In this document: one piece after another, positions 1 to 64,000 of the stretch | Layout: every line of letters starts with the position of its first letter | Numbering within the stretch: position 1 is the stretch's first letter | Assembly: GCF_003865345.1 (NCBI RefSeq) | Contig: NZ_RMVE01000002.1 | Location: 186,001-250,000, forward strand | DNA length: 64,000 bases | Source: Nonlabens xiamenensis | Lineage (GTDB): Bacteria > Bacteroidota > Bacteroidia > Flavobacteriales > Flavobacteriaceae | Direction: 5' to 3' | The notes under the pieces: generated by a model | The model's input: the letters and a program-made list of their open reading frames with translations, nothing else | What the model was told of the DNA's origin: nothing | The model's database searches: none | Translations under genes and position numbers: made by a program

Positions 1-2666
1 CACTTATAAGACCAGGAAGTTCGCTAACAGAATCTATTGAAGTTTCCAAGAAAATAGAAACCATCCTATTAGAAAGTTTCCCTGAAATCAAGACGGTAAC
101 TGCTCGTATAGGTGTTGCAGATATTCCTACAGATCCTATGCCTATGGATATTGCAGATATGTACATTATCCTTAATAAGGATATGGACGAGTGGACAACA
201 GTTTCTACTAAAGAAGGTTTAATAGATGCTATAAGAGATAAACTGGATGATGAACTGGTGGGTGTGAATTTAGTTTTTACCCAACCGGTTGAATTGAGAT
301 TTAACGAGCTGTTAGAAGGCGTAAGAGAGGATATTGCTGTAAAGCTGTATGGCGAGGATTTAGAGGTTTTATCAGAAAAAGTTCAGGAAATGGCGGCTAT
401 TATACAAACCGTTCCTGGCGCTGGCGATGTAAGTGCAGAACGTACTGCTGGATTACCACAGATGACCGTAAAATATAGGCGTGATAAAATGGCGCAATAC
501 GGACTGAATATTCAAAAAGTAAATGATTACGTAAGTACCGCTTTTGCTGGAGGAACCGCTGGAGTCATCTTTGAAGGCGAAAAGCGATTTGATCTTGTTG
601 TACGATTTGATGAAAGTCATAGAAAAAGTATTGATGACCTGCGCAATATGTATATTGATCTTAAGGATGGTAGTCAGGTGCCCATTATCGAAATAGCCGA
701 GATTGAATATGTCCCTGGACCTATGCAAATCTCACGTGACAATACGTATAGAAGAACGTATGTAGGTGTAAATGCCCGAGGCAGAGATGTAGAATCTGTC
801 GTTAAGGATATTCAACAAAAACTGGATGAAGAATTGGACTTACCATCAGGATATTATATTACCTATGGTGGAGAGTTTGAAAACCTTCAAAGCGCAAAGG
901 ATCGTTTGATAATCGTTGTGCCCATCGCCCTGTTTTTAATCTTAATACTGCTATACTTTGCGTTAAAATCCTTTTCACAATCTTTAATGATTTACATCGC
1001 GATTCCTTTGGCAGCCATAGGTGGTGTATTTGCTTTATGGCTGCGCGGTATGCCATTTAGTATCTCGGCAGGTGTAGGATTTATTGTGCTATTTGGTGTC
1101 GCAGTTCTTAACGGTTTGGTACTTATTAATCGGTTTAATTCTCTTAAAGAAGAAGGCGTTATAAGCATAAAGGATAGAATATTTCAAGGGACTAAAGAAC
1201 GTATTCGCCCTATTATGCTCACGGCCACTACAGATATTTTTGGCTTTTTACCAATGGCATTTTCCACATCGGCTGGTGCAGAGGTACAACAGCCACTTGC
1301 GACGGTGGTTATAGGTGGTATGCTCACGGCAACGCTGCTTACATTAATCGTTCTTCCCGTACTTTATACATTTATAGAAAAGAGACGTGAGCGCAAAGAT
1401 CAGAACAAGATTGGTTCTTTTAATCCGCAAGCGTTAACTACGATTTTAATAGTTGGTTTTATGTTAGGTGGCACCGCTTTCGCGAAAGCGCAACAACCAC
1501 AAGCACCTGTGCAAGACATTGTTGTCCAGGATAGTATCATACCCATCGCAATTTCACAAGCCATAGAAATTGCCAAAGAGAATTATCCTGTGCTGAAAGC
1601 GAGCCAACTCGAAATCGAAAGACAGAACGCACTTAAGGGCATTGCTTACGACTTCGGTAATACCCAAGTTTTTACTGGCGGAGAAGAGATTGCAGATGGT
1701 CAAGGCATTTATACCGTGATAGGCATCGGGCAACAGAATATTGATCTATTAGGCATAGGAGTCAAAAGACGTTTGCAACAAAAACGTATCGAGTTGGCAC
1801 AAACTGGATTTAACCTTTCTGAAATTCAGATAGAACTGGAAGTCAAAAGAGCGTGGTCAGAAACATTTCAAGCAAAAAAGAAGTTCTTTTTGTACCGTGA
1901 ATTGGATAGCATTTATGGTCAATTTTCAAAATCTGTAGAACTTAATTACGAAGTCGAAGCTATATCACGGTTGGAATATGCCGCCGCGCGTAATCAGGCC
2001 TTGCAAATCAACAACAAATTTCAGCAGGCAGAAATTGATTATTTCATCGCGTTACAAAAACTCAATCTTTGGTTAACACCAGATACGATGTACACCGTAA
2101 CTGATGATTTGGAAGTTGCCGAAATTTCGATTTTGGATGCCGATGATACATTAGATGAACATCCCGATTTATTGCTTTCGCGAAAGCGTATAGATGAAGC
2201 ACAAGCAAGCTACGACGCAGCTAGAGCAAACTTATTACCCAAGTTCAATCTGCAAGGTGGATTGCAACGTGTTAATGGCGATAGTGGTTTTTATACCTAT
2301 CAAGCTGGAATTTCAATTCCGTTATTTTCTGGTCCAGACCGCAGTCGAGCAAAGACTGCAAAACTGGATACACAGATAGCAGAAACAAATGCCACTTTCA
2401 AACAACGAGAGTTGCAATCACAATTCATACAGGCACGGCAAAATTTTACAAAGTGGCGAGACACGTGGTTTTTCTATAAAACCGAAGCCCTGCCACTTGC
2501 CATAGACCAGCGCAAAGGCGCATTGCTCGCTTACAAGGAAGGAGCACTGACTTATGCCGCATTCACGCAAATCATACGCGATGCCATCCAAACAGAATTG
2601 GATGCGCTGGACGCACTCGGTAATTATTTAGATGCCTTGTTTGAACTACAATATTTTCAAAACTAA
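1..2666 (+). CDS. czcA: CzcA/CusA-type heavy-metal RND pump fused to a TolC-like outer-membrane channel (5' partial)
   Basis: The reading frame is open from the left edge, so the start lies outside the window; the first internal Met is at 138. The N-terminal half is the second half of an inner-membrane RND pump: it has the CzcA-typical stretch GVADIPTDPMPMDIADMY, periplasmic docking and porter segments, then a block of membrane helices near 910-1380 with the GVGFIVLFGVAVLNG segment. After a charged linker comes a signal-peptide-like hydrophobic stretch (about 1434-1490), then about 390 residues of alpha-helical TolC-family channel. Such CzcA-TolC fusions are known in Bacteroidota. The pump would export divalent metal (Zn, Co, Cd) or Cu(I) with the adaptor encoded 4 bp downstream. 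A 14-bp palindrome encodes AFAKA exactly at the hydrophobic junction, and a second copy lies in the channel part. Family is certain; the metal is inferred. Confidence 0.93.
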   Translation, partial: LIRPGSSLTESIEVSKKIETILLESFPEIKTVTARIGVADIPTDPMPMDIADMYIILNKDMDEWTTVSTKEGLIDAIRDKLDDELVGVNLVFTQPVELRFNELLEGVREDIAVKLYGEDLEVLSEKVQEMAAIIQTVPGAGDVSAERTAGLPQMTVKYRRDKMAQYGLNIQKVNDYVSTAFAGGTAGVIFEGEKRFDLVVRFDESHRKSIDDLRNMYIDLKDGSQVPIIEIAEIEYVPGPMQISRDNTYRRTYVGVNARGRDVESVVKDIQQKLDEELDLPSGYYITYGGEFENLQSAKDRLIIVVPIALFLILILLYFALKSFSQSLMIYIAIPLAAIGGVFALWLRGMPFSISAGVGFIVLFGVAVLNGLVLINRFNSLKEEGVISIKDRIFQGTKERIRPIMLTATTDIFGFLPMAFSTSAGAEVQQPLATVVIGGMLTATLLTLIVLPVLYTFIEKRRERKDQNKIGSFNPQALTTILIVGFMLGGTAFAKAQQPQAPVQDIVVQDSIIPIAISQAIEIAKENYPVLKASQLEIERQNALKGIAYDFGNTQVFTGGEEIADGQGIYTVIGIGQQNIDLLGIGVKRRLQQKRIELAQTGFNLSEIQIELEVKRAWSETFQAKKKFFLYRELDSIYGQFSKSVELNYEVEAISRLEYAAARNQALQINNKFQQAEIDYFIALQKLNLWLTPDTMYTVTDDLEVAEISILDADDTLDEHPDLLLSRKRIDEAQASYDAARANLLPKFNLQGGLQRVNGDSGFYTYQAGISIPLFSGPDRSRAKTAKLDTQIAETNATFKQRELQSQFIQARQNFTKWRDTWFFYKTEALPLAIDQRKGALLAYKEGALTYAAFTQIIRDAIQTELDALDALGNYLDALFELQYFQN
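1476..1489. repeat. Palindrome GCTTTCGCGAAAGC
   Basis: Exact copy in czcA-tolC, read as AFAKA at the hydrophobic junction between pump and channel. Confidence 0.95.
2174..2187. repeat. Palindrome GCTTTCGCGAAAGC
   Basis: Exact copy in the TolC-like part of the fusion, read as LSRKR. Confidence 0.95.
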
Positions 2667-2670
2667 AAAG

Positions 2671-3864
2671 ATGAAGACGATAAAATATATACCTATTACA
2701 GCGATGCTATTAGCATCATTATTGACCAGTTGTGGCGACTCAAAAACTGCCAAAGATGAAACTGAAGAAAGTACACAAACTGAAGAAAGCCATACAGAAG
2801 GCGAAGCTGAAGAAGTGATGCTCACGGCACAACAGTTTGAAGCCTTGCAGATGGAAATTGATACACTCTCTCAACGCAGTATGAGCGGTTATGTAGAAGC
2901 AAACGGTACGTTGGAAGTGCCACCGCAAAATGAAGCAAATATTACAGCGCTTACGGGAGCAAATATTGCATCCATAGAGGTAATAGAGGGCGACGAAGTC
3001 AAAAAGAATCAAGCAGTTGCCTATCTATCTCATCCCAGTATTATACAGATACAGAGTGACTATCTAAATGCGTACAGCAATAGTCGGTTTTTAAAACAAG
3101 AATATGAACGTCAAAAAAAGCTTTACGAAGCTGGCGTAGCATCTGGTATGAATTATCAAAAAGCCACGGCAGATTATCGAGCATCTACTGCAATGGTAAA
3201 CGGTCTGGAAGCACAATTACGACAGTATAATATTAATGTGAGTGGCGTGCGCAATGGTACAATTTATCAGCGTGTTGCATTGCGCAGTCCTATTGCAGGT
3301 GTGGTAGAAAAAGTTTTTATAAAAACTGGTCAATATGTGGAGCCACAGACCAATCTAATGGAAATAGTAGATACAGACCACGTACACGCAGATTTGATGG
3401 TTTTTGAAAAGGATGTGGACAAAGTGAAGAAGGGACAAAAGGTACGATTCAGCATTCAATCCCGACTAGGAAAAGAACTGGAAGCAAAGATTTATTCAGT
3501 CAGCCAGACTTTTGAGCAGGACCCAAAAGCGGTTCACGTTCACGCTGAAATCGAAAATAAAGAAGGTGGTCTTATCCCTGGAATGTACATTAAAGGTAAG
3601 ATTGAAATTGATAATGAGAAGACTACAGCATTTCCTGAAAGTGCTATAGTCACAGAAGCTGGCAAGAATTATGTGTTTGAAGCTCATAGGGAAGATGATG
3701 CGTGGAATTTTATACCAATTGAAATTACTACAGGCGAGAAAGATGGCGAGTGGATTGCCATACGCTTTTTTGAAACCCCAGATCCTAATGCTCGTTTTGC
3801 ATACAATAATGCCTATTACCTAATGGGAGAAATGAAAAAGGGAGAAACTGAACACGAACATTAA
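2671..3864 (+). CDS. czcB: CzcB-like RND periplasmic adaptor lipoprotein
   Basis: This is a membrane-fusion protein that links the RND pump to the outer-membrane channel. I start it at the ATG at 2671, which gives a lipoprotein signal peptide ending LLTSC and lies 4 bp after the pump stop; the longer frame from 2632 would overlap the pump gene. After an acidic Glu/Thr-rich linker the protein shows a barrel-sandwich (lipoyl-like) half ending IEGDEVKKNQAVAYL, an alpha-hairpin, the second half motif ALRSPIAGVVEKVFIKTGQY, and a beta-barrel domain. The C-terminus is His/Glu rich (GETEHEH), suggesting metal contact. Co-transcription with the pump is very likely. The metal specificity cannot be read from the sequence. 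Confidence 0.92.
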   Translation: MKTIKYIPITAMLLASLLTSCGDSKTAKDETEESTQTEESHTEGEAEEVMLTAQQFEALQMEIDTLSQRSMSGYVEANGTLEVPPQNEANITALTGANIASIEVIEGDEVKKNQAVAYLSHPSIIQIQSDYLNAYSNSRFLKQEYERQKKLYEAGVASGMNYQKATADYRASTAMVNGLEAQLRQYNINVSGVRNGTIYQRVALRSPIAGVVEKVFIKTGQYVEPQTNLMEIVDTDHVHADLMVFEKDVDKVKKGQKVRFSIQSRLGKELEAKIYSVSQTFEQDPKAVHVHAEIENKEGGLIPGMYIKGKIEIDNEKTTAFPESAIVTEAGKNYVFEAHREDDAWNFIPIEITTGEKDGEWIAIRFFETPDPNARFAYNNAYYLMGEMKKGETEHEH

Positions 3865-3880
3865 AAGATACAAGATTAGA

Positions 3881-4294
3881 ATGACTGAAATAGAAAAAAC
3901 ATTAAACGATCACGAAGTGCGTCCTACAGCTATGCGCATCTTGATTTACAAGCATCTAGCACAAAAAGATAATGCTCAAGCTTTACTGGATATAGAAACC
4001 GCTTTCGCGAAAGCGGAACGATCTACCATTTTTAGAACATTAAAGACTTTCGAAGAAAACGGTATTGTACACCAAATAGAAGACGGAACAGGAATCACAA
4101 AATACGCATTGTGTGAACCAGGTTGCAATTGCGAGATAGATCAAGACTTACACTTGCATTTTCATTGCAGTAATTGTGACGAAACTGTTTGCTTGACAGA
4201 ACATAAAATACCACATATCAATATACCAGAAGGCTACGTGGCAGAAGATGTCAATCTTGTCGTAAAGGGTATTTGCGAAAAATGTAGTGGCTGA
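3881..4294 (+). CDS. Fur-family metal-responsive transcriptional regulator
   Basis: A 137-residue Fur/Zur/PerR-type repressor. The N-terminal winged helix includes RPTAMRILIYKHL and the recognition region ERSTIFRTLKTFEENGIV. The C-terminal dimerisation domain has the His-rich metal site HLHFHCSNCDETVCL with a CxxC pair, and a second CxxC (CEKC) at the end, as in Fur proteins with a structural zinc. It follows the adaptor gene by 16 bp and so probably controls this metal cluster. A palindrome copy encodes AFAKA just before the recognition helix, in a loop where relatives have other residues. Which metal it senses is not visible. Confidence 0.93.
   Translation: MTEIEKTLNDHEVRPTAMRILIYKHLAQKDNAQALLDIETAFAKAERSTIFRTLKTFEENGIVHQIEDGTGITKYALCEPGCNCEIDQDLHLHFHCSNCDETVCLTEHKIPHINIPEGYVAEDVNLVVKGICEKCSG
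4001..4014. repeat. Palindrome GCTTTCGCGAAAGC
   Basis: Exact copy in the Fur-family gene, read as AFAKA; flanks extend the dyad to CCGCTTTCGCGAAAGCGG. Confidence 0.95.
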
Positions 4295-4360
4295 CTTTGC
4301 ATAGCAGTTGTACAAACAATTTGATAACTTGCAACAGTAAAAAATATCAAATTTCTCAAA

Positions 4361-4717
4361 ATGATACAGATAATAAATTTAGATAAGGAAAATGTAATTG
4401 CAGCTCGCATCTCAGATAAGGTTTCAAAAAACGATGTAGAAAAAATTCATCCACTCATCCACGATATTATTGATAAAGTAATGAAAGTTAATTTCTACTT
4501 TGAATTGGTCGATTTTGAAAGCTATACGCTCAAGGGATTTTGGGATGATATTAAAGTGGACAGCGCACATATTTCAGACTATGGGAAAATGGCTTTCGTA
4601 GGCGAAAAGAATTGGCAAGAATGGGCTGCAAAAGCAACTGATTTCTTTACCAGTTCTGAAGTAAGATTTTTTGAACTAGAAAGTAAAGAAGATGCACAAA
4701 AATGGATTAATTTCTAA
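4361..4717 (+). CDS. SpoIIAA-like (STAS/SEC14-type) small protein
   Basis: A 118-residue acidic soluble protein that fits the SpoIIAA-like family (formerly DUF3478). Typical features are the start MIQII, the central VNFYFELVDFESYTLKGFWDDIK and the tail FFELESKEDAQKWI. Proteins of this family are common beside efflux genes but their biochemical role is not established. The gene sits 66 bp after the Fur-family gene and 9 bp before the DUF3703 gene, so it belongs to the metal operon. No signal peptide or membrane segment is seen. Confidence 0.82.
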   Translation: MIQIINLDKENVIAARISDKVSKNDVEKIHPLIHDIIDKVMKVNFYFELVDFESYTLKGFWDDIKVDSAHISDYGKMAFVGEKNWQEWAAKATDFFTSSEVRFFELESKEDAQKWINF

Positions 4718-4726
4718 GTCGAATAA

Positions 4727-5092
4727 ATGAAATTTAATATTGCCATTCCCACAGCATTAAAAGCGCACTATTATAAAGAGATAGAATCATATAGAATTGC
4801 TTTAAAGGAACAAAACTGGTCAACTGCGTGGCAGCACTTGGAACGCTCTCACATAATTGGTCAATCCTATCCGTTTGAGCACAGCTATTCGCATTGGTTA
4901 ATGTTGATTTTTGGTTTTAAACAAAAGGACTTTAAAGAAGTTGCAGGACAATTGATACGGCTGCTTGTAGGTGGGTGGAAATCTTTTATTGACCACGTGC
5001 CAGTAGGAAATACGGGTGGTTCAAATGTGCCGCCATTAAAGAAAATGGAAATTCCAGCAGATTTGAAATTTATTTTAAATCAACACAATTAA
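4727..5092 (+). CDS. DUF3703 family protein
   Basis: A 121-residue protein recognised as DUF3703 by the helix-rich N-terminus (AWQHLERSHIIGQ), the HSYSHWLMLIFGF segment and the C-terminal GNTGGSNVPPLKKMEIP. Several His residues (ERSHIIGQ, FEHSYSH, IDHVP) could bind metal, but this is inference. The family has no assigned function. It lies 9 bp after the SpoIIAA-like gene and 5 bp before the P-type ATPase, a spacing that strongly suggests one transcript and a role in metal handling. Confidence 0.82.
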   Translation: MKFNIAIPTALKAHYYKEIESYRIALKEQNWSTAWQHLERSHIIGQSYPFEHSYSHWLMLIFGFKQKDFKEVAGQLIRLLVGGWKSFIDHVPVGNTGGSNVPPLKKMEIPADLKFILNQHN

Positions 5093-5097
5093 ATAAA

Positions 5098-7062
5098 ATG
5101 AAAAAACAAAAACAAAATTTAAGGGATATAAATCCCAAAGAACATCAAGGCGAACACAGCCACGATGATGGACACGATCACGATCACGGAGATGGTAGTT
5201 CATTTAAAACATACATTCCTGCGATAATTAGTTTTGTAATGCTAATTGTAGGTATTGCCGTAGACTATTTTAATGCTATTCCAGCATTTGAAGGTTGGGT
5301 ACGTATTGTCTGGTATACTATTGCTTATTTACCTGTAGGTTTTCCAGTTATTAAAGAAGGTTGGAAAAGTATTATGCGTGGCGATGTCTTCACAGAATTT
5401 TTCTTAATGTCTATTGCCACCTTGGGTGCATTTGCGATTGGAGAATATCCAGAAGGGGTAGCCGTAATGCTGTTTTATGCTGTGGGCGAACTCTTCCAGA
5501 ATGCGGCTGTTAACCGTGCAAAAGGAAATATAAAAGCCCTACTCGATGTAAGACCAAATGAGGCATTAGTTTATCGTGATGGCGATTATGTTTCAGTAAA
5601 TCCCGAGACAGTTGAAATTGGCGAAAAGATACAAGTGCGTGTGGGCGAAAAAGTCCCACTAGATGGTATTCTGCTTTCTGAAAAGGGATCTTTTAATACT
5701 GCGGCCTTGACAGGTGAAAGCAAGCCTGATACAATTGCTAAAGGCGATAGTGTTTTTGCTGGAAGTATTAATCTCGAAGGAGTTATTGAAGTTGAAACAA
5801 CAAAAGAATTTAAGGACAGTTCCATTGCACGTATTCTCGATATGGTGCAAAACGCAACGGCTAGAAAATCAAAAACGGAATTGTTCATTAGAAAATTTGC
5901 GCGGATTTATACGCCTATCGTTGTATTCCTTGCCATCGGCCTGACGTTTCTTCCTTACTTTGTTGTAGATGATTATGTGTTTAGAGATTGGTTATATCGT
6001 GCATTGATATTCCTCGTGATTTCGTGTCCTTGTGCTTTGGTTATCTCGATACCGCTAGGTTATTTCGGTGGTTTGGGAGCTGCTTCACGTAATGGTATTC
6101 TTTTTAAGGGTGCGTCCTTTCTCGATGCAATGACTCAAGTTAATACCGTAGTGATGGATAAGACGGGAACGGTCACTAAAGCGGTATTTAAGATTAAAGA
6201 AATTGTTACTGGTTCCGCTTTCGCGAAAGCAGAATTTATGAAATACCTAATGGCAATGGAAGAGCAATCCACGCATCCAATAGCAATAGCCATTATGGAA
6301 TATAAAGCTGAAGGAGCAGATTATAATGCTACAGACGTTTCTGAAATTGCAGGTAAAGGTTTGAAAGGTAGTGTAAATGGAAAAACAGTCTTAGTTGGGA
6401 ACAAAGCATTGATGACAGCACATCAGATAGAAGTTCCAGCAGAAACAGACAACATTGTTGAGTCTATAGTGATGGTAGGCATAGATGGCGCATTTGCAGG
6501 TTATGTAACAATCGCCGATGAATTGAAAGACGATGCGCATCAAGCGATCAAAGAAATAAGGGCGGCAGGAATCGATAAGATTATTATGCTTTCTGGAGAT
6601 AAGGATTCTATCACTCAAGAAGTAGCAAAAGAATTAGGCATCGACTGGGCAAAAGGTGGAATGCTTCCAGAAGACAAACTCAATGAGGTGGAAAAATTAA
6701 AACAGCAACCAGATACTAAGGTGGCTTTTATAGGTGATGGTATTAATGATGCGCCTGTACTTGCGGCTAGTGATGTAGGAATCGCGATGGGCGGTCTTGG
6801 TAGCGATGTGGCTATTGAAACCGCAGATGTTATTATACAAACAGATCAACCCAGTAAAATCTCAAGAGCGATAAAAATAGGCCGTTCTACACGTCGGGTT
6901 GTTTGGCAAAATATCATACTTGCCTTTGGCGTGAAAGTTATTGTATTAATATTAGGCGCTGGTGGTCTCGCCACAATGTGGGAAGCAGTCTTTGCAGATG
7001 TAGGTGTAGCATTGCTGGCTATTCTCAATGCTGTTCGATTGCAGAAAATGAAGTGGGAATAG
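5098..7062 (+). CDS. Heavy-metal-translocating P1B-type ATPase (Zn/Cd/Pb type)
   Basis: A 654-residue inner-membrane metal exporter. Key motifs are TGES (residues 205-208, actuator domain), the CPC metal site in a membrane helix (310-312), the phosphorylated Asp in DKTGT (D354), and GDGINDAP in the P-domain. It lacks a cysteine-type N-terminal metal domain. Instead, residues 16-32 are rich in His and Asp, a likely metal-binding tail. The CPC motif with this subfamily's layout favours Zn, Cd or Pb over Cu, but this is inference. A palindrome copy encodes AFAKA at 374-378, just after the phosphorylation site region. It is the last gene of the metal cluster, 5 bp after DUF3703. Confidence 0.94.
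   Translation: MKKQKQNLRDINPKEHQGEHSHDDGHDHDHGDGSSFKTYIPAIISFVMLIVGIAVDYFNAIPAFEGWVRIVWYTIAYLPVGFPVIKEGWKSIMRGDVFTEFFLMSIATLGAFAIGEYPEGVAVMLFYAVGELFQNAAVNRAKGNIKALLDVRPNEALVYRDGDYVSVNPETVEIGEKIQVRVGEKVPLDGILLSEKGSFNTAALTGESKPDTIAKGDSVFAGSINLEGVIEVETTKEFKDSSIARILDMVQNATARKSKTELFIRKFARIYTPIVVFLAIGLTFLPYFVVDDYVFRDWLYRALIFLVISCPCALVISIPLGYFGGLGAASRNGILFKGASFLDAMTQVNTVVMDKTGTVTKAVFKIKEIVTGSAFAKAEFMKYLMAMEEQSTHPIAIAIMEYKAEGADYNATDVSEIAGKGLKGSVNGKTVLVGNKALMTAHQIEVPAETDNIVESIVMVGIDGAFAGYVTIADELKDDAHQAIKEIRAAGIDKIIMLSGDKDSITQEVAKELGIDWAKGGMLPEDKLNEVEKLKQQPDTKVAFIGDGINDAPVLAASDVGIAMGGLGSDVAIETADVIIQTDQPSKISRAIKIGRSTRRVVWQNIILAFGVKVIVLILGAGGLATMWEAVFADVGVALLAILNAVRLQKMKWE
6217..6230. repeat. Palindrome GCTTTCGCGAAAGC
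   Basis: Exact copy in the P-type ATPase gene, read as AFAKA. Confidence 0.95.
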
Positions 7063-7177
7063 AATTGTAGAATTCAATAAGTCAACTGGATGATTCACTT
7101 ACTCAAAAGTTACATTTACGGTTTTCTGTTATGAAAGGAATTGTTTTTAAATTAATTTTCTTGGCAAACATCAACCA

Positions 7178-8035
7178 ATGGAAAAAAATTTACTCGCTAC
7201 ACTTTCAAATTACAAAACAGAAATTGAACCCATCATTACATCTGACCTATCAGATATAGCAATCGTAAGCAATGGAATTGCAAAGTCAAGAATGTGTATT
7301 CATAGTTTCAGAACTACTCTTAGATCATCAAAATTTAGAAGTAGAAAAGCTGAGGTACATTTCTTCAAATACACAAAACCTTATGTATATGGACGACTAA
7401 AGTTTTTTGTAAAACTTCATAAATATTTACTTCTCAAACCTCAAGGAAGTATAGCAAAACAACGGGCGCACATTGATGAAGCCGTATTGAAGTTGGAGGC
7501 ACATAATTTTAAAAACATTGATTTTGTAGGTTACTATCGAAGGGATGAAAAAAATTTAGACAAATACTATTTCGTACGTGGCAAAGACGAGATAGGCTTA
7601 GCGTCTGACTCTTCACACTTTTATACAGATCCAGAATTTAGCACCAGTCACGATAATTTGGCAGCTCAGATAATAGCCTATGATTTGTTGATTGAACATT
7701 ATAATGAAGAATTGGATAGACTACGTAAAAAAGAACTCAACTTATCAATTGAGCCAGACAGCCCAGCAATTCTTAATAATTTATCCTGGACCGCTTCCAA
7801 GACTGATTTAGTTGAGATTATATATGCACTGCAAGCGTCTGGTGCGATTAGAAATGGTCAGGCAGAAATCAATAAGATGGCATTGGTCTGTGAAAAATTA
7901 TTTGATTTAGAATTAGGAAATTTCTATCGCACCTATTTTGAAATTAAAGAGCGTAAAAATGATAGAACAAGATTTTTGACTAAGCTCAAAACAGATCTTG
8001 AACAAAAAATGAAAAATGATGATGAAAGATATTAG
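7178..8035 (+). CDS. RteC-family conjugative-transposon regulator
   Basis: A 285-residue protein that fits the RteC family: a helical N-terminal half with FFKYTKPYVYGRLKFFVKLH, the FVGYYRRDEKNLDKYYFVRGKDE core, and a C-terminal winged-helix-like region with LSWTASKTDLVEIIYALQASGAI and FYRTYFEIKERKNDRTRFL. In CTnDOT, RteC activates excision genes; here the homologue indicates a Bacteroidota integrative element. It is separated from the metal cluster by 115 bp. The downstream 180 bp contain a perfect dyad and a terminator-like hairpin. Confidence 0.88.
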   Translation: MEKNLLATLSNYKTEIEPIITSDLSDIAIVSNGIAKSRMCIHSFRTTLRSSKFRSRKAEVHFFKYTKPYVYGRLKFFVKLHKYLLLKPQGSIAKQRAHIDEAVLKLEAHNFKNIDFVGYYRRDEKNLDKYYFVRGKDEIGLASDSSHFYTDPEFSTSHDNLAAQIIAYDLLIEHYNEELDRLRKKELNLSIEPDSPAILNNLSWTASKTDLVEIIYALQASGAIRNGQAEINKMALVCEKLFDLELGNFYRTYFEIKERKNDRTRFLTKLKTDLEQKMKNDDERY

Positions 8036-8090
8036 ACATAAGGAATGAGTAACTTAACCACTTTGAAATGTTAAAACTCTTACCAACCCA

Positions 8091-8105
8091 TTCCCAACTT
8101 GGGAA
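8091..8105. promoter_or_regulatory. Perfect dyad, possible operator
   Basis: TTCCCAACTTGGGAA is a perfect palindrome with 7-bp arms and a 1-bp centre, in the gap between the RteC gene and the small helix-turn-helix gene. It has the size and symmetry of a repressor or activator site. Which protein binds it is not known; either neighbour could. Confidence 0.4.
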
Positions 8106-8160
8106 TAAAATTCATCAAACAACCACACATTTGTAAAACGAATGTCAAATCAAAGCAAAG

Positions 8161-8200
8161 CAACCGCTTTGAACTGCAAGCAGTTCGGCGGTTGTTTTAA
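8161..8200 (+). terminator. Hairpin followed by T-rich tract
   Basis: An imperfect stem (CAACCG with CGGTTG, then GAACTGC with GCAGTTC around an AA turn) is followed by TTTTAATTTT. It lies 20 bp before the small helix-turn-helix gene, so it could end RteC transcripts or act as an attenuator for the genes downstream. Confidence 0.45.
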
Positions 8201-8217
8201 TTTTAAACCGTTTTACT

Positions 8218-8496
8218 ATGCCCACATCGATTATCACATCAGATGACCTAAGAGAATTCAAAATGGAATTACTCGAGGACCTAAAAGAACTTATTCAGAC
8301 ACCTGTTCAACCTAAAAAGAAGAAATATCTCAAGTCAGCTGAGGTTATGGAATTGCTACAGGTAAGCCCAGGAACACTTCAAAATTTGAGAATAAACGGC
8401 ACCCTGCCCTATTCTAAAATTGGTGGCATCATTTTCTACGATGCCGATGAGATTACAAAAGTAATTCTCGAAAACCGTATTGATAATTCTCAATAG
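8218..8496 (+). CDS. Small helix-turn-helix (excisionase/MerR-like) protein
   Basis: A 92-residue protein with a coiled N-terminal segment followed by the helix-turn-helix typical of Bacteroidota element proteins: KYLKSAEVMELLQVSPGTLQNLRINGTLPYSKIGGIIFYD. This pattern matches the helix_turn_helix_17 / excisionase-like group that is found next to RteC and mobilisation genes. It probably binds element DNA for regulation or excision. The gene ends 5 bp before the next, suggesting an operon. Confidence 0.82.
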   Translation: MPTSIITSDDLREFKMELLEDLKELIQTPVQPKKKKYLKSAEVMELLQVSPGTLQNLRINGTLPYSKIGGIIFYDADEITKVILENRIDNSQ

Positions 8497-8501
8497 ATGG
8501 A

Positions 8502-9200
8502 ATGGAAGTCAACTACATCCAGCACCTCAACGCAGTTTTCAAAGCATTTCAAGAAGACAGCCGGTTAAACCCAACACACATCAGCTTATATCTCGCGTTG
8601 TTCCAATTGTGGAATCACCATCGCTTTCGCGAAAGCTTTCACGTAAACCGTGAGGATGTGATGAAGATATCAAAGATTGGATCCAAATCAACATATCATC
8701 GATGTGTCAAGGAATTGAATCACTATAATTATTTGGTTTACAATCCGTCGCACAATCCGTTCAAAGGGTCTAAAATTAAGATGCTCAAATTTGGGACAAC
8801 CTCTGGACAAGTATTGGAACAAGCTGTGTACCAAGGTGTCCCAAATCAAGGACAAGAAGTGGTACGTTCTAATAAACATATACAAACTAATCAAAACAGT
8901 TATAAACTACCCAAGCCTAAAAATGAAATTGAAGTTCTACAATTTTTTAAAAAAGAAGAGTGGCCAGAAGTCGAAGCGCAAAAATTCTTCAATCACTACC
9001 AATCCATCGGCTGGAAAATTGGCGGGAAAATTAAAATTGAGAATTGGCACGCTTCCGCGAAAAATTGGATGCTAAAAGCCGAAGAACTCAAACAAGAAAA
9101 ACATAAAAACGAGCTGTCCCAAAACGCTGCCCTGAGCTTGTCGAAGGGTCAGGACAACCTGCATACCACTCGGAACAAGAATTATAATAAACCGTTATGA
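8502..9200 (+). CDS. Element-encoded replication-initiator/DnaD-like protein (unassigned)
   Basis: A 232-residue protein common in Flavobacteriia mobile regions. The N-terminal third looks like a winged helix (ISLYLALFQLWNHHRF, then VNREDVMKISKIGSKSTYHRCVKEL). The C-terminal part contains FNHYQSIGWKIGGKIKIENW, resembling the DnaD-type C-terminal motif that contacts DNA. It overlaps the DnaC-like ATPase gene by 4 bp, a classic initiator/loader pairing. Two repeats sit inside the gene: the 14-bp palindrome (8623, read as RFRES) and a widespread intergenic-type repeat at 9130-9148 (read as ALSLSKG). The function is inferred from context and weak motifs. Confidence 0.68.
   Translation: MEVNYIQHLNAVFKAFQEDSRLNPTHISLYLALFQLWNHHRFRESFHVNREDVMKISKIGSKSTYHRCVKELNHYNYLVYNPSHNPFKGSKIKMLKFGTTSGQVLEQAVYQGVPNQGQEVVRSNKHIQTNQNSYKLPKPKNEIEVLQFFKKEEWPEVEAQKFFNHYQSIGWKIGGKIKIENWHASAKNWMLKAEELKQEKHKNELSQNAALSLSKGQDNLHTTRNKNYNKPL
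8623..8636. repeat. Palindrome GCTTTCGCGAAAGC
   Basis: Exact copy in the DnaD-like gene, read as RFRES. Confidence 0.95.
9130..9148. repeat. REP-like repeat embedded in coding sequence
   Basis: CCCTGAGCTTGTCGAAGGG is a hairpin-forming repeat that I recognise from intergenic regions of many bacteria, including Bacteroidota. Here it lies in frame near the 3' end of a gene, encoding LSLSKG. Confidence 0.6.
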
Positions 9201-9880
9201 AAACACCGGAAACCATATTCGACCCAAAGAAACCTCATATCATTATTGAAGGCGCTGTAGAGTATAAACTCGGTACTTTTGACGGAAGCTTTATCCAATA
9301 CGATTTCGCCAGCATCGCTCGCTACATTGATGCAAAAGGAAAGCTGCTTTTCGGAAAGAACTTCAAACTCTACGATGAAGACAAGCAACTTCTGTACAAG
9401 CTCTGCAGTTACTTCGTAGCTGACGCGACCGAATGTAAAAAGTATGATATCGACATCGATAAAGGCCTGCTTTTGACTGGTCCAGTAGGATGTGGTAAAA
9501 CCACATTGATGCGGTTGTTGCCGCATATCGTACCGCACAAGCGTGGCTACAACTTCATTCCGTGCCGGAATATCGTTTTTGGTTTTAACGGTGTAGGCTT
9601 TAAAATGATCCAAGACTACGAAGACCACAAATCCTATTGTTTTGATGATTTAGGTGTAGAGCACGTAGGCCGTTATTACGGCAAGGACTGCAACGTGATG
9701 GGCGAAATTCTCATTTCACGGTACGACATATTCAAACAGAAAGGCATCAAAACACACATCACCACAAACCTCAATGCAGACGAGCTGCAAGAGAAATACG
9801 GCGAGCGAGTTAGGTCACGTATGCGAGAAATGTTTAACCTTATTTCGTTTGATGAGAATAGTGTGGATAAAAGAAAATAA
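9197..9880 (+). CDS. DnaC/IstB-like P-loop ATPase
   Basis: A 227-residue AAA+ ATPase. The Walker A motif is GPVGCGKTT and the Walker B is YCFDDLG, followed by sensor-like THITTNLNADEL and the arginine-rich RVRSRMREMF, all as in helicase loaders of the DnaC/IstB class. The gene overlaps the preceding gene by 4 bp (ATGA), so translation is probably coupled. It likely loads helicase at an element origin, or helps mobilisation. No transposase is adjacent, which argues against an IstB role. Confidence 0.82.
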   Translation: MKTPETIFDPKKPHIIIEGAVEYKLGTFDGSFIQYDFASIARYIDAKGKLLFGKNFKLYDEDKQLLYKLCSYFVADATECKKYDIDIDKGLLLTGPVGCGKTTLMRLLPHIVPHKRGYNFIPCRNIVFGFNGVGFKMIQDYEDHKSYCFDDLGVEHVGRYYGKDCNVMGEILISRYDIFKQKGIKTHITTNLNADELQEKYGERVRSRMREMFNLISFDENSVDKRK

Positions 9881-9917
9881 ATTATCAATTGGATTTTAGA
9901 ATGAGTAATTTTGTAGT

Positions 9918-10802
9918 ATGTTTTATAGAAGAAAAATAGTATTTGCGTTGTTAGAGCAGTTTGATGGTGGATTAGAGAGAACAAGGCTACAAAAGCTTAT
10001 TTTTCTGTTGTCACAACGCCAATCAAAACCCAATTACGAGTTTATCCCCCACCGTTTTGGTTGTTACTCATTTTCCTTGAAGGCAGATTTGGATGTTATG
10101 GCACAGCGCGAATGGTTAGCCTTTGATAACAAAACCTACAGTCCGGCAATAGAGAAAAAATACTATGCTGAACTCAATGCTATGGATAAGCAAATCGTTC
10201 TTGAAACAATTTCCAACTATGGTCAAATGAGTACTCGCGCTGTAACTACTCATACTTATATAAACTTTCCATATTTCGCATCACGGAGCACCATAGCAGA
10301 TGAAATTTTACCATCTAAATACCTTGAAAAAGTTCATAATGCTCGTAATATGGACTTTACAAAAATGTTGTTTACAATAGGTTACGAAGGTATTTCTCTT
10401 GAAGAATACTTGAATAGATTAGTAAAGAACAACATCAAGGCCTTAATTGATGTACGTAAAAATCCTTTAAGTCAGAAGTTTGGGTTTAGTAAAAAATTAT
10501 TACAACGTTTTTGTCGCAGGTTAGATATCGATTACATCCATATTCCAGACGTTGGCATCGATTCAAGTAAGCGTAGAGAATTGAATACCCAAGATGACTA
10601 CAACATTCTTTTTGATGATTACAAAAAGACCACTTTAGAAACGTCGATAGCTGCACAAAAAGAAATCTTGGCACTATTAGAACAATATCAGCGTATTGCA
10701 TTAACGTGTTTTGAGGCTGAAACTTGCCAATGCCATAGAACACCATTAGCAGAAAAGCTGGTAACAAATAATTCATCAAAAATACCATTGAAACATATTT
10801 AA
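9918..10802 (+). CDS. DUF488 protein with an extra N-terminal domain
   Basis: A 294-residue two-domain protein. Residues 150-290 match DUF488: TIGYEG (153-158), LIDVRKNP (176-183), YIHIPDVGI and CFEAETCQCHR (264-274), with three Cys residues. Residues 1-130 form a separate domain (RTRLQKLIFLLSQ, FIPHRFGCYSFSLKADLDVM) that resembles SocA/Panacea-type domains in overall pattern, although I cannot confirm this. Function unknown. It is 2 bp from the next gene and, with it, forms a cargo pair in the island. A toxin, nucleic-acid modification or defence role is possible but only inferred. Confidence 0.72.
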   Translation: MFYRRKIVFALLEQFDGGLERTRLQKLIFLLSQRQSKPNYEFIPHRFGCYSFSLKADLDVMAQREWLAFDNKTYSPAIEKKYYAELNAMDKQIVLETISNYGQMSTRAVTTHTYINFPYFASRSTIADEILPSKYLEKVHNARNMDFTKMLFTIGYEGISLEEYLNRLVKNNIKALIDVRKNPLSQKFGFSKKLLQRFCRRLDIDYIHIPDVGIDSSKRRELNTQDDYNILFDDYKKTTLETSIAAQKEILALLEQYQRIALTCFEAETCQCHRTPLAEKLVTNNSSKIPLKHI

Positions 10803-10804
10803 CA

Positions 10805-11629
10805 ATGGCGACTACTCGAGTACTAATAACTGTTAAAACTTATCCAAACCTATCTTCGAAGTATGAGGAGTTAGTTTGTACAGCTGGTTTACTGGAAGAC
10901 GGTACTTGGATAAGGATTTATCCACTTGCTTTTCGTAAAAAGGACTACGAACAGCAGTATAAAAAATACGATTGGATAGAGCTAAATTTAGTTCCGAATA
11001 ACAGCGATTTCCGTCCAGAAAGTTATCGACCTTACTCTATTGATACACAAATTGCTATTGTCGGCAATATTGATACTTCAAATAATTGGCGCAATCGCAA
11101 AGATATAGTTCTTAAAAATGTCCGCACAAGTATAACTGACTTAATTTCGGAAGCCTATGATGAGCAGAAACGAACATCATTAGCAACTTATAAACCAAGG
11201 GAAATTATCGATTTTGTAGTTGAACCTGCGGACAGGCATTGGGATAAGCACAAAATAGCAAAACTAAAAGCAAATCGTCAGCAGGGCAATATGTTTGAAT
11301 ACCCTGAAGACCCTTTTGAAGTTGTAGACAAATTGCCGTATACATTTCGGTATGTTTTTCTTGATGAAGATGGGACAAAGAGACGTATGATGATTGAAGA
11401 TTGGGAAACGGGAGCACTTTATTGGCGGATGCTCGCTAAATTCGAAGGTAATGAATCCTTGGCGGTAGAGGCAGTAAAAAAGAAATATTTGGATGATTTT
11501 GCACGTACCAAAGATTTATACTTTTATTTAGGCACAACCCTAAAGTATCATATCCGCAAAGCCAGAAACCCCTTTGTAATTGTAGGTACTTTTACACCTA
11601 AGATTGAATTGCAAACAAGTTTATTTTAA
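10805..11629 (+). CDS. Conserved partner protein of the DUF488 gene, unknown function
   Basis: I do not recognise a named family for this 274-residue soluble protein. The N-terminal 70 residues (VLITVKTYPNLSSKYEELVCTAGLLEDGTWIRIYPLAFRK, described here in part only) look like a beta-rich ligand- or nucleic-acid-binding domain of the PUA/ASCH sort. The C-terminal half is mixed and ends in a beta strand, NPFVIVGTFTP. It starts 2 bp after the DUF488 stop, so the two proteins almost certainly act together. There is no signal peptide, membrane helix, or catalytic signature that I can name. Confidence 0.6.
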   Translation: MATTRVLITVKTYPNLSSKYEELVCTAGLLEDGTWIRIYPLAFRKKDYEQQYKKYDWIELNLVPNNSDFRPESYRPYSIDTQIAIVGNIDTSNNWRNRKDIVLKNVRTSITDLISEAYDEQKRTSLATYKPREIIDFVVEPADRHWDKHKIAKLKANRQQGNMFEYPEDPFEVVDKLPYTFRYVFLDEDGTKRRMMIEDWETGALYWRMLAKFEGNESLAVEAVKKKYLDDFARTKDLYFYLGTTLKYHIRKARNPFVIVGTFTPKIELQTSLF

Positions 11630-12003
11630 AGAAAATAGGTACTGCCATCATTACTTGATTATCAAATTTCCCCATCTTCAGCACTTACCAGCTCATCGAT
11701 CATTACCTCATTTCGCAAGCTGCATTCGTCCATTCACTCTTCACTAACAAGAGCCTATGGTTCCGCGCGGTACCAGCAATGATTACCACAAACATTCAAA
11801 ATAATAAACTAACTGCTTGGTTGATTTATAATGCATATTTTTTTTAAATCTTCATATAGATAATCATTGCTCGTACTCTTTGCCTTTGCGCGCACAATCG
11901 TCGAAAGATTTGTCTTTCAATTGAACAACAGTAATAGCATTAACATTCGGGAAGGCAGGTAATAAGGTGTGCGCCAGTTGTTCCATTTTGTTCCATAAAA
12001 CAA

Positions 12004-12079
12004 CCCGACAAGGGTATATAAACAGGCATCAATATTTAGTATAAAAAATTGACCATTCGTTAAGCCTGCCCTTGTCGGG
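12004..12079. repeat. 11-bp inverted repeat pair
   Basis: CCCGACAAGGG (12004-12014) and CCCTTGTCGGG (12069-12079) are perfect complements 54 bp apart in gene-free DNA. Candidate uses are a relaxase or replication-protein binding site, or the stem of a structured RNA. Confidence 0.6.
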
Positions 12080-12266
12080 ACCGCCACCACGTCCATCACG
12101 TCATCCAAGTGTACTGGCTTGTTTTATTCCACACATTCCACGCCTTCTGCACTCGCGGCTACTCTTGTCCCTTAGAATCCCAAATAGGACGGCTATCGCC
12201 GGCATAATTAGTAAGGGACAACCGCCGCTTCACGTTTTGCGAGCCTGCGTGTCGCTGCGGGCTTAT

Positions 12267-12291
12267 ACGGTGTCACATTTTTTGATACCGT
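12267..12291 (+). terminator. Terminator-like hairpin
   Basis: ACGGTGTCA and TGATACCGT form a 9-bp stem with one G-T pair and a 7-nt loop, followed by TTTAATAAA. It may end a non-coding transcript, since no gene stops nearby. Confidence 0.4.
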
Positions 12292-12630
12292 TTTAATAAA
12301 CACTTGGGAATGGCATAACGTCCTACAGCCGTAACACAGATAAGTGTTACCGCTTCCGTCCTGACAAGTAAGAGCTGTACCTTCCTTCCGCGACTTCCTA
12401 TCGTCAGACACTACACTCACGCACAGCACTTACCCATATCAAGAAACCTCATCCTTCCATTAAAAAGAATCAAAAAACTGCGCCACCTAGTGTACAACAT
12501 AGCCGTGACCGCCTTCCGTGCCTACAGGCGCCCACTCACGGCACCCTTGCTCATCTCGCAGGCGGCTCGCGCCTTTTGGATTACCTGCTTGATAAAAATT
12601 CGTAGATTGCTGTATAAAACATTTACTATT

Positions 12631-12870
12631 ATGAGTTTAGATAATTACGATATGTACAAGGATGGCGACAACTGGGCTATAAAAAAGCGTGGTAATGATA
12701 AAAATACTAAAGTGTTTAAAGACTTGAATAAAACCGAAGCCACGCAACAAGCCGCAGCTCTTTTGAAAGAAAAAGGCAATGCATCCTTAAAAATTAGAAA
12801 AGAGAACGGCCAGATTCAAGAAGAAAGAACTTATCCGCGTTCTGCTGACCCAAAAAATTCACCTGGTTAG
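12631..12870 (+). CDS. DUF2188 domain protein
   Basis: A 79-residue protein; the ATG at 12631 is preferred over the longer frame from 12490 because homologues begin at this point and the upstream codons look non-coding. The pattern DNWAIKKRGNDKNTKVF, KTEATQQAAALLKEKGNASLKI and ENGQIQEERTYPRSADP matches DUF2188, which contains paired repeats of unknown function common as cargo and in stress-related genes. The protein is highly charged and soluble. It stands alone, 30 bp or more from any recognised signal. Confidence 0.8.
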   Translation: MSLDNYDMYKDGDNWAIKKRGNDKNTKVFKDLNKTEATQQAAALLKEKGNASLKIRKENGQIQEERTYPRSADPKNSPG

Positions 12871-13185
12871 AATCGATTAGAATAAAAAAAGGCCACAAAT
12901 ATAGTTGGCTTCCTACGGCCAACGCTATGATGCAGTAAAGTTCAGGCCTGTCGGTTTTGAAAAAAATAATGCGCCGAAGAAACGCATCATTTTTTTCAAC
13001 CCTTTATCGGTCGGTCGCAAGATTTTTACCAAAAAACTTGACAGCATCGCCACGCCACCAGAGAGATTGCTTTCTTTTTTTGTTTTTCTTTTAAAATAAT
13101 ATTGGTGGGCTTTGGTAGTAAGTAGAAACATCCTGCTAAAAGAAAAACCCTAGAACTAATTCCAGGGTTTACTCAATTACCGATG
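12871..13185. other. Gene-free segment with hairpins
   Basis: No supported gene. It contains a symmetric hairpin at 12958-12994 (AATGCG/CGCAT flanked by A and T runs), which could terminate transcription in either direction after the DUF2188 gene. It also contains the terminator of the minus-strand cassette at 13142-13170. Confidence 0.5.
13142..13170 (-). terminator. Terminator of the DUF5675 cassette
   Basis: A stem of about 11 bp with one mismatch (AAACCCTGGAA with TTCTAGGGTTT on the minus strand, 4-nt loop) followed by a T-rich tract lies 16 bp past the last minus-strand gene. It marks the end of the four-gene transcript. Confidence 0.7.
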
Positions 13186-13416
13186 TCATTTTCGTTTACG
13201 CTTTTTTACCTGCCGATTGGTACTTCGCGAAAGTATCTTTTTAATACGGTTCTTAACCAAAATCTTGAGAAGTAAAGACACTATGAAACTGATAGTCGCA
13301 CCGAATACTGCCATAATTGCTGAGGTCAAGAAGCTCTCACTGTCAATACTCGGAACAGTAGCAGCGATAGTACCACCAAAAGTGCCCATTATCGTTGGAA
13401 GATATCGGTGTGGCAT
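13186..13416 (-). CDS. Small two-helix membrane protein, last gene of the DUF5675 cassette
   Basis: A 76-residue protein with two hydrophobic segments (about residues 7-22 and 30-53) and a strongly basic tail (KNRIKKILSRSTNRQVKKRKRK). Size and layout resemble small holin-like or membrane-anchor proteins, but I recognise no family. It starts 5 bp after the previous gene of the cassette and is followed by a terminator, which supports it being real. Confidence 0.6.
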   Translation of the reverse strand: MPHRYLPTIMGTFGGTIAATVPSIDSESFLTSAIMAVFGATISFIVSLLLKILVKNRIKKILSRSTNRQVKKRKRK

Positions 13417-13421
13417 AGCGA

Positions 13422-13706
13422 TTACTTTTCATTCCTACTTAGACGGGAATCAGTTTTGCCTATATCCTCAGACTTTTCTTTTTTCGCTTTCGCGGAAGCG
13501 GAATCATCTGAAACTACTGCTTGACTTACAGCTGTGGCAACCGTGCCAGCGACGGTCATATAGGTTGCGACGGTTACAACAGCTGCAGGAAGTGCGATGG
13601 GAGCTGCGATAATGGCACCGCCAGCGGTGGCCAATGCGATACCTATATTTCTCAAAGTCTTGAAAAACTTCGGTGTTGGTTTTTTATAACGTTGTACAAG
13701 GTTCAT
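13422..13706 (-). CDS. Small Ala/Val-rich hydrophobic protein of the DUF5675 cassette
   Basis: A 94-residue protein. Residues 18-65 form one long or two short hydrophobic segments rich in Ala, Val, Gly and Thr; the tail (SAKAKKEKSEDIGKTDSRLSRNEK) is charged. It could be a membrane or holin-like protein. A one-mismatch copy of the 14-bp palindrome (13486) encodes part of the tail. It lies 4 bp after the DUF5675 gene in one transcript. Confidence 0.6.
   Translation of the reverse strand: MNLVQRYKKPTPKFFKTLRNIGIALATAGGAIIAAPIALPAAVVTVATYMTVAGTVATAVSQAVVSDDSASAKAKKEKSEDIGKTDSRLSRNEK
13486..13499. repeat. Palindrome, one-mismatch copy
   Basis: GCTTTCGCGGAAGC in the small hydrophobic protein gene of the DUF5675 cassette. 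Confidence 0.85.
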
Positions 13707-13710
13707 TGTA

Positions 13711-14106
13711 TTAAGATTTTATAGTTAATGTTACTTTTTCTTTTCGGTCATAGGCTTGATAGCAGAGCGATAACAGCTTCTGCAATGCAGCGCGGGATAA
13801 CCAGCCCGTTCCAATGCCTGAGAGTTGCGAAACTGGCGATAGACAGCCGCGCAGTTCCTTTGCGGCATCATTTGCAGGGTGTATGAGAATCAAACTACGA
13901 CCAGGAACGTTCAAAATGTGAAGATGATTTCTAAACCGCTTCGAAATTCTCGGTACAACCTCATAAGCGCCTTCCGGAACACAAGAAACATTCCGCCGAT
14001 TGTCCTGCCAAGGCAGCTCAATCGTAAAGCAGATGAATCTGCCATTAATGAAAAGGGCACCGTTGGTACCCTTTTCAAAATAGCTTCGCTTCAGGATGAG
14101 GTCCAT
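13711..14106 (-). CDS. DUF5675 family protein
   Basis: A 131-residue protein that matches DUF5675. Its pattern includes FTIELPWQDNRRNVSCVPEGAYEV, RISKRFRNHLHILNVPGR and ILIHPANDAAKELRGCLSP. The HPAN...LRGC arrangement recalls the His...Gly-Cys active site of L,D-transpeptidases, so a peptidoglycan-related activity is conceivable; this is my inference and not an established function. It has no signal peptide. The gene is 1 bp after the 251-residue gene and 4 bp before the hydrophobic one, so the four genes form one operon. Confidence 0.82.
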   Translation of the reverse strand: MDLILKRSYFEKGTNGALFINGRFICFTIELPWQDNRRNVSCVPEGAYEVVPRISKRFRNHLHILNVPGRSLILIHPANDAAKELRGCLSPVSQLSGIGTGWLSRAALQKLLSLCYQAYDRKEKVTLTIKS

Positions 14107-14107
14107 C

Positions 14108-14863
14108 TTAAACCTTATCTACATTTGCAACTGAAAGCGCATTAAATGCACCATTTTTCAACGAATACATCTGCCCGTTCACTTGCTGATAGAATTCGAT
14201 TCCAACCACCTGCACAATCGGCAACGCCGATCCAGCTGGAAGAGCGATCGCAAGGTTGATGGCTGCGGTGTTTGCACCGTCATACGGCAAAATTGCCGTC
14301 TCAGCACTCTCGAAGCTCGAGGTCTCATTTGCAAAGTCAAGCTCTGCAGCACCAGTTACAACTTTGAAGTGTGTAGTTCCACCAGGAGCAGCAATTCGCA
14401 CCGCTGGTGCAAATGGTGCCAAGTTCAATTCCACATCGCCAGTTGCACGGTCGAGAGTGGTGGAATAAGGAGCAAACAAGGTTGCACCAAGTTTCCCATT
14501 GAGGTTGAACTCAAAGCCTTGTAGCGTTGCCATATCACCATCTTCGATAGTTCTGGCGCCACGCTCGTTGACCGTGTCCGTTTTGGTTACCGCAACAAGT
14601 GCTTTGGTCAATCGACTTACCACACGTTTATCTTTTGCATTTTGCAAAAGCACACGGATTGCATTGCGGATGACTTTGCCGCCTTTGCCGGCACGTCCAA
14701 ATTCAGACCCATTCTCACGCGTTCTTTGAAACGCTGGATCATTGGCGATACGATTGGCATCCACACCACCTTTGGTGCGCGCCAAGTGCCCGTCAGAGCT
14801 TTTGTAAAAGGAAATGTCGCCGAGTGTTCCCTTTAGTTTGATAATACCAGTTTGTCTTGCCAT
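14108..14863 (-). CDS. Conserved Bacteroidota protein heading the DUF5675 cassette
   Basis: A 251-residue protein of a type I have seen repeatedly in Bacteroidota next to DUF5675, without a known function. The N-terminal third is basic and conserved (IIKLKGTLGDISFYKSSDGH, GGVDANRIANDPAFQRTRENG, EFGRAGKGGKVIRNA), the rest is predicted beta-rich with low charge (FEFNLNGKLGATLFAP, APGGTTHFKVVTGAAELDF). There is no signal peptide or membrane segment. Such a layout is compatible with a self-assembling structural protein, but that is speculation. It is the first gene of the minus-strand operon, divergent from the small gene at 15021. Confidence 0.7.
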   Translation of the reverse strand: MARQTGIIKLKGTLGDISFYKSSDGHLARTKGGVDANRIANDPAFQRTRENGSEFGRAGKGGKVIRNAIRVLLQNAKDKRVVSRLTKALVAVTKTDTVNERGARTIEDGDMATLQGFEFNLNGKLGATLFAPYSTTLDRATGDVELNLAPFAPAVRIAAPGGTTHFKVVTGAAELDFANETSSFESAETAILPYDGANTAAINLAIALPAGSALPIVQVVGIEFYQQVNGQMYSLKNGAFNALSVANVDKV

Positions 14864-15020
14864 TTTTAAAAATTTTATGATTACTCAACAAATCAAAGTA
14901 GATTTGTAAGGAAAGAGAAATAACCCATACCACCTCAGCCGATTAGCACAATTTTTGCCGAGAATTACCTATACTTCAAGCAAGGATTCGCTATGGATGA
15001 AGTATAGATAGTGTATCACT

Positions 15021-15224
15021 ATGAAGATTTTAAGAGCCTGCATATTCCCAAAAGACGTGCATTGCCTAACTGGCAGAAGCGAACGCTATGGCAGGAAGCT
15101 TTTAAATGATATTAGAAGGCACTTTGATAAGCAATCCCATCAGTTTGTAACCGTCAAAGAATTCGCCGAATATAGCGGCATAGAAGAGGAAATTATCACA
15201 GAATATTTACAGCAAGTTTCATAG
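15021..15224 (+). CDS. Small conserved protein with a helix-turn-helix-like pattern
   Basis: A 67-residue protein of a type widespread in Bacteroidota genomes. The first half (LRACIFPKDVHCLTGRSERYGRKLLNDIRRHF) and second half (FVTVKEFAEYSGIEEEIITEYL) both look like short helical DNA-binding units, as in small excisionase-like or adaptor proteins. It is transcribed away from the DUF5675 cassette and shares a 157-bp gap with it, so it might regulate that operon. No family name can be given with confidence. Confidence 0.6.
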   Translation: MKILRACIFPKDVHCLTGRSERYGRKLLNDIRRHFDKQSHQFVTVKEFAEYSGIEEEIITEYLQQVS

Positions 15225-15424
15225 TATTTAGTGCTGTTTATGTAGGTTTGAATACTGGAAATTGTTATCTTTATATAGTCTTGAAAGTATCAAAACAATT
15301 CAAGCAAGTTCATTAAAAATGGTAGTTAATCGGTCAGTTGTATATCTTGACTAACTGTTTAAGCCCTAAAAATACTGCATAATGCGTGGTTTTACGGCAA
15401 TCCTGTCGAGGTCACGAATGAATA

Positions 15425-15501
15425 GTTCAATAAGAAAAAACGCCAAGCTTGCTTGAGCGTTTTTTTGTTTGAAGTATTCTCAAAGCGGAGCTTTGCAGGA
15501 T
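15425..15501. repeat. 77-bp direct repeat, copy 1, with a terminator hairpin
   Basis: The segment begins GTTCAATAAG and ends GCTTTGCAGGAT. It differs from the copy at 15596-15672 at one base. Inside is an A-tract/T-tract hairpin (AAAAAACGC and GCGTTTTTT around CAAGC/GCTTG), a bidirectional intrinsic terminator. It is followed by a small extra hairpin (CAGGAT/ATCCTG) not shared by copy 2. Confidence 0.9.
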
Positions 15502-15595
15502 GCGCGAAGCGAATCCTGTTTGTGAAATTCTATAATCAATAAAACATCCTCCTCAAATGGTTTGAACTTCGCCCCTTCCAGGTCAAGAACAAACC

Positions 15596-15672
15596 GTTCA
15601 ATAAGAAAAAACGCCAAGCTTGCTTGAGCGTTTTTTTGTTTGAAGTATTCTGAAAGCGGAGCTTTGCAGGAT
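15596..15672. repeat. 77-bp direct repeat, copy 2, with a terminator hairpin
   Basis: Second copy, 171 bp from the first and 76 of 77 bases identical. The two flank a short unique segment between the island-like genes and the sugar porter. They may be a local duplication, or traces of insertion or excision at the island edge. The remaining part of the 15225-15881 gap shows no gene. Confidence 0.9.
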
Positions 15673-15881
15673 CTATCATTTTGGCAAAGTCATCAATAAA
15701 TAGAAAAAGGTCATAAGGTTTTATCAGGTAAGTAAATGGTTAACGGGAATCTTTTACCTATAAATAGTAAGGATAATTTAGGGGCTGGGTGCTATACATT
15801 TTTAATAACTGATGATAATACCTTTAGATCTATTAAATTCGTAAATTAAGTTGAAGGTCAGTCGTTCTTAAAATTACACTT

Positions 15882-17267
15882 ATGAAAAATAAACGTAACC
15901 GAGTTTTTTTGCTATTGATAGCTGCCGTATCTGCTTTGGGCGGATTGCTTTTTGGTTATGATACCGGAGTCATCAATGGTGCTCAGTTTTATCTTACAGA
16001 GTATTTTCAATTAAGTGATGCTATGAAAGGCTGGGTAGTAGGTAGCGCGCTATTAGGATGTTTAATAGGAGCAATTATTGCAGCTCCTTTAAGTATCAAA
16101 ATAGGTAGAAAATGGTCTCTAATCATTTCTGCCCTACTTTTTACCTTATCAGCTTTTGGGTCTGGATTACCCGAAATGTTTCCGCAAACCGTAACAGTTT
16201 TAGTGATTTTTAGAATTATAGGTGGACTAGGAATAGGAATAGCTTCCATGAATGCACCCATGTATATCGCAGAGATTGCTCCTTCTCATATTAGAGGTCG
16301 CATGGTCACCTATTACCAACTTGCGATAGTCATTGGTTTTTTTGTTGTATTTCTAGCTACTTATTTCATAGGCAATAGCCTTAATGAGGTTCAAAACATA
16401 GAATATGGATGGAGGCAGATGTTTTGGTCAGAGCTTATACCTAGTGTATTATTTTTGTTGTTATTGTTCTTTGTACCCAAAAGTCCTAGATGGCTTGCAC
16501 TTAGAGGAAATGATGATGAAGCTCTTATGATTCTTAATAAGATCAATGATAAAGAGACCGCAGCTGTAGAAATGAAGCATATTAAAAGCTCTTTACGTGA
16601 TAAATCTAGTCATGTAAAACTCAGCTATTTTTCTAAAGGTATTTTCACCATTATTTTAATAGGAACTGTTCTTTCCATGTTACAGCAGTTTACAGGAATC
16701 AATGCAGTACTATACTACGGTGCGGATATTTTTGAAAAGGCTTTAGGTTTTGGTAAAGAAGATGTTTTATTACAGCAAATATTACTTGCATTTGTTAATC
16801 TCGTATTCACTTTTGTAGCCATGTTTACGGTTGATAATTTTGGGCGTAAGCCACTGCTATACATAGGTTCTGCGGGAATGATTTTAGGATTCACGTTGTT
16901 GGGAGTATCCTTGCAGCAGGAAAGTGTGGGAATGATTTCTTTGATCGGTGTTTTAATTTTTATCGCCTCTTTTGCGCTGTCTATGGGACCAGTTGTTTGG
17001 GTCATATTATCTGAAATGTTTCCAAATAAAATAAGAAGTGTCGCGATGTCGATAGCTGTAGCTGCGCAATGGGCTGCAAACTATGTGGTTTCTCAATCAT
17101 TTCCTGTAGTAATGGGGAGTGAAACAAACAATTCACAACCATGGAATGGTTCTATGCCTTACTTCATATTTATAGGATTCATCCTGATTATTGTTTTTGT
17201 TACCTATAAATTCATTCCAGAAACAAAAGGGAAAACCCTGGAAGAGATTGAAGGGTTTTGGGAATAA
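15882..17267 (+). CDS. Sugar porter family MFS transporter (XylE-like)
   Basis: A 461-residue, twelve-helix sugar/proton symporter. It carries the family signatures GGLLFGYDTGVINGA in helix 1, IAEIAPSHIRGRMV and PKSPRWLALRG in the first half, LQQFTGINAVLYYGADIF in helix 7, NFGRKPLL between helices, and PETKGKTLEEIE at the end. These are the residues that define xylose, galactose and glucose porters. The exact sugar is not predictable. It is a single gene with its own upstream region of about 200 bp, and the first gene after the island-like segment. Confidence 0.95.
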   Translation: MKNKRNRVFLLLIAAVSALGGLLFGYDTGVINGAQFYLTEYFQLSDAMKGWVVGSALLGCLIGAIIAAPLSIKIGRKWSLIISALLFTLSAFGSGLPEMFPQTVTVLVIFRIIGGLGIGIASMNAPMYIAEIAPSHIRGRMVTYYQLAIVIGFFVVFLATYFIGNSLNEVQNIEYGWRQMFWSELIPSVLFLLLLFFVPKSPRWLALRGNDDEALMILNKINDKETAAVEMKHIKSSLRDKSSHVKLSYFSKGIFTIILIGTVLSMLQQFTGINAVLYYGADIFEKALGFGKEDVLLQQILLAFVNLVFTFVAMFTVDNFGRKPLLYIGSAGMILGFTLLGVSLQQESVGMISLIGVLIFIASFALSMGPVVWVILSEMFPNKIRSVAMSIAVAAQWAANYVVSQSFPVVMGSETNNSQPWNGSMPYFIFIGFILIIVFVTYKFIPETKGKTLEEIEGFWE

Positions 17268-17373
17268 TTAGGAATTGATCGACCTAAGCCACGTCAGCTG
17301 AACCTCTTACCACAATTGATTCCGATGATCGCCCTTTTCCTTTGTCATGAAGAGAAAGAAACGAAGTTCATCC

Positions 17374-19221
17374 TCATACATTGAGCGCAAACTCCCTGAA
17401 TACCTGCTTGTGCTTTTCCATGTCTAGGTCAGGTGAAAAAGAAGCCCGGACGATATAGTCCTTATCTTTTTCTTGAGTTGTTCCTTGGGTAGACGTGGCC
17501 GGTACGGTCCAATACACGCCTTTCAATTGTCCGTAGCTCACACAAAATTTACTTTCTTCCGGAATTTCTTCAATCATTGCGTGAATCAGCTGGAGATTAA
17601 GTTGGCGTTTTCTGGCCTCTCGTTCCTCTGGTGTCGCTCCTGAAGTCGGGAGATCCAACGAAAATACCGATGGTGTGAATCCGCGGGCAGCCAGTTCTTC
17701 TGAAACAAAGTTAATTTTAGCTTCTGGTAGGGTGTTCTTGATAAATTCCACAAACTCTCGTGTATGGAGATAAGCCTCTTTAATACGGTTCTTCATAGAA
17801 GGTAATTGCTCTGCCAGCAAATGATATTGTAAAGCTGTTGCCTCGTTATCGCATAGGATGAGATGCTGCTGGATCAATGGACCCAAGTCATCTGCTACCC
17901 GATTGACCATCGCATAACCTGCCGTGCATTTTCCGCCACTGGGGAATTTTGATCCACTGGCATAAGAAATGGCTTTGACGGCGGAAAGCAGCTCTCCCTC
18001 TTTCATGAATGCCACATTGGGACAAAATGTCTGGTCAAGTATGAACACCGGCTGCACAGCAGACTGTCCGCTTGCAGTGGTCCGCTTCTGGCGCAGCACA
18101 GATTCTAGTTCGCCTAGATCTGGTACCTCTACCCTTGGGTTTGTGGGTATCTCGGCGATGATAAAAGGCACCGCGTCATCCTGGGCCAACTGTTCTAAAA
18201 TACGACGCAAACCGCTGACCATATCGTTTTGTCCATCGACATGAAGATCTACGATCTCTACATGAGGTAAACAGGCAGCCACCCTCCTGGCCTGGTCATT
18301 GGTACCGCCATAACAGTTCGTCGGAACTATAAATTTTACGGGCTTGCCTTGGTGGGCGAGTTGAGCATGTTCAATCAGTCCCATCATGATCGCATACTGG
18401 ATGGATAGCCCGCTGGAACCTACCATGGGCTGGGTATCCACCTGCATTAAATCTTTCAGGTAGGTAAAAACCTCTTGCTTATCTGCTTCAAGTTGGTCGT
18501 GATCTTGTGCTGAAATTTGGGCACCGTTGATCATGGCATCCAGCAAATAAAAGGTGTCCTGAGGGGTCATCGCAATGGTTTCCCGTCTACGCACATGCTG
18601 AATGGCCGAAACATAGGCATCGGCATCTTTGTGGTATATACTGAGCACACTTCCTAAATCCCCACAAAAATCTATATAAAAATCCGCGGTGGGCTGCTCG
18701 ATGATGGTCATTGGATCACGCTTTCGCGAAAGCGAAACACTTATTCCATCAAAGCGGTCGTTTACTTCATCAGCGTCACCCACCAAGGTCTCAAAATCGT
18801 AACCATAAATGGACTTGATTCTTTCCTGGTCAAAAAAAGCTGGAACTTCTGCATCAAAAATTAACCTGGTTTTCTTTCCGTTCAGGTGATTGAAGCGTAG
18901 AATCGCCAAAATTGGTGCTGTTTGTGAAGCAAAAGAAATAACCTGCTCGGATGGAATACCTTTGATCTTGCCCAACGTCCATTCCAATACACTGGACAAT
19001 TGATGCCCTAACCTGATATAGTCATAAGCCGTCGGTAATTGACACAAAGACTCGGCTCCGGATTGACCCGCAGCAAATAAATCTTCAAATTGTTCCAAAA
19101 ACTCAGTCTTGGCCTTTGATTCATTATAAATGTCTAACCTATGTGTCGTGATGTCCAACCATCCTTGAGGTAGATTCTCTAATACTTCCTTTACAAATTT
19201 CAGTACACGTCTATCTTGCAT
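17374..19221 (-). CDS. PLP-dependent Cys/Met-metabolism-type enzyme with long N-terminal extension
   Basis: A 615-residue protein whose C-terminal 360 residues fit the Cys/Met metabolism PLP family (cystathionine synthase/lyase group): AEIPTNPRVEVPDL (356-369), the cofactor-contacting Asp in LDQTF (D396) and the likely Schiff-base Lys in SGSKFPSGG (K425). Family members are usually near 400 residues; here about 250 extra N-terminal residues precede the catalytic domain. The substrate is unknown. A palindrome copy (18720) encodes LSRKR in that extension. A plausible promoter box lies at 19240-19247. It may act in sulfur amino acid metabolism, but no neighbour supports a pathway. Confidence 0.8.
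   Translation of the reverse strand: MQDRRVLKFVKEVLENLPQGWLDITTHRLDIYNESKAKTEFLEQFEDLFAAGQSGAESLCQLPTAYDYIRLGHQLSSVLEWTLGKIKGIPSEQVISFASQTAPILAILRFNHLNGKKTRLIFDAEVPAFFDQERIKSIYGYDFETLVGDADEVNDRFDGISVSLSRKRDPMTIIEQPTADFYIDFCGDLGSVLSIYHKDADAYVSAIQHVRRRETIAMTPQDTFYLLDAMINGAQISAQDHDQLEADKQEVFTYLKDLMQVDTQPMVGSSGLSIQYAIMMGLIEHAQLAHQGKPVKFIVPTNCYGGTNDQARRVAACLPHVEIVDLHVDGQNDMVSGLRRILEQLAQDDAVPFIIAEIPTNPRVEVPDLGELESVLRQKRTTASGQSAVQPVFILDQTFCPNVAFMKEGELLSAVKAISYASGSKFPSGGKCTAGYAMVNRVADDLGPLIQQHLILCDNEATALQYHLLAEQLPSMKNRIKEAYLHTREFVEFIKNTLPEAKINFVSEELAARGFTPSVFSLDLPTSGATPEEREARKRQLNLQLIHAMIEEIPEESKFCVSYGQLKGVYWTVPATSTQGTTQEKDKDYIVRASFSPDLDMEKHKQVFREFALNV
18720..18733. repeat. Palindrome GCTTTCGCGAAAGC
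   Basis: Exact copy in the PLP-enzyme gene, read on the minus strand as LSRKR. Confidence 0.95.
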
Positions 19222-19803
19222 AAGCTCTTATTTCTCACGCAAAAGTAGGCTTTTCACAACAGCTGTTCAATGGGTTTGAATTGTCATGAAACATGCATTA
19301 ATAGATGACTATTATACATTCTGAATCAGAAGGAATTAGCATTTAAAATGAACGAAAAGAAATCACCAGTTCATTTATCGCCTTCTGCAGGGCCTGCGCA
19401 AACGTTTATAATATTGACGCTGTCGGTAAGCCAGATAAACATGACGAAGAATAAATACAAAACATAAAATTAGTAAACTCAACACACTAATATCAAGTGA
19501 ATTCATAAGGGGGAAATTTTAAGATCTATAACGATATAGTACCATGAGGTACCTGCCTATGAAAATATTAATAAAACTTAAATTTATCACAAAATTTAAG
19601 GTTGAAAACTCAGATTTTCGACCAACGACCACTTGAGATGATAATCTCCATGGATCAGTTATGATGATGGGAATCTTCAGGAATAGCCCTGAAATAGCTA
19701 TTCAAAACCAGTGCCATCCGCTATAGACTGTTCTATAACGGCAGCAATAAGGAAAGCATAAGTGCTGATTAGGTATTATCAAGGAGTAAAACCGCCTGAT
19801 GAA
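19222..19803. other. Gene-free interval
   Basis: About 580 bp with no supported gene. A possible 39-codon frame from about 19349 has no recognisable sequence and I do not call it. The minus-strand promoter box at 19240-19247 is the only signal that I can point to. Confidence 0.5.
19240..19247 (-). promoter_or_regulatory. -7 promoter box of the PLP-enzyme gene
   Basis: TACTTTTG on the minus strand matches the Bacteroidota TAnnTTTG -7 consensus and ends 18 bp before the ATG at 19221. Confidence 0.5.
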
Positions 19804-20961
19804 TTAAAATGCTTCCGCTATACCTAAGTATATATTGTTTGTCCCTTGACCAAAGCCCCAGTCCAAACGTATATTCAAATTTTCCTTTTTGTCAAGCATC
19901 CACCTTAGACCAAGACCGTAATTGGGTTTTAAATTAGCAAATTGAAACTCGTCTACATTGCGGTACACATTACCTGCTCCCAAAAAAGCAACTGCTCCCC
20001 AGCGACTTTCACCAAAACGTTTGCGATATTCAACTTGGGATGCAAGGAGATCCCGATCTACAAATCGCCCTTCCTGGTATCCCCTCATAATCTCTGGGCT
20101 ACCAAAAAAGGAATATTCCGAAAAGGGCAAATCCTCTCGAGTTGTGCGCCCTACGAATTGAAAAGCCAGTACGTCTCGATTTTTTTCAGAGATACCTAAA
20201 AAGTAACGTAAATCAAGGCGGGTCAAATTAAAGGAATTGGTTCCTCCCAGCGCTTCAAAATACTTACCGTGGGTAAACTCGAGGTACCAACCTTTTTGCG
20301 CATTCAAAATAACATCACGGCTGTCATAAAGAGCGGCAACCTCAGCGCCAAACGAAGTTGAACCATCATAACCGTCCGGTCGGGTTTGATCAATAATTTT
20401 CCCTTCTTCAATATTGGTATCAAAAATATGGTTGTACCTCAAACCACCGCCTATAAACAGATACCTGGTCAACATTTGTTTGAGAAATATGGGTTCAAAG
20501 AGAAATTGGGTATAGTCGTATTGCTCTTCGTTTTCTTCGACGGCCTCATTTCCTATACCGTAAAAAATACGGGGGTAATTCTGGAAGAGTATATTTCCTT
20601 CAATTACCCATTTCTCCTGATTGGTAAATATTTCAAACCCAGAGAAAAGAAAAAACTGATTGTTCAGGGTGTATTGAGCAGTTATTGGCATATTAGACAC
20701 CCTGGTTTCCTCGCCGCTGCCATTAAACTTAAACAGATATTTGGCTCCCATTCCCAGGCCAAAATTCGTTTCGGGCGTATAGCTTACTACTGGAGCGACA
20801 ATAAACTTCTGTAGATAAAGGGTCGAATCCCTTTCCGCTGCTTTGTAGTTGGGATAAAAGGTAAAAAACTCCTTAATATCCTCTATATCCTGGGCTTGGA
20901 GCAAACTCCCTCCAAATATAAGCGTGGTGAATAAAAACAGATTACGTATAATATTTTTCAA
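19804..20961 (-). CDS. Omp85/BamA-type surface-antigen outer-membrane barrel protein
   Basis: A 385-residue exported protein: signal peptide to about residue 23 (LIFGGSLLQAQ), then a 16-strand-type barrel of the bacterial surface antigen (Omp85 C-terminal) family, with FGLGMGAKYLF near the start, the SYFFGSPEIMRGYQEGRFVDRDLL region holding the conserved RGY segment, and GVAFLGAGN-like strands after it. It ends in Phe as barrel substrates usually do. There are no POTRA domains, so it is a truncated family type, common in Bacteroidota and of unknown transport role. It is a single-gene unit. Confidence 0.88.
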   Translation of the reverse strand: MKNIIRNLFLFTTLIFGGSLLQAQDIEDIKEFFTFYPNYKAAERDSTLYLQKFIVAPVVSYTPETNFGLGMGAKYLFKFNGSGEETRVSNMPITAQYTLNNQFFLFSGFEIFTNQEKWVIEGNILFQNYPRIFYGIGNEAVEENEEQYDYTQFLFEPIFLKQMLTRYLFIGGGLRYNHIFDTNIEEGKIIDQTRPDGYDGSTSFGAEVAALYDSRDVILNAQKGWYLEFTHGKYFEALGGTNSFNLTRLDLRYFLGISEKNRDVLAFQFVGRTTREDLPFSEYSFFGSPEIMRGYQEGRFVDRDLLASQVEYRKRFGESRWGAVAFLGAGNVYRNVDEFQFANLKPNYGLGLRWMLDKKENLNIRLDWGFGQGTNNIYLGIAEAF

Positions 20962-21119
20962 ATGAATAGGCCTTTACTTGGCAATTTAGGTGCTGAAAAA
21001 GAATTCCAGCTTCTGATTAACCTATATTTAATATCCCGATGCTGCTTTTATGATTTCCCAAACATCTTCGCTGGTATATTTAGTGAGGTGGCGTATTTCG
21101 CTTGAAGCGAAAAAACAGG

Positions 21120-22079
21120 TTACTGCCTATCCCACAACTCCCAGTGTTTTTGAAAATCAGAAGACTGGGGAAGATTGGTTTTTGCCTTGTCCACTACTTT
21201 AAGCCATTTTAATTGTTGCGGACTCAAATACTGCTTGGCAGATTTACCTTGTCCCAAGGCTGTATTCATTTTGGTACGTTGTACTACAGACAGTGGCAAA
21301 CGGGCGTAGTCGGTGCGTCGCAAATAATAATCTTCATCTTGTTGCGCAGCTTTAAAAGAACCTTCAGGCACCGCTTTCATACTTTTTTGTTGAGCAAACT
21401 TATCCAAAGTCAATTTGTTGGTCATTTGGGTGTCATAGGTAACCCGTACTACCTCGCTACCACCTGAGAAACCAGCTTCTGTTTGAAGAACGCCTTTTTG
21501 GCTGCCCAGCTCCTTCTCTCCTGTCCAAAAACAATACATCTGATAGGTGGCTTGTTCGGTGTTTCCCAAGGCGCCAATTTCCTGACCTAGCAGCTCAAAA
21601 TACAGGGGAATATTGCGCTTTTGTTGTTCCAATACCTGGCGCATTGCCTGATAAAGACCTCGGGCGGTATAATTTCCTGCTACACGCTGAATCAATGGCT
21701 TACCCTGTGGATCTACAATTTGTACGACAGGGTTGTTCCATGCGCTTTCGCGAAAGCGTTCCAACACCTCCCGATCAGCACCACCTCTGTTATTATAAAT
21801 CGCCAAGGGTATGAATTCATTTTCAATCGCCTCAGTCATTAACGGATGACTCAACACATCTTTTCCATAATTTTTACAGGTGGAACATCCGGGAACTTCC
21901 TGAAACAATATCAGTATGGGTTTACCGGTGGCAGCTGATTCTTGCAGCGCTACCTCATAATTTCTCCACCAGGATACCCTACCCAATTCTTCAGGTTGTT
22001 TATACGGCTCCGTTCGGGTCTGTCCTACAGCGGAAGTAACAGTGATCAAGCCTACTAGCAGTACCAAATAATATCTCAT
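21120..22079 (-). CDS. Secreted thioredoxin-like protein with MsrA-like C-terminal domain
   Basis: I start this gene at the ATG at 22079, which gives a clear signal peptide (YYLVLLVGLITVTSAVGQ); the longer frame from 22130 would place charged residues before it. Residues of about 30-150 form a thioredoxin-type fold with a VPGCSTCKNYG Cys pair. About residues 175-230 resemble methionine sulfoxide reductase A: YCFWTGE retains the Cys of the GCFW active site, followed by GVLQTEAGFSGG and VVRVTYDT. Together they would make a periplasmic reductase that carries its own thiol supply. The MsrA part is short and divergent, so activity is uncertain. A palindrome copy at 21744 encodes RFRES. Confidence 0.78.
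   Translation of the reverse strand: MRYYLVLLVGLITVTSAVGQTRTEPYKQPEELGRVSWWRNYEVALQESAATGKPILILFQEVPGCSTCKNYGKDVLSHPLMTEAIENEFIPLAIYNNRGGADREVLERFRESAWNNPVVQIVDPQGKPLIQRVAGNYTARGLYQAMRQVLEQQKRNIPLYFELLGQEIGALGNTEQATYQMYCFWTGEKELGSQKGVLQTEAGFSGGSEVVRVTYDTQMTNKLTLDKFAQQKSMKAVPEGSFKAAQQDEDYYLRRTDYARLPLSVVQRTKMNTALGQGKSAKQYLSPQQLKWLKVVDKAKTNLPQSSDFQKHWELWDRQ
21744..21757. repeat. Palindrome GCTTTCGCGAAAGC
   Basis: Exact copy in the thioredoxin-MsrA-like gene, read as RFRES. Confidence 0.95.
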
Positions 22080-22387
22080 AGCCTTTGATTTGAATACTAA
22101 AATATGGCATGAATATCCCATAAAGTTCACAGCGAAATATCTATTGGTTGATATTTAGAGCCCGGTTGGAATTTGCAATGGTCCATTTAACCATTTGCTC
22201 GCCGCTATGATCTTGTCGGTGATTGGTTTTTCTCCTCATGGAATCTATCCTGCACCCAATATGGCAATTCTCCATTTTTTGTATCAGCCGTACTGTGCCT
22301 GATGTTCTTTGAAGAAATGCCTACGATAAAATGAACAAGGCCTGCAACATGTGCTGTGGAAGCATAATTTTATCTCGACTGAGCTTT
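22080..22387. other. Gene-free interval
   Basis: About 300 bp between two minus-strand genes. I see no gene, repeat or clear terminator in it. Confidence 0.4.
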
Positions 22388-23953
22388 CTAATTAGCAGGA
22401 CGAGCAGATTTTTTCAGAATTTTATCCATACAGTTCATGCCGTCAATTGCTGCACTGATAATACCTCCCGCATAGCCAGCTCCCTCTGCACAAGGATATA
22501 AACCTTGAATTTCAACATGTTCCAAACTATCGGCATTTCTGGGAATAGCAACTGGCGAACTTGTTCTGCTCTCTGGTGCATGCAAGACAGCTTCATTGGT
22601 GTAATAGCCTTTCATTTTTTTGCCAAAAGCAACAAAAGCTTTGGCAAGTCGGCTGGCAATCATCTCAGGTAAGACTTGATTCAGGTCTGCAGCTACTAGA
22701 CCCGGGTGATAAGAAGTCTTGGGAAGGTCTTTGGACAAACGGCCCTCGACAAAATCAATCATACGTTGTGCTGGAACCTGTTGGGTCATTCCACCGGCTT
22801 TCCAGCAATCGTATTCAACTTGCTTTTGAAAATTAAGACAGACAAACGGATCATCTGGATGGTAGCCTGGCAAATCCTCGGGATGTAAGCTCACAACAAT
22901 ACCTGAATTGGAATATGGATTATTGCGTTTACTTGGGCTCCAGCCATTGGTGACCACTTCTTCCTTATCAGTAGCGCAGGGTGCAATTATTCCACCCGGA
23001 CACATACAAAAGGAATACACACCCATTCCATCTACCTGCTCTACCAGACTATAACTGGCTGGAGGTAAATATGGGTTTTGGTCATCGCCATGGTATTGGA
23101 TCCTATCGATCAAGGATTGTTGATGCTCGATCCGCACACCTAAAGCAAATGGTTTGGCTTCAATACGGATACCTCTTTTGTGCAGCAGGTAGAAAATATC
23201 TCTGGCGCTATGTCCTGTCGCCAACACTAGATGCTCTACCTCATGCCATTCTGTGTCATTTATTTGTATGCCCTGAATTTGCCCATCCTCATGTTTGATA
23301 TCTGTGAGTTTGGATTCAAAATGCACACTGCCACCACAGGCAATAATGCGCTCCCTCATACGGGTAATGATCTGAGGCAATTTATTCGTTCCTATATGTG
23401 GGTGGGCATCTACCAGAATATCTGGTGTTGCGCCAAAGTCGACCAACCATTGCATCGACTTAAGTACATTCCCGCGCTTTTTGGAACGCGTATAAAGCTT
23501 ACCGTCGCTATACGTACCTGCTCCTCCCTCTCCAAAACAGTAATTGGATTCTGGATTTACACGTTGCTCTTTTGTGATGGCAGCGAGATCTCGACGTCTA
23601 GACCTTACGTCCTTCCCTCTTTCAAAAATGATGGGACGTAATCCGCCTTCAATCGCTCTCAAAGCCGCATATAGACCGGCTGGACCTGCTCCGATAATAT
23701 AAACAGGGCGAGCTGAACAAACATCCTGCCCTTGGAAACGCACTGGATCTGGTAAGGATTCGTCTGACATCCACAATTCGATCTGCAGATTATACTTAAC
23801 CTGGCGCTGCCTGGCATCAATGGAGCGTTTTCTAATTCTCCATCGCTGAAAATTTGAGCGATCCACCCCAGATTTTTTACATACTTTATCCAGAATCAGT
23901 CGCTCGTCCTGCAATTGATGAGGTAAAACTGTGATTTGTACGAGCTGGCTCAT
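22388..23953 (-). CDS. FAD-dependent oxidoreductase (NAD-utilising dehydrogenase-like)
   Basis: A 521-residue cytosolic flavoprotein. An N-terminal region of about 85 residues precedes the dinucleotide-binding motif YIIGAGPAGLYAALRAIEGG, followed by the family-typical PESNYCFGEGGAGTYSDGKLYTR, the second half motif LVLATGHSARD, and the C-terminal PCAEGAGYAGGIISAAIDG for FAD. This matches a widely conserved group annotated only as FAD-dependent protein (COG2509). Its substrate is not known. It lies 40 bp before the nitronate monooxygenase stop and may be co-transcribed with it. Confidence 0.9.
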   Translation of the reverse strand: MSQLVQITVLPHQLQDERLILDKVCKKSGVDRSNFQRWRIRKRSIDARQRQVKYNLQIELWMSDESLPDPVRFQGQDVCSARPVYIIGAGPAGLYAALRAIEGGLRPIIFERGKDVRSRRRDLAAITKEQRVNPESNYCFGEGGAGTYSDGKLYTRSKKRGNVLKSMQWLVDFGATPDILVDAHPHIGTNKLPQIITRMRERIIACGGSVHFESKLTDIKHEDGQIQGIQINDTEWHEVEHLVLATGHSARDIFYLLHKRGIRIEAKPFALGVRIEHQQSLIDRIQYHGDDQNPYLPPASYSLVEQVDGMGVYSFCMCPGGIIAPCATDKEEVVTNGWSPSKRNNPYSNSGIVVSLHPEDLPGYHPDDPFVCLNFQKQVEYDCWKAGGMTQQVPAQRMIDFVEGRLSKDLPKTSYHPGLVAADLNQVLPEMIASRLAKAFVAFGKKMKGYYTNEAVLHAPESRTSSPVAIPRNADSLEHVEIQGLYPCAEGAGYAGGIISAAIDGMNCMDKILKKSARPAN

Positions 23954-23992
23954 AAAAAGAACATGGATGGGGTTACATCACCAATTGGCGTC

Positions 23993-24961
23993 CTAGGTGT
24001 ATTTTTTCAACTGCTCTAGTTGCTTTTCAATGGCAGATTTAAATTCTCCCTTCATACGTTGGATGAGTTGGCCCGCAGGCATACTGTCCTTTACGGTAGC
24101 ACTACCTTGACCTGCGCTCCAAATCGTTTTCCAGGCTTTGGCCTCGGTATCCATTTCTTTCCCGAAATCTATTTTTCCGGTGGCTTTGAGTTGTTCTTCT
24201 GTGATCCCAGCTGCTTGAAGACTGGCTCCTAAGAAGTTGGCATCCACCCCAGAAATAGCCGCGGTATAAACGATATCGCTACAACCAGCTTCTATAATCA
24301 TATTCCGGTATTCTTCCGTTGCCTTGGACTCTGTAGTATTGATAAAACGGGTTCCCATATAAGCAAGGTCAGCTCCCATTTGTAGGGCACTGGCCACGTC
24401 CTGTCCAGAACTCATTGCTCCGGAAAGGATGATCATTCCGTTGAAAAATTCTTTGGTTTCTCGGATAAACGGCATGGGATTTAACGTACCTGCATGACCA
24501 CCGGCTCCAGCACAGACTAAAATTAAACCGTCCACACCAGCCTGCTGGGCTTTCTGCGCATGTCGTTTTTTAATGACATCATGAAATACGAGTCCGCCGT
24601 AGCTATGTACAGCATTTACTACGTCACTTACAGCTCCCAAAGAAGTAATTATCAGGGGAACCTGATGCTTTATACATAGCTTAAGATCAGCTTCTAAACG
24701 AGGGTTGCTACCATGTACAATCAAGTTGACACCAAAAGGTGCTGCTTTATTTCCCGTTTCCTTTTCCCATGAAGACAAGGTAGTTTTGATCTCAATCAGC
24801 CATTCTTCAAATCCTTCACTACTGCGTTGATTCAAGGCAGGAAATGTGCCCACGATTCCGTTTTTACAACATTCAATCACCAATTGCGGTCCTGAAATCA
24901 AAAACATCGGTGCGGCAATAACGGGTAGAGATAGACGATCTGTGAGCTCTTGGGTTGTCAT
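23993..24961 (-). CDS. Nitronate monooxygenase / 2-nitropropane dioxygenase-type FMN enzyme
   Basis: A 322-residue TIM-barrel flavoenzyme. The ATG at 24961 is chosen because conserved residues start at once (LTDRLSLPVIAAPMFLISGPQLV), while the frame back to 25072 adds an unlikely extension. Diagnostic segments are GTFPALNQRS, VNLIVHGSNPR, DGLILVCAGAGGHAG (FMN phosphate binding), LSGAMSSGQDVASALQMGADLAYMGTRF. The family oxidises nitronates and related compounds in detoxification. A minus-strand promoter box TAAATTTG (24977-24984) sits just upstream. Confidence 0.9.
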   Translation of the reverse strand: MTTQELTDRLSLPVIAAPMFLISGPQLVIECCKNGIVGTFPALNQRSSEGFEEWLIEIKTTLSSWEKETGNKAAPFGVNLIVHGSNPRLEADLKLCIKHQVPLIITSLGAVSDVVNAVHSYGGLVFHDVIKKRHAQKAQQAGVDGLILVCAGAGGHAGTLNPMPFIRETKEFFNGMIILSGAMSSGQDVASALQMGADLAYMGTRFINTTESKATEEYRNMIIEAGCSDIVYTAAISGVDANFLGASLQAAGITEEQLKATGKIDFGKEMDTEAKAWKTIWSAGQGSATVKDSMPAGQLIQRMKGEFKSAIEKQLEQLKKYT

Positions 24962-24976
24962 GGGTCTAATTTTCTT

Positions 24977-24984
24977 CAAATTTA
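24977..24984 (-). promoter_or_regulatory. -7 promoter box of the nitronate monooxygenase gene
   Basis: TAAATTTG on the minus strand ends 15 bp before the chosen ATG at 24961 and supports that start. Confidence 0.45.
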
Positions 24985-25073
24985 AGAAAGACTTGCAGCC
25001 CGTTGGTAGCAATTTCCATAAAAGATAGAAGTTTGGGCTAACGTTATAATTTACATAAATGATGTAATGCAAC

Positions 25074-25103
25074 TTGGTGCTTTGTCTTTGGCTGCTATTT
25101 TTG
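25074..25103 (+). promoter_or_regulatory. Promoter of the TonB receptor gene
   Basis: TTG at 25074-25076 and TATTTTTG at 25096-25103 are 19 bp apart, the spacing of Bacteroidota housekeeping promoters. The ATG follows 30 bp after the -7 box. Confidence 0.5.
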
Positions 25104-25133
25104 TGAGAGGGTACGGCATTTTTGCAGTAGCCT

Positions 25134-27554
25134 ATGTCTAACCCGCTGCCTTTGAAAAGCCTACTGATTTACGGATTGTTACTTCTTCACGCCATTGGTT
25201 TCAATTGCCTGGCCCAAACTCCTGCCGCAAAGGTAGATCGGATGACTCCCAATAAAGCTACGTTGTCGGGCACTGTCACCGAAGAAGGTACTGGAGAAAC
25301 CATGCTGAATGTAAACGTAGTTATTAAGGAGCTGAACACCGGAACCGTAACCAATGCTTATGGCTTTTACTCCATCACCCTGCCCATAGGAAGTTATAGC
25401 GTCCAATATTCCAGTATAGGTTATGAAACCATAGAAAAAATCGTTGATTTACAAGAGAACGTAAAACTGAACCTAAGTTTACGCCAGCAGGGAGAAGAAT
25501 TGGATGCCATCGTGATCGAGTCCGATGTGGAACGATTGAGCACCAAATCTCCCCAGATGAGCGTCAATGCGCTCTCCATAGAAACCATAAAAAAAATTCC
25601 CGTGGTGTTGGGAGAAACCGATCTGGTCAAAGCACTAACCCTGTTGCCTGGAGTAACCAATGCTGGAGAGGGTGCCAGCGGATTCAACGTCAGAGGTGGA
25701 GCTGCTGACCAGAACCTCGTGTTGCTGGATGAGGCTACCTTGTACGGAAGCGATCATCTATTCGGTTTTTTCTCCGTTTTTAATCCTGATGCTATCAAAG
25801 ATTTAAAACTCTATAAAGGCGGGATTCCTGCGCGCTATGGTGGTCGTGTTTCTAGTGTTCTGGATATTTACCAACGTGACGGGAACAAGAAAAGATTCAG
25901 TGGGACAGGTGGTATAGGTCTTGTGGCCAGTAGATTGCTTTTTGAGGGACCGATCATCAAGGACAAAGCCTCTTTCTTGGTCGGTGGTCGCAGCAGTTAT
26001 GCCCATTTATTTTTGCCCTTATTTGACATTGATAATACGGCCTATTTTTATGACCTCAATGCAAAAGTGAGTTTTACGCTCGACGAAAACAACCGCTTGT
26101 ATATGTCCAGCTATTTTGGTCGGGACGTATTTGAGGTAAACAACCTTTTTGGCAATGTTTTCGGCAATAGTTTTGTCAACTTACGCTGGAACCATTTATT
26201 TAACGACAAATGGTTTTCCAACGCTTCCATCATCTATAGCGATTATAATTACGGATTGGAATTGGATTTTGTGGAATTTGTCTTTGACAGCGGAATCACC
26301 AACCTCAATGCCAAATACGATCTGACCCATTATATCAGTGATAAAGCAAAAATTAGATATGGTCTGAATTCGATCTATTACGAATTTGATCCTGGAAAAA
26401 TCACCCCAACTACCCCTTCCAGTGCGGTAAATCGCAGGCAATTGATCAAAAAATACGCTTGGGAAAACGGAATTTATGCCGACGGATCTTTAAGTCTTTC
26501 GGACCGTATAAATATAGACGCAGGACTACGGATCAGTACGTTCAATCGTTTGGGACAGGAAAGCTTAAATATTTATGCAGATGATCAGCCTTTGCTGTAC
26601 AATCAGCAGTTGGGGATTTACGAAAAAGCCGAACCCATAGGTACTTTTGCTAGCGATCGCAGCACTACCCTAGAATCATTTGTCAATTTAGAACCGCGAT
26701 TCTCCATCGCCTACTCCCTGGATGATCAAACCAGTATAAAGGCCAGTTACCAGCGTATTAATCAATACATCCATTTGATTTCCAATACCAACGCACCTAC
26801 ACCTTTTGATTTATATGCCCCCAGCGGAACTTTCATTGATCCACAACAAGGTGATCAGGTTGCTGCAGGTTTTTTTAAAAACATCAATGATTATTCACTG
26901 GAAGCCGAAGTCTTTTATAAAGAAGTCGACAACCGATTGGATTATATTGACGGTGCTGATCTGATCGCCAATGATGCGGTAGAGCAAATTCTACTGAGTG
27001 GTAAGGCACGTGCTTATGGTTTGGAATTGCTGCTGCGAAAAAATGAAGGAAACTTACAAGGTTGGATAGCTTATACCCTATCTAAAAGCGAGCAACGCAC
27101 ACCCGGACGGACGGCCGATGAGCCAGGAATTAACAACGGAGAATGGTATAATGCTGCCTGGGACAAAACCCATGATCTGACCATTACTTCCAGTTATGAT
27201 TGGAACAAGAAGTGGGATTTTGGTGCCAATTTTACCTTGCAAACCGGTCCACCAGTTACATTCCCCAATGGACAATACAATTTTGACGGTCAATTTGTAC
27301 CAACTTTTGAGTCGAGAAACAGCAGCAGGCTACCGGCTATTCACCGGTTGGATTTAAGTGCTACCTATACCCCACATCCCGAACGTACTAAAGGCTGGCA
27401 ATCCAGTTGGGTTTTTAGTCTTTACAATGTGTATAACCGACGCAATGCGGCCAGTATCAGTTTCGGAGAAAATGAAGATACCAACAGAAATGAAGCGACC
27501 AGACTGTCTATATTTGGTATAGTACCCGCAGTCACTTATAATTTTAAATTCTGA
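25134..27554 (+). CDS. TonB-dependent outer-membrane receptor with carboxypeptidase-like domain
   Basis: An 806-residue receptor. Signal peptide to about residue 27 (LLLLHAIGFNCLAQ), then a carboxypeptidase regulatory-like beta domain (ATLSGTVTEEGTGETMLNVNV to about residue 115), a plug domain (LVKALTLLPGVTNAGEGASGFNVRGG, LVLLDEATLYG, IPARYGGRVSSVLDIYQRDG) and a barrel ending VTYNFKF. It imports an unknown ligand across the outer membrane with TonB energy. It is paired 3 bp away with a DUF4249 lipoprotein, a standard Bacteroidota couple, sometimes linked to iron or small-molecule uptake. Confidence 0.94.
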   Translation: MSNPLPLKSLLIYGLLLLHAIGFNCLAQTPAAKVDRMTPNKATLSGTVTEEGTGETMLNVNVVIKELNTGTVTNAYGFYSITLPIGSYSVQYSSIGYETIEKIVDLQENVKLNLSLRQQGEELDAIVIESDVERLSTKSPQMSVNALSIETIKKIPVVLGETDLVKALTLLPGVTNAGEGASGFNVRGGAADQNLVLLDEATLYGSDHLFGFFSVFNPDAIKDLKLYKGGIPARYGGRVSSVLDIYQRDGNKKRFSGTGGIGLVASRLLFEGPIIKDKASFLVGGRSSYAHLFLPLFDIDNTAYFYDLNAKVSFTLDENNRLYMSSYFGRDVFEVNNLFGNVFGNSFVNLRWNHLFNDKWFSNASIIYSDYNYGLELDFVEFVFDSGITNLNAKYDLTHYISDKAKIRYGLNSIYYEFDPGKITPTTPSSAVNRRQLIKKYAWENGIYADGSLSLSDRINIDAGLRISTFNRLGQESLNIYADDQPLLYNQQLGIYEKAEPIGTFASDRSTTLESFVNLEPRFSIAYSLDDQTSIKASYQRINQYIHLISNTNAPTPFDLYAPSGTFIDPQQGDQVAAGFFKNINDYSLEAEVFYKEVDNRLDYIDGADLIANDAVEQILLSGKARAYGLELLLRKNEGNLQGWIAYTLSKSEQRTPGRTADEPGINNGEWYNAAWDKTHDLTITSSYDWNKKWDFGANFTLQTGPPVTFPNGQYNFDGQFVPTFESRNSSRLPAIHRLDLSATYTPHPERTKGWQSSWVFSLYNVYNRRNAASISFGENEDTNRNEATRLSIFGIVPAVTYNFKF

Positions 27555-27557
27555 TCC

Positions 27558-28370
27558 ATGAGAAGCTTATTGATTGTTTTGTGCTGTTGTGTTTGTTTTT
27601 CTAGTTGCGAAGATGTGATCGATGTAGATTTAAACACGGCCGCTCCTAGATTGGTGATCGATGCAACTATGGAATTGAACAGCGATGGAACTACGAGCAC
27701 AAGAGTGAAACTAACCCGTTCTACTGGATTTTATGTAGAAGAACCAGTGATAGTGACGGATGCTGAAGTTGTCATCATTGACGAGCTTGGAACCAGATTC
27801 CCCATCCCTCACAACGCCAATGGTATTTATACCAGCGATAACAGCTTTCTCTCCGACCGTAACGACACAAGCCAATTTTCGCTAGAAATCACCGATAATT
27901 CTTTTGTTTATACTGCTACTGAATCCCTGGAGCAAACCGTACCTATTACTCAAGTATCTCAAGAAAGTATAGATGGATTTGGCGATGATATTTTTCAGAT
28001 CGAAGCCTTTTTTTCAGATCCACAGGGATTGGGGAACTTTTATTTATTTGAATACAATGATGATGAAAACGCCCAAATTGACATCGGGAACGATGAATTC
28101 ATCGACGGTAACGAGGCCAAAACCATATTTTTCCTGGAAGACTTAGAAGCGGGTGAAATGGCCCAATTGCGCATCGTAGGTATTGATGAGGCCTGCTTTT
28201 CTTTTTACGAAACTTTGTTGCAACAAACAGATGGTGCTGGTGGCCCCTTCTCTACTCAACCAGCGACAGTACGAGGGAACATCATCAACAGTACCAACCC
28301 AGATCGGTTCCCTTTTGGATACTTCAGAGTATCAGAGGTATTTGAAGTCGAATATACCATTCAGGAATAA
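27558..28370 (+). CDS. DUF4249 lipoprotein, partner of the TonB receptor
   Basis: A 270-residue exported protein with a lipoprotein signal peptide (VLCCCVCFSSC, Cys as lipidation site) followed directly by EDVIDVDLNTAAPRLVIDATM, the hallmark of DUF4249. The middle is beta-rich, with repeated acidic segments. Members sit next to TonB receptors with a carboxypeptidase-like domain and are presumed surface partners that help capture ligand. It starts 3 bp after the receptor stop, so the two are one operon. Confidence 0.9.
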   Translation: MRSLLIVLCCCVCFSSCEDVIDVDLNTAAPRLVIDATMELNSDGTTSTRVKLTRSTGFYVEEPVIVTDAEVVIIDELGTRFPIPHNANGIYTSDNSFLSDRNDTSQFSLEITDNSFVYTATESLEQTVPITQVSQESIDGFGDDIFQIEAFFSDPQGLGNFYLFEYNDDENAQIDIGNDEFIDGNEAKTIFFLEDLEAGEMAQLRIVGIDEACFSFYETLLQQTDGAGGPFSTQPATVRGNIINSTNPDRFPFGYFRVSEVFEVEYTIQE

Positions 28371-28410
28371 GAGAGATATTTGTTGGCTATAGACCAGTGC
28401 AAAATTTGGC

Positions 28411-28905
28411 TTAAAGCCGAAAAATAGCCTTGTTTTCCTTCATGAAATTCCAGTGGTAACGTGGATCATCTCCGCTGAAACGCTCTACCCTGTTACGCTC
28501 CTTACCTGTATGGTCTAAGGCTATAATGGTAGGAAAGGTCACATCGTATTGGTCCGCTAATTTTTTATTGGCTTTTTTATCCTTCATGGGAATGATATCG
28601 TCCCTGTACGGGCTGTCTAAATATACCAGATGATAGTTTTGTGATTGCTCTAAAAACTCATCCGTATGTAAAAAATATTGTTCGAGTTTTTTACAAGGGG
28701 TACACCAATCACTACCTGTAAAATAGACCAAGATCGGCTTCTTGGTGGAACGCGCTTTCTTTTTAGCATCCTCCAGGCTGGTGAACCAATTCAAATGTGG
28801 TTCTTCTTGAAGTTCTTGCGTTGGGGTTGCCGAGGTGGCCACAGCCATTTCCTGGGCGGTAGATAGAAAGCTTACAAACAGAAAGAAAATAAAAAGTATT
28901 CTCAT
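28411..28905 (-). CDS. Secreted thioredoxin-family protein
   Basis: A 164-residue protein with a signal peptide (ILFIFFLFVSFLSTAQ) and a thioredoxin fold with the active-site Cys pair in GSDWCTPCKKL, then FLHTDEFL, YDVTFPTIIALDHTGKE with the conserved cis-Pro region. It resembles DUF255/thioredoxin_7-type proteins of the periplasm. It probably reduces or isomerises disulfides in exported proteins. It is transcribed alone, converging with the DUF4249 gene, 40 bp apart. Confidence 0.88.
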   Translation of the reverse strand: MRILFIFFLFVSFLSTAQEMAVATSATPTQELQEEPHLNWFTSLEDAKKKARSTKKPILVYFTGSDWCTPCKKLEQYFLHTDEFLEQSQNYHLVYLDSPYRDDIIPMKDKKANKKLADQYDVTFPTIIALDHTGKERNRVERFSGDDPRYHWNFMKENKAIFRL

Positions 28906-28922
28906 GGATATAAATTTCGCAA

Positions 28923-28951
28923 CAAAAATAAAATTTTTAGAAATGGGTCAA
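28923..28951 (-). promoter_or_regulatory. Promoter of the secreted thioredoxin gene
   Basis: On the minus strand TTG (28951-28949) and TATTTTTG (28930-28923) are 18 bp apart, followed by the ATG 17 bp downstream. Confidence 0.5.
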
Positions 28952-28966
28952 TAATCCTGCCAATTG

Positions 28967-29593
28967 CTAAACGTAGGAGATCATTTCTTGTTGTTGACGA
29001 CGTACTTTTTTCATTTGGGACATCAAATCTTCTTCAGATCTATAGCCGACGGGTAAAAGTAAAGTGCTTTCTAAGCCCAATTTCTCCAATCCCAACAGCT
29101 GGTTGATTTTTTTTGGCTCAAAGCCTTCCATCGGACAAGAATCAATTTTTTCCATGGCGCAAACCGTGAGTAGATTCCCCATGATTAGATATGCCTGGTT
29201 CCGCGCCCATTGGCGCACATCTTCTTTGGCCTTATTGGCAAATTCACTTTCCAAAAATTCGCGAAAAGGTTGAAGCACCTCTTCTGGTGTCCCACGTTGT
29301 TGCTGAACCATATTGAAATACTCAGTCACATAGGCATCATCCACATGGACGGTGCATAAAACCAAAACTGCACTGGCATCTTTTACCTGTAGTTGACCAA
29401 AGGAATGAGCAACCATTTGGTCTTTGATGTCCTGATCAGTTACTAGGATTAGCCGGCAAGGCTGTAACCCATAGGAAGTGGCGGTAAGGTTAAAAGCTTT
29501 GGCCAACAGGTCCAACTGGTTTTCTTCCAAATGACGTTCCGAATCAAATTTTTTGGTGGCGTATCGCCATTCAAGACTATTTATGCTGTTCAT
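28967..29593 (-). CDS. NAD(P)H-dependent nitroreductase-family oxidoreductase
   Basis: A 208-residue FMN enzyme of the NfsB/FMN-reductase type. Signs are the N-terminal WRYATKKFD, LAKAFNLTATSYGLQPCRLILV with FMN-contacting residues, LIMGNLLTVCAMEKIDSCPMEGFEPKKIN in the middle, and LLPVGYRSEEDL near the end. These proteins reduce nitroaromatics, quinones or flavins. It is a single gene, divergent from the thioesterase. Physiological substrate unknown. Confidence 0.9.
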   Translation of the reverse strand: MNSINSLEWRYATKKFDSERHLEENQLDLLAKAFNLTATSYGLQPCRLILVTDQDIKDQMVAHSFGQLQVKDASAVLVLCTVHVDDAYVTEYFNMVQQQRGTPEEVLQPFREFLESEFANKAKEDVRQWARNQAYLIMGNLLTVCAMEKIDSCPMEGFEPKKINQLLGLEKLGLESTLLLPVGYRSEEDLMSQMKKVRRQQQEMISYV

Positions 29594-29719
29594 ATTTGCT
29601 AATCCTTATATTTGTGATAGCCGGCAGAAGTTAGCCTTCCTTTTTAAAAGCAAGCATCTGCCATATACAAAATTAAGCAACTGTCTACAGCTGATTGAGC
29701 TTTACCATAGGATAAATCA

Positions 29720-30106
29720 ATGAAGGATATCGACAAACGTATCGCTGACGCGGAAACCAGGATCTTTAAAGCTGTTTTTCCCAACACCACTAATCACTAC
29801 GATACTTTATTTGGTGGGACGGCGTTACATTTAATGGATGAAGTGTCCTTTATTTGTGCTACCAGGTTTTCACGGAAAAAAGTGGTCACCATCAGTACGG
29901 ATAAGATTGACTTTAAAAAACCAATTCCGCAAGGAAGCATTATCGAGCTCGTAGGCAGGATCAGTAAAGTAGGCCGAACCAGCTGCGAAGTAGAAACCAC
30001 CATTTATATGGAAGACATGTACAGTTATACACGGGAGAAAGTCGTTGGTGGCACTTTTACTTTTGTCGCTATCGACGATGACAAAAAACCAACGTCTATT
30101 ATTTAA
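29720..30106 (+). CDS. Hotdog-fold acyl-CoA thioesterase (YciA-like)
   Basis: A 128-residue thioesterase. The sequence FPNTTNHYDTLFGGTALHLMDE (described in part) carries the conserved Asn/Gly/Asp core of the YciA/BACH group, followed by VVTISTDKIDFKKPIPQGSI and VGRTSCEVETTIY. It hydrolyses acyl-CoA, possibly medium- or long-chain. It ends in TAATG with the next gene, so the two are translationally coupled. A plus-strand TATATTTG at 29607-29614 may be its promoter. Confidence 0.9.
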   Translation: MKDIDKRIADAETRIFKAVFPNTTNHYDTLFGGTALHLMDEVSFICATRFSRKKVVTISTDKIDFKKPIPQGSIIELVGRISKVGRTSCEVETTIYMEDMYSYTREKVVGGTFTFVAIDDDKKPTSII

Positions 30107-30762
30107 TGCGTAGATTTCTCAACATCCTGGTATTTGTAGTCGTTGCTATTGTGGTTGGTATTCTCGTATTACAACTCCATGTAAAAAAAGTATCCAGACC
30201 GCATATCTACACGAACATAAAGGAGGTACCGGCTGCCCACACCGGGATCGTTTTGGGTGCCAGTGTAAGACCAGACAAAAGTCTGTCGCTTATTTTACAG
30301 GACCGGGTGGATGCTGCCTTACTGGCTTATAAAGAAAACAAGATCAAAAAATTCCTATTGAGTGGTGATCATGGTGATAAGCATTATGACGAGGTCAACG
30401 CCATGAAGGATTATCTCAATGAAAAAGGCGTACCGAATGAGGATATTTTTCTAGACCACGCCGGTTTTGATACCTATGACAGTATGTTTAGAGCCAGGGA
30501 TGTCTTTGAGGTAGAGGAAGCAATTGTTTTCACCCAAGAATTCCATTTACCCAGGGCCATCTATCTCGGTCAAAAATTAGGTTTAAACATTGATGGATAT
30601 GTGGTAGATCAGCATAATTACGAAGGAAACAGCCACTTTAAACGCAGAGAATGGCTCGCCAATATCAAAGCGTGGATGGAATTGAATATTGAGAAGCAGC
30701 CCACTTTCACCGGTACTGTGATTCCGATTACAGGTGATAGTTCGCCTTCACACGACCCTTAG
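30106..30762 (+). CDS. DUF218/SanA-ElyC-like membrane-anchored protein
   Basis: A 218-residue protein with one N-terminal membrane anchor (residues 4-25) and a DUF218 domain: HTGIVLGASVRPDKSLSLIL, DRVDAALLAYKENKIKKFLLSG, YDEVNAMKDYLNEKGVP, FDTYDSMFRARDVF, FTQEFHLPRAIYLGQKLG. This is the SanA (vancomycin high-temperature exclusion) and YdcF group, linked to envelope integrity. It overlaps the thioesterase stop codon by one base. Its enzymatic activity is not established. Confidence 0.9.
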   Translation: MRRFLNILVFVVVAIVVGILVLQLHVKKVSRPHIYTNIKEVPAAHTGIVLGASVRPDKSLSLILQDRVDAALLAYKENKIKKFLLSGDHGDKHYDEVNAMKDYLNEKGVPNEDIFLDHAGFDTYDSMFRARDVFEVEEAIVFTQEFHLPRAIYLGQKLGLNIDGYVVDQHNYEGNSHFKRREWLANIKAWMELNIEKQPTFTGTVIPITGDSSPSHDP

Positions 30763-30852
30763 GATTGTCAACTCTTTAACAAGGACTAGTTAAAAGCTGT
30801 TAAGTGCAGCTGGCGGACTCTATAAAATGACTATTTTAAAGAAAAATAATTT

Positions 30853-31011
30853 ATGAGTACGACAAAAGATTCACCGAATCCAGAAAAAACCAGTAAAAAA
30901 GAGCAAGCCATTAATTTGGAAGCCACCCACGGAAAAGACATCAATCACCAGGTCAAGGACAAGAAGGAACACCATCAGCCCAGGGATACCATCAAGCAAG
31001 ATGGAGGGTAA
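30853..31011 (+). CDS. Small hydrophilic 52-residue protein
   Basis: Reading from the ATG at 30853 gives a 52-residue, Lys/Glu/His/Gln-rich protein (start MSTTKDSPNPEKTSKKEQAI, end DTIKQDGG) with no hydrophobic segment. Composition fits small disordered, stress-related or cargo proteins. It follows the DUF218 gene by 90 bp. I recognise no family; codon use looks like a real gene but confirmation would need homologues. Confidence 0.5.
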   Translation: MSTTKDSPNPEKTSKKEQAINLEATHGKDINHQVKDKKEHHQPRDTIKQDGG

Positions 31012-31078
31012 AAACAAAGAATATTTGTCTGCCGACAGATATTTTTTTTATCTACTGTCTTTAAATCTTGAAAAGTTG

Positions 31079-31086
31079 TATATTTG
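31079..31086 (+). promoter_or_regulatory. -7 promoter box of tRNA-Ser
   Basis: TATATTTG fits TAnnTTTG and lies 30 bp upstream of the tRNA-Ser 5' end. Confidence 0.5.
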
Positions 31087-31116
31087 CAACCGCTTTGAGA
31101 AAAGCGCAATTGACCT

Positions 31117-31201
31117 GGAGAAATGGCAGAGTGGTCGAATGCACCGGTCTTGAAAACCGGCGAGGGTCACACCTCCGGGGGTTCGAATCCCTCTTTCTCC
31201 G
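31117..31201 (+). tRNA. tRNA-Ser(TGA)
   Basis: The 85-nt sequence has acceptor arms GGAGAAA and TTTCTCC, a D-arm, an anticodon loop CTTGAAA with anticodon TGA, a long variable arm typical of tRNA-Ser, and a T-arm with GGTTCGAATCC. CCA is not encoded in full. tRNA-Ser genes are common integration sites, but no attachment repeat is seen here. Confidence 0.95.
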
Positions 31202-31208
31202 CAAAAGG

Positions 31209-31240
31209 AACCCGCAACGGAAGTTGCGGGTTTTCTTTTT
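31209..31240 (+). terminator. Terminator after tRNA-Ser
   Basis: AACCCGCAAC and GTTGCGGGTT form a perfect 10-bp stem with a GGAA loop, followed by TTCTTTTTT. Confidence 0.85.
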
Positions 31241-31241
31241 T

Positions 31242-32310
31242 ACACCACGAGCCAAGCCCAGCTTGAGCGAAGTGGGGTGAAAAAGAAAACCCACTGGGCG
31301 CAAGCACAGTGAAGGGTTTTATGTTTGCAAAGGATTACCTCATTTGGGATCAACACAGTTAATCCTTCTCTATAAAAATGGACAATTCAAAACCACAAGC
31401 CAAGCCCAGCTTGAGCGAAGTGGGGTCAAAAAGAAAACCCACTGGGCGCAAGCACAGTGAAGGGTTCTATGTTTGCAAAGGATTCCTCATTTGGGATCAA
31501 CACAGTTAATCCTTTTCCATAAAAATTTACAACGCAAAACAACAACCCAACCCCAGCTTGAGCGAAGTGGGGTAAAAAAGAAAACCCACTGGGCGCAAGC
31601 ACAGTGAAGGGTTCTATGGTTGCAAAGGATTCCTCATTTGGGATCAACACAGTTAATCCTTTTCCATAAAAATTTACAACGCAAAACAACAACCCAACCC
31701 CAGCTTGAGCGAAGTGGGGTAAAAAAGAAAACCCACTGGGCGCAAGCACAGTGAAGGGTTCTATGGTTGCAAAGGATTCCTCATTTGGGATCAACACAGT
31801 TAATCCTTTTCCATAAAAATTTACAACGCAAAACAACAACCCAACCCCAGCTTGAGCGAAGTGGGGTCAAAAAGAAAACCCACTGGGCGCAAGCACAGTG
31901 AAGGGTTTTATGTTTGCAAAGGATTACCTCATTTGGGATCAACACAGTTAATCCTTTTCCATAAAAATGGACAATTCAAAACCACGAGCCAAGCCCAGCT
32001 TAAGCGAACTGGCGTTAAAAAGAAAACCCACTGGGCGCAAGCACAGTGAAGGGTTCTATGGTTGCAAAGTAAACCCTATCTGGGATCAACACAAGTAATC
32101 CTTTTCCATAAAAATGGACAATTCAAAACCACGAGCCAAGCCCAGATTAAGCGAACTGGCGTTAAAAAGAAAACCCACTGGGCCCAAGCACAGTGAAGAG
32201 TTCTATGGTTGCAAAGGATTACCTATCTGGGATCAACACAGTTAATCCTTTTCCATAAGAATGGACAATTCAAAACCACGAGCCAAGCCCAGCTAGCGTG
32301 AAAAGAAGAA
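31242..32310. repeat. Seven tandem 147-148-bp repeats plus a partial copy
   Basis: A unit recurs seven times with CCCACTGGGCGCAAGCACAG starting at 31290, 31438, 31585, 31732, 31879, 32027 and 32174 (one with a C for G). Spacing is 148, 147, 147, 147, 148 and 147. Each unit holds two hairpins: a CCCAGCTT...AAGTGGG stem, degraded in the last copies, and an AACCCACTG...CAGTGAAGGGTT stem. Between them are a conserved GATCAACACAGTTAATCC segment and an AT-rich spacer. Middle copies are nearly identical, outer ones have drifted. Because 147 is a multiple of three, frames run through several units, but I do not regard these as genes. Confidence 0.9.
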
Positions 32311-32473
32311 AAAGAATATCCTCTGGATCTGTCTTCAGATCAGCGTGGATAAAAAACCAAAGGAGTTACCAAATACACCTAAATAATCTTGACAAGTCGT
32401 CAACCATGTAGCTCATGCGTCATACCCACAGTCGTACAGGCTATGACACTAACTAAAACAGCGGGAATAAAAT

Positions 32474-32503
32474 AAGCCCAATTCAATAAATTGAATTGGG
32501 CTT
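32474..32503. terminator. Perfect bidirectional hairpin
   Basis: AAGCCCAATTCAAT and its exact complement form a 14-bp stem with a 2-nt loop, 24 bp past the end of the minus-strand subtilase gene. It is the likely terminator for that gene. Confidence 0.8.
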
Positions 32504-32526
32504 ATGCACTTAAATGTTTTGAATTT

Positions 32527-35484
32527 CTATTTTTTGATAAAACGTTCAGTTAGCGTGTTACCATCTGCCGTTGTCACCTGCAAGATGTAAACTCCATCCT
32601 TTAGTTCAGAGACTTCGATTTGTTGAGAGAAATCTCTTTTGATCACGACTTGTCCTAATGTGTTATAGATGGCCAGATGTGAACCTTCTCCGTTTAGGAC
32701 TTCAAGGTTGAGCAGTTCTTGACCTACAGGATTAGGGTATAATTTAAGGTCAGATCCCGATAGGGTCAACTCGTCAGCACCGTATCCTGAAGAATAGAAG
32801 GAAAACGGGTCATCACCAAGTAGAGTGATTGTATAATCTTCAACCTCCCCATAATTAACCGTTTGACAGGGCCCAGAAATCACTCCAAAGTATTGAATGA
32901 CTCGCATACGTGTCCTACCATAGCCTATATTCTGAGGGACTGTAATATCCTCAATAAGATTTCTTTCACTAGTTTCTGCAGCAAAAAATACTAACTCATT
33001 GCTGTCGTCAAAATCTCCGTCACGGTTGTAATCGATATATACAGCATAATCCTCTGGATAGGGCTGATTATCCGGCCATCCTCCTTGAATGTAGAATCTC
33101 GTTACTTGATTAGGTGCAAAGGTCATATCTAGTTCACGGACTTCAGTAAAATCACTATACCCGTTTTCTGAAGGACCAGTTCTGTTATCGATCTCATTTA
33201 CCACATCAGGGTTATCTAGAGACTGAACCCATACCCGTTGAATCCATTCAAATTCATTATCAGGTGCTGCATTCCCATTCTGACAATAATTGGTACTTGG
33301 CGGGATTGCTCGGGCACCCACGTCTATTCTGATATCATCAATGGCCCAATCTGCTGTTTGGGAAGAGGACAGTATTCTTCTAAATCTCAATTTGAAAGAG
33401 GAATTTACGATTGGTATGTATGGACTCAAGTCCACATAATGTCTTTCCCATTGATCGCTCACTGGGATTGGACTCCCATGCCATACATCTATGTAGGCTC
33501 CAGGAGCAATTTCCATTTCGAGCGTTAATTGACCGAGAATGCCTTCCCCAGCTTTATGTTCTAAAAAACTTACACTGACATACTGCTCACTCCCCACGAT
33601 TATATTCGGACTCACCAAACTCGCAGTGTTGAAAGGAGGCTGATTATAGGAACCACCATTGTTCACCGTACTTTCAACAAAGGCATAATATTCTCCATGT
33701 CCAGCTGCATCAGGACCAGTTCCAACAGTGGGGGTTGACCCTGAAGTTATCGTCCAATCGATATCATCTTGGAGGCTTTGTGTCCAAAGACCAGGATTAT
33801 TGGATTCAAAGCTTTCGTCGTATGGGAAAAAGGAAACAATTCCTTCAGAAAGCACGCCTGGAGAAACTACTTGATCAACACCTGTCAAAATCAATGTAAA
33901 ATTTTGAAGATCATTAGTTTGCCTAGGTTTACGACTGACCGTTATCGTATATTCTCCCGAGGCGTTGGGTATGTCTATACGCTCAAACGGATCCACAACA
34001 TTATCTCCACGTTCATGAGTTCCCAAACTGGATAGTTTGTAAGGAAAAAATTCCTGCCCATTTTGAGAGATTCTAACGTCTAGGTCATTGACCAGTACAG
34101 GTGTAGGATCATTAATTCTATCTACTACAGATCCAGGTTGATCTGTCCAAGAGATCGACGCCATAAGATCTTCAATATTGCTTGCTCTAACAGTAATAGA
34201 ATAGGTTTGAGATTCATGAATTGAAAGCTCTTCAATCAGGGTAGAGTTTCCATTGTTATTCATCGTCTCGATTAGTTTTTTCATGTCCAACATACCCCAA
34301 CCCGTATACGTATCCGGACCAGCTGGGGCTATATCTCGAGCAGTGTGTAAAGCCAGACCTTTCAGAGTTGCCGCCGGCATAAAACTACCAGTCAAATTAT
34401 GATGATGCTCTTGAGCCAATAACAGAGAACCTGAAACGTTTGGAGCTGCCATTGAGGTTCCTGTCGAATAACCATAATCAGCTGGATTATCACGCTCAGA
34501 AGAATAGACTCTGTCACCTTGCCCAGCAATATCCGGCTTGATCCTAAGATCGTCAGTTGGTCCTTGACTACTAAATGATAGATAAGTTGGTGTGTCTCCG
34601 AAAATTGACTGAAACGCAGCAGCTACCGTTAAACCGTTTTTGCTTACAGTGAGGTTTGATAGATGGTCTTTATCAGTCAGACCATTCACTGGATTTGAAT
34701 TGACACCTTCCAGAGCATCATTTCCCGCAGCAAAGACCGGAAGGTAATAGGGGGCATTATAAGTAATCTCATCAAAAGCCCGTGCTCTTATATTGTATCG
34801 ACCTAAATCTGTAGGGTCGCCACCCTGTAAGTGATAAGCACCGTAGCTGTGATTAGAAAGAAGCATACCCTCAAGGGCAGCTTCTGCTGCTTCACGATCA
34901 TCAAGAAAAGCATCATAAGCCTTCAGAGAAGCCTTTGGGGACATACCCTCAACTCTTGGTTGTACTCCCTGCGCTACAAGAGTTCCTGCTACGTGAGTAG
35001 CATGATCATCTGATTTAAACAAAGCAAAAGCCAAAGTATAATCATCACCTATTGTAATTTTTGAGTCCCCATTTGAATCCAAAAACTCCTGGTGGATGAA
35101 CCACGGATGGTTGGGATCCCACATGTACATGACCATATTTTCGCCTTCAAGATTAAGGCCTAAAGCGCCTCCAGGCTTGACGTCGTCAGTATTGGTAGCA
35201 ATCTCAGAAGATGTGTTATAGCTAACAATATATTGGGGATTTCCTTTTGCGTCAAACGAGTTCAAAAAGGCTGTTCTACCATCTTTTGTGGTTATCGTTT
35301 CAGCAACATTTTTGGCCTTGGCCTGTTTCATCAGGTCAGCATGAGCGTTTTCAGACTTGACCATCATCGATTTCAGCTTGGTCTTATTGTAGTCTTTAGT
35401 GTATCGAGCTCTTTGTTCTCTGGTTTGGGCTAAACCAAGAGCGGTACAAAAAAGAAACACAATTCCAGGGAGAAACTGTTTCAT
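32527..35484 (-). CDS. Secreted S8 subtilisin-like protease with GEVED and type IX sorting domains
   Basis: A 985-residue exported protease. Signal peptide to residue 20 (IVFLFCTALGLAQ); catalytic triad D123 (in MWDPN), H164 (HATHVAGT) and S344 (GTSMAAPN); oxyanion Asn N255 (AAGND). After the peptidase come beta-rich regions, a GEVED-type domain near the C-terminus (DRGD-like IDYNRDGDFDD, VNYGEVEDYTI) and a type A type-IX-secretion sorting tail (LYPNPVGQELLNLEV...LKDGVYILQV...ERFIKK). It is exported by T9SS and degrades protein outside the cell. It is a single gene with a terminator. Confidence 0.94.
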   Translation of the reverse strand: MKQFLPGIVFLFCTALGLAQTREQRARYTKDYNKTKLKSMMVKSENAHADLMKQAKAKNVAETITTKDGRTAFLNSFDAKGNPQYIVSYNTSSEIATNTDDVKPGGALGLNLEGENMVMYMWDPNHPWFIHQEFLDSNGDSKITIGDDYTLAFALFKSDDHATHVAGTLVAQGVQPRVEGMSPKASLKAYDAFLDDREAAEAALEGMLLSNHSYGAYHLQGGDPTDLGRYNIRARAFDEITYNAPYYLPVFAAGNDALEGVNSNPVNGLTDKDHLSNLTVSKNGLTVAAAFQSIFGDTPTYLSFSSQGPTDDLRIKPDIAGQGDRVYSSERDNPADYGYSTGTSMAAPNVSGSLLLAQEHHHNLTGSFMPAATLKGLALHTARDIAPAGPDTYTGWGMLDMKKLIETMNNNGNSTLIEELSIHESQTYSITVRASNIEDLMASISWTDQPGSVVDRINDPTPVLVNDLDVRISQNGQEFFPYKLSSLGTHERGDNVVDPFERIDIPNASGEYTITVSRKPRQTNDLQNFTLILTGVDQVVSPGVLSEGIVSFFPYDESFESNNPGLWTQSLQDDIDWTITSGSTPTVGTGPDAAGHGEYYAFVESTVNNGGSYNQPPFNTASLVSPNIIVGSEQYVSVSFLEHKAGEGILGQLTLEMEIAPGAYIDVWHGSPIPVSDQWERHYVDLSPYIPIVNSSFKLRFRRILSSSQTADWAIDDIRIDVGARAIPPSTNYCQNGNAAPDNEFEWIQRVWVQSLDNPDVVNEIDNRTGPSENGYSDFTEVRELDMTFAPNQVTRFYIQGGWPDNQPYPEDYAVYIDYNRDGDFDDSNELVFFAAETSERNLIEDITVPQNIGYGRTRMRVIQYFGVISGPCQTVNYGEVEDYTITLLGDDPFSFYSSGYGADELTLSGSDLKLYPNPVGQELLNLEVLNGEGSHLAIYNTLGQVVIKRDFSQQIEVSELKDGVYILQVTTADGNTLTERFIKK

Positions 35485-35966
35485 AATAAAATTGTTTTAA
35501 GGGTTAATAGTTTTAAATATTTGTTAAATAAAATGGGTTTTTCCTTTTCAACCAAATAAAAATTCTTAAAAATTTCACCCTTTAATCCTAGATGTTTAGT
35601 AGGTTATAACTGCGCTCAGCCTATTTTCCCTAGGAAAATTCATACTTCTTCTGAGTCAATTTTTTTTTTAAATGATCACATTAGTTTCAACAATCACCTT
35701 CCCTACTTTTGTGATTGTTAATGGTTTTTTTAGTTTATGATATCTGCTTCTGTTTGATCTTTATTCTGGCATATCTAAGTTTCTTATTTCATTAGGTCGT
35801 CGTATATACAGCTTCCAACAACACCTTGTACTGCTCGTTTGGTTTGGTTTCACAGTTCAATCAAGAGCTGATCTTTTCGCTAACTAGAAAACTCTGATTC
35901 AAAAAACGAAAAGGTTCAATTCATTTTTTCTGAATAACTTTATCGTCCCTTCAAAATCACAATGCT
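35485..35966. other. Gene-free AT-rich interval
   Basis: About 480 bp upstream of two divergent genes. It contains an inverted repeat, AACAATCAC (35689-35697) and GTGATTGTT (35711-35719), that brackets a plus-strand TACTTTTG promoter-like box (35704-35711). No gene is seen. Confidence 0.5.
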
Positions 35967-37241
35967 TTGATACGTTCCCTTATATTATTCTTAATTTGTT
36001 CTTCCTGGATCTATGCCCAGGATATGGTATCGCCTACACCACTTCAACAAGCGATTAAAACAGAGAGTTCGCTGATCAAAGACCAACTGATCAGTTTGCG
36101 CCGCGACCTTCACCAGCATCCCGAAATAGCCGGAAATGAAAAACGAACCTCTGCGGTGATCAGCAAATTATTGAATGACTTGGGTTTAGAAGTTCATGAG
36201 GCTGTAGGTGGATATGGTGTAGTGGGCATCCTAAAAACTGATAAACCAGGAAAACATATTGCATGGCGAGCTGATATAGATGCATTAAGCACCAACTTAG
36301 AAGAGGATCCGGCGGACTTTAAATCGGTGAATAAAGGAGTGCGCCATATTTGTGGTCATGACGTACATACGACCATTGCCCTAGGTATTGCTCATAGTCT
36401 GACCCAGCTCAAAGCGCAACTTTCTGGAACGTATTATTTTGTTTTTCAACCCGCCGAGGAGAATATCACTGGCGCCAAAGCGATGTTGGACGACGGACTC
36501 TTGGACTTGATCCAACCGGACGAATTCTTTGCCTTGCATATGACTCCTTTCCCCACTGGAATAGTAGCTACAAAACCAGGCGAACTGTACGCTCATTACA
36601 AAAAAGTTGTCGTACGCCTTGATACCCAAGATCCAAAGATTATTGACGCCGTTAAGGAGCAAATGCGCACGCTGACTACAGTAAAAGATACCATGTTTGG
36701 CAAGGATAGTTCTTTCGAGGATCCGATCAAAGGTATCGTGGGTACTGAAAGTATTTACCAGAAGTATAGCTTTCGCGAAAGCGATATTTGGGCACAACAA
36801 GAGGGAGAACAAACTATTTTACACACCTATTATAGTTTTAGTGACGATGCGGCACTATCCGACGCTGGTCTACAGCTCCAAAACCTATTTGACCATGAGG
36901 AACTGAGTACTTATATCAAGAGCTGCGATTTTGAGCCTGTTTCCTATGTATTAAAAAATCATCCCGAAACCACGAGAGCGGCCCTAGAGACCCTCCAACA
37001 ACAATTTCCGCAACAAACTCTCGAGCTTAGCGGTGTCTTTCCAGGTGGCCGCAGTGATGATTTTGCTCTTTTTTTAGACAAAGTACCTGGCACTTACTTT
37101 TTTGTGGGAGCTACGGATGTTGAAAAAAACATTATTGCCATGCCTCATGCACCATTTTTTCAAGTTGATGAAAAAGTGATCGGGCAAAGTGTGGAAATTT
37201 TTGGCTGGCTGATGGCCAAACGTGCCAGATCTCCACGCTAA
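35967..37241 (+). CDS. Exported M20-family amidohydrolase/peptidase
   Basis: A 424-residue metallo-hydrolase of the M20 (hippurate/IAA-amino-acid hydrolase) type. Metal and substrate motifs are RRDLHQHPEIAGNE, AWRADIDAL, HICGHDVHT and FQPAEENITGAKAML. The only start giving a signal peptide (LILFLICSSWIYAQ) is a TTG at 35967; the nearest ATG, five bases upstream, is out of frame. The enzyme would act in the periplasm on N-acyl amino acids or small peptides. A palindrome copy at 36769 encodes SFRES. Confidence 0.88.
   Translation: MIRSLILFLICSSWIYAQDMVSPTPLQQAIKTESSLIKDQLISLRRDLHQHPEIAGNEKRTSAVISKLLNDLGLEVHEAVGGYGVVGILKTDKPGKHIAWRADIDALSTNLEEDPADFKSVNKGVRHICGHDVHTTIALGIAHSLTQLKAQLSGTYYFVFQPAEENITGAKAMLDDGLLDLIQPDEFFALHMTPFPTGIVATKPGELYAHYKKVVVRLDTQDPKIIDAVKEQMRTLTTVKDTMFGKDSSFEDPIKGIVGTESIYQKYSFRESDIWAQQEGEQTILHTYYSFSDDAALSDAGLQLQNLFDHEELSTYIKSCDFEPVSYVLKNHPETTRAALETLQQQFPQQTLELSGVFPGGRSDDFALFLDKVPGTYFFVGATDVEKNIIAMPHAPFFQVDEKVIGQSVEIFGWLMAKRARSPR
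36769..36782. repeat. Palindrome GCTTTCGCGAAAGC
   Basis: Exact copy in the M20 amidohydrolase gene, read as SFRES. Confidence 0.95.
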
Positions 37242-37331
37242 AATCACGGTGGAAATTCCTCAACTCGGGTGCTGAGCAAAAAACTTCTTAGGAAAGTAAG
37301 TGAGCGTATTTTACGTTTAGCCTATTGCACC

Positions 37332-37339
37332 TATATTTG
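37332..37339 (+). promoter_or_regulatory. -7 promoter box of tRNA-Arg
   Basis: TATATTTG ends 7 bp before the tRNA 5' end. Confidence 0.6.
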
Positions 37340-37346
37340 TCCAATG

Positions 37347-37416
37347 GCCTCGTAGTTCAACGGATAGAATAGAAGTTTCCTAAACTTTAGATCCAGGTTC
37401 GATTCCTGGCGAGGCT
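37347..37416 (+). tRNA. tRNA-Arg(CCT)
   Basis: Acceptor arms GCCTCGT and GCGAGGC, anticodon arm GAAGT-TTCCTAA-ACTTT with anticodon CCT, and a T-arm CCAGG-TTCGATT-CCTGG fold well. It is short because the D-loop and variable loop are small. CCA is not encoded. Confidence 0.9.
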
Positions 37417-37443
37417 ACAACTATTTTCACAATCTCTACCATA

Positions 37444-37480
37444 AAAAACACCGCTTGGTGCATTGACCAAACGGTGCTTT
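37444..37480 (-). terminator. Terminator of the four-helix-bundle gene
   Basis: On the minus strand CACCGTTTGGT and ACCAAGCGGTG pair around a 6-nt loop and are followed by TTTTTTAT, 25 bp beyond the stop at 37505. Confidence 0.75.
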
Positions 37481-37504
37481 CTATATCTGGACAGCGATCT
37501 TTTA

Positions 37505-37978
37505 TCAGATCACATCTTCCATTGTTTTGATGTTATTCAAGGTATTTTTGATTCCAGACAGCTGATATTCCAATACAGGTTGAGCACCACCTAAGTAATC
37601 ACTTTTTTCCAGTACCTCTTCATAATCTGCAACAGCAGCTTCATCACCACGTATACATTCTTCCAAGATTGCTTCATCATCATTGCCAGTAAAAGCAGTT
37701 TTGATATCCATCCACATGCGGTGGGCGGCTGCGGTAGTACTTCCTTTTTCTGCTGGTTGGCCGTTTAAATCTCGGATGGCTTTATCCAGTTCAGTAGCAT
37801 TTTGGCTACGTGCTGCGGCCTGACCTACAAAATAATTTTTTAGACGTGAATCATCAGCATCTTTAATGGCCGTACGGTATCCGTTTTCAGCATCATAGTT
37901 TTTTTCCAGTAATTTATTGAGCGCATCAATTGTCTCTTCCTGGCTCATGCGTCTGGCTTTTTCTCTAGTTGTTTCCAT
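37505..37978 (-). CDS. PA2169/DUF2383-type four-helix-bundle protein
   Basis: A 157-residue, all-helical acidic protein: EETIDALNKLLEKNYDAENGYRTA, LKNYFVGQAAARSQNATELDKAIRDL, and CIRGDEAAVADYEEVLE. These match the PA2169 family four-helix bundle (DUF2383), ferritin-like in shape, linked to stress and stationary phase in other bacteria. The Glu/Asp/His positions of a ferritin di-iron site are not clearly present. It is followed by a strong terminator. Confidence 0.88.
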   Translation of the reverse strand: METTREKARRMSQEETIDALNKLLEKNYDAENGYRTAIKDADDSRLKNYFVGQAAARSQNATELDKAIRDLNGQPAEKGSTTAAAHRMWMDIKTAFTGNDDEAILEECIRGDEAAVADYEEVLEKSDYLGGAQPVLEYQLSGIKNTLNNIKTMEDVI

Positions 37979-38017
37979 AGTAATTTTAGTTTTTTGAGTT
38001 AAGTAATAATTATTGTG

Positions 38018-38149
38018 TTATTGACTGGCTTCAATCTTTTTTTCAATTCGTTTCACACGTTTACCGCGTTTGTGTTCCATATAATAGTTATAGGCTTGAA
38101 AAGCCAATTGTGCCACGGTCAATACCTTAAAGAATCGCTTCATTTTCAT
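38018..38149 (-). CDS. Small 43-residue basic protein
   Basis: From the ATG at 38149 the frame gives a 43-residue protein with a short hydrophobic N-terminal half (FFKVLTVAQLAFQAYNYYM) and a very basic tail (KRGKRVKRIEKKIEASQ). A second ATG lies two codons in. It sits 39 bp upstream of the DUF2383 gene on the same strand, so it may be the first gene of that transcript. No family recognised. Confidence 0.5.
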   Translation of the reverse strand: MKMKRFFKVLTVAQLAFQAYNYYMEHKRGKRVKRIEKKIEASQ

Positions 38150-38380
38150 GGGTTGTTTTTCTTTTAAAGATATGCACTGTACACGCTGAACCCCAGAAGA
38201 TTAATATTCTTTAACAGCAGGTCGCCAATATTTTGCCAAAGAAAACTCCCACAAATTTGCAGTCGGCCATCACTGTATCAAATCATCGTTTTCTACTGAC
38301 CACTGTCCTGAAACTTTACCATTGCCTTAAGAGTTACAAGGCCATTTAAATCCTTAATTTAATACTGCAATAACCACAGT

Positions 38381-40186
38381 ATGGACCTCAATATCATTTT
38401 GGTGTTTTCGATCATATTGATCGCTGTAGTGCTGTTTATAACAGAACTATTTCCTATCGATAAGGTGGCTTTTGTGATTATCGCTTTCCTGGTACTTTTC
38501 AACCTCACTACTCCAGAAGAAGCCATCAGTGGATTCTCTAATCCGGCTACTATCACTATACTGTGCCTGATGATTTTGGCAGTAGGACTGGAGGATAATG
38601 GTGTGATACAGTGGCTTACCGATGGAATTAAAAAACTGACTTTGTTACCGCTGATCCTGATCGCTCCAGCATTTATGTTGATCAGTGCGACTGTTTCTGC
38701 CTTTATCAGTACGACGGCGGTAGTCATTATATTTATCAAGATCGTTTCCCAATTAGCAGATAGATACGGCTTCTCCCGGGCCAAAATATTAATGCCTATC
38801 TCCTTTGCCGGAATCCTTGGCGGTAGTTGTACCTTGATGGGAACTTCCACGAACCTGTTGGTCAACAGCATCTCACAAAATTTAGGCGCAGAACGTTTGG
38901 GTTTTTTCGAATTCACTCTTTATGGATTGTGCTTTTTAGCCATAGGTGTCGTGTTTATGGGTATTGCTCAATACTGGTTGCCCAAGGAACGTGAGGATCT
39001 CCTTAAAGAGGATTACGAAGTAGAGGACTACATTTTCACTTTGCAAGTAACCGCGGATGCTAAGGTCATCGGTAAAAAAATAGCAGATGTAGATTTTCTG
39101 ATAGACGACTCCACTACCCTACTTAAACTGTTACGCGAGGGCAAAGTCATTCATTCCCCCGGTAAATACATTAGTTTGCAGGCCAATGACAATTTGGTCT
39201 TGATGGGTGATTTGCAAGATATCCAGGAGTTGATCGTCACCGAGGGTTTTATTTTTAATGAAGAACGCTCCAAGAGTCACCTGCAGGCTTTCAGTAGGAA
39301 GGAAGGTGAGGCAGAGATGACTTACGTCGAAATTCTCGTGCTGCCAGGTTCCCACCTGATCGGGAAAACCTTACGTAAGGTAAGACGTATGAGTATCAAA
39401 GGTGCCTATCCCATCGCTTTGCGAAAAAGAAAAAATGTGCGCAATACCAAGGCACGTCTCCTGCGTAAGAACGTGGATGATATCAATATCAAGCCTGGGG
39501 ATAGATTACTGCTGGAAATGCAGGAACAACGGATTGCCCAATTACACGATATAGAAAATATTGCCATCCTGAACCAACACGAGTATGAGACCAAAACAAG
39601 CAACCTTAAAAAGTTTCTAGCGCTGTATGTACTTTTGGGAACCATTGCTGCAGCAGCTTCGGGTGTATTGACTATACTCAGCGCATCATTGGCGGGTGTA
39701 GCGGTAATGTTGTTGCTCAACCTGATTAGTTTACAGCAAATCTATCACCGTGTCAACTGGCAAATTATCTTTTTGCTGGCTGGAATGATACCCCTGGGAA
39801 TGGCCATGAATAATAGCGGTGCTGACCAGTGGTTGTCTGCGCAACTGCTGGAATTGTTTAGTCATCAATCACCCATCATTATTTTGGGACTCACCTTTGG
39901 TTGTACGATGTTATTGTCGGGTATTATTTCTAATAATGCCACGGCCATTATCATGACGCCAATTGCCATCGCTATTGCCTCGGGTTCGCAGTTGGATTTA
40001 AAACCTTTTATACTGGCGGTGATGTTTGCGGCCAACTTTAGTTTTTTCACACCAGTAGGTTACCAAACCAACACTTTGATCTATGGAACTGGGATTTATA
40101 AATTCAAACACTTTATCACTATCGGCGGACTCCTCTCACTGCTGCTTTGGGTAGCGGGAACCTTGATATTGTCTACCATGCTTTAA
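38381..40186 (+). CDS. SLC13-type permease with two central TrkA_C domains
   Basis: A 601-residue membrane protein. Six or so helices come first (IILIAVVLFITELFPIDKVAF, GFSNPATITILCLMILAVGLE, GGSCTLMGTSTNLLVNS), then two soluble TrkA_C (RCK_C) domains of about 85 residues each (residues 210-380), then more helices with GIISNNATAIIMTPIAIAIA and FFTPVGYQTNTLIYG. The NxT and related segments are the sodium/anion sites of the DASS superfamily. It probably imports sulfate or dicarboxylates. It is followed 11 bp later by an MscS gene. Confidence 0.9.
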   Translation: MDLNIILVFSIILIAVVLFITELFPIDKVAFVIIAFLVLFNLTTPEEAISGFSNPATITILCLMILAVGLEDNGVIQWLTDGIKKLTLLPLILIAPAFMLISATVSAFISTTAVVIIFIKIVSQLADRYGFSRAKILMPISFAGILGGSCTLMGTSTNLLVNSISQNLGAERLGFFEFTLYGLCFLAIGVVFMGIAQYWLPKEREDLLKEDYEVEDYIFTLQVTADAKVIGKKIADVDFLIDDSTTLLKLLREGKVIHSPGKYISLQANDNLVLMGDLQDIQELIVTEGFIFNEERSKSHLQAFSRKEGEAEMTYVEILVLPGSHLIGKTLRKVRRMSIKGAYPIALRKRKNVRNTKARLLRKNVDDINIKPGDRLLLEMQEQRIAQLHDIENIAILNQHEYETKTSNLKKFLALYVLLGTIAAAASGVLTILSASLAGVAVMLLLNLISLQQIYHRVNWQIIFLLAGMIPLGMAMNNSGADQWLSAQLLELFSHQSPIIILGLTFGCTMLLSGIISNNATAIIMTPIAIAIASGSQLDLKPFILAVMFAANFSFFTPVGYQTNTLIYGTGIYKFKHFITIGGLLSLLLWVAGTLILSTML

Positions 40187-40197
40187 AACACCTGCGT

Positions 40198-41091
40198 ATG
40201 GACGTTCAACAAAACAATGGGGCCTGGGACAGCCTCAGTAATAAATTGGAACATTGGTGGGATGCGATTATCCTCAGGTTACCCAACCTGGCTGTCGCTA
40301 TTATAGTAATCGTCATCAGTTATTTCTTTGCCAGACTTTTTAGTAAGCTGCTTTTAAATCTGTTGCGAAAGAAAATGAAAAACAGATCGGTGCGCCGCAT
40401 CCTGTCCAAAATGCTTTTCCTACTCATACTCTGTGCCGGCGGATTCATAGCGCTGGGTGTGCTGGACCTGGACAAAGCACTTACCTCTTTACTGGCTGGA
40501 GCTGGTGTGGTGGCTCTAGCAATAGGTCTTGCCCTTCAAGGTACATTATCCAACACCTTCTCTGGCGTCATGCTCTCCTTTATGCCACGTATCAAAATAG
40601 GAGATTATATTGAAACCGAAGATCATGCTGGTTTTGTTCACGAGATCAGTTTGCGCAACCTGGTCCTGCGCCGACCCGACAACCATTATGTCATCATGCC
40701 CAATTCAAAATTTATCGAAGAACCATTTATCAACTACTCCCTGCAAACCAGAGGAAGGGTGGCTGTTACTTGTGGTGTGGCATATGGAACAGACCTACGT
40801 CTGGTCAAAAAATTGGTGACCGACGCGATTACGGCAGACTTTCCGCCGCAACCTGGTGAACAAGTCCAATTCTATTTTACTACATTTAATGACAGTTCCA
40901 TAGATTTTATGGTCAGGTTTTGGATCGATTTTGTCAAAAAGAGCCAGATGTATGAAGCACAGGATCACGCTATCCTGCTCATCAATGATCTGTTTTCAGA
41001 ACACAATATTACTATCCCGTTCCCTATCAGAACCTTGGATCTGCCTCCTAACCCCTCAATAGAGATCAAAAATACGGATGATGGAAAATGA
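40198..41091 (+). CDS. MscS-family mechanosensitive channel
   Basis: A 297-residue small-conductance channel. I use the ATG at 40198, as the longer frame from 40147 runs inside the permease gene. It has one N-terminal helix, then the MscS core: the pore helix region AGAGVVALAIGLALQGTLSNTFSGVML with Ala/Gly packing, FMPRIKIGDYIETEDHAGFVHEISLR of the beta domain, and a C-terminal alpha/beta domain ending PFPIRTLDLP. It protects against osmotic down-shock. It lies in an operon with the SLC13 permease and a helical protein gene that overlaps its end by 14 bp. Confidence 0.92.
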   Translation: MDVQQNNGAWDSLSNKLEHWWDAIILRLPNLAVAIIVIVISYFFARLFSKLLLNLLRKKMKNRSVRRILSKMLFLLILCAGGFIALGVLDLDKALTSLLAGAGVVALAIGLALQGTLSNTFSGVMLSFMPRIKIGDYIETEDHAGFVHEISLRNLVLRRPDNHYVIMPNSKFIEEPFINYSLQTRGRVAVTCGVAYGTDLRLVKKLVTDAITADFPPQPGEQVQFYFTTFNDSSIDFMVRFWIDFVKKSQMYEAQDHAILLINDLFSEHNITIPFPIRTLDLPPNPSIEIKNTDDGK

Positions 41092-41521
41092 AAGATCACT
41101 TATCAAAAAACACTTCCAGGACTTGTTGACCCAACTGACGGACGCCTATTATTTTTACTCCCGGAGTTCGGCATGGACAGATCTTGAAGAAGTCACCTTT
41201 GCCTTTTTAGGTTGTGCAAATGTTTGTCGTAAGATTTCTATCGAGATCGTTGCCAGCCTCAAACAAATCGACCCGGATGCTAAATTTGATACGGATGGTA
41301 GTCTAGTCAATGGCTTGCAAATGGGCTGGACCGACATCAAGATTTCCCTGGGCATTGAAACTCGAGGAGACCTCATACGTATGGGACACCAACGCCTGGA
41401 AAAACTTCAACATCAACTGACCATGCTGGAGGAACTTCATTCCAATGAAAATGAACGCCAGTATATTGCCGGACTCAACCAGTTGTTGTCGCAACAGGAA
41501 AGGAATCTCCGTAATTTATAA
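41078..41521 (+). CDS. Helical protein of unknown function, downstream of mscS
   Basis: A 147-residue acidic, fully helical soluble protein (LIKKHFQDLLTQLTDAYYFYSR, FLGCANVCRKISIEIVASLK, GWTDIKISLGIETRGDLI, LEKLQHQLTMLEELHSNENE). The pattern recalls DUF2383-like four-helix bundles, as in the gene at 37505, but I cannot assign it. It overlaps the MscS gene by 14 bp, so translation is probably coupled. No signal peptide. Function unknown. Confidence 0.65.
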   Translation: MMENERSLIKKHFQDLLTQLTDAYYFYSRSSAWTDLEEVTFAFLGCANVCRKISIEIVASLKQIDPDAKFDTDGSLVNGLQMGWTDIKISLGIETRGDLIRMGHQRLEKLQHQLTMLEELHSNENERQYIAGLNQLLSQQERNLRNL

Positions 41522-41583
41522 GCCTTAGTCAAGACGCTACAATCAATGCTTGAGCGCTTTTTAACCCAATGAAATGAAGTCTC

Positions 41584-42846
41584 TTAGGTCTTCTGTTTCT
41601 TTTTGCGTGCAGCTGGAAAGAGTACGTTGTTCAATATCAATCGGTACCCTGGTGAGTTAGGATGCAGGCTCAGTTCTGTAGGCGGGTCACCTACACGGTG
41701 TTGATAATCCTCTGGGTCGTGGCCGCCATAAAAAGTAAAGAAGCCTTTACCGCGTATCCCGTGAATGTATTTGGCCTCACGATTGGTTTTGTTTTCTCCC
41801 AGTACCAACACATTCTTCTTGACTTCGTTGCGATCATAACTTGTGGTCTGCCCCATAAAACCCTTGACCAGGCTGGTGTGATTCTGATTGAGCATGGTAG
41901 GAATTGGGTCCCATTTGGCACTAAAGTCCATCAGCGAGAAATAATCAAGTTCCCTTTTGATCTTACGCTTTTGCGTCATATCAATAGAGCTAAACTCATA
42001 TACCATTGGCGATCGCTCCAAGGTGAAATCAGTAAAAGCAAAGGTCCGATTGTAATCTATCTTGTTTTGATACCCTGGATCACTGGCATCACCGTCAAAC
42101 ATGGGTTCACAGATATCCACTCCCTCTGCACTAAGGGCAATATCAAAACTATCGGTAGCACTGCACATCGCAAACATGAATCCGCCGCCCACGACATAAT
42201 CGCGGATTTTCAAGGCTACATCTCTTTTGGCCTCACTGACTTTATCGTAGCCCAATCGGGCGGCCAGTTCTTCGGCCTCCTTTTTTTCCTGGATATACCA
42301 AGGTGCTGTTCTAAAACTACGGTAAAACTTACCGTATTGACCGGTAAAATCCTCGTGATGCAGGTGCAACCAATCATAGAGTAACAACTCATCGTTCAGC
42401 ACTTCTTCATCATATACCTTTTCATAGGGAATTTCGGCGTAAGTCAGGACCATGGTCACCGCATCATCCCAAGGCAACTTACCGGTTGGTGTATATACCG
42501 CAATTTTTGGTGCTTTTTCCAGCAATACCTCCTGCATATTTTGAGAAGGACTGGCAACCAATTCCAGGATAGAGCTTACTTCAGACTCATTCAATGATTC
42601 ATAACTCACACCTCTGATGGTGAGTTCGCGTTGAATTTCTTCAACATCTGGCATCAGGAATGAACCTCCACGGTAATTCAGCAGCCATTTCACTTTGGTT
42701 CCTTTGGACAATACCCAATAGGAAATACCGTAAGCCTTCAAATGGTCTGCCTGACTTTCTGCATCCATAGGAACCAGTAGGTATTGTGCCGCCGCGCCAG
42801 TGTACATAAAGCATAAGGCACAACAAAAAAGAAGTAATTTCTTCAT
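41584..42846 (-). CDS. Secreted conserved Bacteroidota protein (often mislabelled asparagine synthetase B)
   Basis: A 420-residue exported protein. I start it at 42846, giving the signal peptide LLLFCCALCFMYTGAAAQ. I recognise it as a Bacteroidota family often named asparagine synthetase B in databases, but the sequence has neither the N-terminal Cys glutaminase nor the SGGLDS ATP motif of that enzyme, so the name is not supported. Conserved features include DAESQADHLKAYGISYWVL near the start, VVGGGFMFAMCSATDSFDIAL in the middle and FTFYGGHDPEDYQHRVGD near the end, which suggest a class I glutamine-amidotransferase-like or related alpha/beta fold. Function unknown. Confidence 0.65.
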   Translation of the reverse strand: MKKLLLFCCALCFMYTGAAAQYLLVPMDAESQADHLKAYGISYWVLSKGTKVKWLLNYRGGSFLMPDVEEIQRELTIRGVSYESLNESEVSSILELVASPSQNMQEVLLEKAPKIAVYTPTGKLPWDDAVTMVLTYAEIPYEKVYDEEVLNDELLLYDWLHLHHEDFTGQYGKFYRSFRTAPWYIQEKKEAEELAARLGYDKVSEAKRDVALKIRDYVVGGGFMFAMCSATDSFDIALSAEGVDICEPMFDGDASDPGYQNKIDYNRTFAFTDFTLERSPMVYEFSSIDMTQKRKIKRELDYFSLMDFSAKWDPIPTMLNQNHTSLVKGFMGQTTSYDRNEVKKNVLVLGENKTNREAKYIHGIRGKGFFTFYGGHDPEDYQHRVGDPPTELSLHPNSPGYRLILNNVLFPAARKKKQKT

Positions 42847-42899
42847 ATTTGATCTCATTCTAAGGCTTTCTATTGTTCAATCATGGCAGGTGGTATATC

Positions 42900-42913
42900 G
42901 CTTTCGCGAAAGC
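42900..42913. repeat. Palindrome GCTTTCGCGAAAGC
   Basis: Exact copy, the only one between genes, in the gap between dnaB and the gene at 41584-42846. Confidence 0.95.
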
Positions 42914-43005
42914 GGAAAAACCACGGGTCATTTTTTCAACCGGCCATCAATATAAGCATTCAACAGCAGAAGCTTATCAAATCACGTTCCAAATATAAGC
43001 CCAGA

Positions 43006-44547
43006 TTAGAAAGGCATGTCATCGTCAGGAATGCCAAAAGCATCGTCAGGGTTACCCGCCTTGGGGGTATCAAAGGCATCTGGCTTGAAGGTATCATCAT
43101 TGGCCGCGTTCATCTTTGAACCAAATTCTTCAGGCGCACCAAAAAATTGATCAAGGTTGTCAAATTTACCGAATTGACCTAAGAATTTGAGTCGGATGGA
43201 ATCTGTGGCTCCATTACGGTGTTTGGCAACTATAAATTCTCCCTGATCTTTAGTCGGACTGCGGTCATCATCATCCCATTCTTCGAGTCCGTAATATTCA
43301 GGACGGTAGATAAAGGAAACGATATCGGCATCCTGCTCGATCGCTCCAGATTCCCTCAGGTCAGATAGTAAAGGTCGCTTGGAGCCTCCACGGGATTCCA
43401 CCGCACGAGACAACTGTGAAAGCGCAATGACCGGGACATTTAATTCCTTGGCCAAGGCTTTTAGGTTTCTTGAAATCGTAGATATCTCCTGCTCACGATT
43501 CCCGCCTTTATTGTTGGTTTGTGCAGTCATCAACTGCAAGTAATCAATCATGATCAGTTTGATACCGTATTGGGAAGCGAGGCGTCTACACTTGGCCCGC
43601 AGGTCAAAAATGGAAAGGGACGGTGTATCATCAATAAAAATTGGCGCACGCTCCAGGTCCTTAACCTTAACGTTCAATTGCTCCCATTCAAAAGGTTCCA
43701 GTTTACCAGTACGCAGCTTTTCAGAACTCAATCCGGTCTCTGAGGAGATCAATCGGGTAATGAGCTGAACCGAACTCATCTCCAGAGAAAAGAAGGCCAC
43801 TGGGATATTGCTTCCCACAGCGATGTTACGCGCCATAGACAAGGTAAAGGCGGTTTTACCCATACCTGGTCGGGCTGCGATAATAATCAAATCAGAAGGT
43901 TGCCAACCACTGGTCAATCGATCCAAATCCGTAAAGCCGGTGGGGATTCCACTCAGTCCATCCCTATTGGCGATTTCCTCAATACGTTCCTTGGCCTGAC
44001 GTACCAGATCCATCGCTGTCTCGGTACTCTTTCTAATATTTCCCTGGGTTACTTCATAAAGCTTGGATTCAGCTTTGTCCAACAGGTCAAAAACATCGGT
44101 GGATTCGTCATAGGAATCGTTGATGATTTCGGTAGAAATTTTAATGAGGCTGCGCTGTATAAATTTCTGAAGAATGATCCGTGCATGGAATTCAATGTGC
44201 GCCGTCGAACTTACCAATTGTGATAATTGGACCAAATAATGATCTCCACCAGCAGCTTCCAATTTCTCCATCTTGCGCAATTGGGCGCTGACGGTTAATA
44301 AGTCAATGGGATTCCCTTCTTTAAATAAAATATCGATGGCCTCAAAAATGAGCTGATGATTTTTTTGGTAGAAGACTTCGTTGGACAGCAGATCAATAAC
44401 CTCATCTACACCTTTTCCATCTATCATCAAGGCTCCCAACACAACCTTCTCAAGATCAACCGCTTGAGGCGGGATCTTCCCCTTTTCTAGGGAGATAACT
44501 GGACTGTTGCCAGTGACTTGGGAAGGACGGGTCTGAATTTTTTCCAT
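43006..44547 (-). CDS. dnaB: Replicative DNA helicase DnaB
   Basis: A 513-residue hexameric helicase. The ATG at 44547 is chosen over 44556. The N-terminal domain (PPQAVDLEKVVLGALMID) is followed by the RecA-like motor: Walker A ARPGMGKTAF, Walker B LIMIDYLQLM, ALSQLSRAVESRGGSKRPLLSDLRESG and the DADIVSFIYRPEYYG region. The C-terminus has an acidic extension ending in DDMPF. It unwinds DNA at the replication fork. A -7 box lies just 6 bp before the ATG. Confidence 0.97.
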   Translation of the reverse strand: MEKIQTRPSQVTGNSPVISLEKGKIPPQAVDLEKVVLGALMIDGKGVDEVIDLLSNEVFYQKNHQLIFEAIDILFKEGNPIDLLTVSAQLRKMEKLEAAGGDHYLVQLSQLVSSTAHIEFHARIILQKFIQRSLIKISTEIINDSYDESTDVFDLLDKAESKLYEVTQGNIRKSTETAMDLVRQAKERIEEIANRDGLSGIPTGFTDLDRLTSGWQPSDLIIIAARPGMGKTAFTLSMARNIAVGSNIPVAFFSLEMSSVQLITRLISSETGLSSEKLRTGKLEPFEWEQLNVKVKDLERAPIFIDDTPSLSIFDLRAKCRRLASQYGIKLIMIDYLQLMTAQTNNKGGNREQEISTISRNLKALAKELNVPVIALSQLSRAVESRGGSKRPLLSDLRESGAIEQDADIVSFIYRPEYYGLEEWDDDDRSPTKDQGEFIVAKHRNGATDSIRLKFLGQFGKFDNLDQFFGAPEEFGSKMNAANDDTFKPDAFDTPKAGNPDDAFGIPDDDMPF

Positions 44548-44553
44548 AGGAAG

Positions 44554-44561
44554 CAAAAGTA
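44554..44561 (-). promoter_or_regulatory. -7 box very close to the dnaB start
   Basis: TACTTTTG on the minus strand ends 6 bp before the dnaB ATG, which would place the transcript start at or near the start codon. The rest of the interval to 44832 shows no gene. Confidence 0.4.
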
Positions 44562-44832
44562 GGACTTTAAATAGGTTTGATTAAGAATAGCTTATGATAA
44601 GGTCATCAACAATCATGCATTTTTTTGTGTTGACAACCTGTGTAAAAGCCCAGATTTTTTGTGAAGCTCTCTATTGCCCCTGATCCTATAAAAAACCTCA
44701 ATTCACCTGGCTTAATCATAAACGTTGATAAATTGATTTAAGTGTGACATTCTGGCAAAGAACGAATTCGTTGCGACAAAACCTGAACCACTTTAACGCA
44801 GGCATTTGGTGGAGAAGGACAGGTCAAAAAAA

Positions 44833-44861
44833 ATACCGCAAGACGTTGCGTCTTGCGGTAT
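44833..44861 (-). terminator. Terminator of accA
   Basis: ATACCGCAAGACG and CGTCTTGCGGTAT form a perfect 13-bp stem with a 3-nt loop. On the minus strand it is followed by TTTTTTT, 21 bp beyond the accA stop. Confidence 0.9.
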
Positions 44862-44882
44862 CTTATGAATATCGTTAACGAA

Positions 44883-45836
44883 TTAGCTCTTAAAGGTTCC
44901 CATTCGAGAATACTTGTCCATGCGCTGTTCCACCAACTCGTCGGCAGAAAGTTCCTTGAGATCATCATAATGTCTCAAAATACAGTCGGAGACGTATTGA
45001 AAAGTAGCTTCACGATCTTTGTGTGCACCTCCTTCTGGCTCGCGCAGGATTTCATCAACCAATTTAAGTTTCTTCATATCGGCTGCGGTAAGTTTCAGGG
45101 CTTCGGCGGCTTGTTCTTTGTACTCCCAGCTTCTCCAAAGGATGGACGAACATGATTCTGGTGAAATAACAGAATACCAGGTATTTTCCAGCATGACCAC
45201 CCGATCTCCAACACCAATTCCCAAAGCACCACCACTGGCTCCTTCACCAATGATCATGACAATGATAGGTACCTTGAGCCTGGTCATTTCTAAAATATTG
45301 CGGGCGATAGCTTCACCTTGGCCGCGCTCCTCGGCCTCTAATCCCGGGTATGCACCTGGCGTATCGATTAGAGTAACTACAGGAATACCAAACTTCTCGG
45401 CACTTTTCATCAATCTCAGCGCTTTGCGATAGCCTTCTGGATTGGCCATACCAAAATTGCGATACTGACGCGTCTTGGTGTTGTAACCTTTTTGTTGACC
45501 AATGAACATAAAGCTCTGATCACCTATTTTTCCTAAACCACCAATCATAGCCTTATCGTCTTTGACATTGCGGTCACCGTGCAACTCCAGCCAGGTATCG
45601 CCACAAATGGCTTTGATGTAGTCTAAAGTATACGGACGATTAGGATGACGGGACATCTGAACCCGCTGCCATGCTGTAAGATTTTTGTAGATATCCTTTC
45701 GGGTAGCTTTTAGCTTTTTTTCAATCTGTTTGATGGTCGCGCTTACATCAACATCACTTTCAGCGCCTATTTTTAAGGTTTGCTGGTATTTTTCCTCCAG
45801 TTCCTTGATCGGTAATTCAAAATCTAAATATTCCAT
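44883..45836 (-). CDS. accA: Acetyl-CoA carboxylase carboxyltransferase subunit alpha
   Basis: A 317-residue subunit that transfers the carboxyl group from biotin to acetyl-CoA in the first step of fatty-acid synthesis. I use the ATG at 45836 ([10 protein letters not shown]), which is the usual start in the family. Signatures are [58 protein letters not shown] (in part), [16 protein letters not shown] and [14 protein letters not shown] canonical promoter box lies 24 bp upstream and a strong terminator follows. Confidence 0.97.
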
Positions 45837-45860
45837 AGAGGGAATCTGTTTTTGGGTGCA

Positions 45861-45868
45861 CAAATATA
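45861..45868 (-). promoter_or_regulatory. -7 promoter box of accA
   Basis: TATATTTG on the minus strand matches TAnnTTTG and ends 24 bp before the ATG. Confidence 0.6.
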
Positions 45869-45942
45869 AGCATATGCCTTCAACCCAAATAAGACATTTC
45901 TTTTCTATTTGCTCATGAAAATAGCAAATTGAAAATAATCAC

Positions 45943-46866
45943 CTACTCTTTCTCCAATTCACTTTGCGATTTTTTTCGACGTCTGTTTTTTAAAATACCA
46001 TTGGTAAGTATGACCGTCAGTATAACTCCGGCACCCACATAAAACTGAGGCGTCATTTGTTCGACATCTCCCAGAATCAAAAAAGCCAGAATAATTCCGT
46101 AGACCGGCTCAAGGTTGATGGTAAGCATGACAGTGTAGGCACTCAAAAATTTCATGACTTTAACACTGGCAATAAATGCATAAGCCGTGCAAACCGAGGC
46201 CAGCACGCCTAACCAAACCCAGTCCATCACCAACAATTTTGCCGGCAGCACAAACTCACCTGGTTGAAACAAAAAGTAGATACTGAGCAAGCCTACACCG
46301 CCCAATAGTTCGTAGAAAGAAATCACTGAGGGAGGGTGTGCTTTGGCCCAACTTACATTCATGATGGAAAATATTGCACTGAGCAATGCACTGACCAGTC
46401 CTAAAATCATTCCCATCAGGTAATCGCCCTCTACATGAAAAATATAGTAAAGCGCTGCAATGATTACCAACCCAAAAATCAGTTCATAACCCACGAATTT
46501 TTTAGGGGTAAATAACGGCTCGAGAACCGCCGTAAAAAAGGCTCCGGTACTCATCATGGCCAGGGTGATAGAAACATTGGACACCTTAATGGCGCCAAAA
46601 AAGGTTACCCAATGTAAGGCGATGACAAACCCTGCCAATACAAAAGAAAGTATGCGCTTTCGCGAAAGCGATACATCCCGCTTAGGTCCAATAGGAATGG
46701 CTTTCCATTTTAAATACAACAGAATCAGCACCACCGCCATGGACATGCGCCACCAAACGAGTGGAACGGATCCAATACTGATTAAGGCTCCCAACACTGC
46801 GGTAAAACCCCAAATAAATACTATAAAATGTAAGTGTAGATAATTGAGTAGTCTATCGTCTCGCAT
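45943..46866 (-). CDS. EamA/DMT-family transporter
   Basis: A 307-residue inner-membrane protein with about ten helices in two EamA halves (LHFIVFIWGFTAVLGALIS in the first; GLVSALLSAIFSIMNVSWAK starting the second; LEPVYGIILAFLILGD near the end). It belongs to the drug/metabolite transporter superfamily; substrate unknown. It overlaps the LptF/LptG gene by 14 bp, and that gene overlaps tgt, so the three form one operon. A palindrome copy at 46656 encodes LSRKR. Confidence 0.9.
   Translation of the reverse strand: MRDDRLLNYLHLHFIVFIWGFTAVLGALISIGSVPLVWWRMSMAVVLILLYLKWKAIPIGPKRDVSLSRKRILSFVLAGFVIALHWVTFFGAIKVSNVSITLAMMSTGAFFTAVLEPLFTPKKFVGYELIFGLVIIAALYYIFHVEGDYLMGMILGLVSALLSAIFSIMNVSWAKAHPPSVISFYELLGGVGLLSIYFLFQPGEFVLPAKLLVMDWVWLGVLASVCTAYAFIASVKVMKFLSAYTVMLTINLEPVYGIILAFLILGDVEQMTPQFYVGAGVILTVILTNGILKNRRRKKSQSELEKE
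46656..46669. repeat. Palindrome GCTTTCGCGAAAGC
   Basis: Exact copy in the EamA-transporter gene, read as LSRKR. Confidence 0.95.
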
Positions 46867-47923
46867 TGCGGATCAGGAAAAAGGCCACGACGGCAAAAAA
46901 CATATTGGGAAACCAAACTGCAATCCATGGGTTAAAAGTGCTCTTCTCTGCTATCGTTCCAAAAACCTTGTCCAGGAAAACATAAGTCATGGCGATAACA
47001 ATACCTATAGCGAGGTTGACGCCCATCCCACCGCGTTTTTTAACCGAGGACACCGCTACTGCAATGAGAGTAAAAATAAAAGCACTGACAGGAATGGAAG
47101 TACGTTTGTATTTTTCGACATAGTACAGGTTCATGTTGGAGTTTCCACGTTTTTCCTCCAGAGCGATAAATTCGTTCAGTTCTGAAAACTGCAAGGTCTC
47201 GGCAATGTAATCAGAGGGTGTGAGTTCGTCGATATCAAAATCAAATAAGGTATCCTTCTTGGCTTCTGTTTCTAATCTTTCACCACTCTCCTGGATGATT
47301 CTTTTTTTATACCCACTTAGAATATAAGTACTGTCCTGGAATTCGATACGGCGTGCATAGATCTTGAACTTCATCTCGTTGCCTTCAAAATGCTCTAGGG
47401 TAAAATCAAAACCCGTTTGCCTGCTGGGCTGATAATTACTCACATACACAAAATCATTGTCGTTAATCTGCCGGAATACATTAGTGGTTTGTTTATCTGT
47501 TCCTCGCTTAAAATACTTGTATTGGAACTCGTTAAAACCAGAAGCTGCATTCGGCACAAATACCGCACTAAACACCAGGGCCAAAGCACAAACAAGGGTC
47601 GCGCCTATCACATAAGGCCTTAAGAATCTATTGAAAGAAACCCCTGAACTCAAGAACGCGATGACTTCTGTATTCATGGCCAGTTTTGAGGTGAAAAACA
47701 TGGTAGAAATAAACAGAAAGAGCGGAAACAAAAAGTTGGAAAAATACACCGTGAAATCCACCAGATACAGCAGCACTTCATTGGTCGGGACGTCTTTGCT
47801 CAGTATTTTTCCAATTTTTTCGGCAATATGAACCGTCACCATGATAGGCAGGAACAACATGAGTAATAGGAAAAACGATCCCAGATAGCGTTTTAATATG
47901 TATTTATCAAGAATGCTGAGCAC
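46853..47923 (-). CDS. LptF/LptG-family lipopolysaccharide export permease
   Basis: A 356-residue membrane protein with N-terminal helices (ILDKYILKRYLGSFFLLLML, VDFTVYFSNFLFPLFLFISTMFF), a periplasmic beta-jellyroll domain in the middle (about residues 130-260) and C-terminal helices (FIFTLIAVAVSSVKKRGGMGVNLAIG). This is the LptF/LptG permease fold that extracts lipopolysaccharide from the inner membrane with LptB. Its stop-side overlaps the EamA gene and its start shares one base with the tgt stop. Confidence 0.92.
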   Translation of the reverse strand: MLSILDKYILKRYLGSFFLLLMLFLPIMVTVHIAEKIGKILSKDVPTNEVLLYLVDFTVYFSNFLFPLFLFISTMFFTSKLAMNTEVIAFLSSGVSFNRFLRPYVIGATLVCALALVFSAVFVPNAASGFNEFQYKYFKRGTDKQTTNVFRQINDNDFVYVSNYQPSRQTGFDFTLEHFEGNEMKFKIYARRIEFQDSTYILSGYKKRIIQESGERLETEAKKDTLFDFDIDELTPSDYIAETLQFSELNEFIALEEKRGNSNMNLYYVEKYKRTSIPVSAFIFTLIAVAVSSVKKRGGMGVNLAIGIVIAMTYVFLDKVFGTIAEKSTFNPWIAVWFPNMFFAVVAFFLIRNARR

Positions 47924-49053
47924 TAGAGTCGATTATCCATTTGTTTGACCATTTTATCCTTCCAAGTTCGGAAGTCTCCTGCAAGTATATGTTTCCTTGC
48001 TTCTCTCATTAACCACAAATAGAAGGAAAGATTGTGTATCGTGCAAATTTGTCTTCCCAGCATTTCATTGACGGTGAACAAATGTCTAACATATGCTTTG
48101 GAATAGGCTGTATCCACCCAGGCATAAGCTGCCGGATCCAGCGGACTAAAGTCGGCTTCCCATTTTTTATTCTTGATATTGATGGAACCTTCGGCAGTAA
48201 ATATCATTCCATTGCGTCCGTTTCTGGTAGGCATCACACAATCAAACATATCCACACCCAGCGCGACGTTTTCCAATAAATTGATGGGCGTGCCCACTCC
48301 CATTAAGTAACGCGGTTTTTCTTTGGGCAATACTTCCGTCACTACCTCGGTCATGGCATACATTTCTTCTGCTGGCTCACCGACCGAGAGTCCGCCGATG
48401 GCATTTGCCTTTTGGTCCGTTCCCGCAATAAATTCAGCACTCTGGCGTCTTAGGTCCTTATATGTACTTCCCTGAATAATTGGAAAAAGGGTTTGCTGAT
48501 AGCCGTATTTATCTGGGGTATTATCAAAATGTTCAATGCAGCGCTTTAACCATCTATGGGTCATGTGCATGCTGCGTTTCGCATACTTATAATCACAGGG
48601 ATAAGGCGTACATTCATCAAAGGCCATAATGATATCGGCTCCTATACTACGTTGGATATCCATGGCACGTTCAGGCGTAAAGAAATGGTAGGAGCCATCA
48701 ATATGGGACTTAAATTTCACCCCTTCTTCCTTGATCTTGCGGTTAGAACTTAATGAATATACCTGATAGCCTCCAGAATCCGTGAGTATAGGGCGGTCCC
48801 AATTCATGAATTGATGTAAACCACCGGCTTTCTCCAGGATTTCAGTACCTGGCCTAAGGTACAAGTGATAGGTATTCCCGAGAATGATATCCGGATTTAC
48901 CTCTTCTTTGAGTTCGCGTTGATGCACACCTTTGACCGTACCAATGGTACCTACCGGCATAAATATGGGAGTCTCGATGCTACCGTGATCTGTATGTATG
49001 GTCCCTGCCCTGGCTTGGCTCTGGGCGTCAGTTTGTAATAAATCAAATTTCAT
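47923..49053 (-). CDS. tgt: tRNA-guanine(34) transglycosylase (queuine/preQ1)
   Basis: A 376-residue enzyme that replaces guanine 34 by preQ1 in tRNAs with GUN anticodons. The ATG at 49053 is used. Active-site segments are MPVGTIGTVKGV, LTDSGGYQVYSLS (proton-accepting Asp), MAFDECTPYP, GGLSVGEPAEEMY, YLMGVGTPINLLENVALGVDMFDCVMPTRNGRNG (in part, nucleophilic Asp). The usual CxCxxC zinc ligands are not visible in the segment before RHLF, although the His in TIHNLSFYLWL remains. First gene of an operon with lptG and eamA. Confidence 0.95.
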   Translation of the reverse strand: MKFDLLQTDAQSQARAGTIHTDHGSIETPIFMPVGTIGTVKGVHQRELKEEVNPDIILGNTYHLYLRPGTEILEKAGGLHQFMNWDRPILTDSGGYQVYSLSSNRKIKEEGVKFKSHIDGSYHFFTPERAMDIQRSIGADIIMAFDECTPYPCDYKYAKRSMHMTHRWLKRCIEHFDNTPDKYGYQQTLFPIIQGSTYKDLRRQSAEFIAGTDQKANAIGGLSVGEPAEEMYAMTEVVTEVLPKEKPRYLMGVGTPINLLENVALGVDMFDCVMPTRNGRNGMIFTAEGSINIKNKKWEADFSPLDPAAYAWVDTAYSKAYVRHLFTVNEMLGRQICTIHNLSFYLWLMREARKHILAGDFRTWKDKMVKQMDNRL

Positions 49054-49059
49054 CTGCGG

Positions 49060-49067
49060 CAAAGATA
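49060..49067 (-). promoter_or_regulatory. -7 box very close to the tgt start
   Basis: TATCTTTG on the minus strand ends 6 bp before the tgt ATG, implying a very short or absent 5' leader. Confidence 0.45.
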
Positions 49068-49303
49068 CTTATTATGCTGATGATGCCTAGCTAATAGGTC
49101 GTGAGGTTGAAATTAACATCCTGCTTCTTGTATTGGACGTTTTAATTGCAGGTGTTCACCTTAGGTACTTGAACGATATCAGATGTAAGTCGCAAGAAAA
49201 ACTGTTCACAAAAGTGGGTCAATCGTTGATAACTGCCTTTTTGAAATTCATGTGATCCGTTGCAATAGCCTTATTTTTGAAACCATCATCAAAAAAAATC
49301 AAA

Positions 49304-50149
49304 ATGGCTGACAAACAGCACTTAAAAGATTTGGTCTCGCAGGTAAGACGGGACATTGTAAGGCAGGTACATGCCGTCAACAGTGGGCACCCAGGTGGCT
49401 CCCTAGGATGTACAGAATTCCTTGTGGCGCTCTACAACGAAATCATGGACCACAATCCTTCCTTCAATATGGATGGAACAAATGAAGATTTGTTTTTCCT
49501 TTCCAACGGCCATATCTCCCCTGTGATTTACAGCGTGCTCGCAAGATCTGGTTACTTTCCAGTAGAAGAGCTAAACACCTTTAGAAAATTGGACAGTAGA
49601 CTACAGGGACACCCTACTACCCATGAAGGTTTGCCTGGTATACGCATTGCCAGCGGTTCATTAGGTCAAGGTATGAGTGTGGCCATCGGTGCCGCAGCTA
49701 CCAAAAAACTTAATGGCGATAGCAAACTAGTATTTTCTCTACACGGTGATGGCGAACTTCAAGAGGGACAGATTTGGGAAGCCGCCATGTATGCCGCTGC
49801 CAATAAAGTAGACAATCTGATAGCCACCATTGACCTGAACGGACAACAAATCGATGGTAGTACAGATGAAGTGCTTGACCTGGGTGATTTGGGTAAAAAG
49901 TTTGATGCCTTTGGCTGGCAAGTCTTACGTGTCAAAAAAGGAAATGATCTGGATGCCGTAATCAGCGGACTTCAAGAAGCGGTGGAATTGACTGGGAATG
50001 GTAAGCCAGTTTGTATCCTGCTCCATACAGAGATGGGACATGGCGTGGACTTTATGATGGGTTCACATGCCTGGCATGGTATTGCTCCCAATGATGAGCA
50101 ACTGGCCGATGCCCTTAGCCAAAATCCGGAAACCCTAGGCGATTACTAA
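49304..50149 (+). CDS. Transketolase, N-terminal (thiamine-diphosphate) subunit
   Basis: A 281-residue protein equal to the first third of transketolase. The ATG at 49304 is used; the frame extends upstream only from a TTG. The TPP-binding part is seen in HPGGSLGCTEFLVALY, GHISPVIYSVLARSGYF, GSLGQGMSVAIGAA and HGDGELQEGQIWEAAMYAA. It works with the C-terminal subunit encoded 31 bp downstream, in the non-oxidative pentose phosphate pathway. Split transketolases are known in Bacteroidota and archaea. Confidence 0.94.
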   Translation: MADKQHLKDLVSQVRRDIVRQVHAVNSGHPGGSLGCTEFLVALYNEIMDHNPSFNMDGTNEDLFFLSNGHISPVIYSVLARSGYFPVEELNTFRKLDSRLQGHPTTHEGLPGIRIASGSLGQGMSVAIGAAATKKLNGDSKLVFSLHGDGELQEGQIWEAAMYAAANKVDNLIATIDLNGQQIDGSTDEVLDLGDLGKKFDAFGWQVLRVKKGNDLDAVISGLQEAVELTGNGKPVCILLHTEMGHGVDFMMGSHAWHGIAPNDEQLADALSQNPETLGDY

Positions 50150-50180
50150 TTTAATGACCTGCTTTTCAGCAGTACTACAC

Positions 50181-51134
50181 ATGAAAACATATACCAATAC
50201 AGGAAATAAGGACACGAGATCTGGTTTTGGCGCAGGCCTTACAGAATTGGGCCAAAAAAACGAGAACGTCGTAGCGCTTTGTGCCGACTTGACTGGCTCT
50301 CTTAAAATGAACGAATTTGCCAAGAATCACCCCAACCGATTCTTCCAAGTTGGAATTGCCGAAGCCAATATGATGGGAATGGCCGCAGGAATGACCATCG
50401 GTGGAAAAATTCCATTTACAGGAACCTTTGCCAATTTCTCTACAGGTCGCGTGTATGACCAAATCCGACAAAGTATCGCCTATTCTGATAAAAATGTAAA
50501 AATTTGTGCCTCTCATTCTGGGTTGACGCTGGGAGAGGATGGCGCAACCCACCAAATCCTGGAAGACATCGGACTGATGAAGATGTTGCCTGGAATGACG
50601 GTGATTAACACTTGTGATTATAATCAGACCAAAGCTGCCACCCTGGCCGTTGCCCAGCATCATGGACCAGTTTATTTGAGATTCGGTCGTCCCAAGGTAG
50701 CCAACTTTACGCCCGAAAATGGTGAATTCCAGATCGGTAAAGCTGTCCACTTACAAGAAGGAAAAGATGTGACTATCGTGGCCACCGGACACTTGGTGTG
50801 GGAAGCCCTTGAGGCCGCCAAAGAGTTGCATGAAAAGGGTATCAGCGCCGAGGTGATCAACATCCACACGATCAAACCGCTGGACGAACAAGCCATCATC
50901 AAATCCGTACAAAAAACAGGTGCCATCGTCACCGCTGAAGAACACAACTACTTGGGAGGTTTAGGAGAAAGTGTAGCCAGAACCCTGGCGCTGCACCAGC
51001 CAACTCCACAGGAATTTGTCGCTACCAACGACACCTTTGGTGAAAGTGGTACACCGGCTCAACTGTTGGAAAAATACGGACTGAATGCCAAGAATATAGC
51101 GCTTAAAGCCCAAAAGGTGATTGCAAGAAAGTAA
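50181..51134 (+). CDS. Transketolase, C-terminal subunit
   Basis: A 317-residue protein that covers the pyrimidine and C-terminal domains of transketolase. The ATG at 50181 (MKTYTNTG) is preferred because it follows the family start; the frame from 50154 adds a short poor extension. Visible motifs are CADLTGSLKMNEFAKNHPNRFFQVGIAEANMMGMAAGM (in part, with the catalytic Glu of IAEAN) and VYLRFGRP, VNIHTIKPLDEQ-type PxDxE. It forms one enzyme with the preceding gene product. Confidence 0.94.
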   Translation: MKTYTNTGNKDTRSGFGAGLTELGQKNENVVALCADLTGSLKMNEFAKNHPNRFFQVGIAEANMMGMAAGMTIGGKIPFTGTFANFSTGRVYDQIRQSIAYSDKNVKICASHSGLTLGEDGATHQILEDIGLMKMLPGMTVINTCDYNQTKAATLAVAQHHGPVYLRFGRPKVANFTPENGEFQIGKAVHLQEGKDVTIVATGHLVWEALEAAKELHEKGISAEVINIHTIKPLDEQAIIKSVQKTGAIVTAEEHNYLGGLGESVARTLALHQPTPQEFVATNDTFGESGTPAQLLEKYGLNAKNIALKAQKVIARK

Positions 51135-51154
51135 TCGGCCTTTATTCATACCTC

Positions 51155-51202
51155 AACCCAAACTATCACTGACGGAATTTATCAGTGCTGGTTTGGGTTT
51201 TT
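51155..51202 (+). terminator. Terminator of the transketolase operon
   Basis: AACCCAAAC...ATCACTGA pairs with TATCAGTG...TGGTTTGGGTT (two short mismatches) and is followed by TTTTTAT, 20 bp after the stop. Confidence 0.75.
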
Positions 51203-51226
51203 ATTTGAACCGAATGGAAGATTGAA

Positions 51227-51892
51227 CTAAAAACGATAGCTCACTTTAGGGATCACCGCCATACTTCCAATTTCAGAGATCGGCGAGCCTTCTAGTTGGT
51301 ATGGACTATACTGCAAGTCAATGCCTAATATAAGCTTGGATTCATCCTCAAATTCATAGAGGTATGCCAGCCCTGGAATAAAGAGGATGGTATTGGTATT
51401 TTCATCTTCCAGAATATCTTCATCCTGGACATCCACCGTATCAAGAAATATGGAAGAGATTCCTATGCCAGCCCCCATTTCAAAATGGGCTTTACTTGAT
51501 TTGAACATGTATTTCTTGAACCTCATAAATCCATTCATCATCAAAGTTCCGCGAACCCCAAACGGTCCATCGGTAGTGTTGATTGTATAGTTGCGCTGCT
51601 GGTTCAAGGGGATAAATTGAATACCAAATTCAAAAGACCTCTTTTTGGTCTCCGACGGAAATTCCAGGCTCAATTCAAATTCGAATGCGGTTTCTTGAAA
51701 GTCGGCCATTTTGCCTTGGGGTAACCAGGTGCCTACTCCTATTTTGATATACGGCCATGCTAGATCTTCTGCATATAGATGTTCAGGTCTTGTTGTTATA
51801 CTATCCTGGACGACTGTATCGGCAGATAAATCTTGGGTTTGTGCGTTGATGGAAACACAAGACATGAAAAATAAAAGAACAGCGTACTTCAT
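51227..51892 (-). CDS. Outer-membrane beta-barrel-like protein
   Basis: A 221-residue exported protein started at the ATG at 51892, which gives the signal peptide VLLFFMSCVSINAQ. Alternating hydrophobic strands (YIKIGVGTWLPQGKM, FEFELSLEFPSETKKRSFEFG, AHFEMGAGIGISSIFL, SKLILGIDLQYSPYQ) and a final Arg-Phe fit an eight-stranded porin-like or OmpX-like barrel. I recognise no named family. It is a single gene converging with the transketolase operon. Confidence 0.7.
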   Translation of the reverse strand: MKYAVLLFFMSCVSINAQTQDLSADTVVQDSITTRPEHLYAEDLAWPYIKIGVGTWLPQGKMADFQETAFEFELSLEFPSETKKRSFEFGIQFIPLNQQRNYTINTTDGPFGVRGTLMMNGFMRFKKYMFKSSKAHFEMGAGIGISSIFLDTVDVQDEDILEDENTNTILFIPGLAYLYEFEDESKLILGIDLQYSPYQLEGSPISEIGSMAVIPKVSYRF

Positions 51893-52301
51893 TGGTGTAA
51901 GTATTAATATTGACTTCAAAAGTAAATAGGCCTAGCTCGCCTTTGCCTTGAATTTTCGCGTATTTCAACATCTAAAACTTGTGAAAATTGAAAAAATATA
52001 GCCGCTTGTAGTGCAGGGTTGCGAAATTCAAAATCAATACTTTATGACTTAGGAATATCCTAAAGATCTTTTAGCGACAATGAGCTTGAGCAATCAATAG
52101 ATAGTTATCCTATCTTAGTATGATCGATCGAGAATACGTCAGCAGACTCGTAAAAAACGACTTAATTCATATATCCTGGCTTGAAATTTGCCATTGTTGT
52201 AGCATTGTTTACTCTGGAAAGGCATTTGAATCCGACGAACAACCTAAATTAATAGTCGTTGCATATAAAAATCTGTATATTGTCTTAATTTTGCAGGAGT
52301 T
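51893..52301. other. Upstream region of the metal operon, no supported gene
   Basis: About 410 bp. A 61-residue frame (52120-52305) ends across the start of the next gene but has no recognisable sequence, so I leave it out. The AT-rich part near 52265-52301 holds a promoter-like box. Confidence 0.5.
52286..52293 (+). promoter_or_regulatory. -7 promoter box of the six-gene metal operon
   Basis: TAATTTTG matches TAnnTTTG and ends 8 bp before the first ATG of the operon. Confidence 0.4.
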
Positions 52302-52712
52302 ATGAAAGCATTTAAAAGTGGTATCGCTGTTGTATTGTGCTTGTTGGTCTTACTGTCCACCAGCTCATTCAGTGTGCACAAACATTTCTGCGGTGCCTTC
52401 TTACAAGATGTTTCCATCGTTCTTCCATCATCTGGCTGTCAGATGGAAATGATGAACACTGCGCATGGATGTGATCAAATGGCTGCCCAAGATTGTTGTA
52501 ACGACGAGGCCGAATTGATACAAGGTCAGGACGAGCTACAATTGTCCTGGCAACAGCTGGACCTTGAGCATCAGGATTTTATTCAGGCTTTGGCCTGGAG
52601 TTTTTATTCATTCAAAGAATATAAGACCGATGCGCCTGAACTTGAGATCCCGGATGACCCGCCTCTCCCACCCGATGATTTATTTATTCTACATGAGGCT
52701 CTACTGATCTAG
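52302..52712 (+). CDS. HYC_CC_PP family exported protein
   Basis: A 136-residue protein with a signal peptide (GIAVVLCLLVLLSTSSFSV) followed by HKHFCG, a later CC (QDCC) and a proline pair near the end (DPPLPPDD), exactly the features that give the HYC_CC_PP family its name. Several Cys and His residues (HKHFC, SGCQ, GCDQ, CC) suggest a periplasmic metal or thiol role. It is the first gene of the cluster running to 57079 and lies beside heavy-metal-domain proteins, which supports a metal link; the biochemical function of the family is not known. Confidence 0.82.
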   Translation: MKAFKSGIAVVLCLLVLLSTSSFSVHKHFCGAFLQDVSIVLPSSGCQMEMMNTAHGCDQMAAQDCCNDEAELIQGQDELQLSWQQLDLEHQDFIQALAWSFYSFKEYKTDAPELEIPDDPPLPPDDLFILHEALLI

Positions 52713-52776
52713 ATTGAGTTCCCTTTTTTGAAGTCCGCTGGACTGATTCATCAATACAGGAACTTAATATTATATC

Positions 52777-53541
52777 ATGAAATATTACATTTTTTTGGTT
52801 GTTGTGGTATTCGCTTTCGCGAAAGCGACACCTCAAGGACCCCCCATCACCAGCGATAAACCTATCATGCTGGGCGGGAAAAGCTTTACTGCCAAAACCT
52901 TAACAGAAATAAGAAATACCGAACGTGGAACCTCAGTATATGTTCCAGTGATGCTACACTACCTACCAACTTCAAACAGTCTTGTTGCGCTGCACCTACC
53001 CTATATAAGTTATGATTTATCTGATAACCAGGGTAATGCACTGGCAGACATCAAGCTGCTGGGCAAGTATCAATTCTATCGCAAAGATGGAACTGGTAAA
53101 ACTTTTCGTATGGTAGCCAAGACGCTACAGAGTTTGCCTACAGGAAAAGAATTGGATCTGATGGAACTAAGTACTGGCAAGTATGCTGGCTATTACGGTG
53201 TGGTTGCTGGATTGGAAACGCTTAAATACGGAATTTCATCTGAAATCGGCTATAACCATATGCCAGACGGCACATTGGACGAGTTACGTACAAAGCTAGG
53301 GTTTGGACTACCGTTGCTCAAGCCGCAATACCCTAACAAACAAATCAACCTTTATTTTGAATATACCAGTTCATGGTTGCACGAGCGCAACTGGTATCAA
53401 TTACTTTATGCTCAAGGTATTCAATACGCTCGGAAAAATATAACGTTTGACTTGGCTTTGCAATTACCTTTGGTACAGGATATTCCTGTGACCAGAGCAT
53501 TAAACTATTCCGTTTTTCTGGGCACACGGTACACTTTTTAA
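52777..53541 (+). CDS. Outer-membrane beta-barrel-like protein of the metal operon
   Basis: A 254-residue exported protein. Signal peptide IFLVVVVFAFAKATPQG, whose end is formed by a copy of the 14-bp palindrome. The mature part is strand-rich (ERGTSVYVPVMLHYLPTSN, LVALHLPYISYDL, LGKYQFYRKDGTGK, YEYTS-like segments) and ends LGTRYTF, with a terminal Phe, as in barrel proteins of the MetA/phenol-degradation type. It would sit in the outer membrane between the HYC_CC_PP gene (64 bp away) and the HMA-domain gene (42 bp). No named family assigned. Confidence 0.7.
   Translation: MKYYIFLVVVVFAFAKATPQGPPITSDKPIMLGGKSFTAKTLTEIRNTERGTSVYVPVMLHYLPTSNSLVALHLPYISYDLSDNQGNALADIKLLGKYQFYRKDGTGKTFRMVAKTLQSLPTGKELDLMELSTGKYAGYYGVVAGLETLKYGISSEIGYNHMPDGTLDELRTKLGFGLPLLKPQYPNKQINLYFEYTSSWLHERNWYQLLYAQGIQYARKNITFDLALQLPLVQDIPVTRALNYSVFLGTRYTF
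52813..52826. repeat. Palindrome GCTTTCGCGAAAGC
   Basis: Exact copy at the end of the signal peptide of the operon's barrel protein, read as AFAKA. Confidence 0.95.
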
Positions 53542-53583
53542 AAATATAGAAATTGCCCTCATTATTCATTTGAAATCAATATC

Positions 53584-54213
53584 ATGAAAAATATAATCAT
53601 TTTAATTACCATAGCTATAGGATTGACCGCTTTCGCGAAAGCGGACGCACAAAACAATAATCTAGACCACTTTGAAATCCAGGTAGACGGATTAGGCTGC
53701 CCTTTTTGTGCCTACGGACTCGAAAAGAAATTCAAGGAATTTAAAGGCATCAAAAATGTCGAAATTCAAATCGAATCTGGAGACTTCTCCTTTGATTACC
53801 CCAGTGAAAAAAACCTAAAAATGGAAGCTGTATTAACCCAGGTAGAAAAGGCGGGTTACACCCCTAATGAAGCGACAATCACCAGAGCTGACGGATCTGT
53901 AGAAACTAACGCCGTTGATAAAGCCATGGTCAATAAAGACAATTTGGCCCATTCGACGCTTTTTGTCAATGGTAAATGTGGTATGTGTAAAGCACGTATA
54001 GAAAAAGCTGTCAGCGATCTTCCAGGTGTACAACAAGTATCTTGGGATGTGGACAGCAAGATGTTGAAAGTTACACATGATGCCGATGTGACAAGTGAAA
54101 AGCAAGTAGCTGCCGCTACCGCTAATGTTGGACACGATACCAAAACTGTCCGTGCAGATGAGTCGGTATACGATGCACTTCCTGCTTGTTGTCATTATAA
54201 AAGAACCAAGTAA
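53584..54213 (+). CDS. Exported protein with two heavy-metal-associated domains
   Basis: A 209-residue protein with a signal peptide (IILITIAIGLTAFAKADAQ, again containing a palindrome copy). Residues of about 28-90 form an HMA domain with metal site LGCPFC, and about 120-185 form a second HMA with KCGMC. The C-terminus carries a further Cys pair (LPACCHYKR). Both CxxC sites are of the soft-metal type (Cu(I), Hg(II), Ag(I)). It would be a periplasmic metal carrier. Its stop overlaps the start of the next gene (TAATG). Confidence 0.88.
   Translation: MKNIIILITIAIGLTAFAKADAQNNNLDHFEIQVDGLGCPFCAYGLEKKFKEFKGIKNVEIQIESGDFSFDYPSEKNLKMEAVLTQVEKAGYTPNEATITRADGSVETNAVDKAMVNKDNLAHSTLFVNGKCGMCKARIEKAVSDLPGVQQVSWDVDSKMLKVTHDADVTSEKQVAAATANVGHDTKTVRADESVYDALPACCHYKRTK
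53629..53642. repeat. Palindrome GCTTTCGCGAAAGC
   Basis: Exact copy at the end of the signal peptide of the double-HMA protein, read as AFAKA. Confidence 0.95.
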
Positions 54214-55103
54214 TGAATATGCCATTAAGATATTTGAGTCTGGTAGTCCTCTTTTTTATGGGGATGGTTGCTTGTGAGGAAAAAGAGGAAGTAGCTACAG
54301 TATGGGAACATCAGGAAAACATAGAGCTGAAAGGCATCAACCCCATCGGAATCGCCCTGGATGGGAACGATATTTTCCTGAGTGATGGTGATCACAATCG
54401 GATCGTAAAGCTAAGCAGTGAGGGAGAGATCCTGATGGAAATGGAAGGCTACGATCGACCTATGCACATTGATTTTGGAGAGGCCAACATGGAGATTTCT
54501 GAAAACATGAGCATTTCTCTACTAAAAGAGAGAGCACTATTTATTCCAGAATACGGTAAGGATTCCATTGCCGTGACCAGGGACAATCGCAAATCCTATT
54601 TGGTTCTTCAAGATTCTTTGGATGCGCCTGCAGGTGTAAGTGTATATAATGATGAACTGGCCATAGCCGACTTCTACACCAATAGGATATTGTATTATAA
54701 TGGAAATGAATGGACAAGTTTTGGAAAAGAAGGTAAAGCCATGGGTGATTTTTATTATCCTACCGACGTACAAATAACAGATGAGTATATTTATGTCGCT
54801 GATGCCTACAATAATCGCGGACAAGTATTTGACAAAACTGGAAAACCATTGGCTGCATTTGGGGAGGATCAAAACATGAACGCAGCTACAGGAATATACG
54901 TGACCGACGAGGAGATCTTTATGACTGATTTTGAAAATGATCGGATCATGGTGTTTGGGATGGATTACCAACTCAAGCAGGTCTTGGAAACTGGTGTGGA
55001 CAAACCCACGGACATGATCGCTTCCGGTGACCAACTTCTCATCACCAACTATCGCAAAGGAGAATTGGTGCGATATAAAAGAAAGCCTTTGGAAAAAGAA
55101 TAA
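54213..55103 (+). CDS. NHL-repeat lipoprotein
   Basis: A 296-residue exported lipoprotein: signal peptide LSLVVLFFMGMVAC with the Cys as lipid site. The mature part repeats the NHL/beta-propeller pattern (NPIGIALDGNDIFLSDGDHNRIVKL in part, GVSVYNDELAIADFYTNRILYY, PTDVQITDEYIYVADAYNNRGQVF, GIYVTDEEIFMTDFENDRIMVF), about six blades. Such propellers bind other proteins or ligands. It overlaps the previous gene by one base and lies 3 bp before the permease, so it is surely part of the same unit. Confidence 0.87.
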   Translation: MNMPLRYLSLVVLFFMGMVACEEKEEVATVWEHQENIELKGINPIGIALDGNDIFLSDGDHNRIVKLSSEGEILMEMEGYDRPMHIDFGEANMEISENMSISLLKERALFIPEYGKDSIAVTRDNRKSYLVLQDSLDAPAGVSVYNDELAIADFYTNRILYYNGNEWTSFGKEGKAMGDFYYPTDVQITDEYIYVADAYNNRGQVFDKTGKPLAAFGEDQNMNAATGIYVTDEEIFMTDFENDRIMVFGMDYQLKQVLETGVDKPTDMIASGDQLLITNYRKGELVRYKRKPLEKE

Positions 55104-55106
55104 AAG

Positions 55107-56336
55107 ATGGAAGGTTTTCTGGAACAATGGGGCCAGGCGGCCTACACAACAGCAGGTTTTTTCTGGATGGCCCTATGGGCATTTGTTCTGGGCTATGTCG
55201 TGAGTAGCATGATTCAGGTATTTGTGACCCAAAAACGCATGCGAAAATACATGGACGGAGATACCAAAAAAGGCGTCTTGCTGGGTACTTTTTTTGGCTT
55301 TATCAGTAGTTCGTGCAGCTTTGCAGCTTTAGCCTCCACCAAGTCATTATTTAAAAAAGGAGCCAGTTTTGTGGCCTCCATTGCCTTCCTATTAGCATCC
55401 ACTAATCTTGTGATTGAATTGGGGATTGTAATTTCTATTTTTCTTGGATGGCAGTTTGTGGTAGGGGAATACGTTGGAGGAATCCTCCTGATCTTAATCA
55501 GCTGGTTGCTCATCAAAATATTGAATCCAAGAAAAATGATTCAAGCGGCCAGGGAAACTTTAAACGATGAAGAAAAGCAAGAAGGCAGTGATAAGGAGGA
55601 AAATTGGCAGGAAAAAATAAGCAGTGAGGAACACTGGGTCAAAGTAGCCCGTCAATACAAGATGGAATGGCAAATGGTATGGAAAGATGTGGTGGTAGGT
55701 TTTGTTATCGCTGGGATCATCTCTTCCTTTGTACCAGACGCATTTTTTGAAACCTTATTTATCAATACGGGAGAAGGAAGTGAGGATTTTAGTTTTGCTG
55801 AAACCCTACAGCACGTGGTGATTGGCCCGGTGGCCGCTTTTCTCACCTTTATTGGAAGTATGGGTAACATTCCGTTGGCGGCCTTGTTGTTTGGTAAGGG
55901 AGTAAGTTTTGCCGGAGTTATGGCATTTATCTTTAGTGATCTGGTTGTATTCCCAGTATTGCGGATCAATGCGAGATATTACGGCTGGAAGATGTCCTTG
56001 TTTATCCTGTTCCTATTGTTCAGTGCACTGATTGTTGCGTCACTGAGCCTGCATTATTCATTGAATTGGTTAGAGATGTTACCCGATCCAGGTCAAGTCA
56101 ACATCTCCGAACGTTCATTCTTTAAGATCGATTACACTTTCTATTTAAATCTGGTCTTTTTGGCTATCTCAGGTTATTTGATCTATCTGGGATTTTGGAA
56201 AAAAACCGAAGTCAAACATTCAATGGCAGCCATGGCGCCTAAAAGTCGGCTTCTGGAGCGTATAATGTCCGTATTGGCAATATTGGGGTTGGTTTGGATT
56301 TCCAGCGGACTGATCGTCCAATTTTTAATCTTATAA
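55107..56336 (+). CDS. ArsP-type permease (DUF318)
   Basis: A 409-residue inner-membrane permease with two bundles of helices separated by a charged loop (about residues 145-190). Typical of the permease (ArsP_1) family are GTFFGFISSSCSFAALASTKSLF, SIAFLLASTNLVIELGIVISIFLGW, and FLTFIGSMGNIPLAALLFGKG, AFIFSDLVVFPVLRI. Relatives carry organoarsenicals or metals. It lies 5 bp before the HMA-MauE gene. With its neighbours it probably exports a soft metal, but this is inferred from context. Confidence 0.88.
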   Translation: MEGFLEQWGQAAYTTAGFFWMALWAFVLGYVVSSMIQVFVTQKRMRKYMDGDTKKGVLLGTFFGFISSSCSFAALASTKSLFKKGASFVASIAFLLASTNLVIELGIVISIFLGWQFVVGEYVGGILLILISWLLIKILNPRKMIQAARETLNDEEKQEGSDKEENWQEKISSEEHWVKVARQYKMEWQMVWKDVVVGFVIAGIISSFVPDAFFETLFINTGEGSEDFSFAETLQHVVIGPVAAFLTFIGSMGNIPLAALLFGKGVSFAGVMAFIFSDLVVFPVLRINARYYGWKMSLFILFLLFSALIVASLSLHYSLNWLEMLPDPGQVNISERSFFKIDYTFYLNLVFLAISGYLIYLGFWKKTEVKHSMAAMAPKSRLLERIMSVLAILGLVWISSGLIVQFLIL

Positions 56337-56341
56337 CTCAA

Positions 56342-57079
56342 ATGACACATATTTATCAAATCAAAGGCATGACCTGTAATGGTTGTCGCAGCGGAGTCGA
56401 GAACATTTTAAATGCTTTGCCTGCGGTGACCAAAGCCAGTGTTGATCTAGAAAAAGAAGAAGCTGTGCTCAAAATGACCGAGCATATTCCCCTTGATCTT
56501 TTACAAAAAGCGCTGCCAGAAAAGTATAGTATTACAGAAAAAGAACAACAATCAGAGGTCAAAAATGTGTTTACCTCATCCAATGAGATCACAGATGAGC
56601 CTATCAGCAAACTCAAGGCACTTAGACCCTTGTTTTTGATTTTAGGCTATATCAGTGTGGCCTCTGCGCTAATGCATAGAGAGAACTGGGATGTCGGCGA
56701 ATTCATGCTTGATTTTATGGGCTTATTTTTTATTGTCTTTGCCTTTTTCAAGTTATTAGATCTGAAAGGCTTTCCCGCCAGTTTTAAAATGTATGATCCA
56801 TTGGCCAAGCTCCTGCCTATTTATGGCTGGATATACCCCTTTTTGGAAACAGCATTGGGGTTGATGTTTTTAATGCGTTTTGAAGTTCAGATTGCCTTGA
56901 TCATTACCTTATTGATACTGAGCATTACTACCGCTGGGGTGGCTTATACCCTGTTCAAGAAAAGAGCGATCAAATGTGCTTGCTTGGGAACAGCTCTACA
57001 ACTTCCAATGACGGAAGCCACGCTGATTGAAAACATGATCATGCTGGGCATGGCGGTGTTTATGTTGTGGAGCGCCTAG
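56342..57079 (+). CDS. HMA domain fused to a MauE-like membrane domain
   Basis: A 245-residue protein; I use the ATG at 56342, which begins at MTHIYQIKGMTCNGCRSG. Residues 1-65 are a cytosolic heavy-metal-associated domain with metal site MTCNGC. After a linker come four helices that fit the MauE/DoxX-like fold (LGYISVASALM, GLFFIVFAFFKLLDL, YGWIYPFLETALGLMFLM) and a Cys pair in CACLG. This fusion is found in Bacteroidota metal operons. The pair of HMA and CxC sites suggests handing metal through the membrane. Last gene of the unit. Confidence 0.85.
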   Translation: MTHIYQIKGMTCNGCRSGVENILNALPAVTKASVDLEKEEAVLKMTEHIPLDLLQKALPEKYSITEKEQQSEVKNVFTSSNEITDEPISKLKALRPLFLILGYISVASALMHRENWDVGEFMLDFMGLFFIVFAFFKLLDLKGFPASFKMYDPLAKLLPIYGWIYPFLETALGLMFLMRFEVQIALIITLLILSITTAGVAYTLFKKRAIKCACLGTALQLPMTEATLIENMIMLGMAVFMLWSA

Positions 57080-57098
57080 TCAAATGACCGCAGCTTCA

Positions 57099-57899
57099 TC
57101 ACATGAACAACTCCTTATAGCAAACATATATACCCATTAGCAGGACAAAATAGCCGAATACGCTTTTGAGTTTACGGCCATCAAAAAATTTGTTGAGCCA
57201 AATACCGATAAAGATCCCAATGATGGACAGTCCGCTGAAACTGAGCAGGAAGAGCCAATCGATATCTAAGTTCTGAATATCCCCTGTAAACCCTAAGAGG
57301 GAATTGACAGAAATAATAAACAAGGAAGTAGCGACCGCCCTTTTCATGGATAGTCCTGCGATCAATACCAGAGCAGGAACGATAAGGAATCCGCCGCCAG
57401 CACCTACAAAGCCTGTGAGTAATCCGGTAGCAAAACCTTGAATTCCCAATCTAATGAAATTAGGTTCCAGATCATCTCGACCATCAATTTTAGACACGCC
57501 ACTTCTGATCATAGCGATTGCTGCTGCCAACATCACTATCGCAAACACCATCATAATGGCAACAGACTTGGTGACCATGAATCCGCTTACCTCAAAAAGC
57601 TCTTCCGGAATCGCTGGAATCACATAGCGTCGCATCAGGAAAACGGAGAAAAGTGAAGGTATAGCGAAGATTAAGGCCGTCTTAAAATCAACGGTTTTGT
57701 TTTTGAGATTTTTTACGGTTCCAAAGAGTGAAGTACTACCTACCACAAAAAGAGAATAGGCCGTTCCCAACACAGGATGCAAACCGATAACATATACCAT
57801 GATTGGAACGGTAAGAATAGATCCTCCTCCACCGAGTACTCCCAACACCAGTCCAACTAATAAAGCGCCGGCATATCCAGCGACAGTTATCATATCCAT
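57099..57899 (-). CDS. TauE/SafE-family sulfite-exporter-like permease
   Basis: A 266-residue inner-membrane protein with about eight helices: GYAGALLVGLVLGVLGGGGSILTVPIMVYVIGLHP, LGIQGFATGLLTGFVGAGGGFLIVPALVLIAGLSM (both in part, the paired family repeats) and GIFIGIWLNKFFDGRKLK. The GxxGGGGSIL pattern is the family signature. It exports sulfur oxyanions or related anions in other bacteria. It lies downstream of the Crp/Fnr gene on the same strand, with a dyad and a -7 box in the gap, and is likely regulated by that protein. Confidence 0.92.
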   Translation of the reverse strand: MDMITVAGYAGALLVGLVLGVLGGGGSILTVPIMVYVIGLHPVLGTAYSLFVVGSTSLFGTVKNLKNKTVDFKTALIFAIPSLFSVFLMRRYVIPAIPEELFEVSGFMVTKSVAIMMVFAIVMLAAAIAMIRSGVSKIDGRDDLEPNFIRLGIQGFATGLLTGFVGAGGGFLIVPALVLIAGLSMKRAVATSLFIISVNSLLGFTGDIQNLDIDWLFLLSFSGLSIIGIFIGIWLNKFFDGRKLKSVFGYFVLLMGIYVCYKELFM

Positions 57900-57919
57900 A
57901 TCGTCATTTTATTCTCCGA

Positions 57920-57927
57920 CAAAAATA
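57920..57927 (-). promoter_or_regulatory. -7 promoter box of the TauE/SafE gene
   Basis: TATTTTTG on the minus strand lies 20 bp upstream of the ATG. No TTG is visible at the usual -33 distance, which fits an activator-dependent promoter. Confidence 0.5.
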
Positions 57928-57948
57928 GATATACTAATTGATGCATTC

Positions 57949-57964
57949 TGTAACCAATGTTACA
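57949..57964. promoter_or_regulatory. Crp/Fnr-type operator upstream of the TauE/SafE promoter
   Basis: TGTAACCAATGTTACA is a perfect dyad with 6-bp arms and a 4-bp centre. It overlaps the stop codon of the Crp/Fnr gene and is centred about 43 bp upstream of the transcript start expected from the -7 box, the position used by activators of this family. I saw no second full copy in the window. Confidence 0.65.
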
Positions 57965-58586
57965 GCATCTCAATACAATTACGGTGCATCTTAATAAGTT
58001 GATTGGATTCCATTTTTTTAAGCAGTCTGGAAACCACTACCCTACTGGTATGCAAGTCGTTGGCTATTTCCTGATGGGTTATTTCCAATCTAGAATTTTC
58101 TGTTTTGGCAGCTTTGTTTGTTAAATAAGAGGACAAACGTTGATCCATGTTTTGGAAAGCTATGCTATCAATACTTTCCAAGAGTTCTGTCATGCGTTGC
58201 TGGTAACTATTGAACACAAAATTCCTCCATGACTTGAATCGGCCGTTCCAGTATTCCAGCTGCTGGACAGGCAGCATGATCAGCTCCACGTCTGTTTCGG
58301 CAACAGCCACAATTTCACTGGTTGATTTTCCTGTACAGCAGTTCAATGACATGGCACAGGTACTACCAGGTTCCAGATGGTATAGCAACAAACCATCCCC
58401 TTGATCATCTGGGCGCATGATTTTAAGACTCCCTTTTAATAACAAAGGAGTTGATGTAATGACTTGACCAGGTTTGATCAAGACTTCTCCGGCCTGGGCT
58501 TTGCGATAGGTTCCTAGTCGCTGAATTTCTTCCAGTAATTCTGGTTCAAACGGCAATTGCAGTTTTTCTGTCAGGGCTAATAGCAT
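57960..58586 (-). CDS. Crp/Fnr-family transcriptional regulator
   Basis: A 208-residue regulator. Residues of about 20-120 form the cyclic-nucleotide-binding-type sensor (GEVLIKPGQVITSTPLLLKGSLKI, LYHLEPGSTCAMSLNCCTGKSTSEIVAVAETDVELIML in part), and about 150-200 the winged helix-turn-helix (LEITHQEIANDLHTSRVVVSRLLKKME). The double Cys in MSLNCCTGKS recalls a Bacteroidota subgroup next to TauE/SafE and rhodanese genes and might sense thiols, sulfide or metal; this is inference. It lies 60 bp before the permease it probably controls and is 5 bp after the MscS gene's stop. Confidence 0.9.
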   Translation of the reverse strand: MLLALTEKLQLPFEPELLEEIQRLGTYRKAQAGEVLIKPGQVITSTPLLLKGSLKIMRPDDQGDGLLLYHLEPGSTCAMSLNCCTGKSTSEIVAVAETDVELIMLPVQQLEYWNGRFKSWRNFVFNSYQQRMTELLESIDSIAFQNMDQRLSSYLTNKAAKTENSRLEITHQEIANDLHTSRVVVSRLLKKMESNQLIKMHRNCIEML

Positions 58587-58591
58587 AATCC

Positions 58592-60346
58592 TTATTCTAG
58601 TTGTTCGATGGATTGATTTTTTTCTCGAACTTCAATTCTGGTTTTGGCAAGATAAAGTCCTTTTTCGAGATCTGCTATAAATGCTACCAATTGTTCTCTT
58701 AACTCACAGTGCAAGGCCCAAGTTGTACTCGCATCCTTACCAGAACATAGCGCTCTGATCTGAATGGTTTTTTCACCAGCCTCTACCACTTGAACCACAG
58801 GATCATGCTCCCCATCCCATAATTCGTTGTCCTTAAGAATGGTATGGAAATGATCCCGAACCTTTTCTACATCAATACGGTAATCGGCATGCACGATGAT
58901 TGGACGCACCTGATGCGCATTGGTCATCGACCAATTTTCAAATATATTGCTGATCACATATTTGAGCGGAACAACCAGGCGACGCTCATCCCAGGTACGT
59001 ACCACCATATAAGTAAATTTAATATCCTCAACATACCCCCAATCATCTTTAATGATCACCGTATCTCCTATTTTGGCTGGGCTTGTAATTGCAATTTGCA
59101 GTCCGGCAATAATATTACCCAGGGTACTCTGTGCAGCAATTCCCATCACTACTGTCAGGATTCCAGCCGATGCCAATAAAGAAATCCCCAATCGTTCTAG
59201 CGATTTGAATTGTGAGATAATGATCCCTATCCCGATGGAAATTACCACAAAGGTGACCACTCTTCTGGCTACAGAGACATAGGTCAACATTTGTCTTGCT
59301 TCACTATTTTCCTCGGGATTGGTGTCCCCTATTCTATTCTCGGCTACATAGATCATAAAACTGTCTATGAATTTAGACACCAACCAGGTGATGGAAATAA
59401 TCACCACTATCAATAAAAAGGAGTATAACCAGGTCGCTAGGGTACCACTAAAACTGATCAAGGTATTTAAGCTGATATAGAAAAACAAAACGCCGATGGT
59501 AAAACCAGCAGGACGGGAAAAGTTTTTGGCAATTACATTGAGCCAAACCAAGTCTGTGGCTTGACAAGCCTTGCGTACCAGCACAGCTCCTAATGCACCG
59601 ATTCCCCAAGCCAGGAAAATCAGAATAATGGTACCGAGCAATTTCCATAGAGGAATACCCCATATGGCAAATCTGGCCCATTCTGGCATCATACGATCCA
59701 GCTTGCGCGGGCCGTAAATGGCATACATTTCGTCAATATTTTCTACCGTATCTGCACTGATCAGCCAGAAAGCACCATAATCCTTGTGTTTAATACGCTG
59801 AAGTCTAAGGCTGGCATCCCGACCCTCCAGATCTACTTCACCAAAATAAACACTGCGCCTGGGTTCTCCCGCAATCGCCTTGTTGGTAGAGGTCTGTATA
59901 TCAATTTGACCGTCTGGCCTATCCGAGATGCTTCCCCAATCAATCGCCACGCGCTGGTTGATGACAAAATACAGTTTCTCGGCCAGGATGGCTGCCTCTT
60001 CCTTGTTCAGGGACAACGGCATCCTGTTAAAATTCAAGGCATAGCTGGCTGCTGCAAAATCACTATCCCGGGCAGAAAGCATGAAATGTTCGAGGGTGGC
60101 TTGTGGCGTCCTGAAATTGTATTCATTAGGTGGTAAACCAATGTTCTCATTGATCCTGGAGACAATGTAGTAGGATTCATTATACTCCTTGATAGGATTC
60201 ACCCCAAAATCACCATTCTGATTGACCGGTTTGGAACGTGGATGTTCCAATTGTGTGGTATCCTGCTGTTGTAATTCCGCTTTCGCGAAAAGCGACATGA
60301 GCAGCATACATAAGAAATAATAGGTCAGGTGTACCGATCGGTTCAT
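58592..60346 (-). CDS. Large MscS-family mechanosensitive channel
   Basis: A 584-residue channel. I use the ATG at 60346, which begins a signal peptide (HLTYYFLCMLLMSLFAKAELQ); the alternative ATG six codons earlier is possible. A long periplasmic region (about residues 25-200) precedes helices and the MscS core: ISLLASAGILTVVMGIAAQSTLGNIIAGLQIAI (in part, pore helix) and SPAKIGDTVIIKDDWGYVEDI in the beta domain. The last part is the vestibule domain. A 15-nt variant of the palindrome at 60279 lies in the signal peptide. It ends 5 bp before the Crp/Fnr gene. Confidence 0.9.
   Translation of the reverse strand: MNRSVHLTYYFLCMLLMSLFAKAELQQQDTTQLEHPRSKPVNQNGDFGVNPIKEYNESYYIVSRINENIGLPPNEYNFRTPQATLEHFMLSARDSDFAAASYALNFNRMPLSLNKEEAAILAEKLYFVINQRVAIDWGSISDRPDGQIDIQTSTNKAIAGEPRRSVYFGEVDLEGRDASLRLQRIKHKDYGAFWLISADTVENIDEMYAIYGPRKLDRMMPEWARFAIWGIPLWKLLGTIILIFLAWGIGALGAVLVRKACQATDLVWLNVIAKNFSRPAGFTIGVLFFYISLNTLISFSGTLATWLYSFLLIVVIISITWLVSKFIDSFMIYVAENRIGDTNPEENSEARQMLTYVSVARRVVTFVVISIGIGIIISQFKSLERLGISLLASAGILTVVMGIAAQSTLGNIIAGLQIAITSPAKIGDTVIIKDDWGYVEDIKFTYMVVRTWDERRLVVPLKYVISNIFENWSMTNAHQVRPIIVHADYRIDVEKVRDHFHTILKDNELWDGEHDPVVQVVEAGEKTIQIRALCSGKDASTTWALHCELREQLVAFIADLEKGLYLAKTRIEVREKNQSIEQLE
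60279..60293. repeat. Palindrome, copy with one inserted A
   Basis: GCTTTCGCGAAAAGC in the signal peptide of the large MscS protein, read on the minus strand as LFAKA. Confidence 0.85.
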
Positions 60347-60512
60347 AAAAAGGGCTTTTCTCAAAAATAAAGGATATGTCCGTGCATGATGCCCGGTTTG
60401 TCATAGCTTTAAGAATAATGCGTGCATGTTTTGGTTATTTTTAAACACAAGTTAATTTATTCCTAGCCATCTTTGATTTTGGCAAGAACAAACAAACTTT
60501 AAAAAGCACCCA

Positions 60513-61466
60513 ATGAAATACGCAACACTAGGAAACACCGAGATCAAGATCCCACCCATCGCTTTTGGCGGAAATGTCTTTGGCTGGACGGCCGATGAAA
60601 AAACCTCATTTGAATTGTTGGATTGGCTGCTGGATCACGGGTTTAATTACATGGATACCGCCAATGTGTACTCACGTTGGGTTGACGGGAATCAAGGCGG
60701 AGAAAGTGAAACAATCATCGGCAAATGGATGAAGGAACGAGGCGTAAGGGATCAGGTGACCATAGCTACAAAAGTGGGCATGGACGTTGGCCAAGGACAT
60801 ATAGATCTTTCTGCAAATCATATCAGAGAACAAATTGACCTCAGCCTGAAACGACTACAAACCGACTATGTAGATGTTTATTTTGCCCACAAATACGATG
60901 AGAACACCGAGTCCTTGGAAACGCTGGCTACCTTTGATGATTTGATACACCAGGGAAAGGTGCGTTGTTTGGGGGCCTCTAATTTTCCTTTGGCTCGCTT
61001 TCGCGAAAGCGAATCCATCGCTACCGACCAGGGCTTGAATAGATACGAGGTTTTTCAACCCGAATATAATTTGATGCGTCGTAACGAATTTGAAGACGAC
61101 CTGCAGCAGTATTGTCTAGAACAGAACATTGGGGTCACCAGTTATTTTACGCTGGCCAGTGGATTTCTTACTGGAAAATATGACGTAGAGGCAGACGCCA
61201 GCGGAAGAGCCCGGGAGTCTTATGTCTCTCAATTTTTCAATGATAAAGGGAAGCGTGTTCTCAACGCGCTGGAACAGATTGCTGCTCATCAAAATGTAAG
61301 TCAGGCCGCGGTAACTTTGGCCTGGACAATACAACAACCTGGCATCACTGCTCCTATTGCCAGTGCGACCAGCTTGGATCAACTGAAAGCCTTTCAAGAG
61401 GCAGTAGAATTAAACTTATCACCAGCGGAGTTAGAATCATTGCGCCAAGCCAGCAGAGTGGATTGA
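60513..61466 (+). CDS. Aldo/keto reductase
   Basis: A 317-residue NADPH-dependent reductase of the YajO/IolS type. Signatures are LGNTEIKIPPIAFGGNVFGW, the catalytic Asp/Tyr stretch FNYMDTANVYSRWVDGNQGG, KVGMDVGQGH for the active Lys, DYVDVYFAHKYDENT with the catalytic His and TLAWTIQQPGITAPIASATS for the cofactor. It reduces aldehydes or ketones, natural substrate unknown. It is a single gene. A palindrome copy at 60997 encodes RFRES. Confidence 0.94.
   Translation: MKYATLGNTEIKIPPIAFGGNVFGWTADEKTSFELLDWLLDHGFNYMDTANVYSRWVDGNQGGESETIIGKWMKERGVRDQVTIATKVGMDVGQGHIDLSANHIREQIDLSLKRLQTDYVDVYFAHKYDENTESLETLATFDDLIHQGKVRCLGASNFPLARFRESESIATDQGLNRYEVFQPEYNLMRRNEFEDDLQQYCLEQNIGVTSYFTLASGFLTGKYDVEADASGRARESYVSQFFNDKGKRVLNALEQIAAHQNVSQAAVTLAWTIQQPGITAPIASATSLDQLKAFQEAVELNLSPAELESLRQASRVD
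60997..61010. repeat. Palindrome GCTTTCGCGAAAGC
   Basis: Exact copy in the aldo/keto reductase gene, read as RFRES. Confidence 0.95.
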
Positions 61467-61498
61467 TTGTTCTCAGTTATGCGCCTATATTTTCCTGA

Positions 61499-64000
61499 TC
61501 ATTCCGTTGATTGGGACAATAATTCATTGATGTAGGATTTTGCCATTGGCTTCCAATCCATGTCTCCAATTATTTTTCCAGACAGCATGACTTGAAATTG
61601 TTCAGGATTTTTGGGATCAACTTCAGCCACCTCGACCACCGCTAGATATTTATTTTCTGATTCGCCGTCAAAGTGGTATTGATAAGCCAGATATTCTGCT
61701 CCATCAATTTTAATTTCACCAAGAAACTCATGTAGCTGTCCAGAATTGTAGTCGTAGTCATACAGGGCATTAAACATGGACAAACGCCCCATTTCTCGTG
61801 GTTGATAGTAAGACCTTGGCGTAAGGTGGTAAAGCTTTCGTTCTACCAGTGCTTCCATTGCTTCAAACCTGTACATCAAAGGTTTCATAAAAGATCTTAT
61901 GGCATCGGTATCATATTCTCCTCCTTGATCCAAATAGTAGTTGAAGGCTTGAAAATGATCGTACGTCTTCTCATGTGGATCCAAAAATATCTTCTTCGCG
62001 TTCGATTTTAGGAACGGACTTTTGACGTCCAGTGCATCAAACATTTCCATATAAAGATTCAAATGGGAATCCACATAGCCGTCGAGAGATACGTTGTTCT
62101 GTTCGTCCAGAAATATAGCCACATCCTGAGCAAACTGTTCCTGTAATGCTTCCAGCTTTTGCATCAAAAACTTGCGACCGAAAATACTATCATTGGCTCG
62201 CCTAGTAAGGTAAGCCAGCGTGTAGGGTCTTAATTCTAGCTTATTTTTTTGAATTTCCAAGATCCGATCACCATAATGGTTTAAGTCAAACAAGCTATCA
62301 TGTTCCACCTCCAAGAAGGGGAAATCCATTTCGTCGATACTCTCAGGGAGTTTTGTCATTGCCAAGTCGAAGTACAAATCATTCATCCTTGAGGATTCAA
62401 AGTAAGGCAGACTTTGCATGATCATGGCTTGATTATAATCAGAAGCATTTTCCAGATAGAAACTTTTTAATTCGTTCAGATACTGATCATCTTTCAATTC
62501 AGCCAAGCTTAGAATCAACATATTGGTTGTGCCGTAATAAAGAGAGTCATTAGGAAAATCTGACTTGATCATTTCCATCAATCGTCTTCCATCCTTTTTA
62601 TCAAATAAGTAGTACTCCAAAGCGTCATGCGCTTTTTGATATGTGGCAGGATCTTCAGAAGTCAGATCGGTGAGTAGCTCCTCAGATGTTGATACATTAA
62701 AGTCAGGTTTTTGGTCAGAATTGGATTGGAAACTGTCCCAGAATCTGTCAAATCTCCCGTCATCAAAACTTTGTGCATCTGCATGCTTAAACTGATTTAT
62801 CAGATAATTCTCTGCAAAAAATACTCTGCTTGTTTTCACCACAGTACTTTTGGGATAGCGTATTAGGTATTCCATTCCTTGAATATTTCCATGTTGAAAA
62901 TCTCGCAAGTTTTCAATCCTCACCTCACTTCCTTCCATTTCTTCAATGGTGTCTTTCAAGAATTGGGCGATGTCTTTGGTATGGAAATAGTCTCCCATTG
63001 CGGTAACCGAGATGCCAAATGAATCCCCAGAAAATTTCTCATGTCCCATATAAGACTTAGTCTCTAAAAAAATGGCATGATTCATTTCAGTGGTATCCGT
63101 CTCAGTACGGAACGGACCTGGCAGATCGACGGTAAAATGATCCATCTGGTGATGCTTGTATTCGGGTGCGAGATAGTCTTTAAACTTGAATGAATTAAAA
63201 AAACTGTTCGAGGTATTGGTATTAGACTTTACCCCAGCATCCTTATAAAGCAAAATATAATTTCGGTTCCCACGATATATAACTCGGACCAACATTTCTA
63301 TGTTCAAGGCCGACTTTACCAGAAAATCATAGGCGACATAGCCATTCCAATCAATCCTATCTTGTGATAGCACCGTAGTATTTTTTTGTGCCCAGGACTG
63401 AATAACCTCTTCCACCGCAAGATCTTGGTCCTCGATATAATAACCCATAGGTTTATCTGCATGCAAGAGCATAGACATACTATTGGTAGACCTGTCAACA
63501 TTATAGTATTGATGAAAAATCAAGCTGTGCTCAAGCCCATCCAGTTCAAGGCTACGTGTTACCGTTTTATTTTGGTATGGCAGTGGAAATTCAACAATGA
63601 ATGCGCCATTCTCACTGTGGAGTTCTTCAACCTCCTGTTTCTTTTCCTTAGGTTTGAATATTTTGATGTTCTTAAAGTACTCGTCCAACACTTGTTGATT
63701 GGCTATCAGTGGGTCGTAACTGGCTCCAAATACATAAATCTGGTTGTGTTCACAATAGAAATCCAAGCGAGAATGCAAGGTCGAATCTACATCCACCAAG
63801 CTTGTATAATTTTTGCTGGACTTTTCCAGCGGATTGATGCGATATTTTTTGGATCTATCTTCCTCTATTATGCGCTTGCTCAGTGTGGCCAGCAAGGTGT
63901 CATTACCTATCGAATTATGGTTTGGGATAGGCAATGCGTAATGAAATACTGAAATTGCATTAGTTGGATCAGTGGTCATTTCTGTATCACCTGCTTCGAA
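61499..64000 (-). CDS. Large unrecognised protein (5' end beyond the window)
   Basis: The frame is open to the right edge; the first visible Met is at 63979 but seven more codons continue upstream in frame, so the protein is probably longer. At least 830 residues are seen. The C-terminal half is largely helical, with acidic stretches (TSEDPATYQKAHDALEYYLFD, LILSLAELKDDQYLNELKSF), resembling a helical-repeat (HEAT-like) region. The N-terminal half is mixed alpha/beta with duplicated patterns, FNGxxVxFxPLPY-like strands. It looks exported or surface-associated, but the signal peptide, if any, is outside. No family recognised. Confidence 0.7.
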   Translation of the reverse strand, partial: FEAGDTEMTTDPTNAISVFHYALPIPNHNSIGNDTLLATLSKRIIEEDRSKKYRINPLEKSSKNYTSLVDVDSTLHSRLDFYCEHNQIYVFGASYDPLIANQQVLDEYFKNIKIFKPKEKKQEVEELHSENGAFIVEFPLPYQNKTVTRSLELDGLEHSLIFHQYYNVDRSTNSMSMLLHADKPMGYYIEDQDLAVEEVIQSWAQKNTTVLSQDRIDWNGYVAYDFLVKSALNIEMLVRVIYRGNRNYILLYKDAGVKSNTNTSNSFFNSFKFKDYLAPEYKHHQMDHFTVDLPGPFRTETDTTEMNHAIFLETKSYMGHEKFSGDSFGISVTAMGDYFHTKDIAQFLKDTIEEMEGSEVRIENLRDFQHGNIQGMEYLIRYPKSTVVKTSRVFFAENYLINQFKHADAQSFDDGRFDRFWDSFQSNSDQKPDFNVSTSEELLTDLTSEDPATYQKAHDALEYYLFDKKDGRRLMEMIKSDFPNDSLYYGTTNMLILSLAELKDDQYLNELKSFYLENASDYNQAMIMQSLPYFESSRMNDLYFDLAMTKLPESIDEMDFPFLEVEHDSLFDLNHYGDRILEIQKNKLELRPYTLAYLTRRANDSIFGRKFLMQKLEALQEQFAQDVAIFLDEQNNVSLDGYVDSHLNLYMEMFDALDVKSPFLKSNAKKIFLDPHEKTYDHFQAFNYYLDQGGEYDTDAIRSFMKPLMYRFEAMEALVERKLYHLTPRSYYQPREMGRLSMFNALYDYDYNSGQLHEFLGEIKIDGAEYLAYQYHFDGESENKYLAVVEVAEVDPKNPEQFQVMLSGKIIGDMDWKPMAKSYINELLSQSTE

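Follow-up and report, generated by a model that had tools for sequence, protein, structure and literature searches.

In Nonlabens, in Dokdonia and in one or more additional genera, each genome carries several hundred copies of a palindromic motif, a signal at the level of the DNA itself that is conserved base by base. The full unit of the motif is a 16-bp palindrome, CGCTTTCGCGAAAGCG, with a near-absolute 14-bp core and an outermost C/G present at about 87-92%; the sequence beside it is rich in A/C and poor in G. Most copies are kept without a changed letter, far more strictly than the encoded proteins require, so these cells probably contain something that reads the motif, and it is perhaps a tag by which they recognise their own DNA. 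Our best reading, put forward tentatively from comparative analysis of sequence, is a putative self-recognition signal of the uptake type, which biased uptake and recombination would have spread.

Abundance and distribution of the motif

In the window, the whole stretch of 64,000 nucleotides analysed, the initial annotation had reported 13 exact copies of the 14-bp palindrome between 1476 and 61010 and two one-change copies. Recounting gave 13 in this span. The count of two also proved fair: the copy at 13486 has one mismatch, and that at 60279 has two mismatches when ungapped but is explained by a single-base insertion. All exact copies but one had been called coding, and the ORF list agrees, placing 12 of the 13 in a long ORF and that at 42900 between genes. 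The copies are listed below, L054 being a motif-poor genome with a homologous element.

1476..1489, unstranded: exact copy in ORF 138-2666 (AcrB-type efflux and outer-membrane efflux domain); one mismatch in L054
2174..2187, unstranded: exact copy in ORF 138-2666; exact in L054 too
4001..4014, unstranded: exact copy in ORF 3881-4294 (FUR family); one mismatch in L054
6217..6230, unstranded: exact copy in ORF 5098-7062 (P-type ATPase)
8623..8636, unstranded: exact copy within ORF 8502-9200 (no Pfam match), after the RteC gene
13486..13499, unstranded: one-mismatch copy, GCTTTCGCGGAAGC, where ORFs overlap on both strands
18720..18733, unstranded: exact copy in ORF 17374-19221 (no Pfam match)
21744..21757, unstranded: exact copy in ORF 21120-22130 (thioredoxin-like)
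36769..36782, unstranded: exact copy in ORF 35967-37241 (peptidase M20)
42900..42913, unstranded: exact copy, intergenic, with ORFs 41584-42858 and 43006-44556 on either side
46656..46669, unstranded: exact copy in ORF 45943-46866 (EamA transporter)
52813..52826, unstranded: exact copy in ORF 52777-53541 (no Pfam match)
53629..53642, unstranded: exact copy in ORF 53584-54213 (HMA domain), close to the N-terminus
60279..60293, unstranded: near copy, GCTTTCGCGAAAAGC, carrying one inserted base, within ORF 58592-60364 (mechanosensitive channel)
60997..61010, unstranded: exact copy in ORF 60513-61466 (aldo/keto reductase)

The proposed comparison of genome-wide counts with a Markov expectation was performed, and the counts far exceed expectation. 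Models of orders 0-4 predict 0.0001-0.0005 exact copies for the window, and dinucleotide shuffles of it gave a mean of 0.18 matches at up to two mismatches (maximum 2). The window's own genome of 3.68 Mb holds 553 exact 14-mers, against 0 for the reversed control, and 632 copies when up to one mismatch is allowed. Across six stretches totalling 1.264 Mb, the mismatch spectrum of the 16-mer comprised 191 exact words and 52, 16 and 14 words with one, two and three mismatches, with the qualification that the G001 and G009 stretches are 95% identical and therefore not independent; control words gave means of 0, 0, 0.2 and 4.5 for zero to three mismatches. In 38 of the 52 single-mismatch words the change fell on the outermost base.

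All 23 Nonlabens genomes, the window's own included, carry 288-857 exact copies each. Dokdonia and the genus g161 are motif-rich too, and the remaining sampled genomes of the family (n = 389) have 0-19 copies each. Two related Nonlabens phages, together 71 kb, contain no exact copy; both are likely to be lytic, with no integrase annotated. Copies are present on some viral contigs.

We also looked for an extended hairpin, which was rejected: complementarity of the flanks at offsets 2-15 amounted to 4.74 pairs against 4.68 expected over all sites (intergenic 5.77, with 5.21 expected; coding 4.35, with 4.57 expected).

Conservation and placement of the copies

Conservation of the copies was compared with that of control 14-mers. 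In alignments of 95% identity, 43 of 44 and 43 of 43 exact copies are kept, as opposed to 59% of controls; at 89% identity the figures are 23 of 29 and 22 of 23 against 24%, and at 74% identity 11/16, 11/12, 9/10, 9/11 and 9/9 (69-100%) against 1-2.5%. One core enzyme has the exact word in 9 of 9 Nonlabens and different residues in 21 of 21 others. It had also been suggested to examine whether the encoded peptides are conserved in distant homologues, and at one site they are not. Between homologous sites, substitutions account for most differences: where sites were compared, motif-less homologues align without gaps in the motif codons, and the six G010 copies that are inexact in G011 differ by substitution (three) or by gaps (three). 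In related elements of motif-poor hosts, 18 of 41 aligned sites of our genome are kept, versus the 69-100% found within the genus.

Going by a crude gene caller, intergenic DNA makes up about 10% of the six stretches (1.264 Mb) and holds 59 of 229 copies (26%), a larger share than the window suggests. Copies typically lie about 4-9 kb apart, and in most stretches their spacing is more even than chance, with few gaps below 1.5 kb; evenness is not significant for the 12 gaps of the window alone, nor by CV in one G001 stretch, and another G001 stretch has a CV of 0.92. Motif-free gaps are mixed in content: judged by eye, two long gaps in G001 resemble repeat-rich islands, and the longest among the first 100 C5 sites of our own genome (170-188.5 kb) holds ordinary-looking genes.

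A putative uptake signal and its rivals

The uptake reading is favoured by the abundance of the motif, its clade restriction, its change by substitution, the mismatch spectrum, conservation and spacing, together with the intergenic excess, the two motif-free phages and the decay of copies in motif-poor hosts. A sequence-specific reader, putatively a dimeric DNA-binding protein, would use the motif to recognise own DNA, most likely while outside DNA is being taken up and prior to homologous recombination, and motif-bearing fragments would therefore replace motif-less ones. Such biased uptake would turn near matches into new copies and keep every copy despite the redundancy of all. It would also space copies several kb apart, lytic phages would stay motif-free, and copies would decay in hosts without the system. 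According to passages of PMC7811141, uptake sequences arise by point mutation and are scarcer in newly acquired segments and in coding sequence.

The uptake machinery would be pilus-independent and of the Riemerella type, with no type IV pilus. Passages of two papers describe a preference of R. columbina for its own DNA (PMC7965970) and competence of R. anatipestifer without pilus homologues, for which a DUF5689 protein is required (PMC8459023); in favour of uptake, DUF5689 matches in 26 of 26 genomes here. In its fullest form, which we hold more doubtfully, the proposal makes this the first DNA-uptake (self-recognition) sequence to be palindromic, and the first from Bacteroidota, read on incoming DNA during pilus-independent uptake in Nonlabens and Dokdonia, with biased uptake having written the copies.

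Several observations weaken the uptake reading. The integrative element around the start of the window, with 10 copies in about 22 kb, is richer than expected for acquired DNA, and the motif-free gaps are mixed. The pilus platform T2SSF (PF00482) does not track the motif either: it matches in 85 of 395 family genomes without agreement with motif status, and two of four sampled genus genomes match (none in G012 or G017; G182 and G196 are absent from the 85). A type IV-like pilus as uptake machine was rejected on this distribution. DUF5689 is as frequent in motif-poor as in motif-rich genomes; no column of its alignment splits the 16 motif-rich from the 10 motif-poor proteins, and the motif-rich proteins do not form one clade in its tree, so it was rejected as specificity factor.

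The initial annotation had named DNA uptake and a nucleoid-protein site among the possible roles. We prefer uptake over the main rival, a chromosome-organisation site, which we regard as possible but rather unlikely. Here a clade-specific nucleoid or condensin-anchoring protein would bind the palindrome every few kb, structuring or segregating the chromosome. The scarcity of gaps below 1.5 kb, the strong conservation of aligned sites and the copies on resident integrative DNA and some viral contigs are in its favour, and a strict palindrome with A-rich flanks fits a dimeric binder. parS and Noc-binding sites are likewise strict 14-16 bp palindromes in the TTTC...GAAA style; our motif differs in having hundreds of copies, mainly coding. 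Each of some 550 redundant sites would presumably be weakly selected, yet the aligned ones are mostly kept. In addition, 12 motif-rich and 14 motif-poor genomes do not differ in their strong HTH_ParB matches, with one apiece (weaker second hits: 3 of the 12 and 5 of the 14), and a second ParB/Noc protein common to carriers was rejected on the single strong match in 26 of 26. For H. influenzae, even spacing has also been interpreted in terms of replication, repair or compaction, according to passages of PMC1939737, and this counts against the uptake reading.

We consider it improbable that the motif is a Chi-like self-mark for recombination or defence, by which a nuclease or helicase would spare or repair motif-bearing DNA. 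Its presence on resident element DNA and some viral contigs and its absence from the two related phages would suit such a mark, and Chi sites also occur genome-wide at a spacing of a few kb, their density in E. coli being of the same order as that of the motif here. Known Chi sites, however, are short, lack symmetry and are recognised on one strand, unlike a palindrome of 14-16 bp with near-absolute core positions and no strand orientation.

The initial annotation rightly likened the motif to HIP1, as an iterated palindrome of different sequence lying in unrelated genes, in three frames and without strand bias. HIP1 (GCGATCGC) and the alternate HIPs of cyanobacteria share with it a highly iterated, dispersed, mainly genic and clade-wide palindrome, and passages of PMC4390886 report that alternate HIPs accompany cognate methyltransferases, which counts for a site tied to a DNA methyltransferase recognising an internal word such as TCGCGA. 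We nevertheless give this reading little credence, and the methylation role first suggested for TCGCGA is weakened. TCGCGA is at expectation outside the motif (146 observed versus 143.7 by Markov model), and the motif has 14-16 bp versus 8 in HIP1. Amongst 26 genomes, the methyltransferase families PF01555 and PF00145 match in 14 and 13, neither in all motif-rich ones; neither has a match in four of 16 motif-rich genomes, namely G009, G010 and the Dokdonia records G416 and G425, for which completeness is not given.

That the motif is a short selfish or mobile repeat to which protein loops are tolerant, as also suggested initially, is most improbable: copies do occupy variable protein stretches, such as an apparent signal peptide at 21 of 22 genus loci (at the 22nd, an extended form of it), but the gap-free substitutional differences at compared sites and the exact conservation of copies across deep divergence argue against it, and a REP/MITE-type repeat with copies as insertions was rejected on the same alignments.

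Relation to known uptake sequences

The best-known uptake sequences are those of Pasteurellaceae and Neisseriaceae, and the best-known HIP1-type words those of cyanobacteria; their function and spread are debated, as passages of PMC1939737, PMC4390886 and PMC7811141 indicate. The motif resembles the USS of Pasteurellaceae and the DUS of Neisseriaceae in being one word repeated hundreds of times, with an origin by point mutation, an intergenic excess, fairly even spacing and a core with weaker AT-rich flanks. It differs in being a 16-bp palindrome with symmetric flanks, in belonging to Bacteroidota and in having no pilus that tracks it, and its uptake role is putative. Copies are about 1 kb apart in H. 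influenzae, as against the wider spacing here. The core with A-rich flanks resembles the H. influenzae uptake consensus given in passages of PMC1939737. Known uptake sequences are described there as not being palindromes, in contrast to ours, which speaks against the uptake reading, as does the wider spacing.

No earlier description of the motif was found in open-access text, a search that does not cover sequence in figures; neither the 14-mer nor the 12-mer matched, and all ten hits were to the 10-mer alone. A strict palindrome of 14-16 bp, exact at many orthologous places, offers a clean system in culturable marine bacteria, and would allow a direct test of whether such words can persist through biased uptake alone. 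It might also help in building tools to transform Nonlabens and Dokdonia, and may trace DNA that has passed through these hosts.

Other palindromic dialects were sought in 40 kb from each of 20 motif-poor family genomes, and no dispersed long palindrome tops the word list there; in samples of the same size from motif-rich genomes, the present motif heads the list in four of four. Several of the 20 motif-poor samples show other repeats.

Copy number and distribution of the palindrome

Within the window, the 14-bp core GCTTTCGCGAAAGC is found 13 times exactly, once with one mismatch and once with a single-base insertion, and 12 of the 13 exact copies lie within long ORFs, confirming the initial annotation's tally of 13 exact and two one-change copies, all but one of the exact ones coding. 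The genome-wide count it proposed also came out in its favour: the genome of N. xiamenensis (3.68 Mb) holds 553 exact copies, or 632 with up to one mismatch, against none of a reversed control, and 288-857 exact copies were found in all 23 genomes searched across the genus, this one included. Among 395 genomes sampled from the family, the motif is abundant in four Nonlabens (553-664 copies) and in a single representative each of genera g161 (408) and g175 (857), and the remaining 389 hold 0-19 copies each; in a phylum sample of 296, the 266 genomes outside the family have a single copy (6) or none (260). A scan of named genomes placed stretches with at least two copies, among the 80 matches listed, in Nonlabens, Dokdonia and strain BBFL7, with a single Aquimarina stretch as the one exception. 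One N. xiamenensis protein is 85% identical to its N. tegetincola (G414) match and 69% identical to those of two Dokdonia genomes, in keeping with placement in Nonlabens. The literature searched yielded no earlier description of this palindromic word.

Anatomy of the word and conservation of its copies

The word was dissected in six stretches totalling 1.264 Mb, of which those from genomes G001 and G009 are 95% identical, making the counts partly non-independent. The full 16-mer, CGCTTTCGCGAAAGCG, occurs there 191 times exactly and 52, 16 and 14 times with one, two and three mismatches, against means of 0, 0, 0.2 and 4.5 at zero to three mismatches for shuffled palindromes of the same composition; the outermost base is the one changed in 38 of the 52 one-mismatch copies. 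TCGCGA outside the 14-mer was observed 146 times (Markov expectation, 143.7). Read outward from the core, roughly 15 bp per side are A/C-rich and G-poor (171 sites); intergenic copies show this bias, and coding copies show it on either strand. Flank-to-flank pairing shows no excess over composition across all sites (4.74 vs 4.68 pairs expected) and is slightly above expectation at intergenic ones (5.77 vs 5.21). Intergenic copies make up 59 of 229, and the 170 coding copies encode AFAKA (85), RFRES-type (53) or LSRK-type (32) peptides. A small palindrome of the CCTGCCTGCCGGCAGGCAGG kind was seen within the motif centre at 64168 and 54330 of the G009 stretch, 64915 and 25030 of the G001 stretch and 107894 of the G011 stretch, and in the motif of one element copy in genome G095; at G009 64168 it has CGCG on either side, which would suit an insertion that duplicated 4 bp.

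The constraint acts on the DNA word and not on the peptide alone. Exact copies were kept in 43/44 and 43/43 cases in alignments of 95% identity (neighbouring 14-mers, 59%), in 23/29 and 22/23 at 89% (24%), and in 11/16, 11/12, 9/10, 9/11 and 9/9 at 74% (1-2.5%), where over half of the sites (13/23 to 35/46) lay in unaligned DNA and were excluded. Six copies of genome G010 are inexact in G011, by substitution in three and gaps in three. In a core enzyme, presumably 2-oxoglutarate dehydrogenase E1, the site GCT TTC GCG AAA GC is unchanged in 9/9 Nonlabens, and the same place has different residues in 21/21 other genomes, the motif-rich Dokdonia, G182 and G196 among them, so that peptide conservation in distant homologues, which the initial annotation had asked about, is not seen at this one site. 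Its suggestion of a tiny selfish repeat found no support at the sites compared: in this enzyme the five motif codons align without a gap in 30/30 genomes, seven having small length differences just upstream. In the apparent signal peptide of a ~2400-residue protein, the motif holds an identical place in 21 of 22 genus loci, and in the 22nd it falls within an extended form of the apparent signal-peptide region.

Copies on mobile DNA and phages

An integrative element is common to N. xiamenensis and one motif-poor genome, where three of its sites are represented by one exact and two one-mismatch copies. Across elements in motif-poor hosts, the motif is intact at 18 of 41 aligned N. xiamenensis sites (control, 14%), and nine of the remaining 23 fall short of it by one or two changes; in the reverse comparison 18/23 are exact in N. 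xiamenensis (control, 19%). These counts are non-independent, as a given N. xiamenensis site can enter them through as many as six relatives. Decay outside the system together with recent transfer is the simplest reading. The element at the window start has 10 copies in ~22 kb alignable to relatives elsewhere. An element of integrative/conjugative type, with metal efflux genes and RteC, covers window positions 1 to ~9200 and ~172000-186000 of contig C6 of the same genome; a motif pair 933 bp apart on the integrative/conjugative-type element recurs in relatives from several other genera. Two closely related Nonlabens phages without annotated integrase (71 kb) hold no exact copy. Seven viral contigs inspected among the matches listed have two or three copies each, some with integrase-like genes by eye.

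Spacing and candidate mechanisms

On contig C5 of N. xiamenensis the first 100 sites leave 99 gaps, none of them below 1.5 kb (random mean, 21.7), and the coefficient of variation (CV) is 0.56 against 0.99 for random placement. Such short gaps are also too few in genomes G000 (0/64, overlapping the C5 set), G010 (2/36), G011 (0/22), G001 (4/45), G009 (4/44) and G182 (3/80). The CV test was not significant on the same G001 stretch, and both tests were non-significant on the 12 gaps of the window alone; a different G001 stretch gives a CV of 0.92 and includes motif pairs just 223 and 270 bp apart. By eye, two long motif-free gaps in G001 look like repeat-rich islands, and the longest gap among the first 100 C5 sites appears to contain ordinary genes. 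Also by eye, a pilus/type II secretion-like cluster with prepilin-like, ATPase-like and peptidase-like proteins lies at 4177-13698 of record L366 (G001), adjoining duplicated large repeat-rich genes.

The motif resembles uptake sequences in many of the traits reported for them: origin by point mutation and depletion in coding and new DNA (PMC7811141), together with even spacing and AT-rich sequence flanking a core (PMC1939737); their driver is given as biased uptake and recombination (PMC7811141). From this fit we infer, tentatively, that the motif may be an uptake-type signal; its main rival, a site for chromosome organisation, we consider somewhat less likely. A preference for its own DNA is reported for R. 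columbina (PMC7965970), and R. anatipestifer is transformed without pilus homologues, a DUF5689 protein being among those used (PMC8459023). DUF5689 has matches in 26/26 genomes, motif-rich and motif-poor alike, which is compatible with an uptake signal and non-discriminating. Neither the pilus family PF00482 nor HTH_ParB, nor the methyltransferase families PF01555 and PF00145, follow the distribution of the motif. The motif behaves like an uptake sequence or HIP1, yet is classed as a member of neither, since the pilus association required was tested and did not hold, and a methyltransferase link and an uptake function are putative.

Other repeats were also noted: seven near-identical units in tandem (period 147-148 bp) at 31282-32248 of the window and, in motif-poor genome G209 (records L480-L481), a different dispersed word family, CGTCATTGCGAG and CTGTCATTCAGA, with 11-13 copies in 40 kb.
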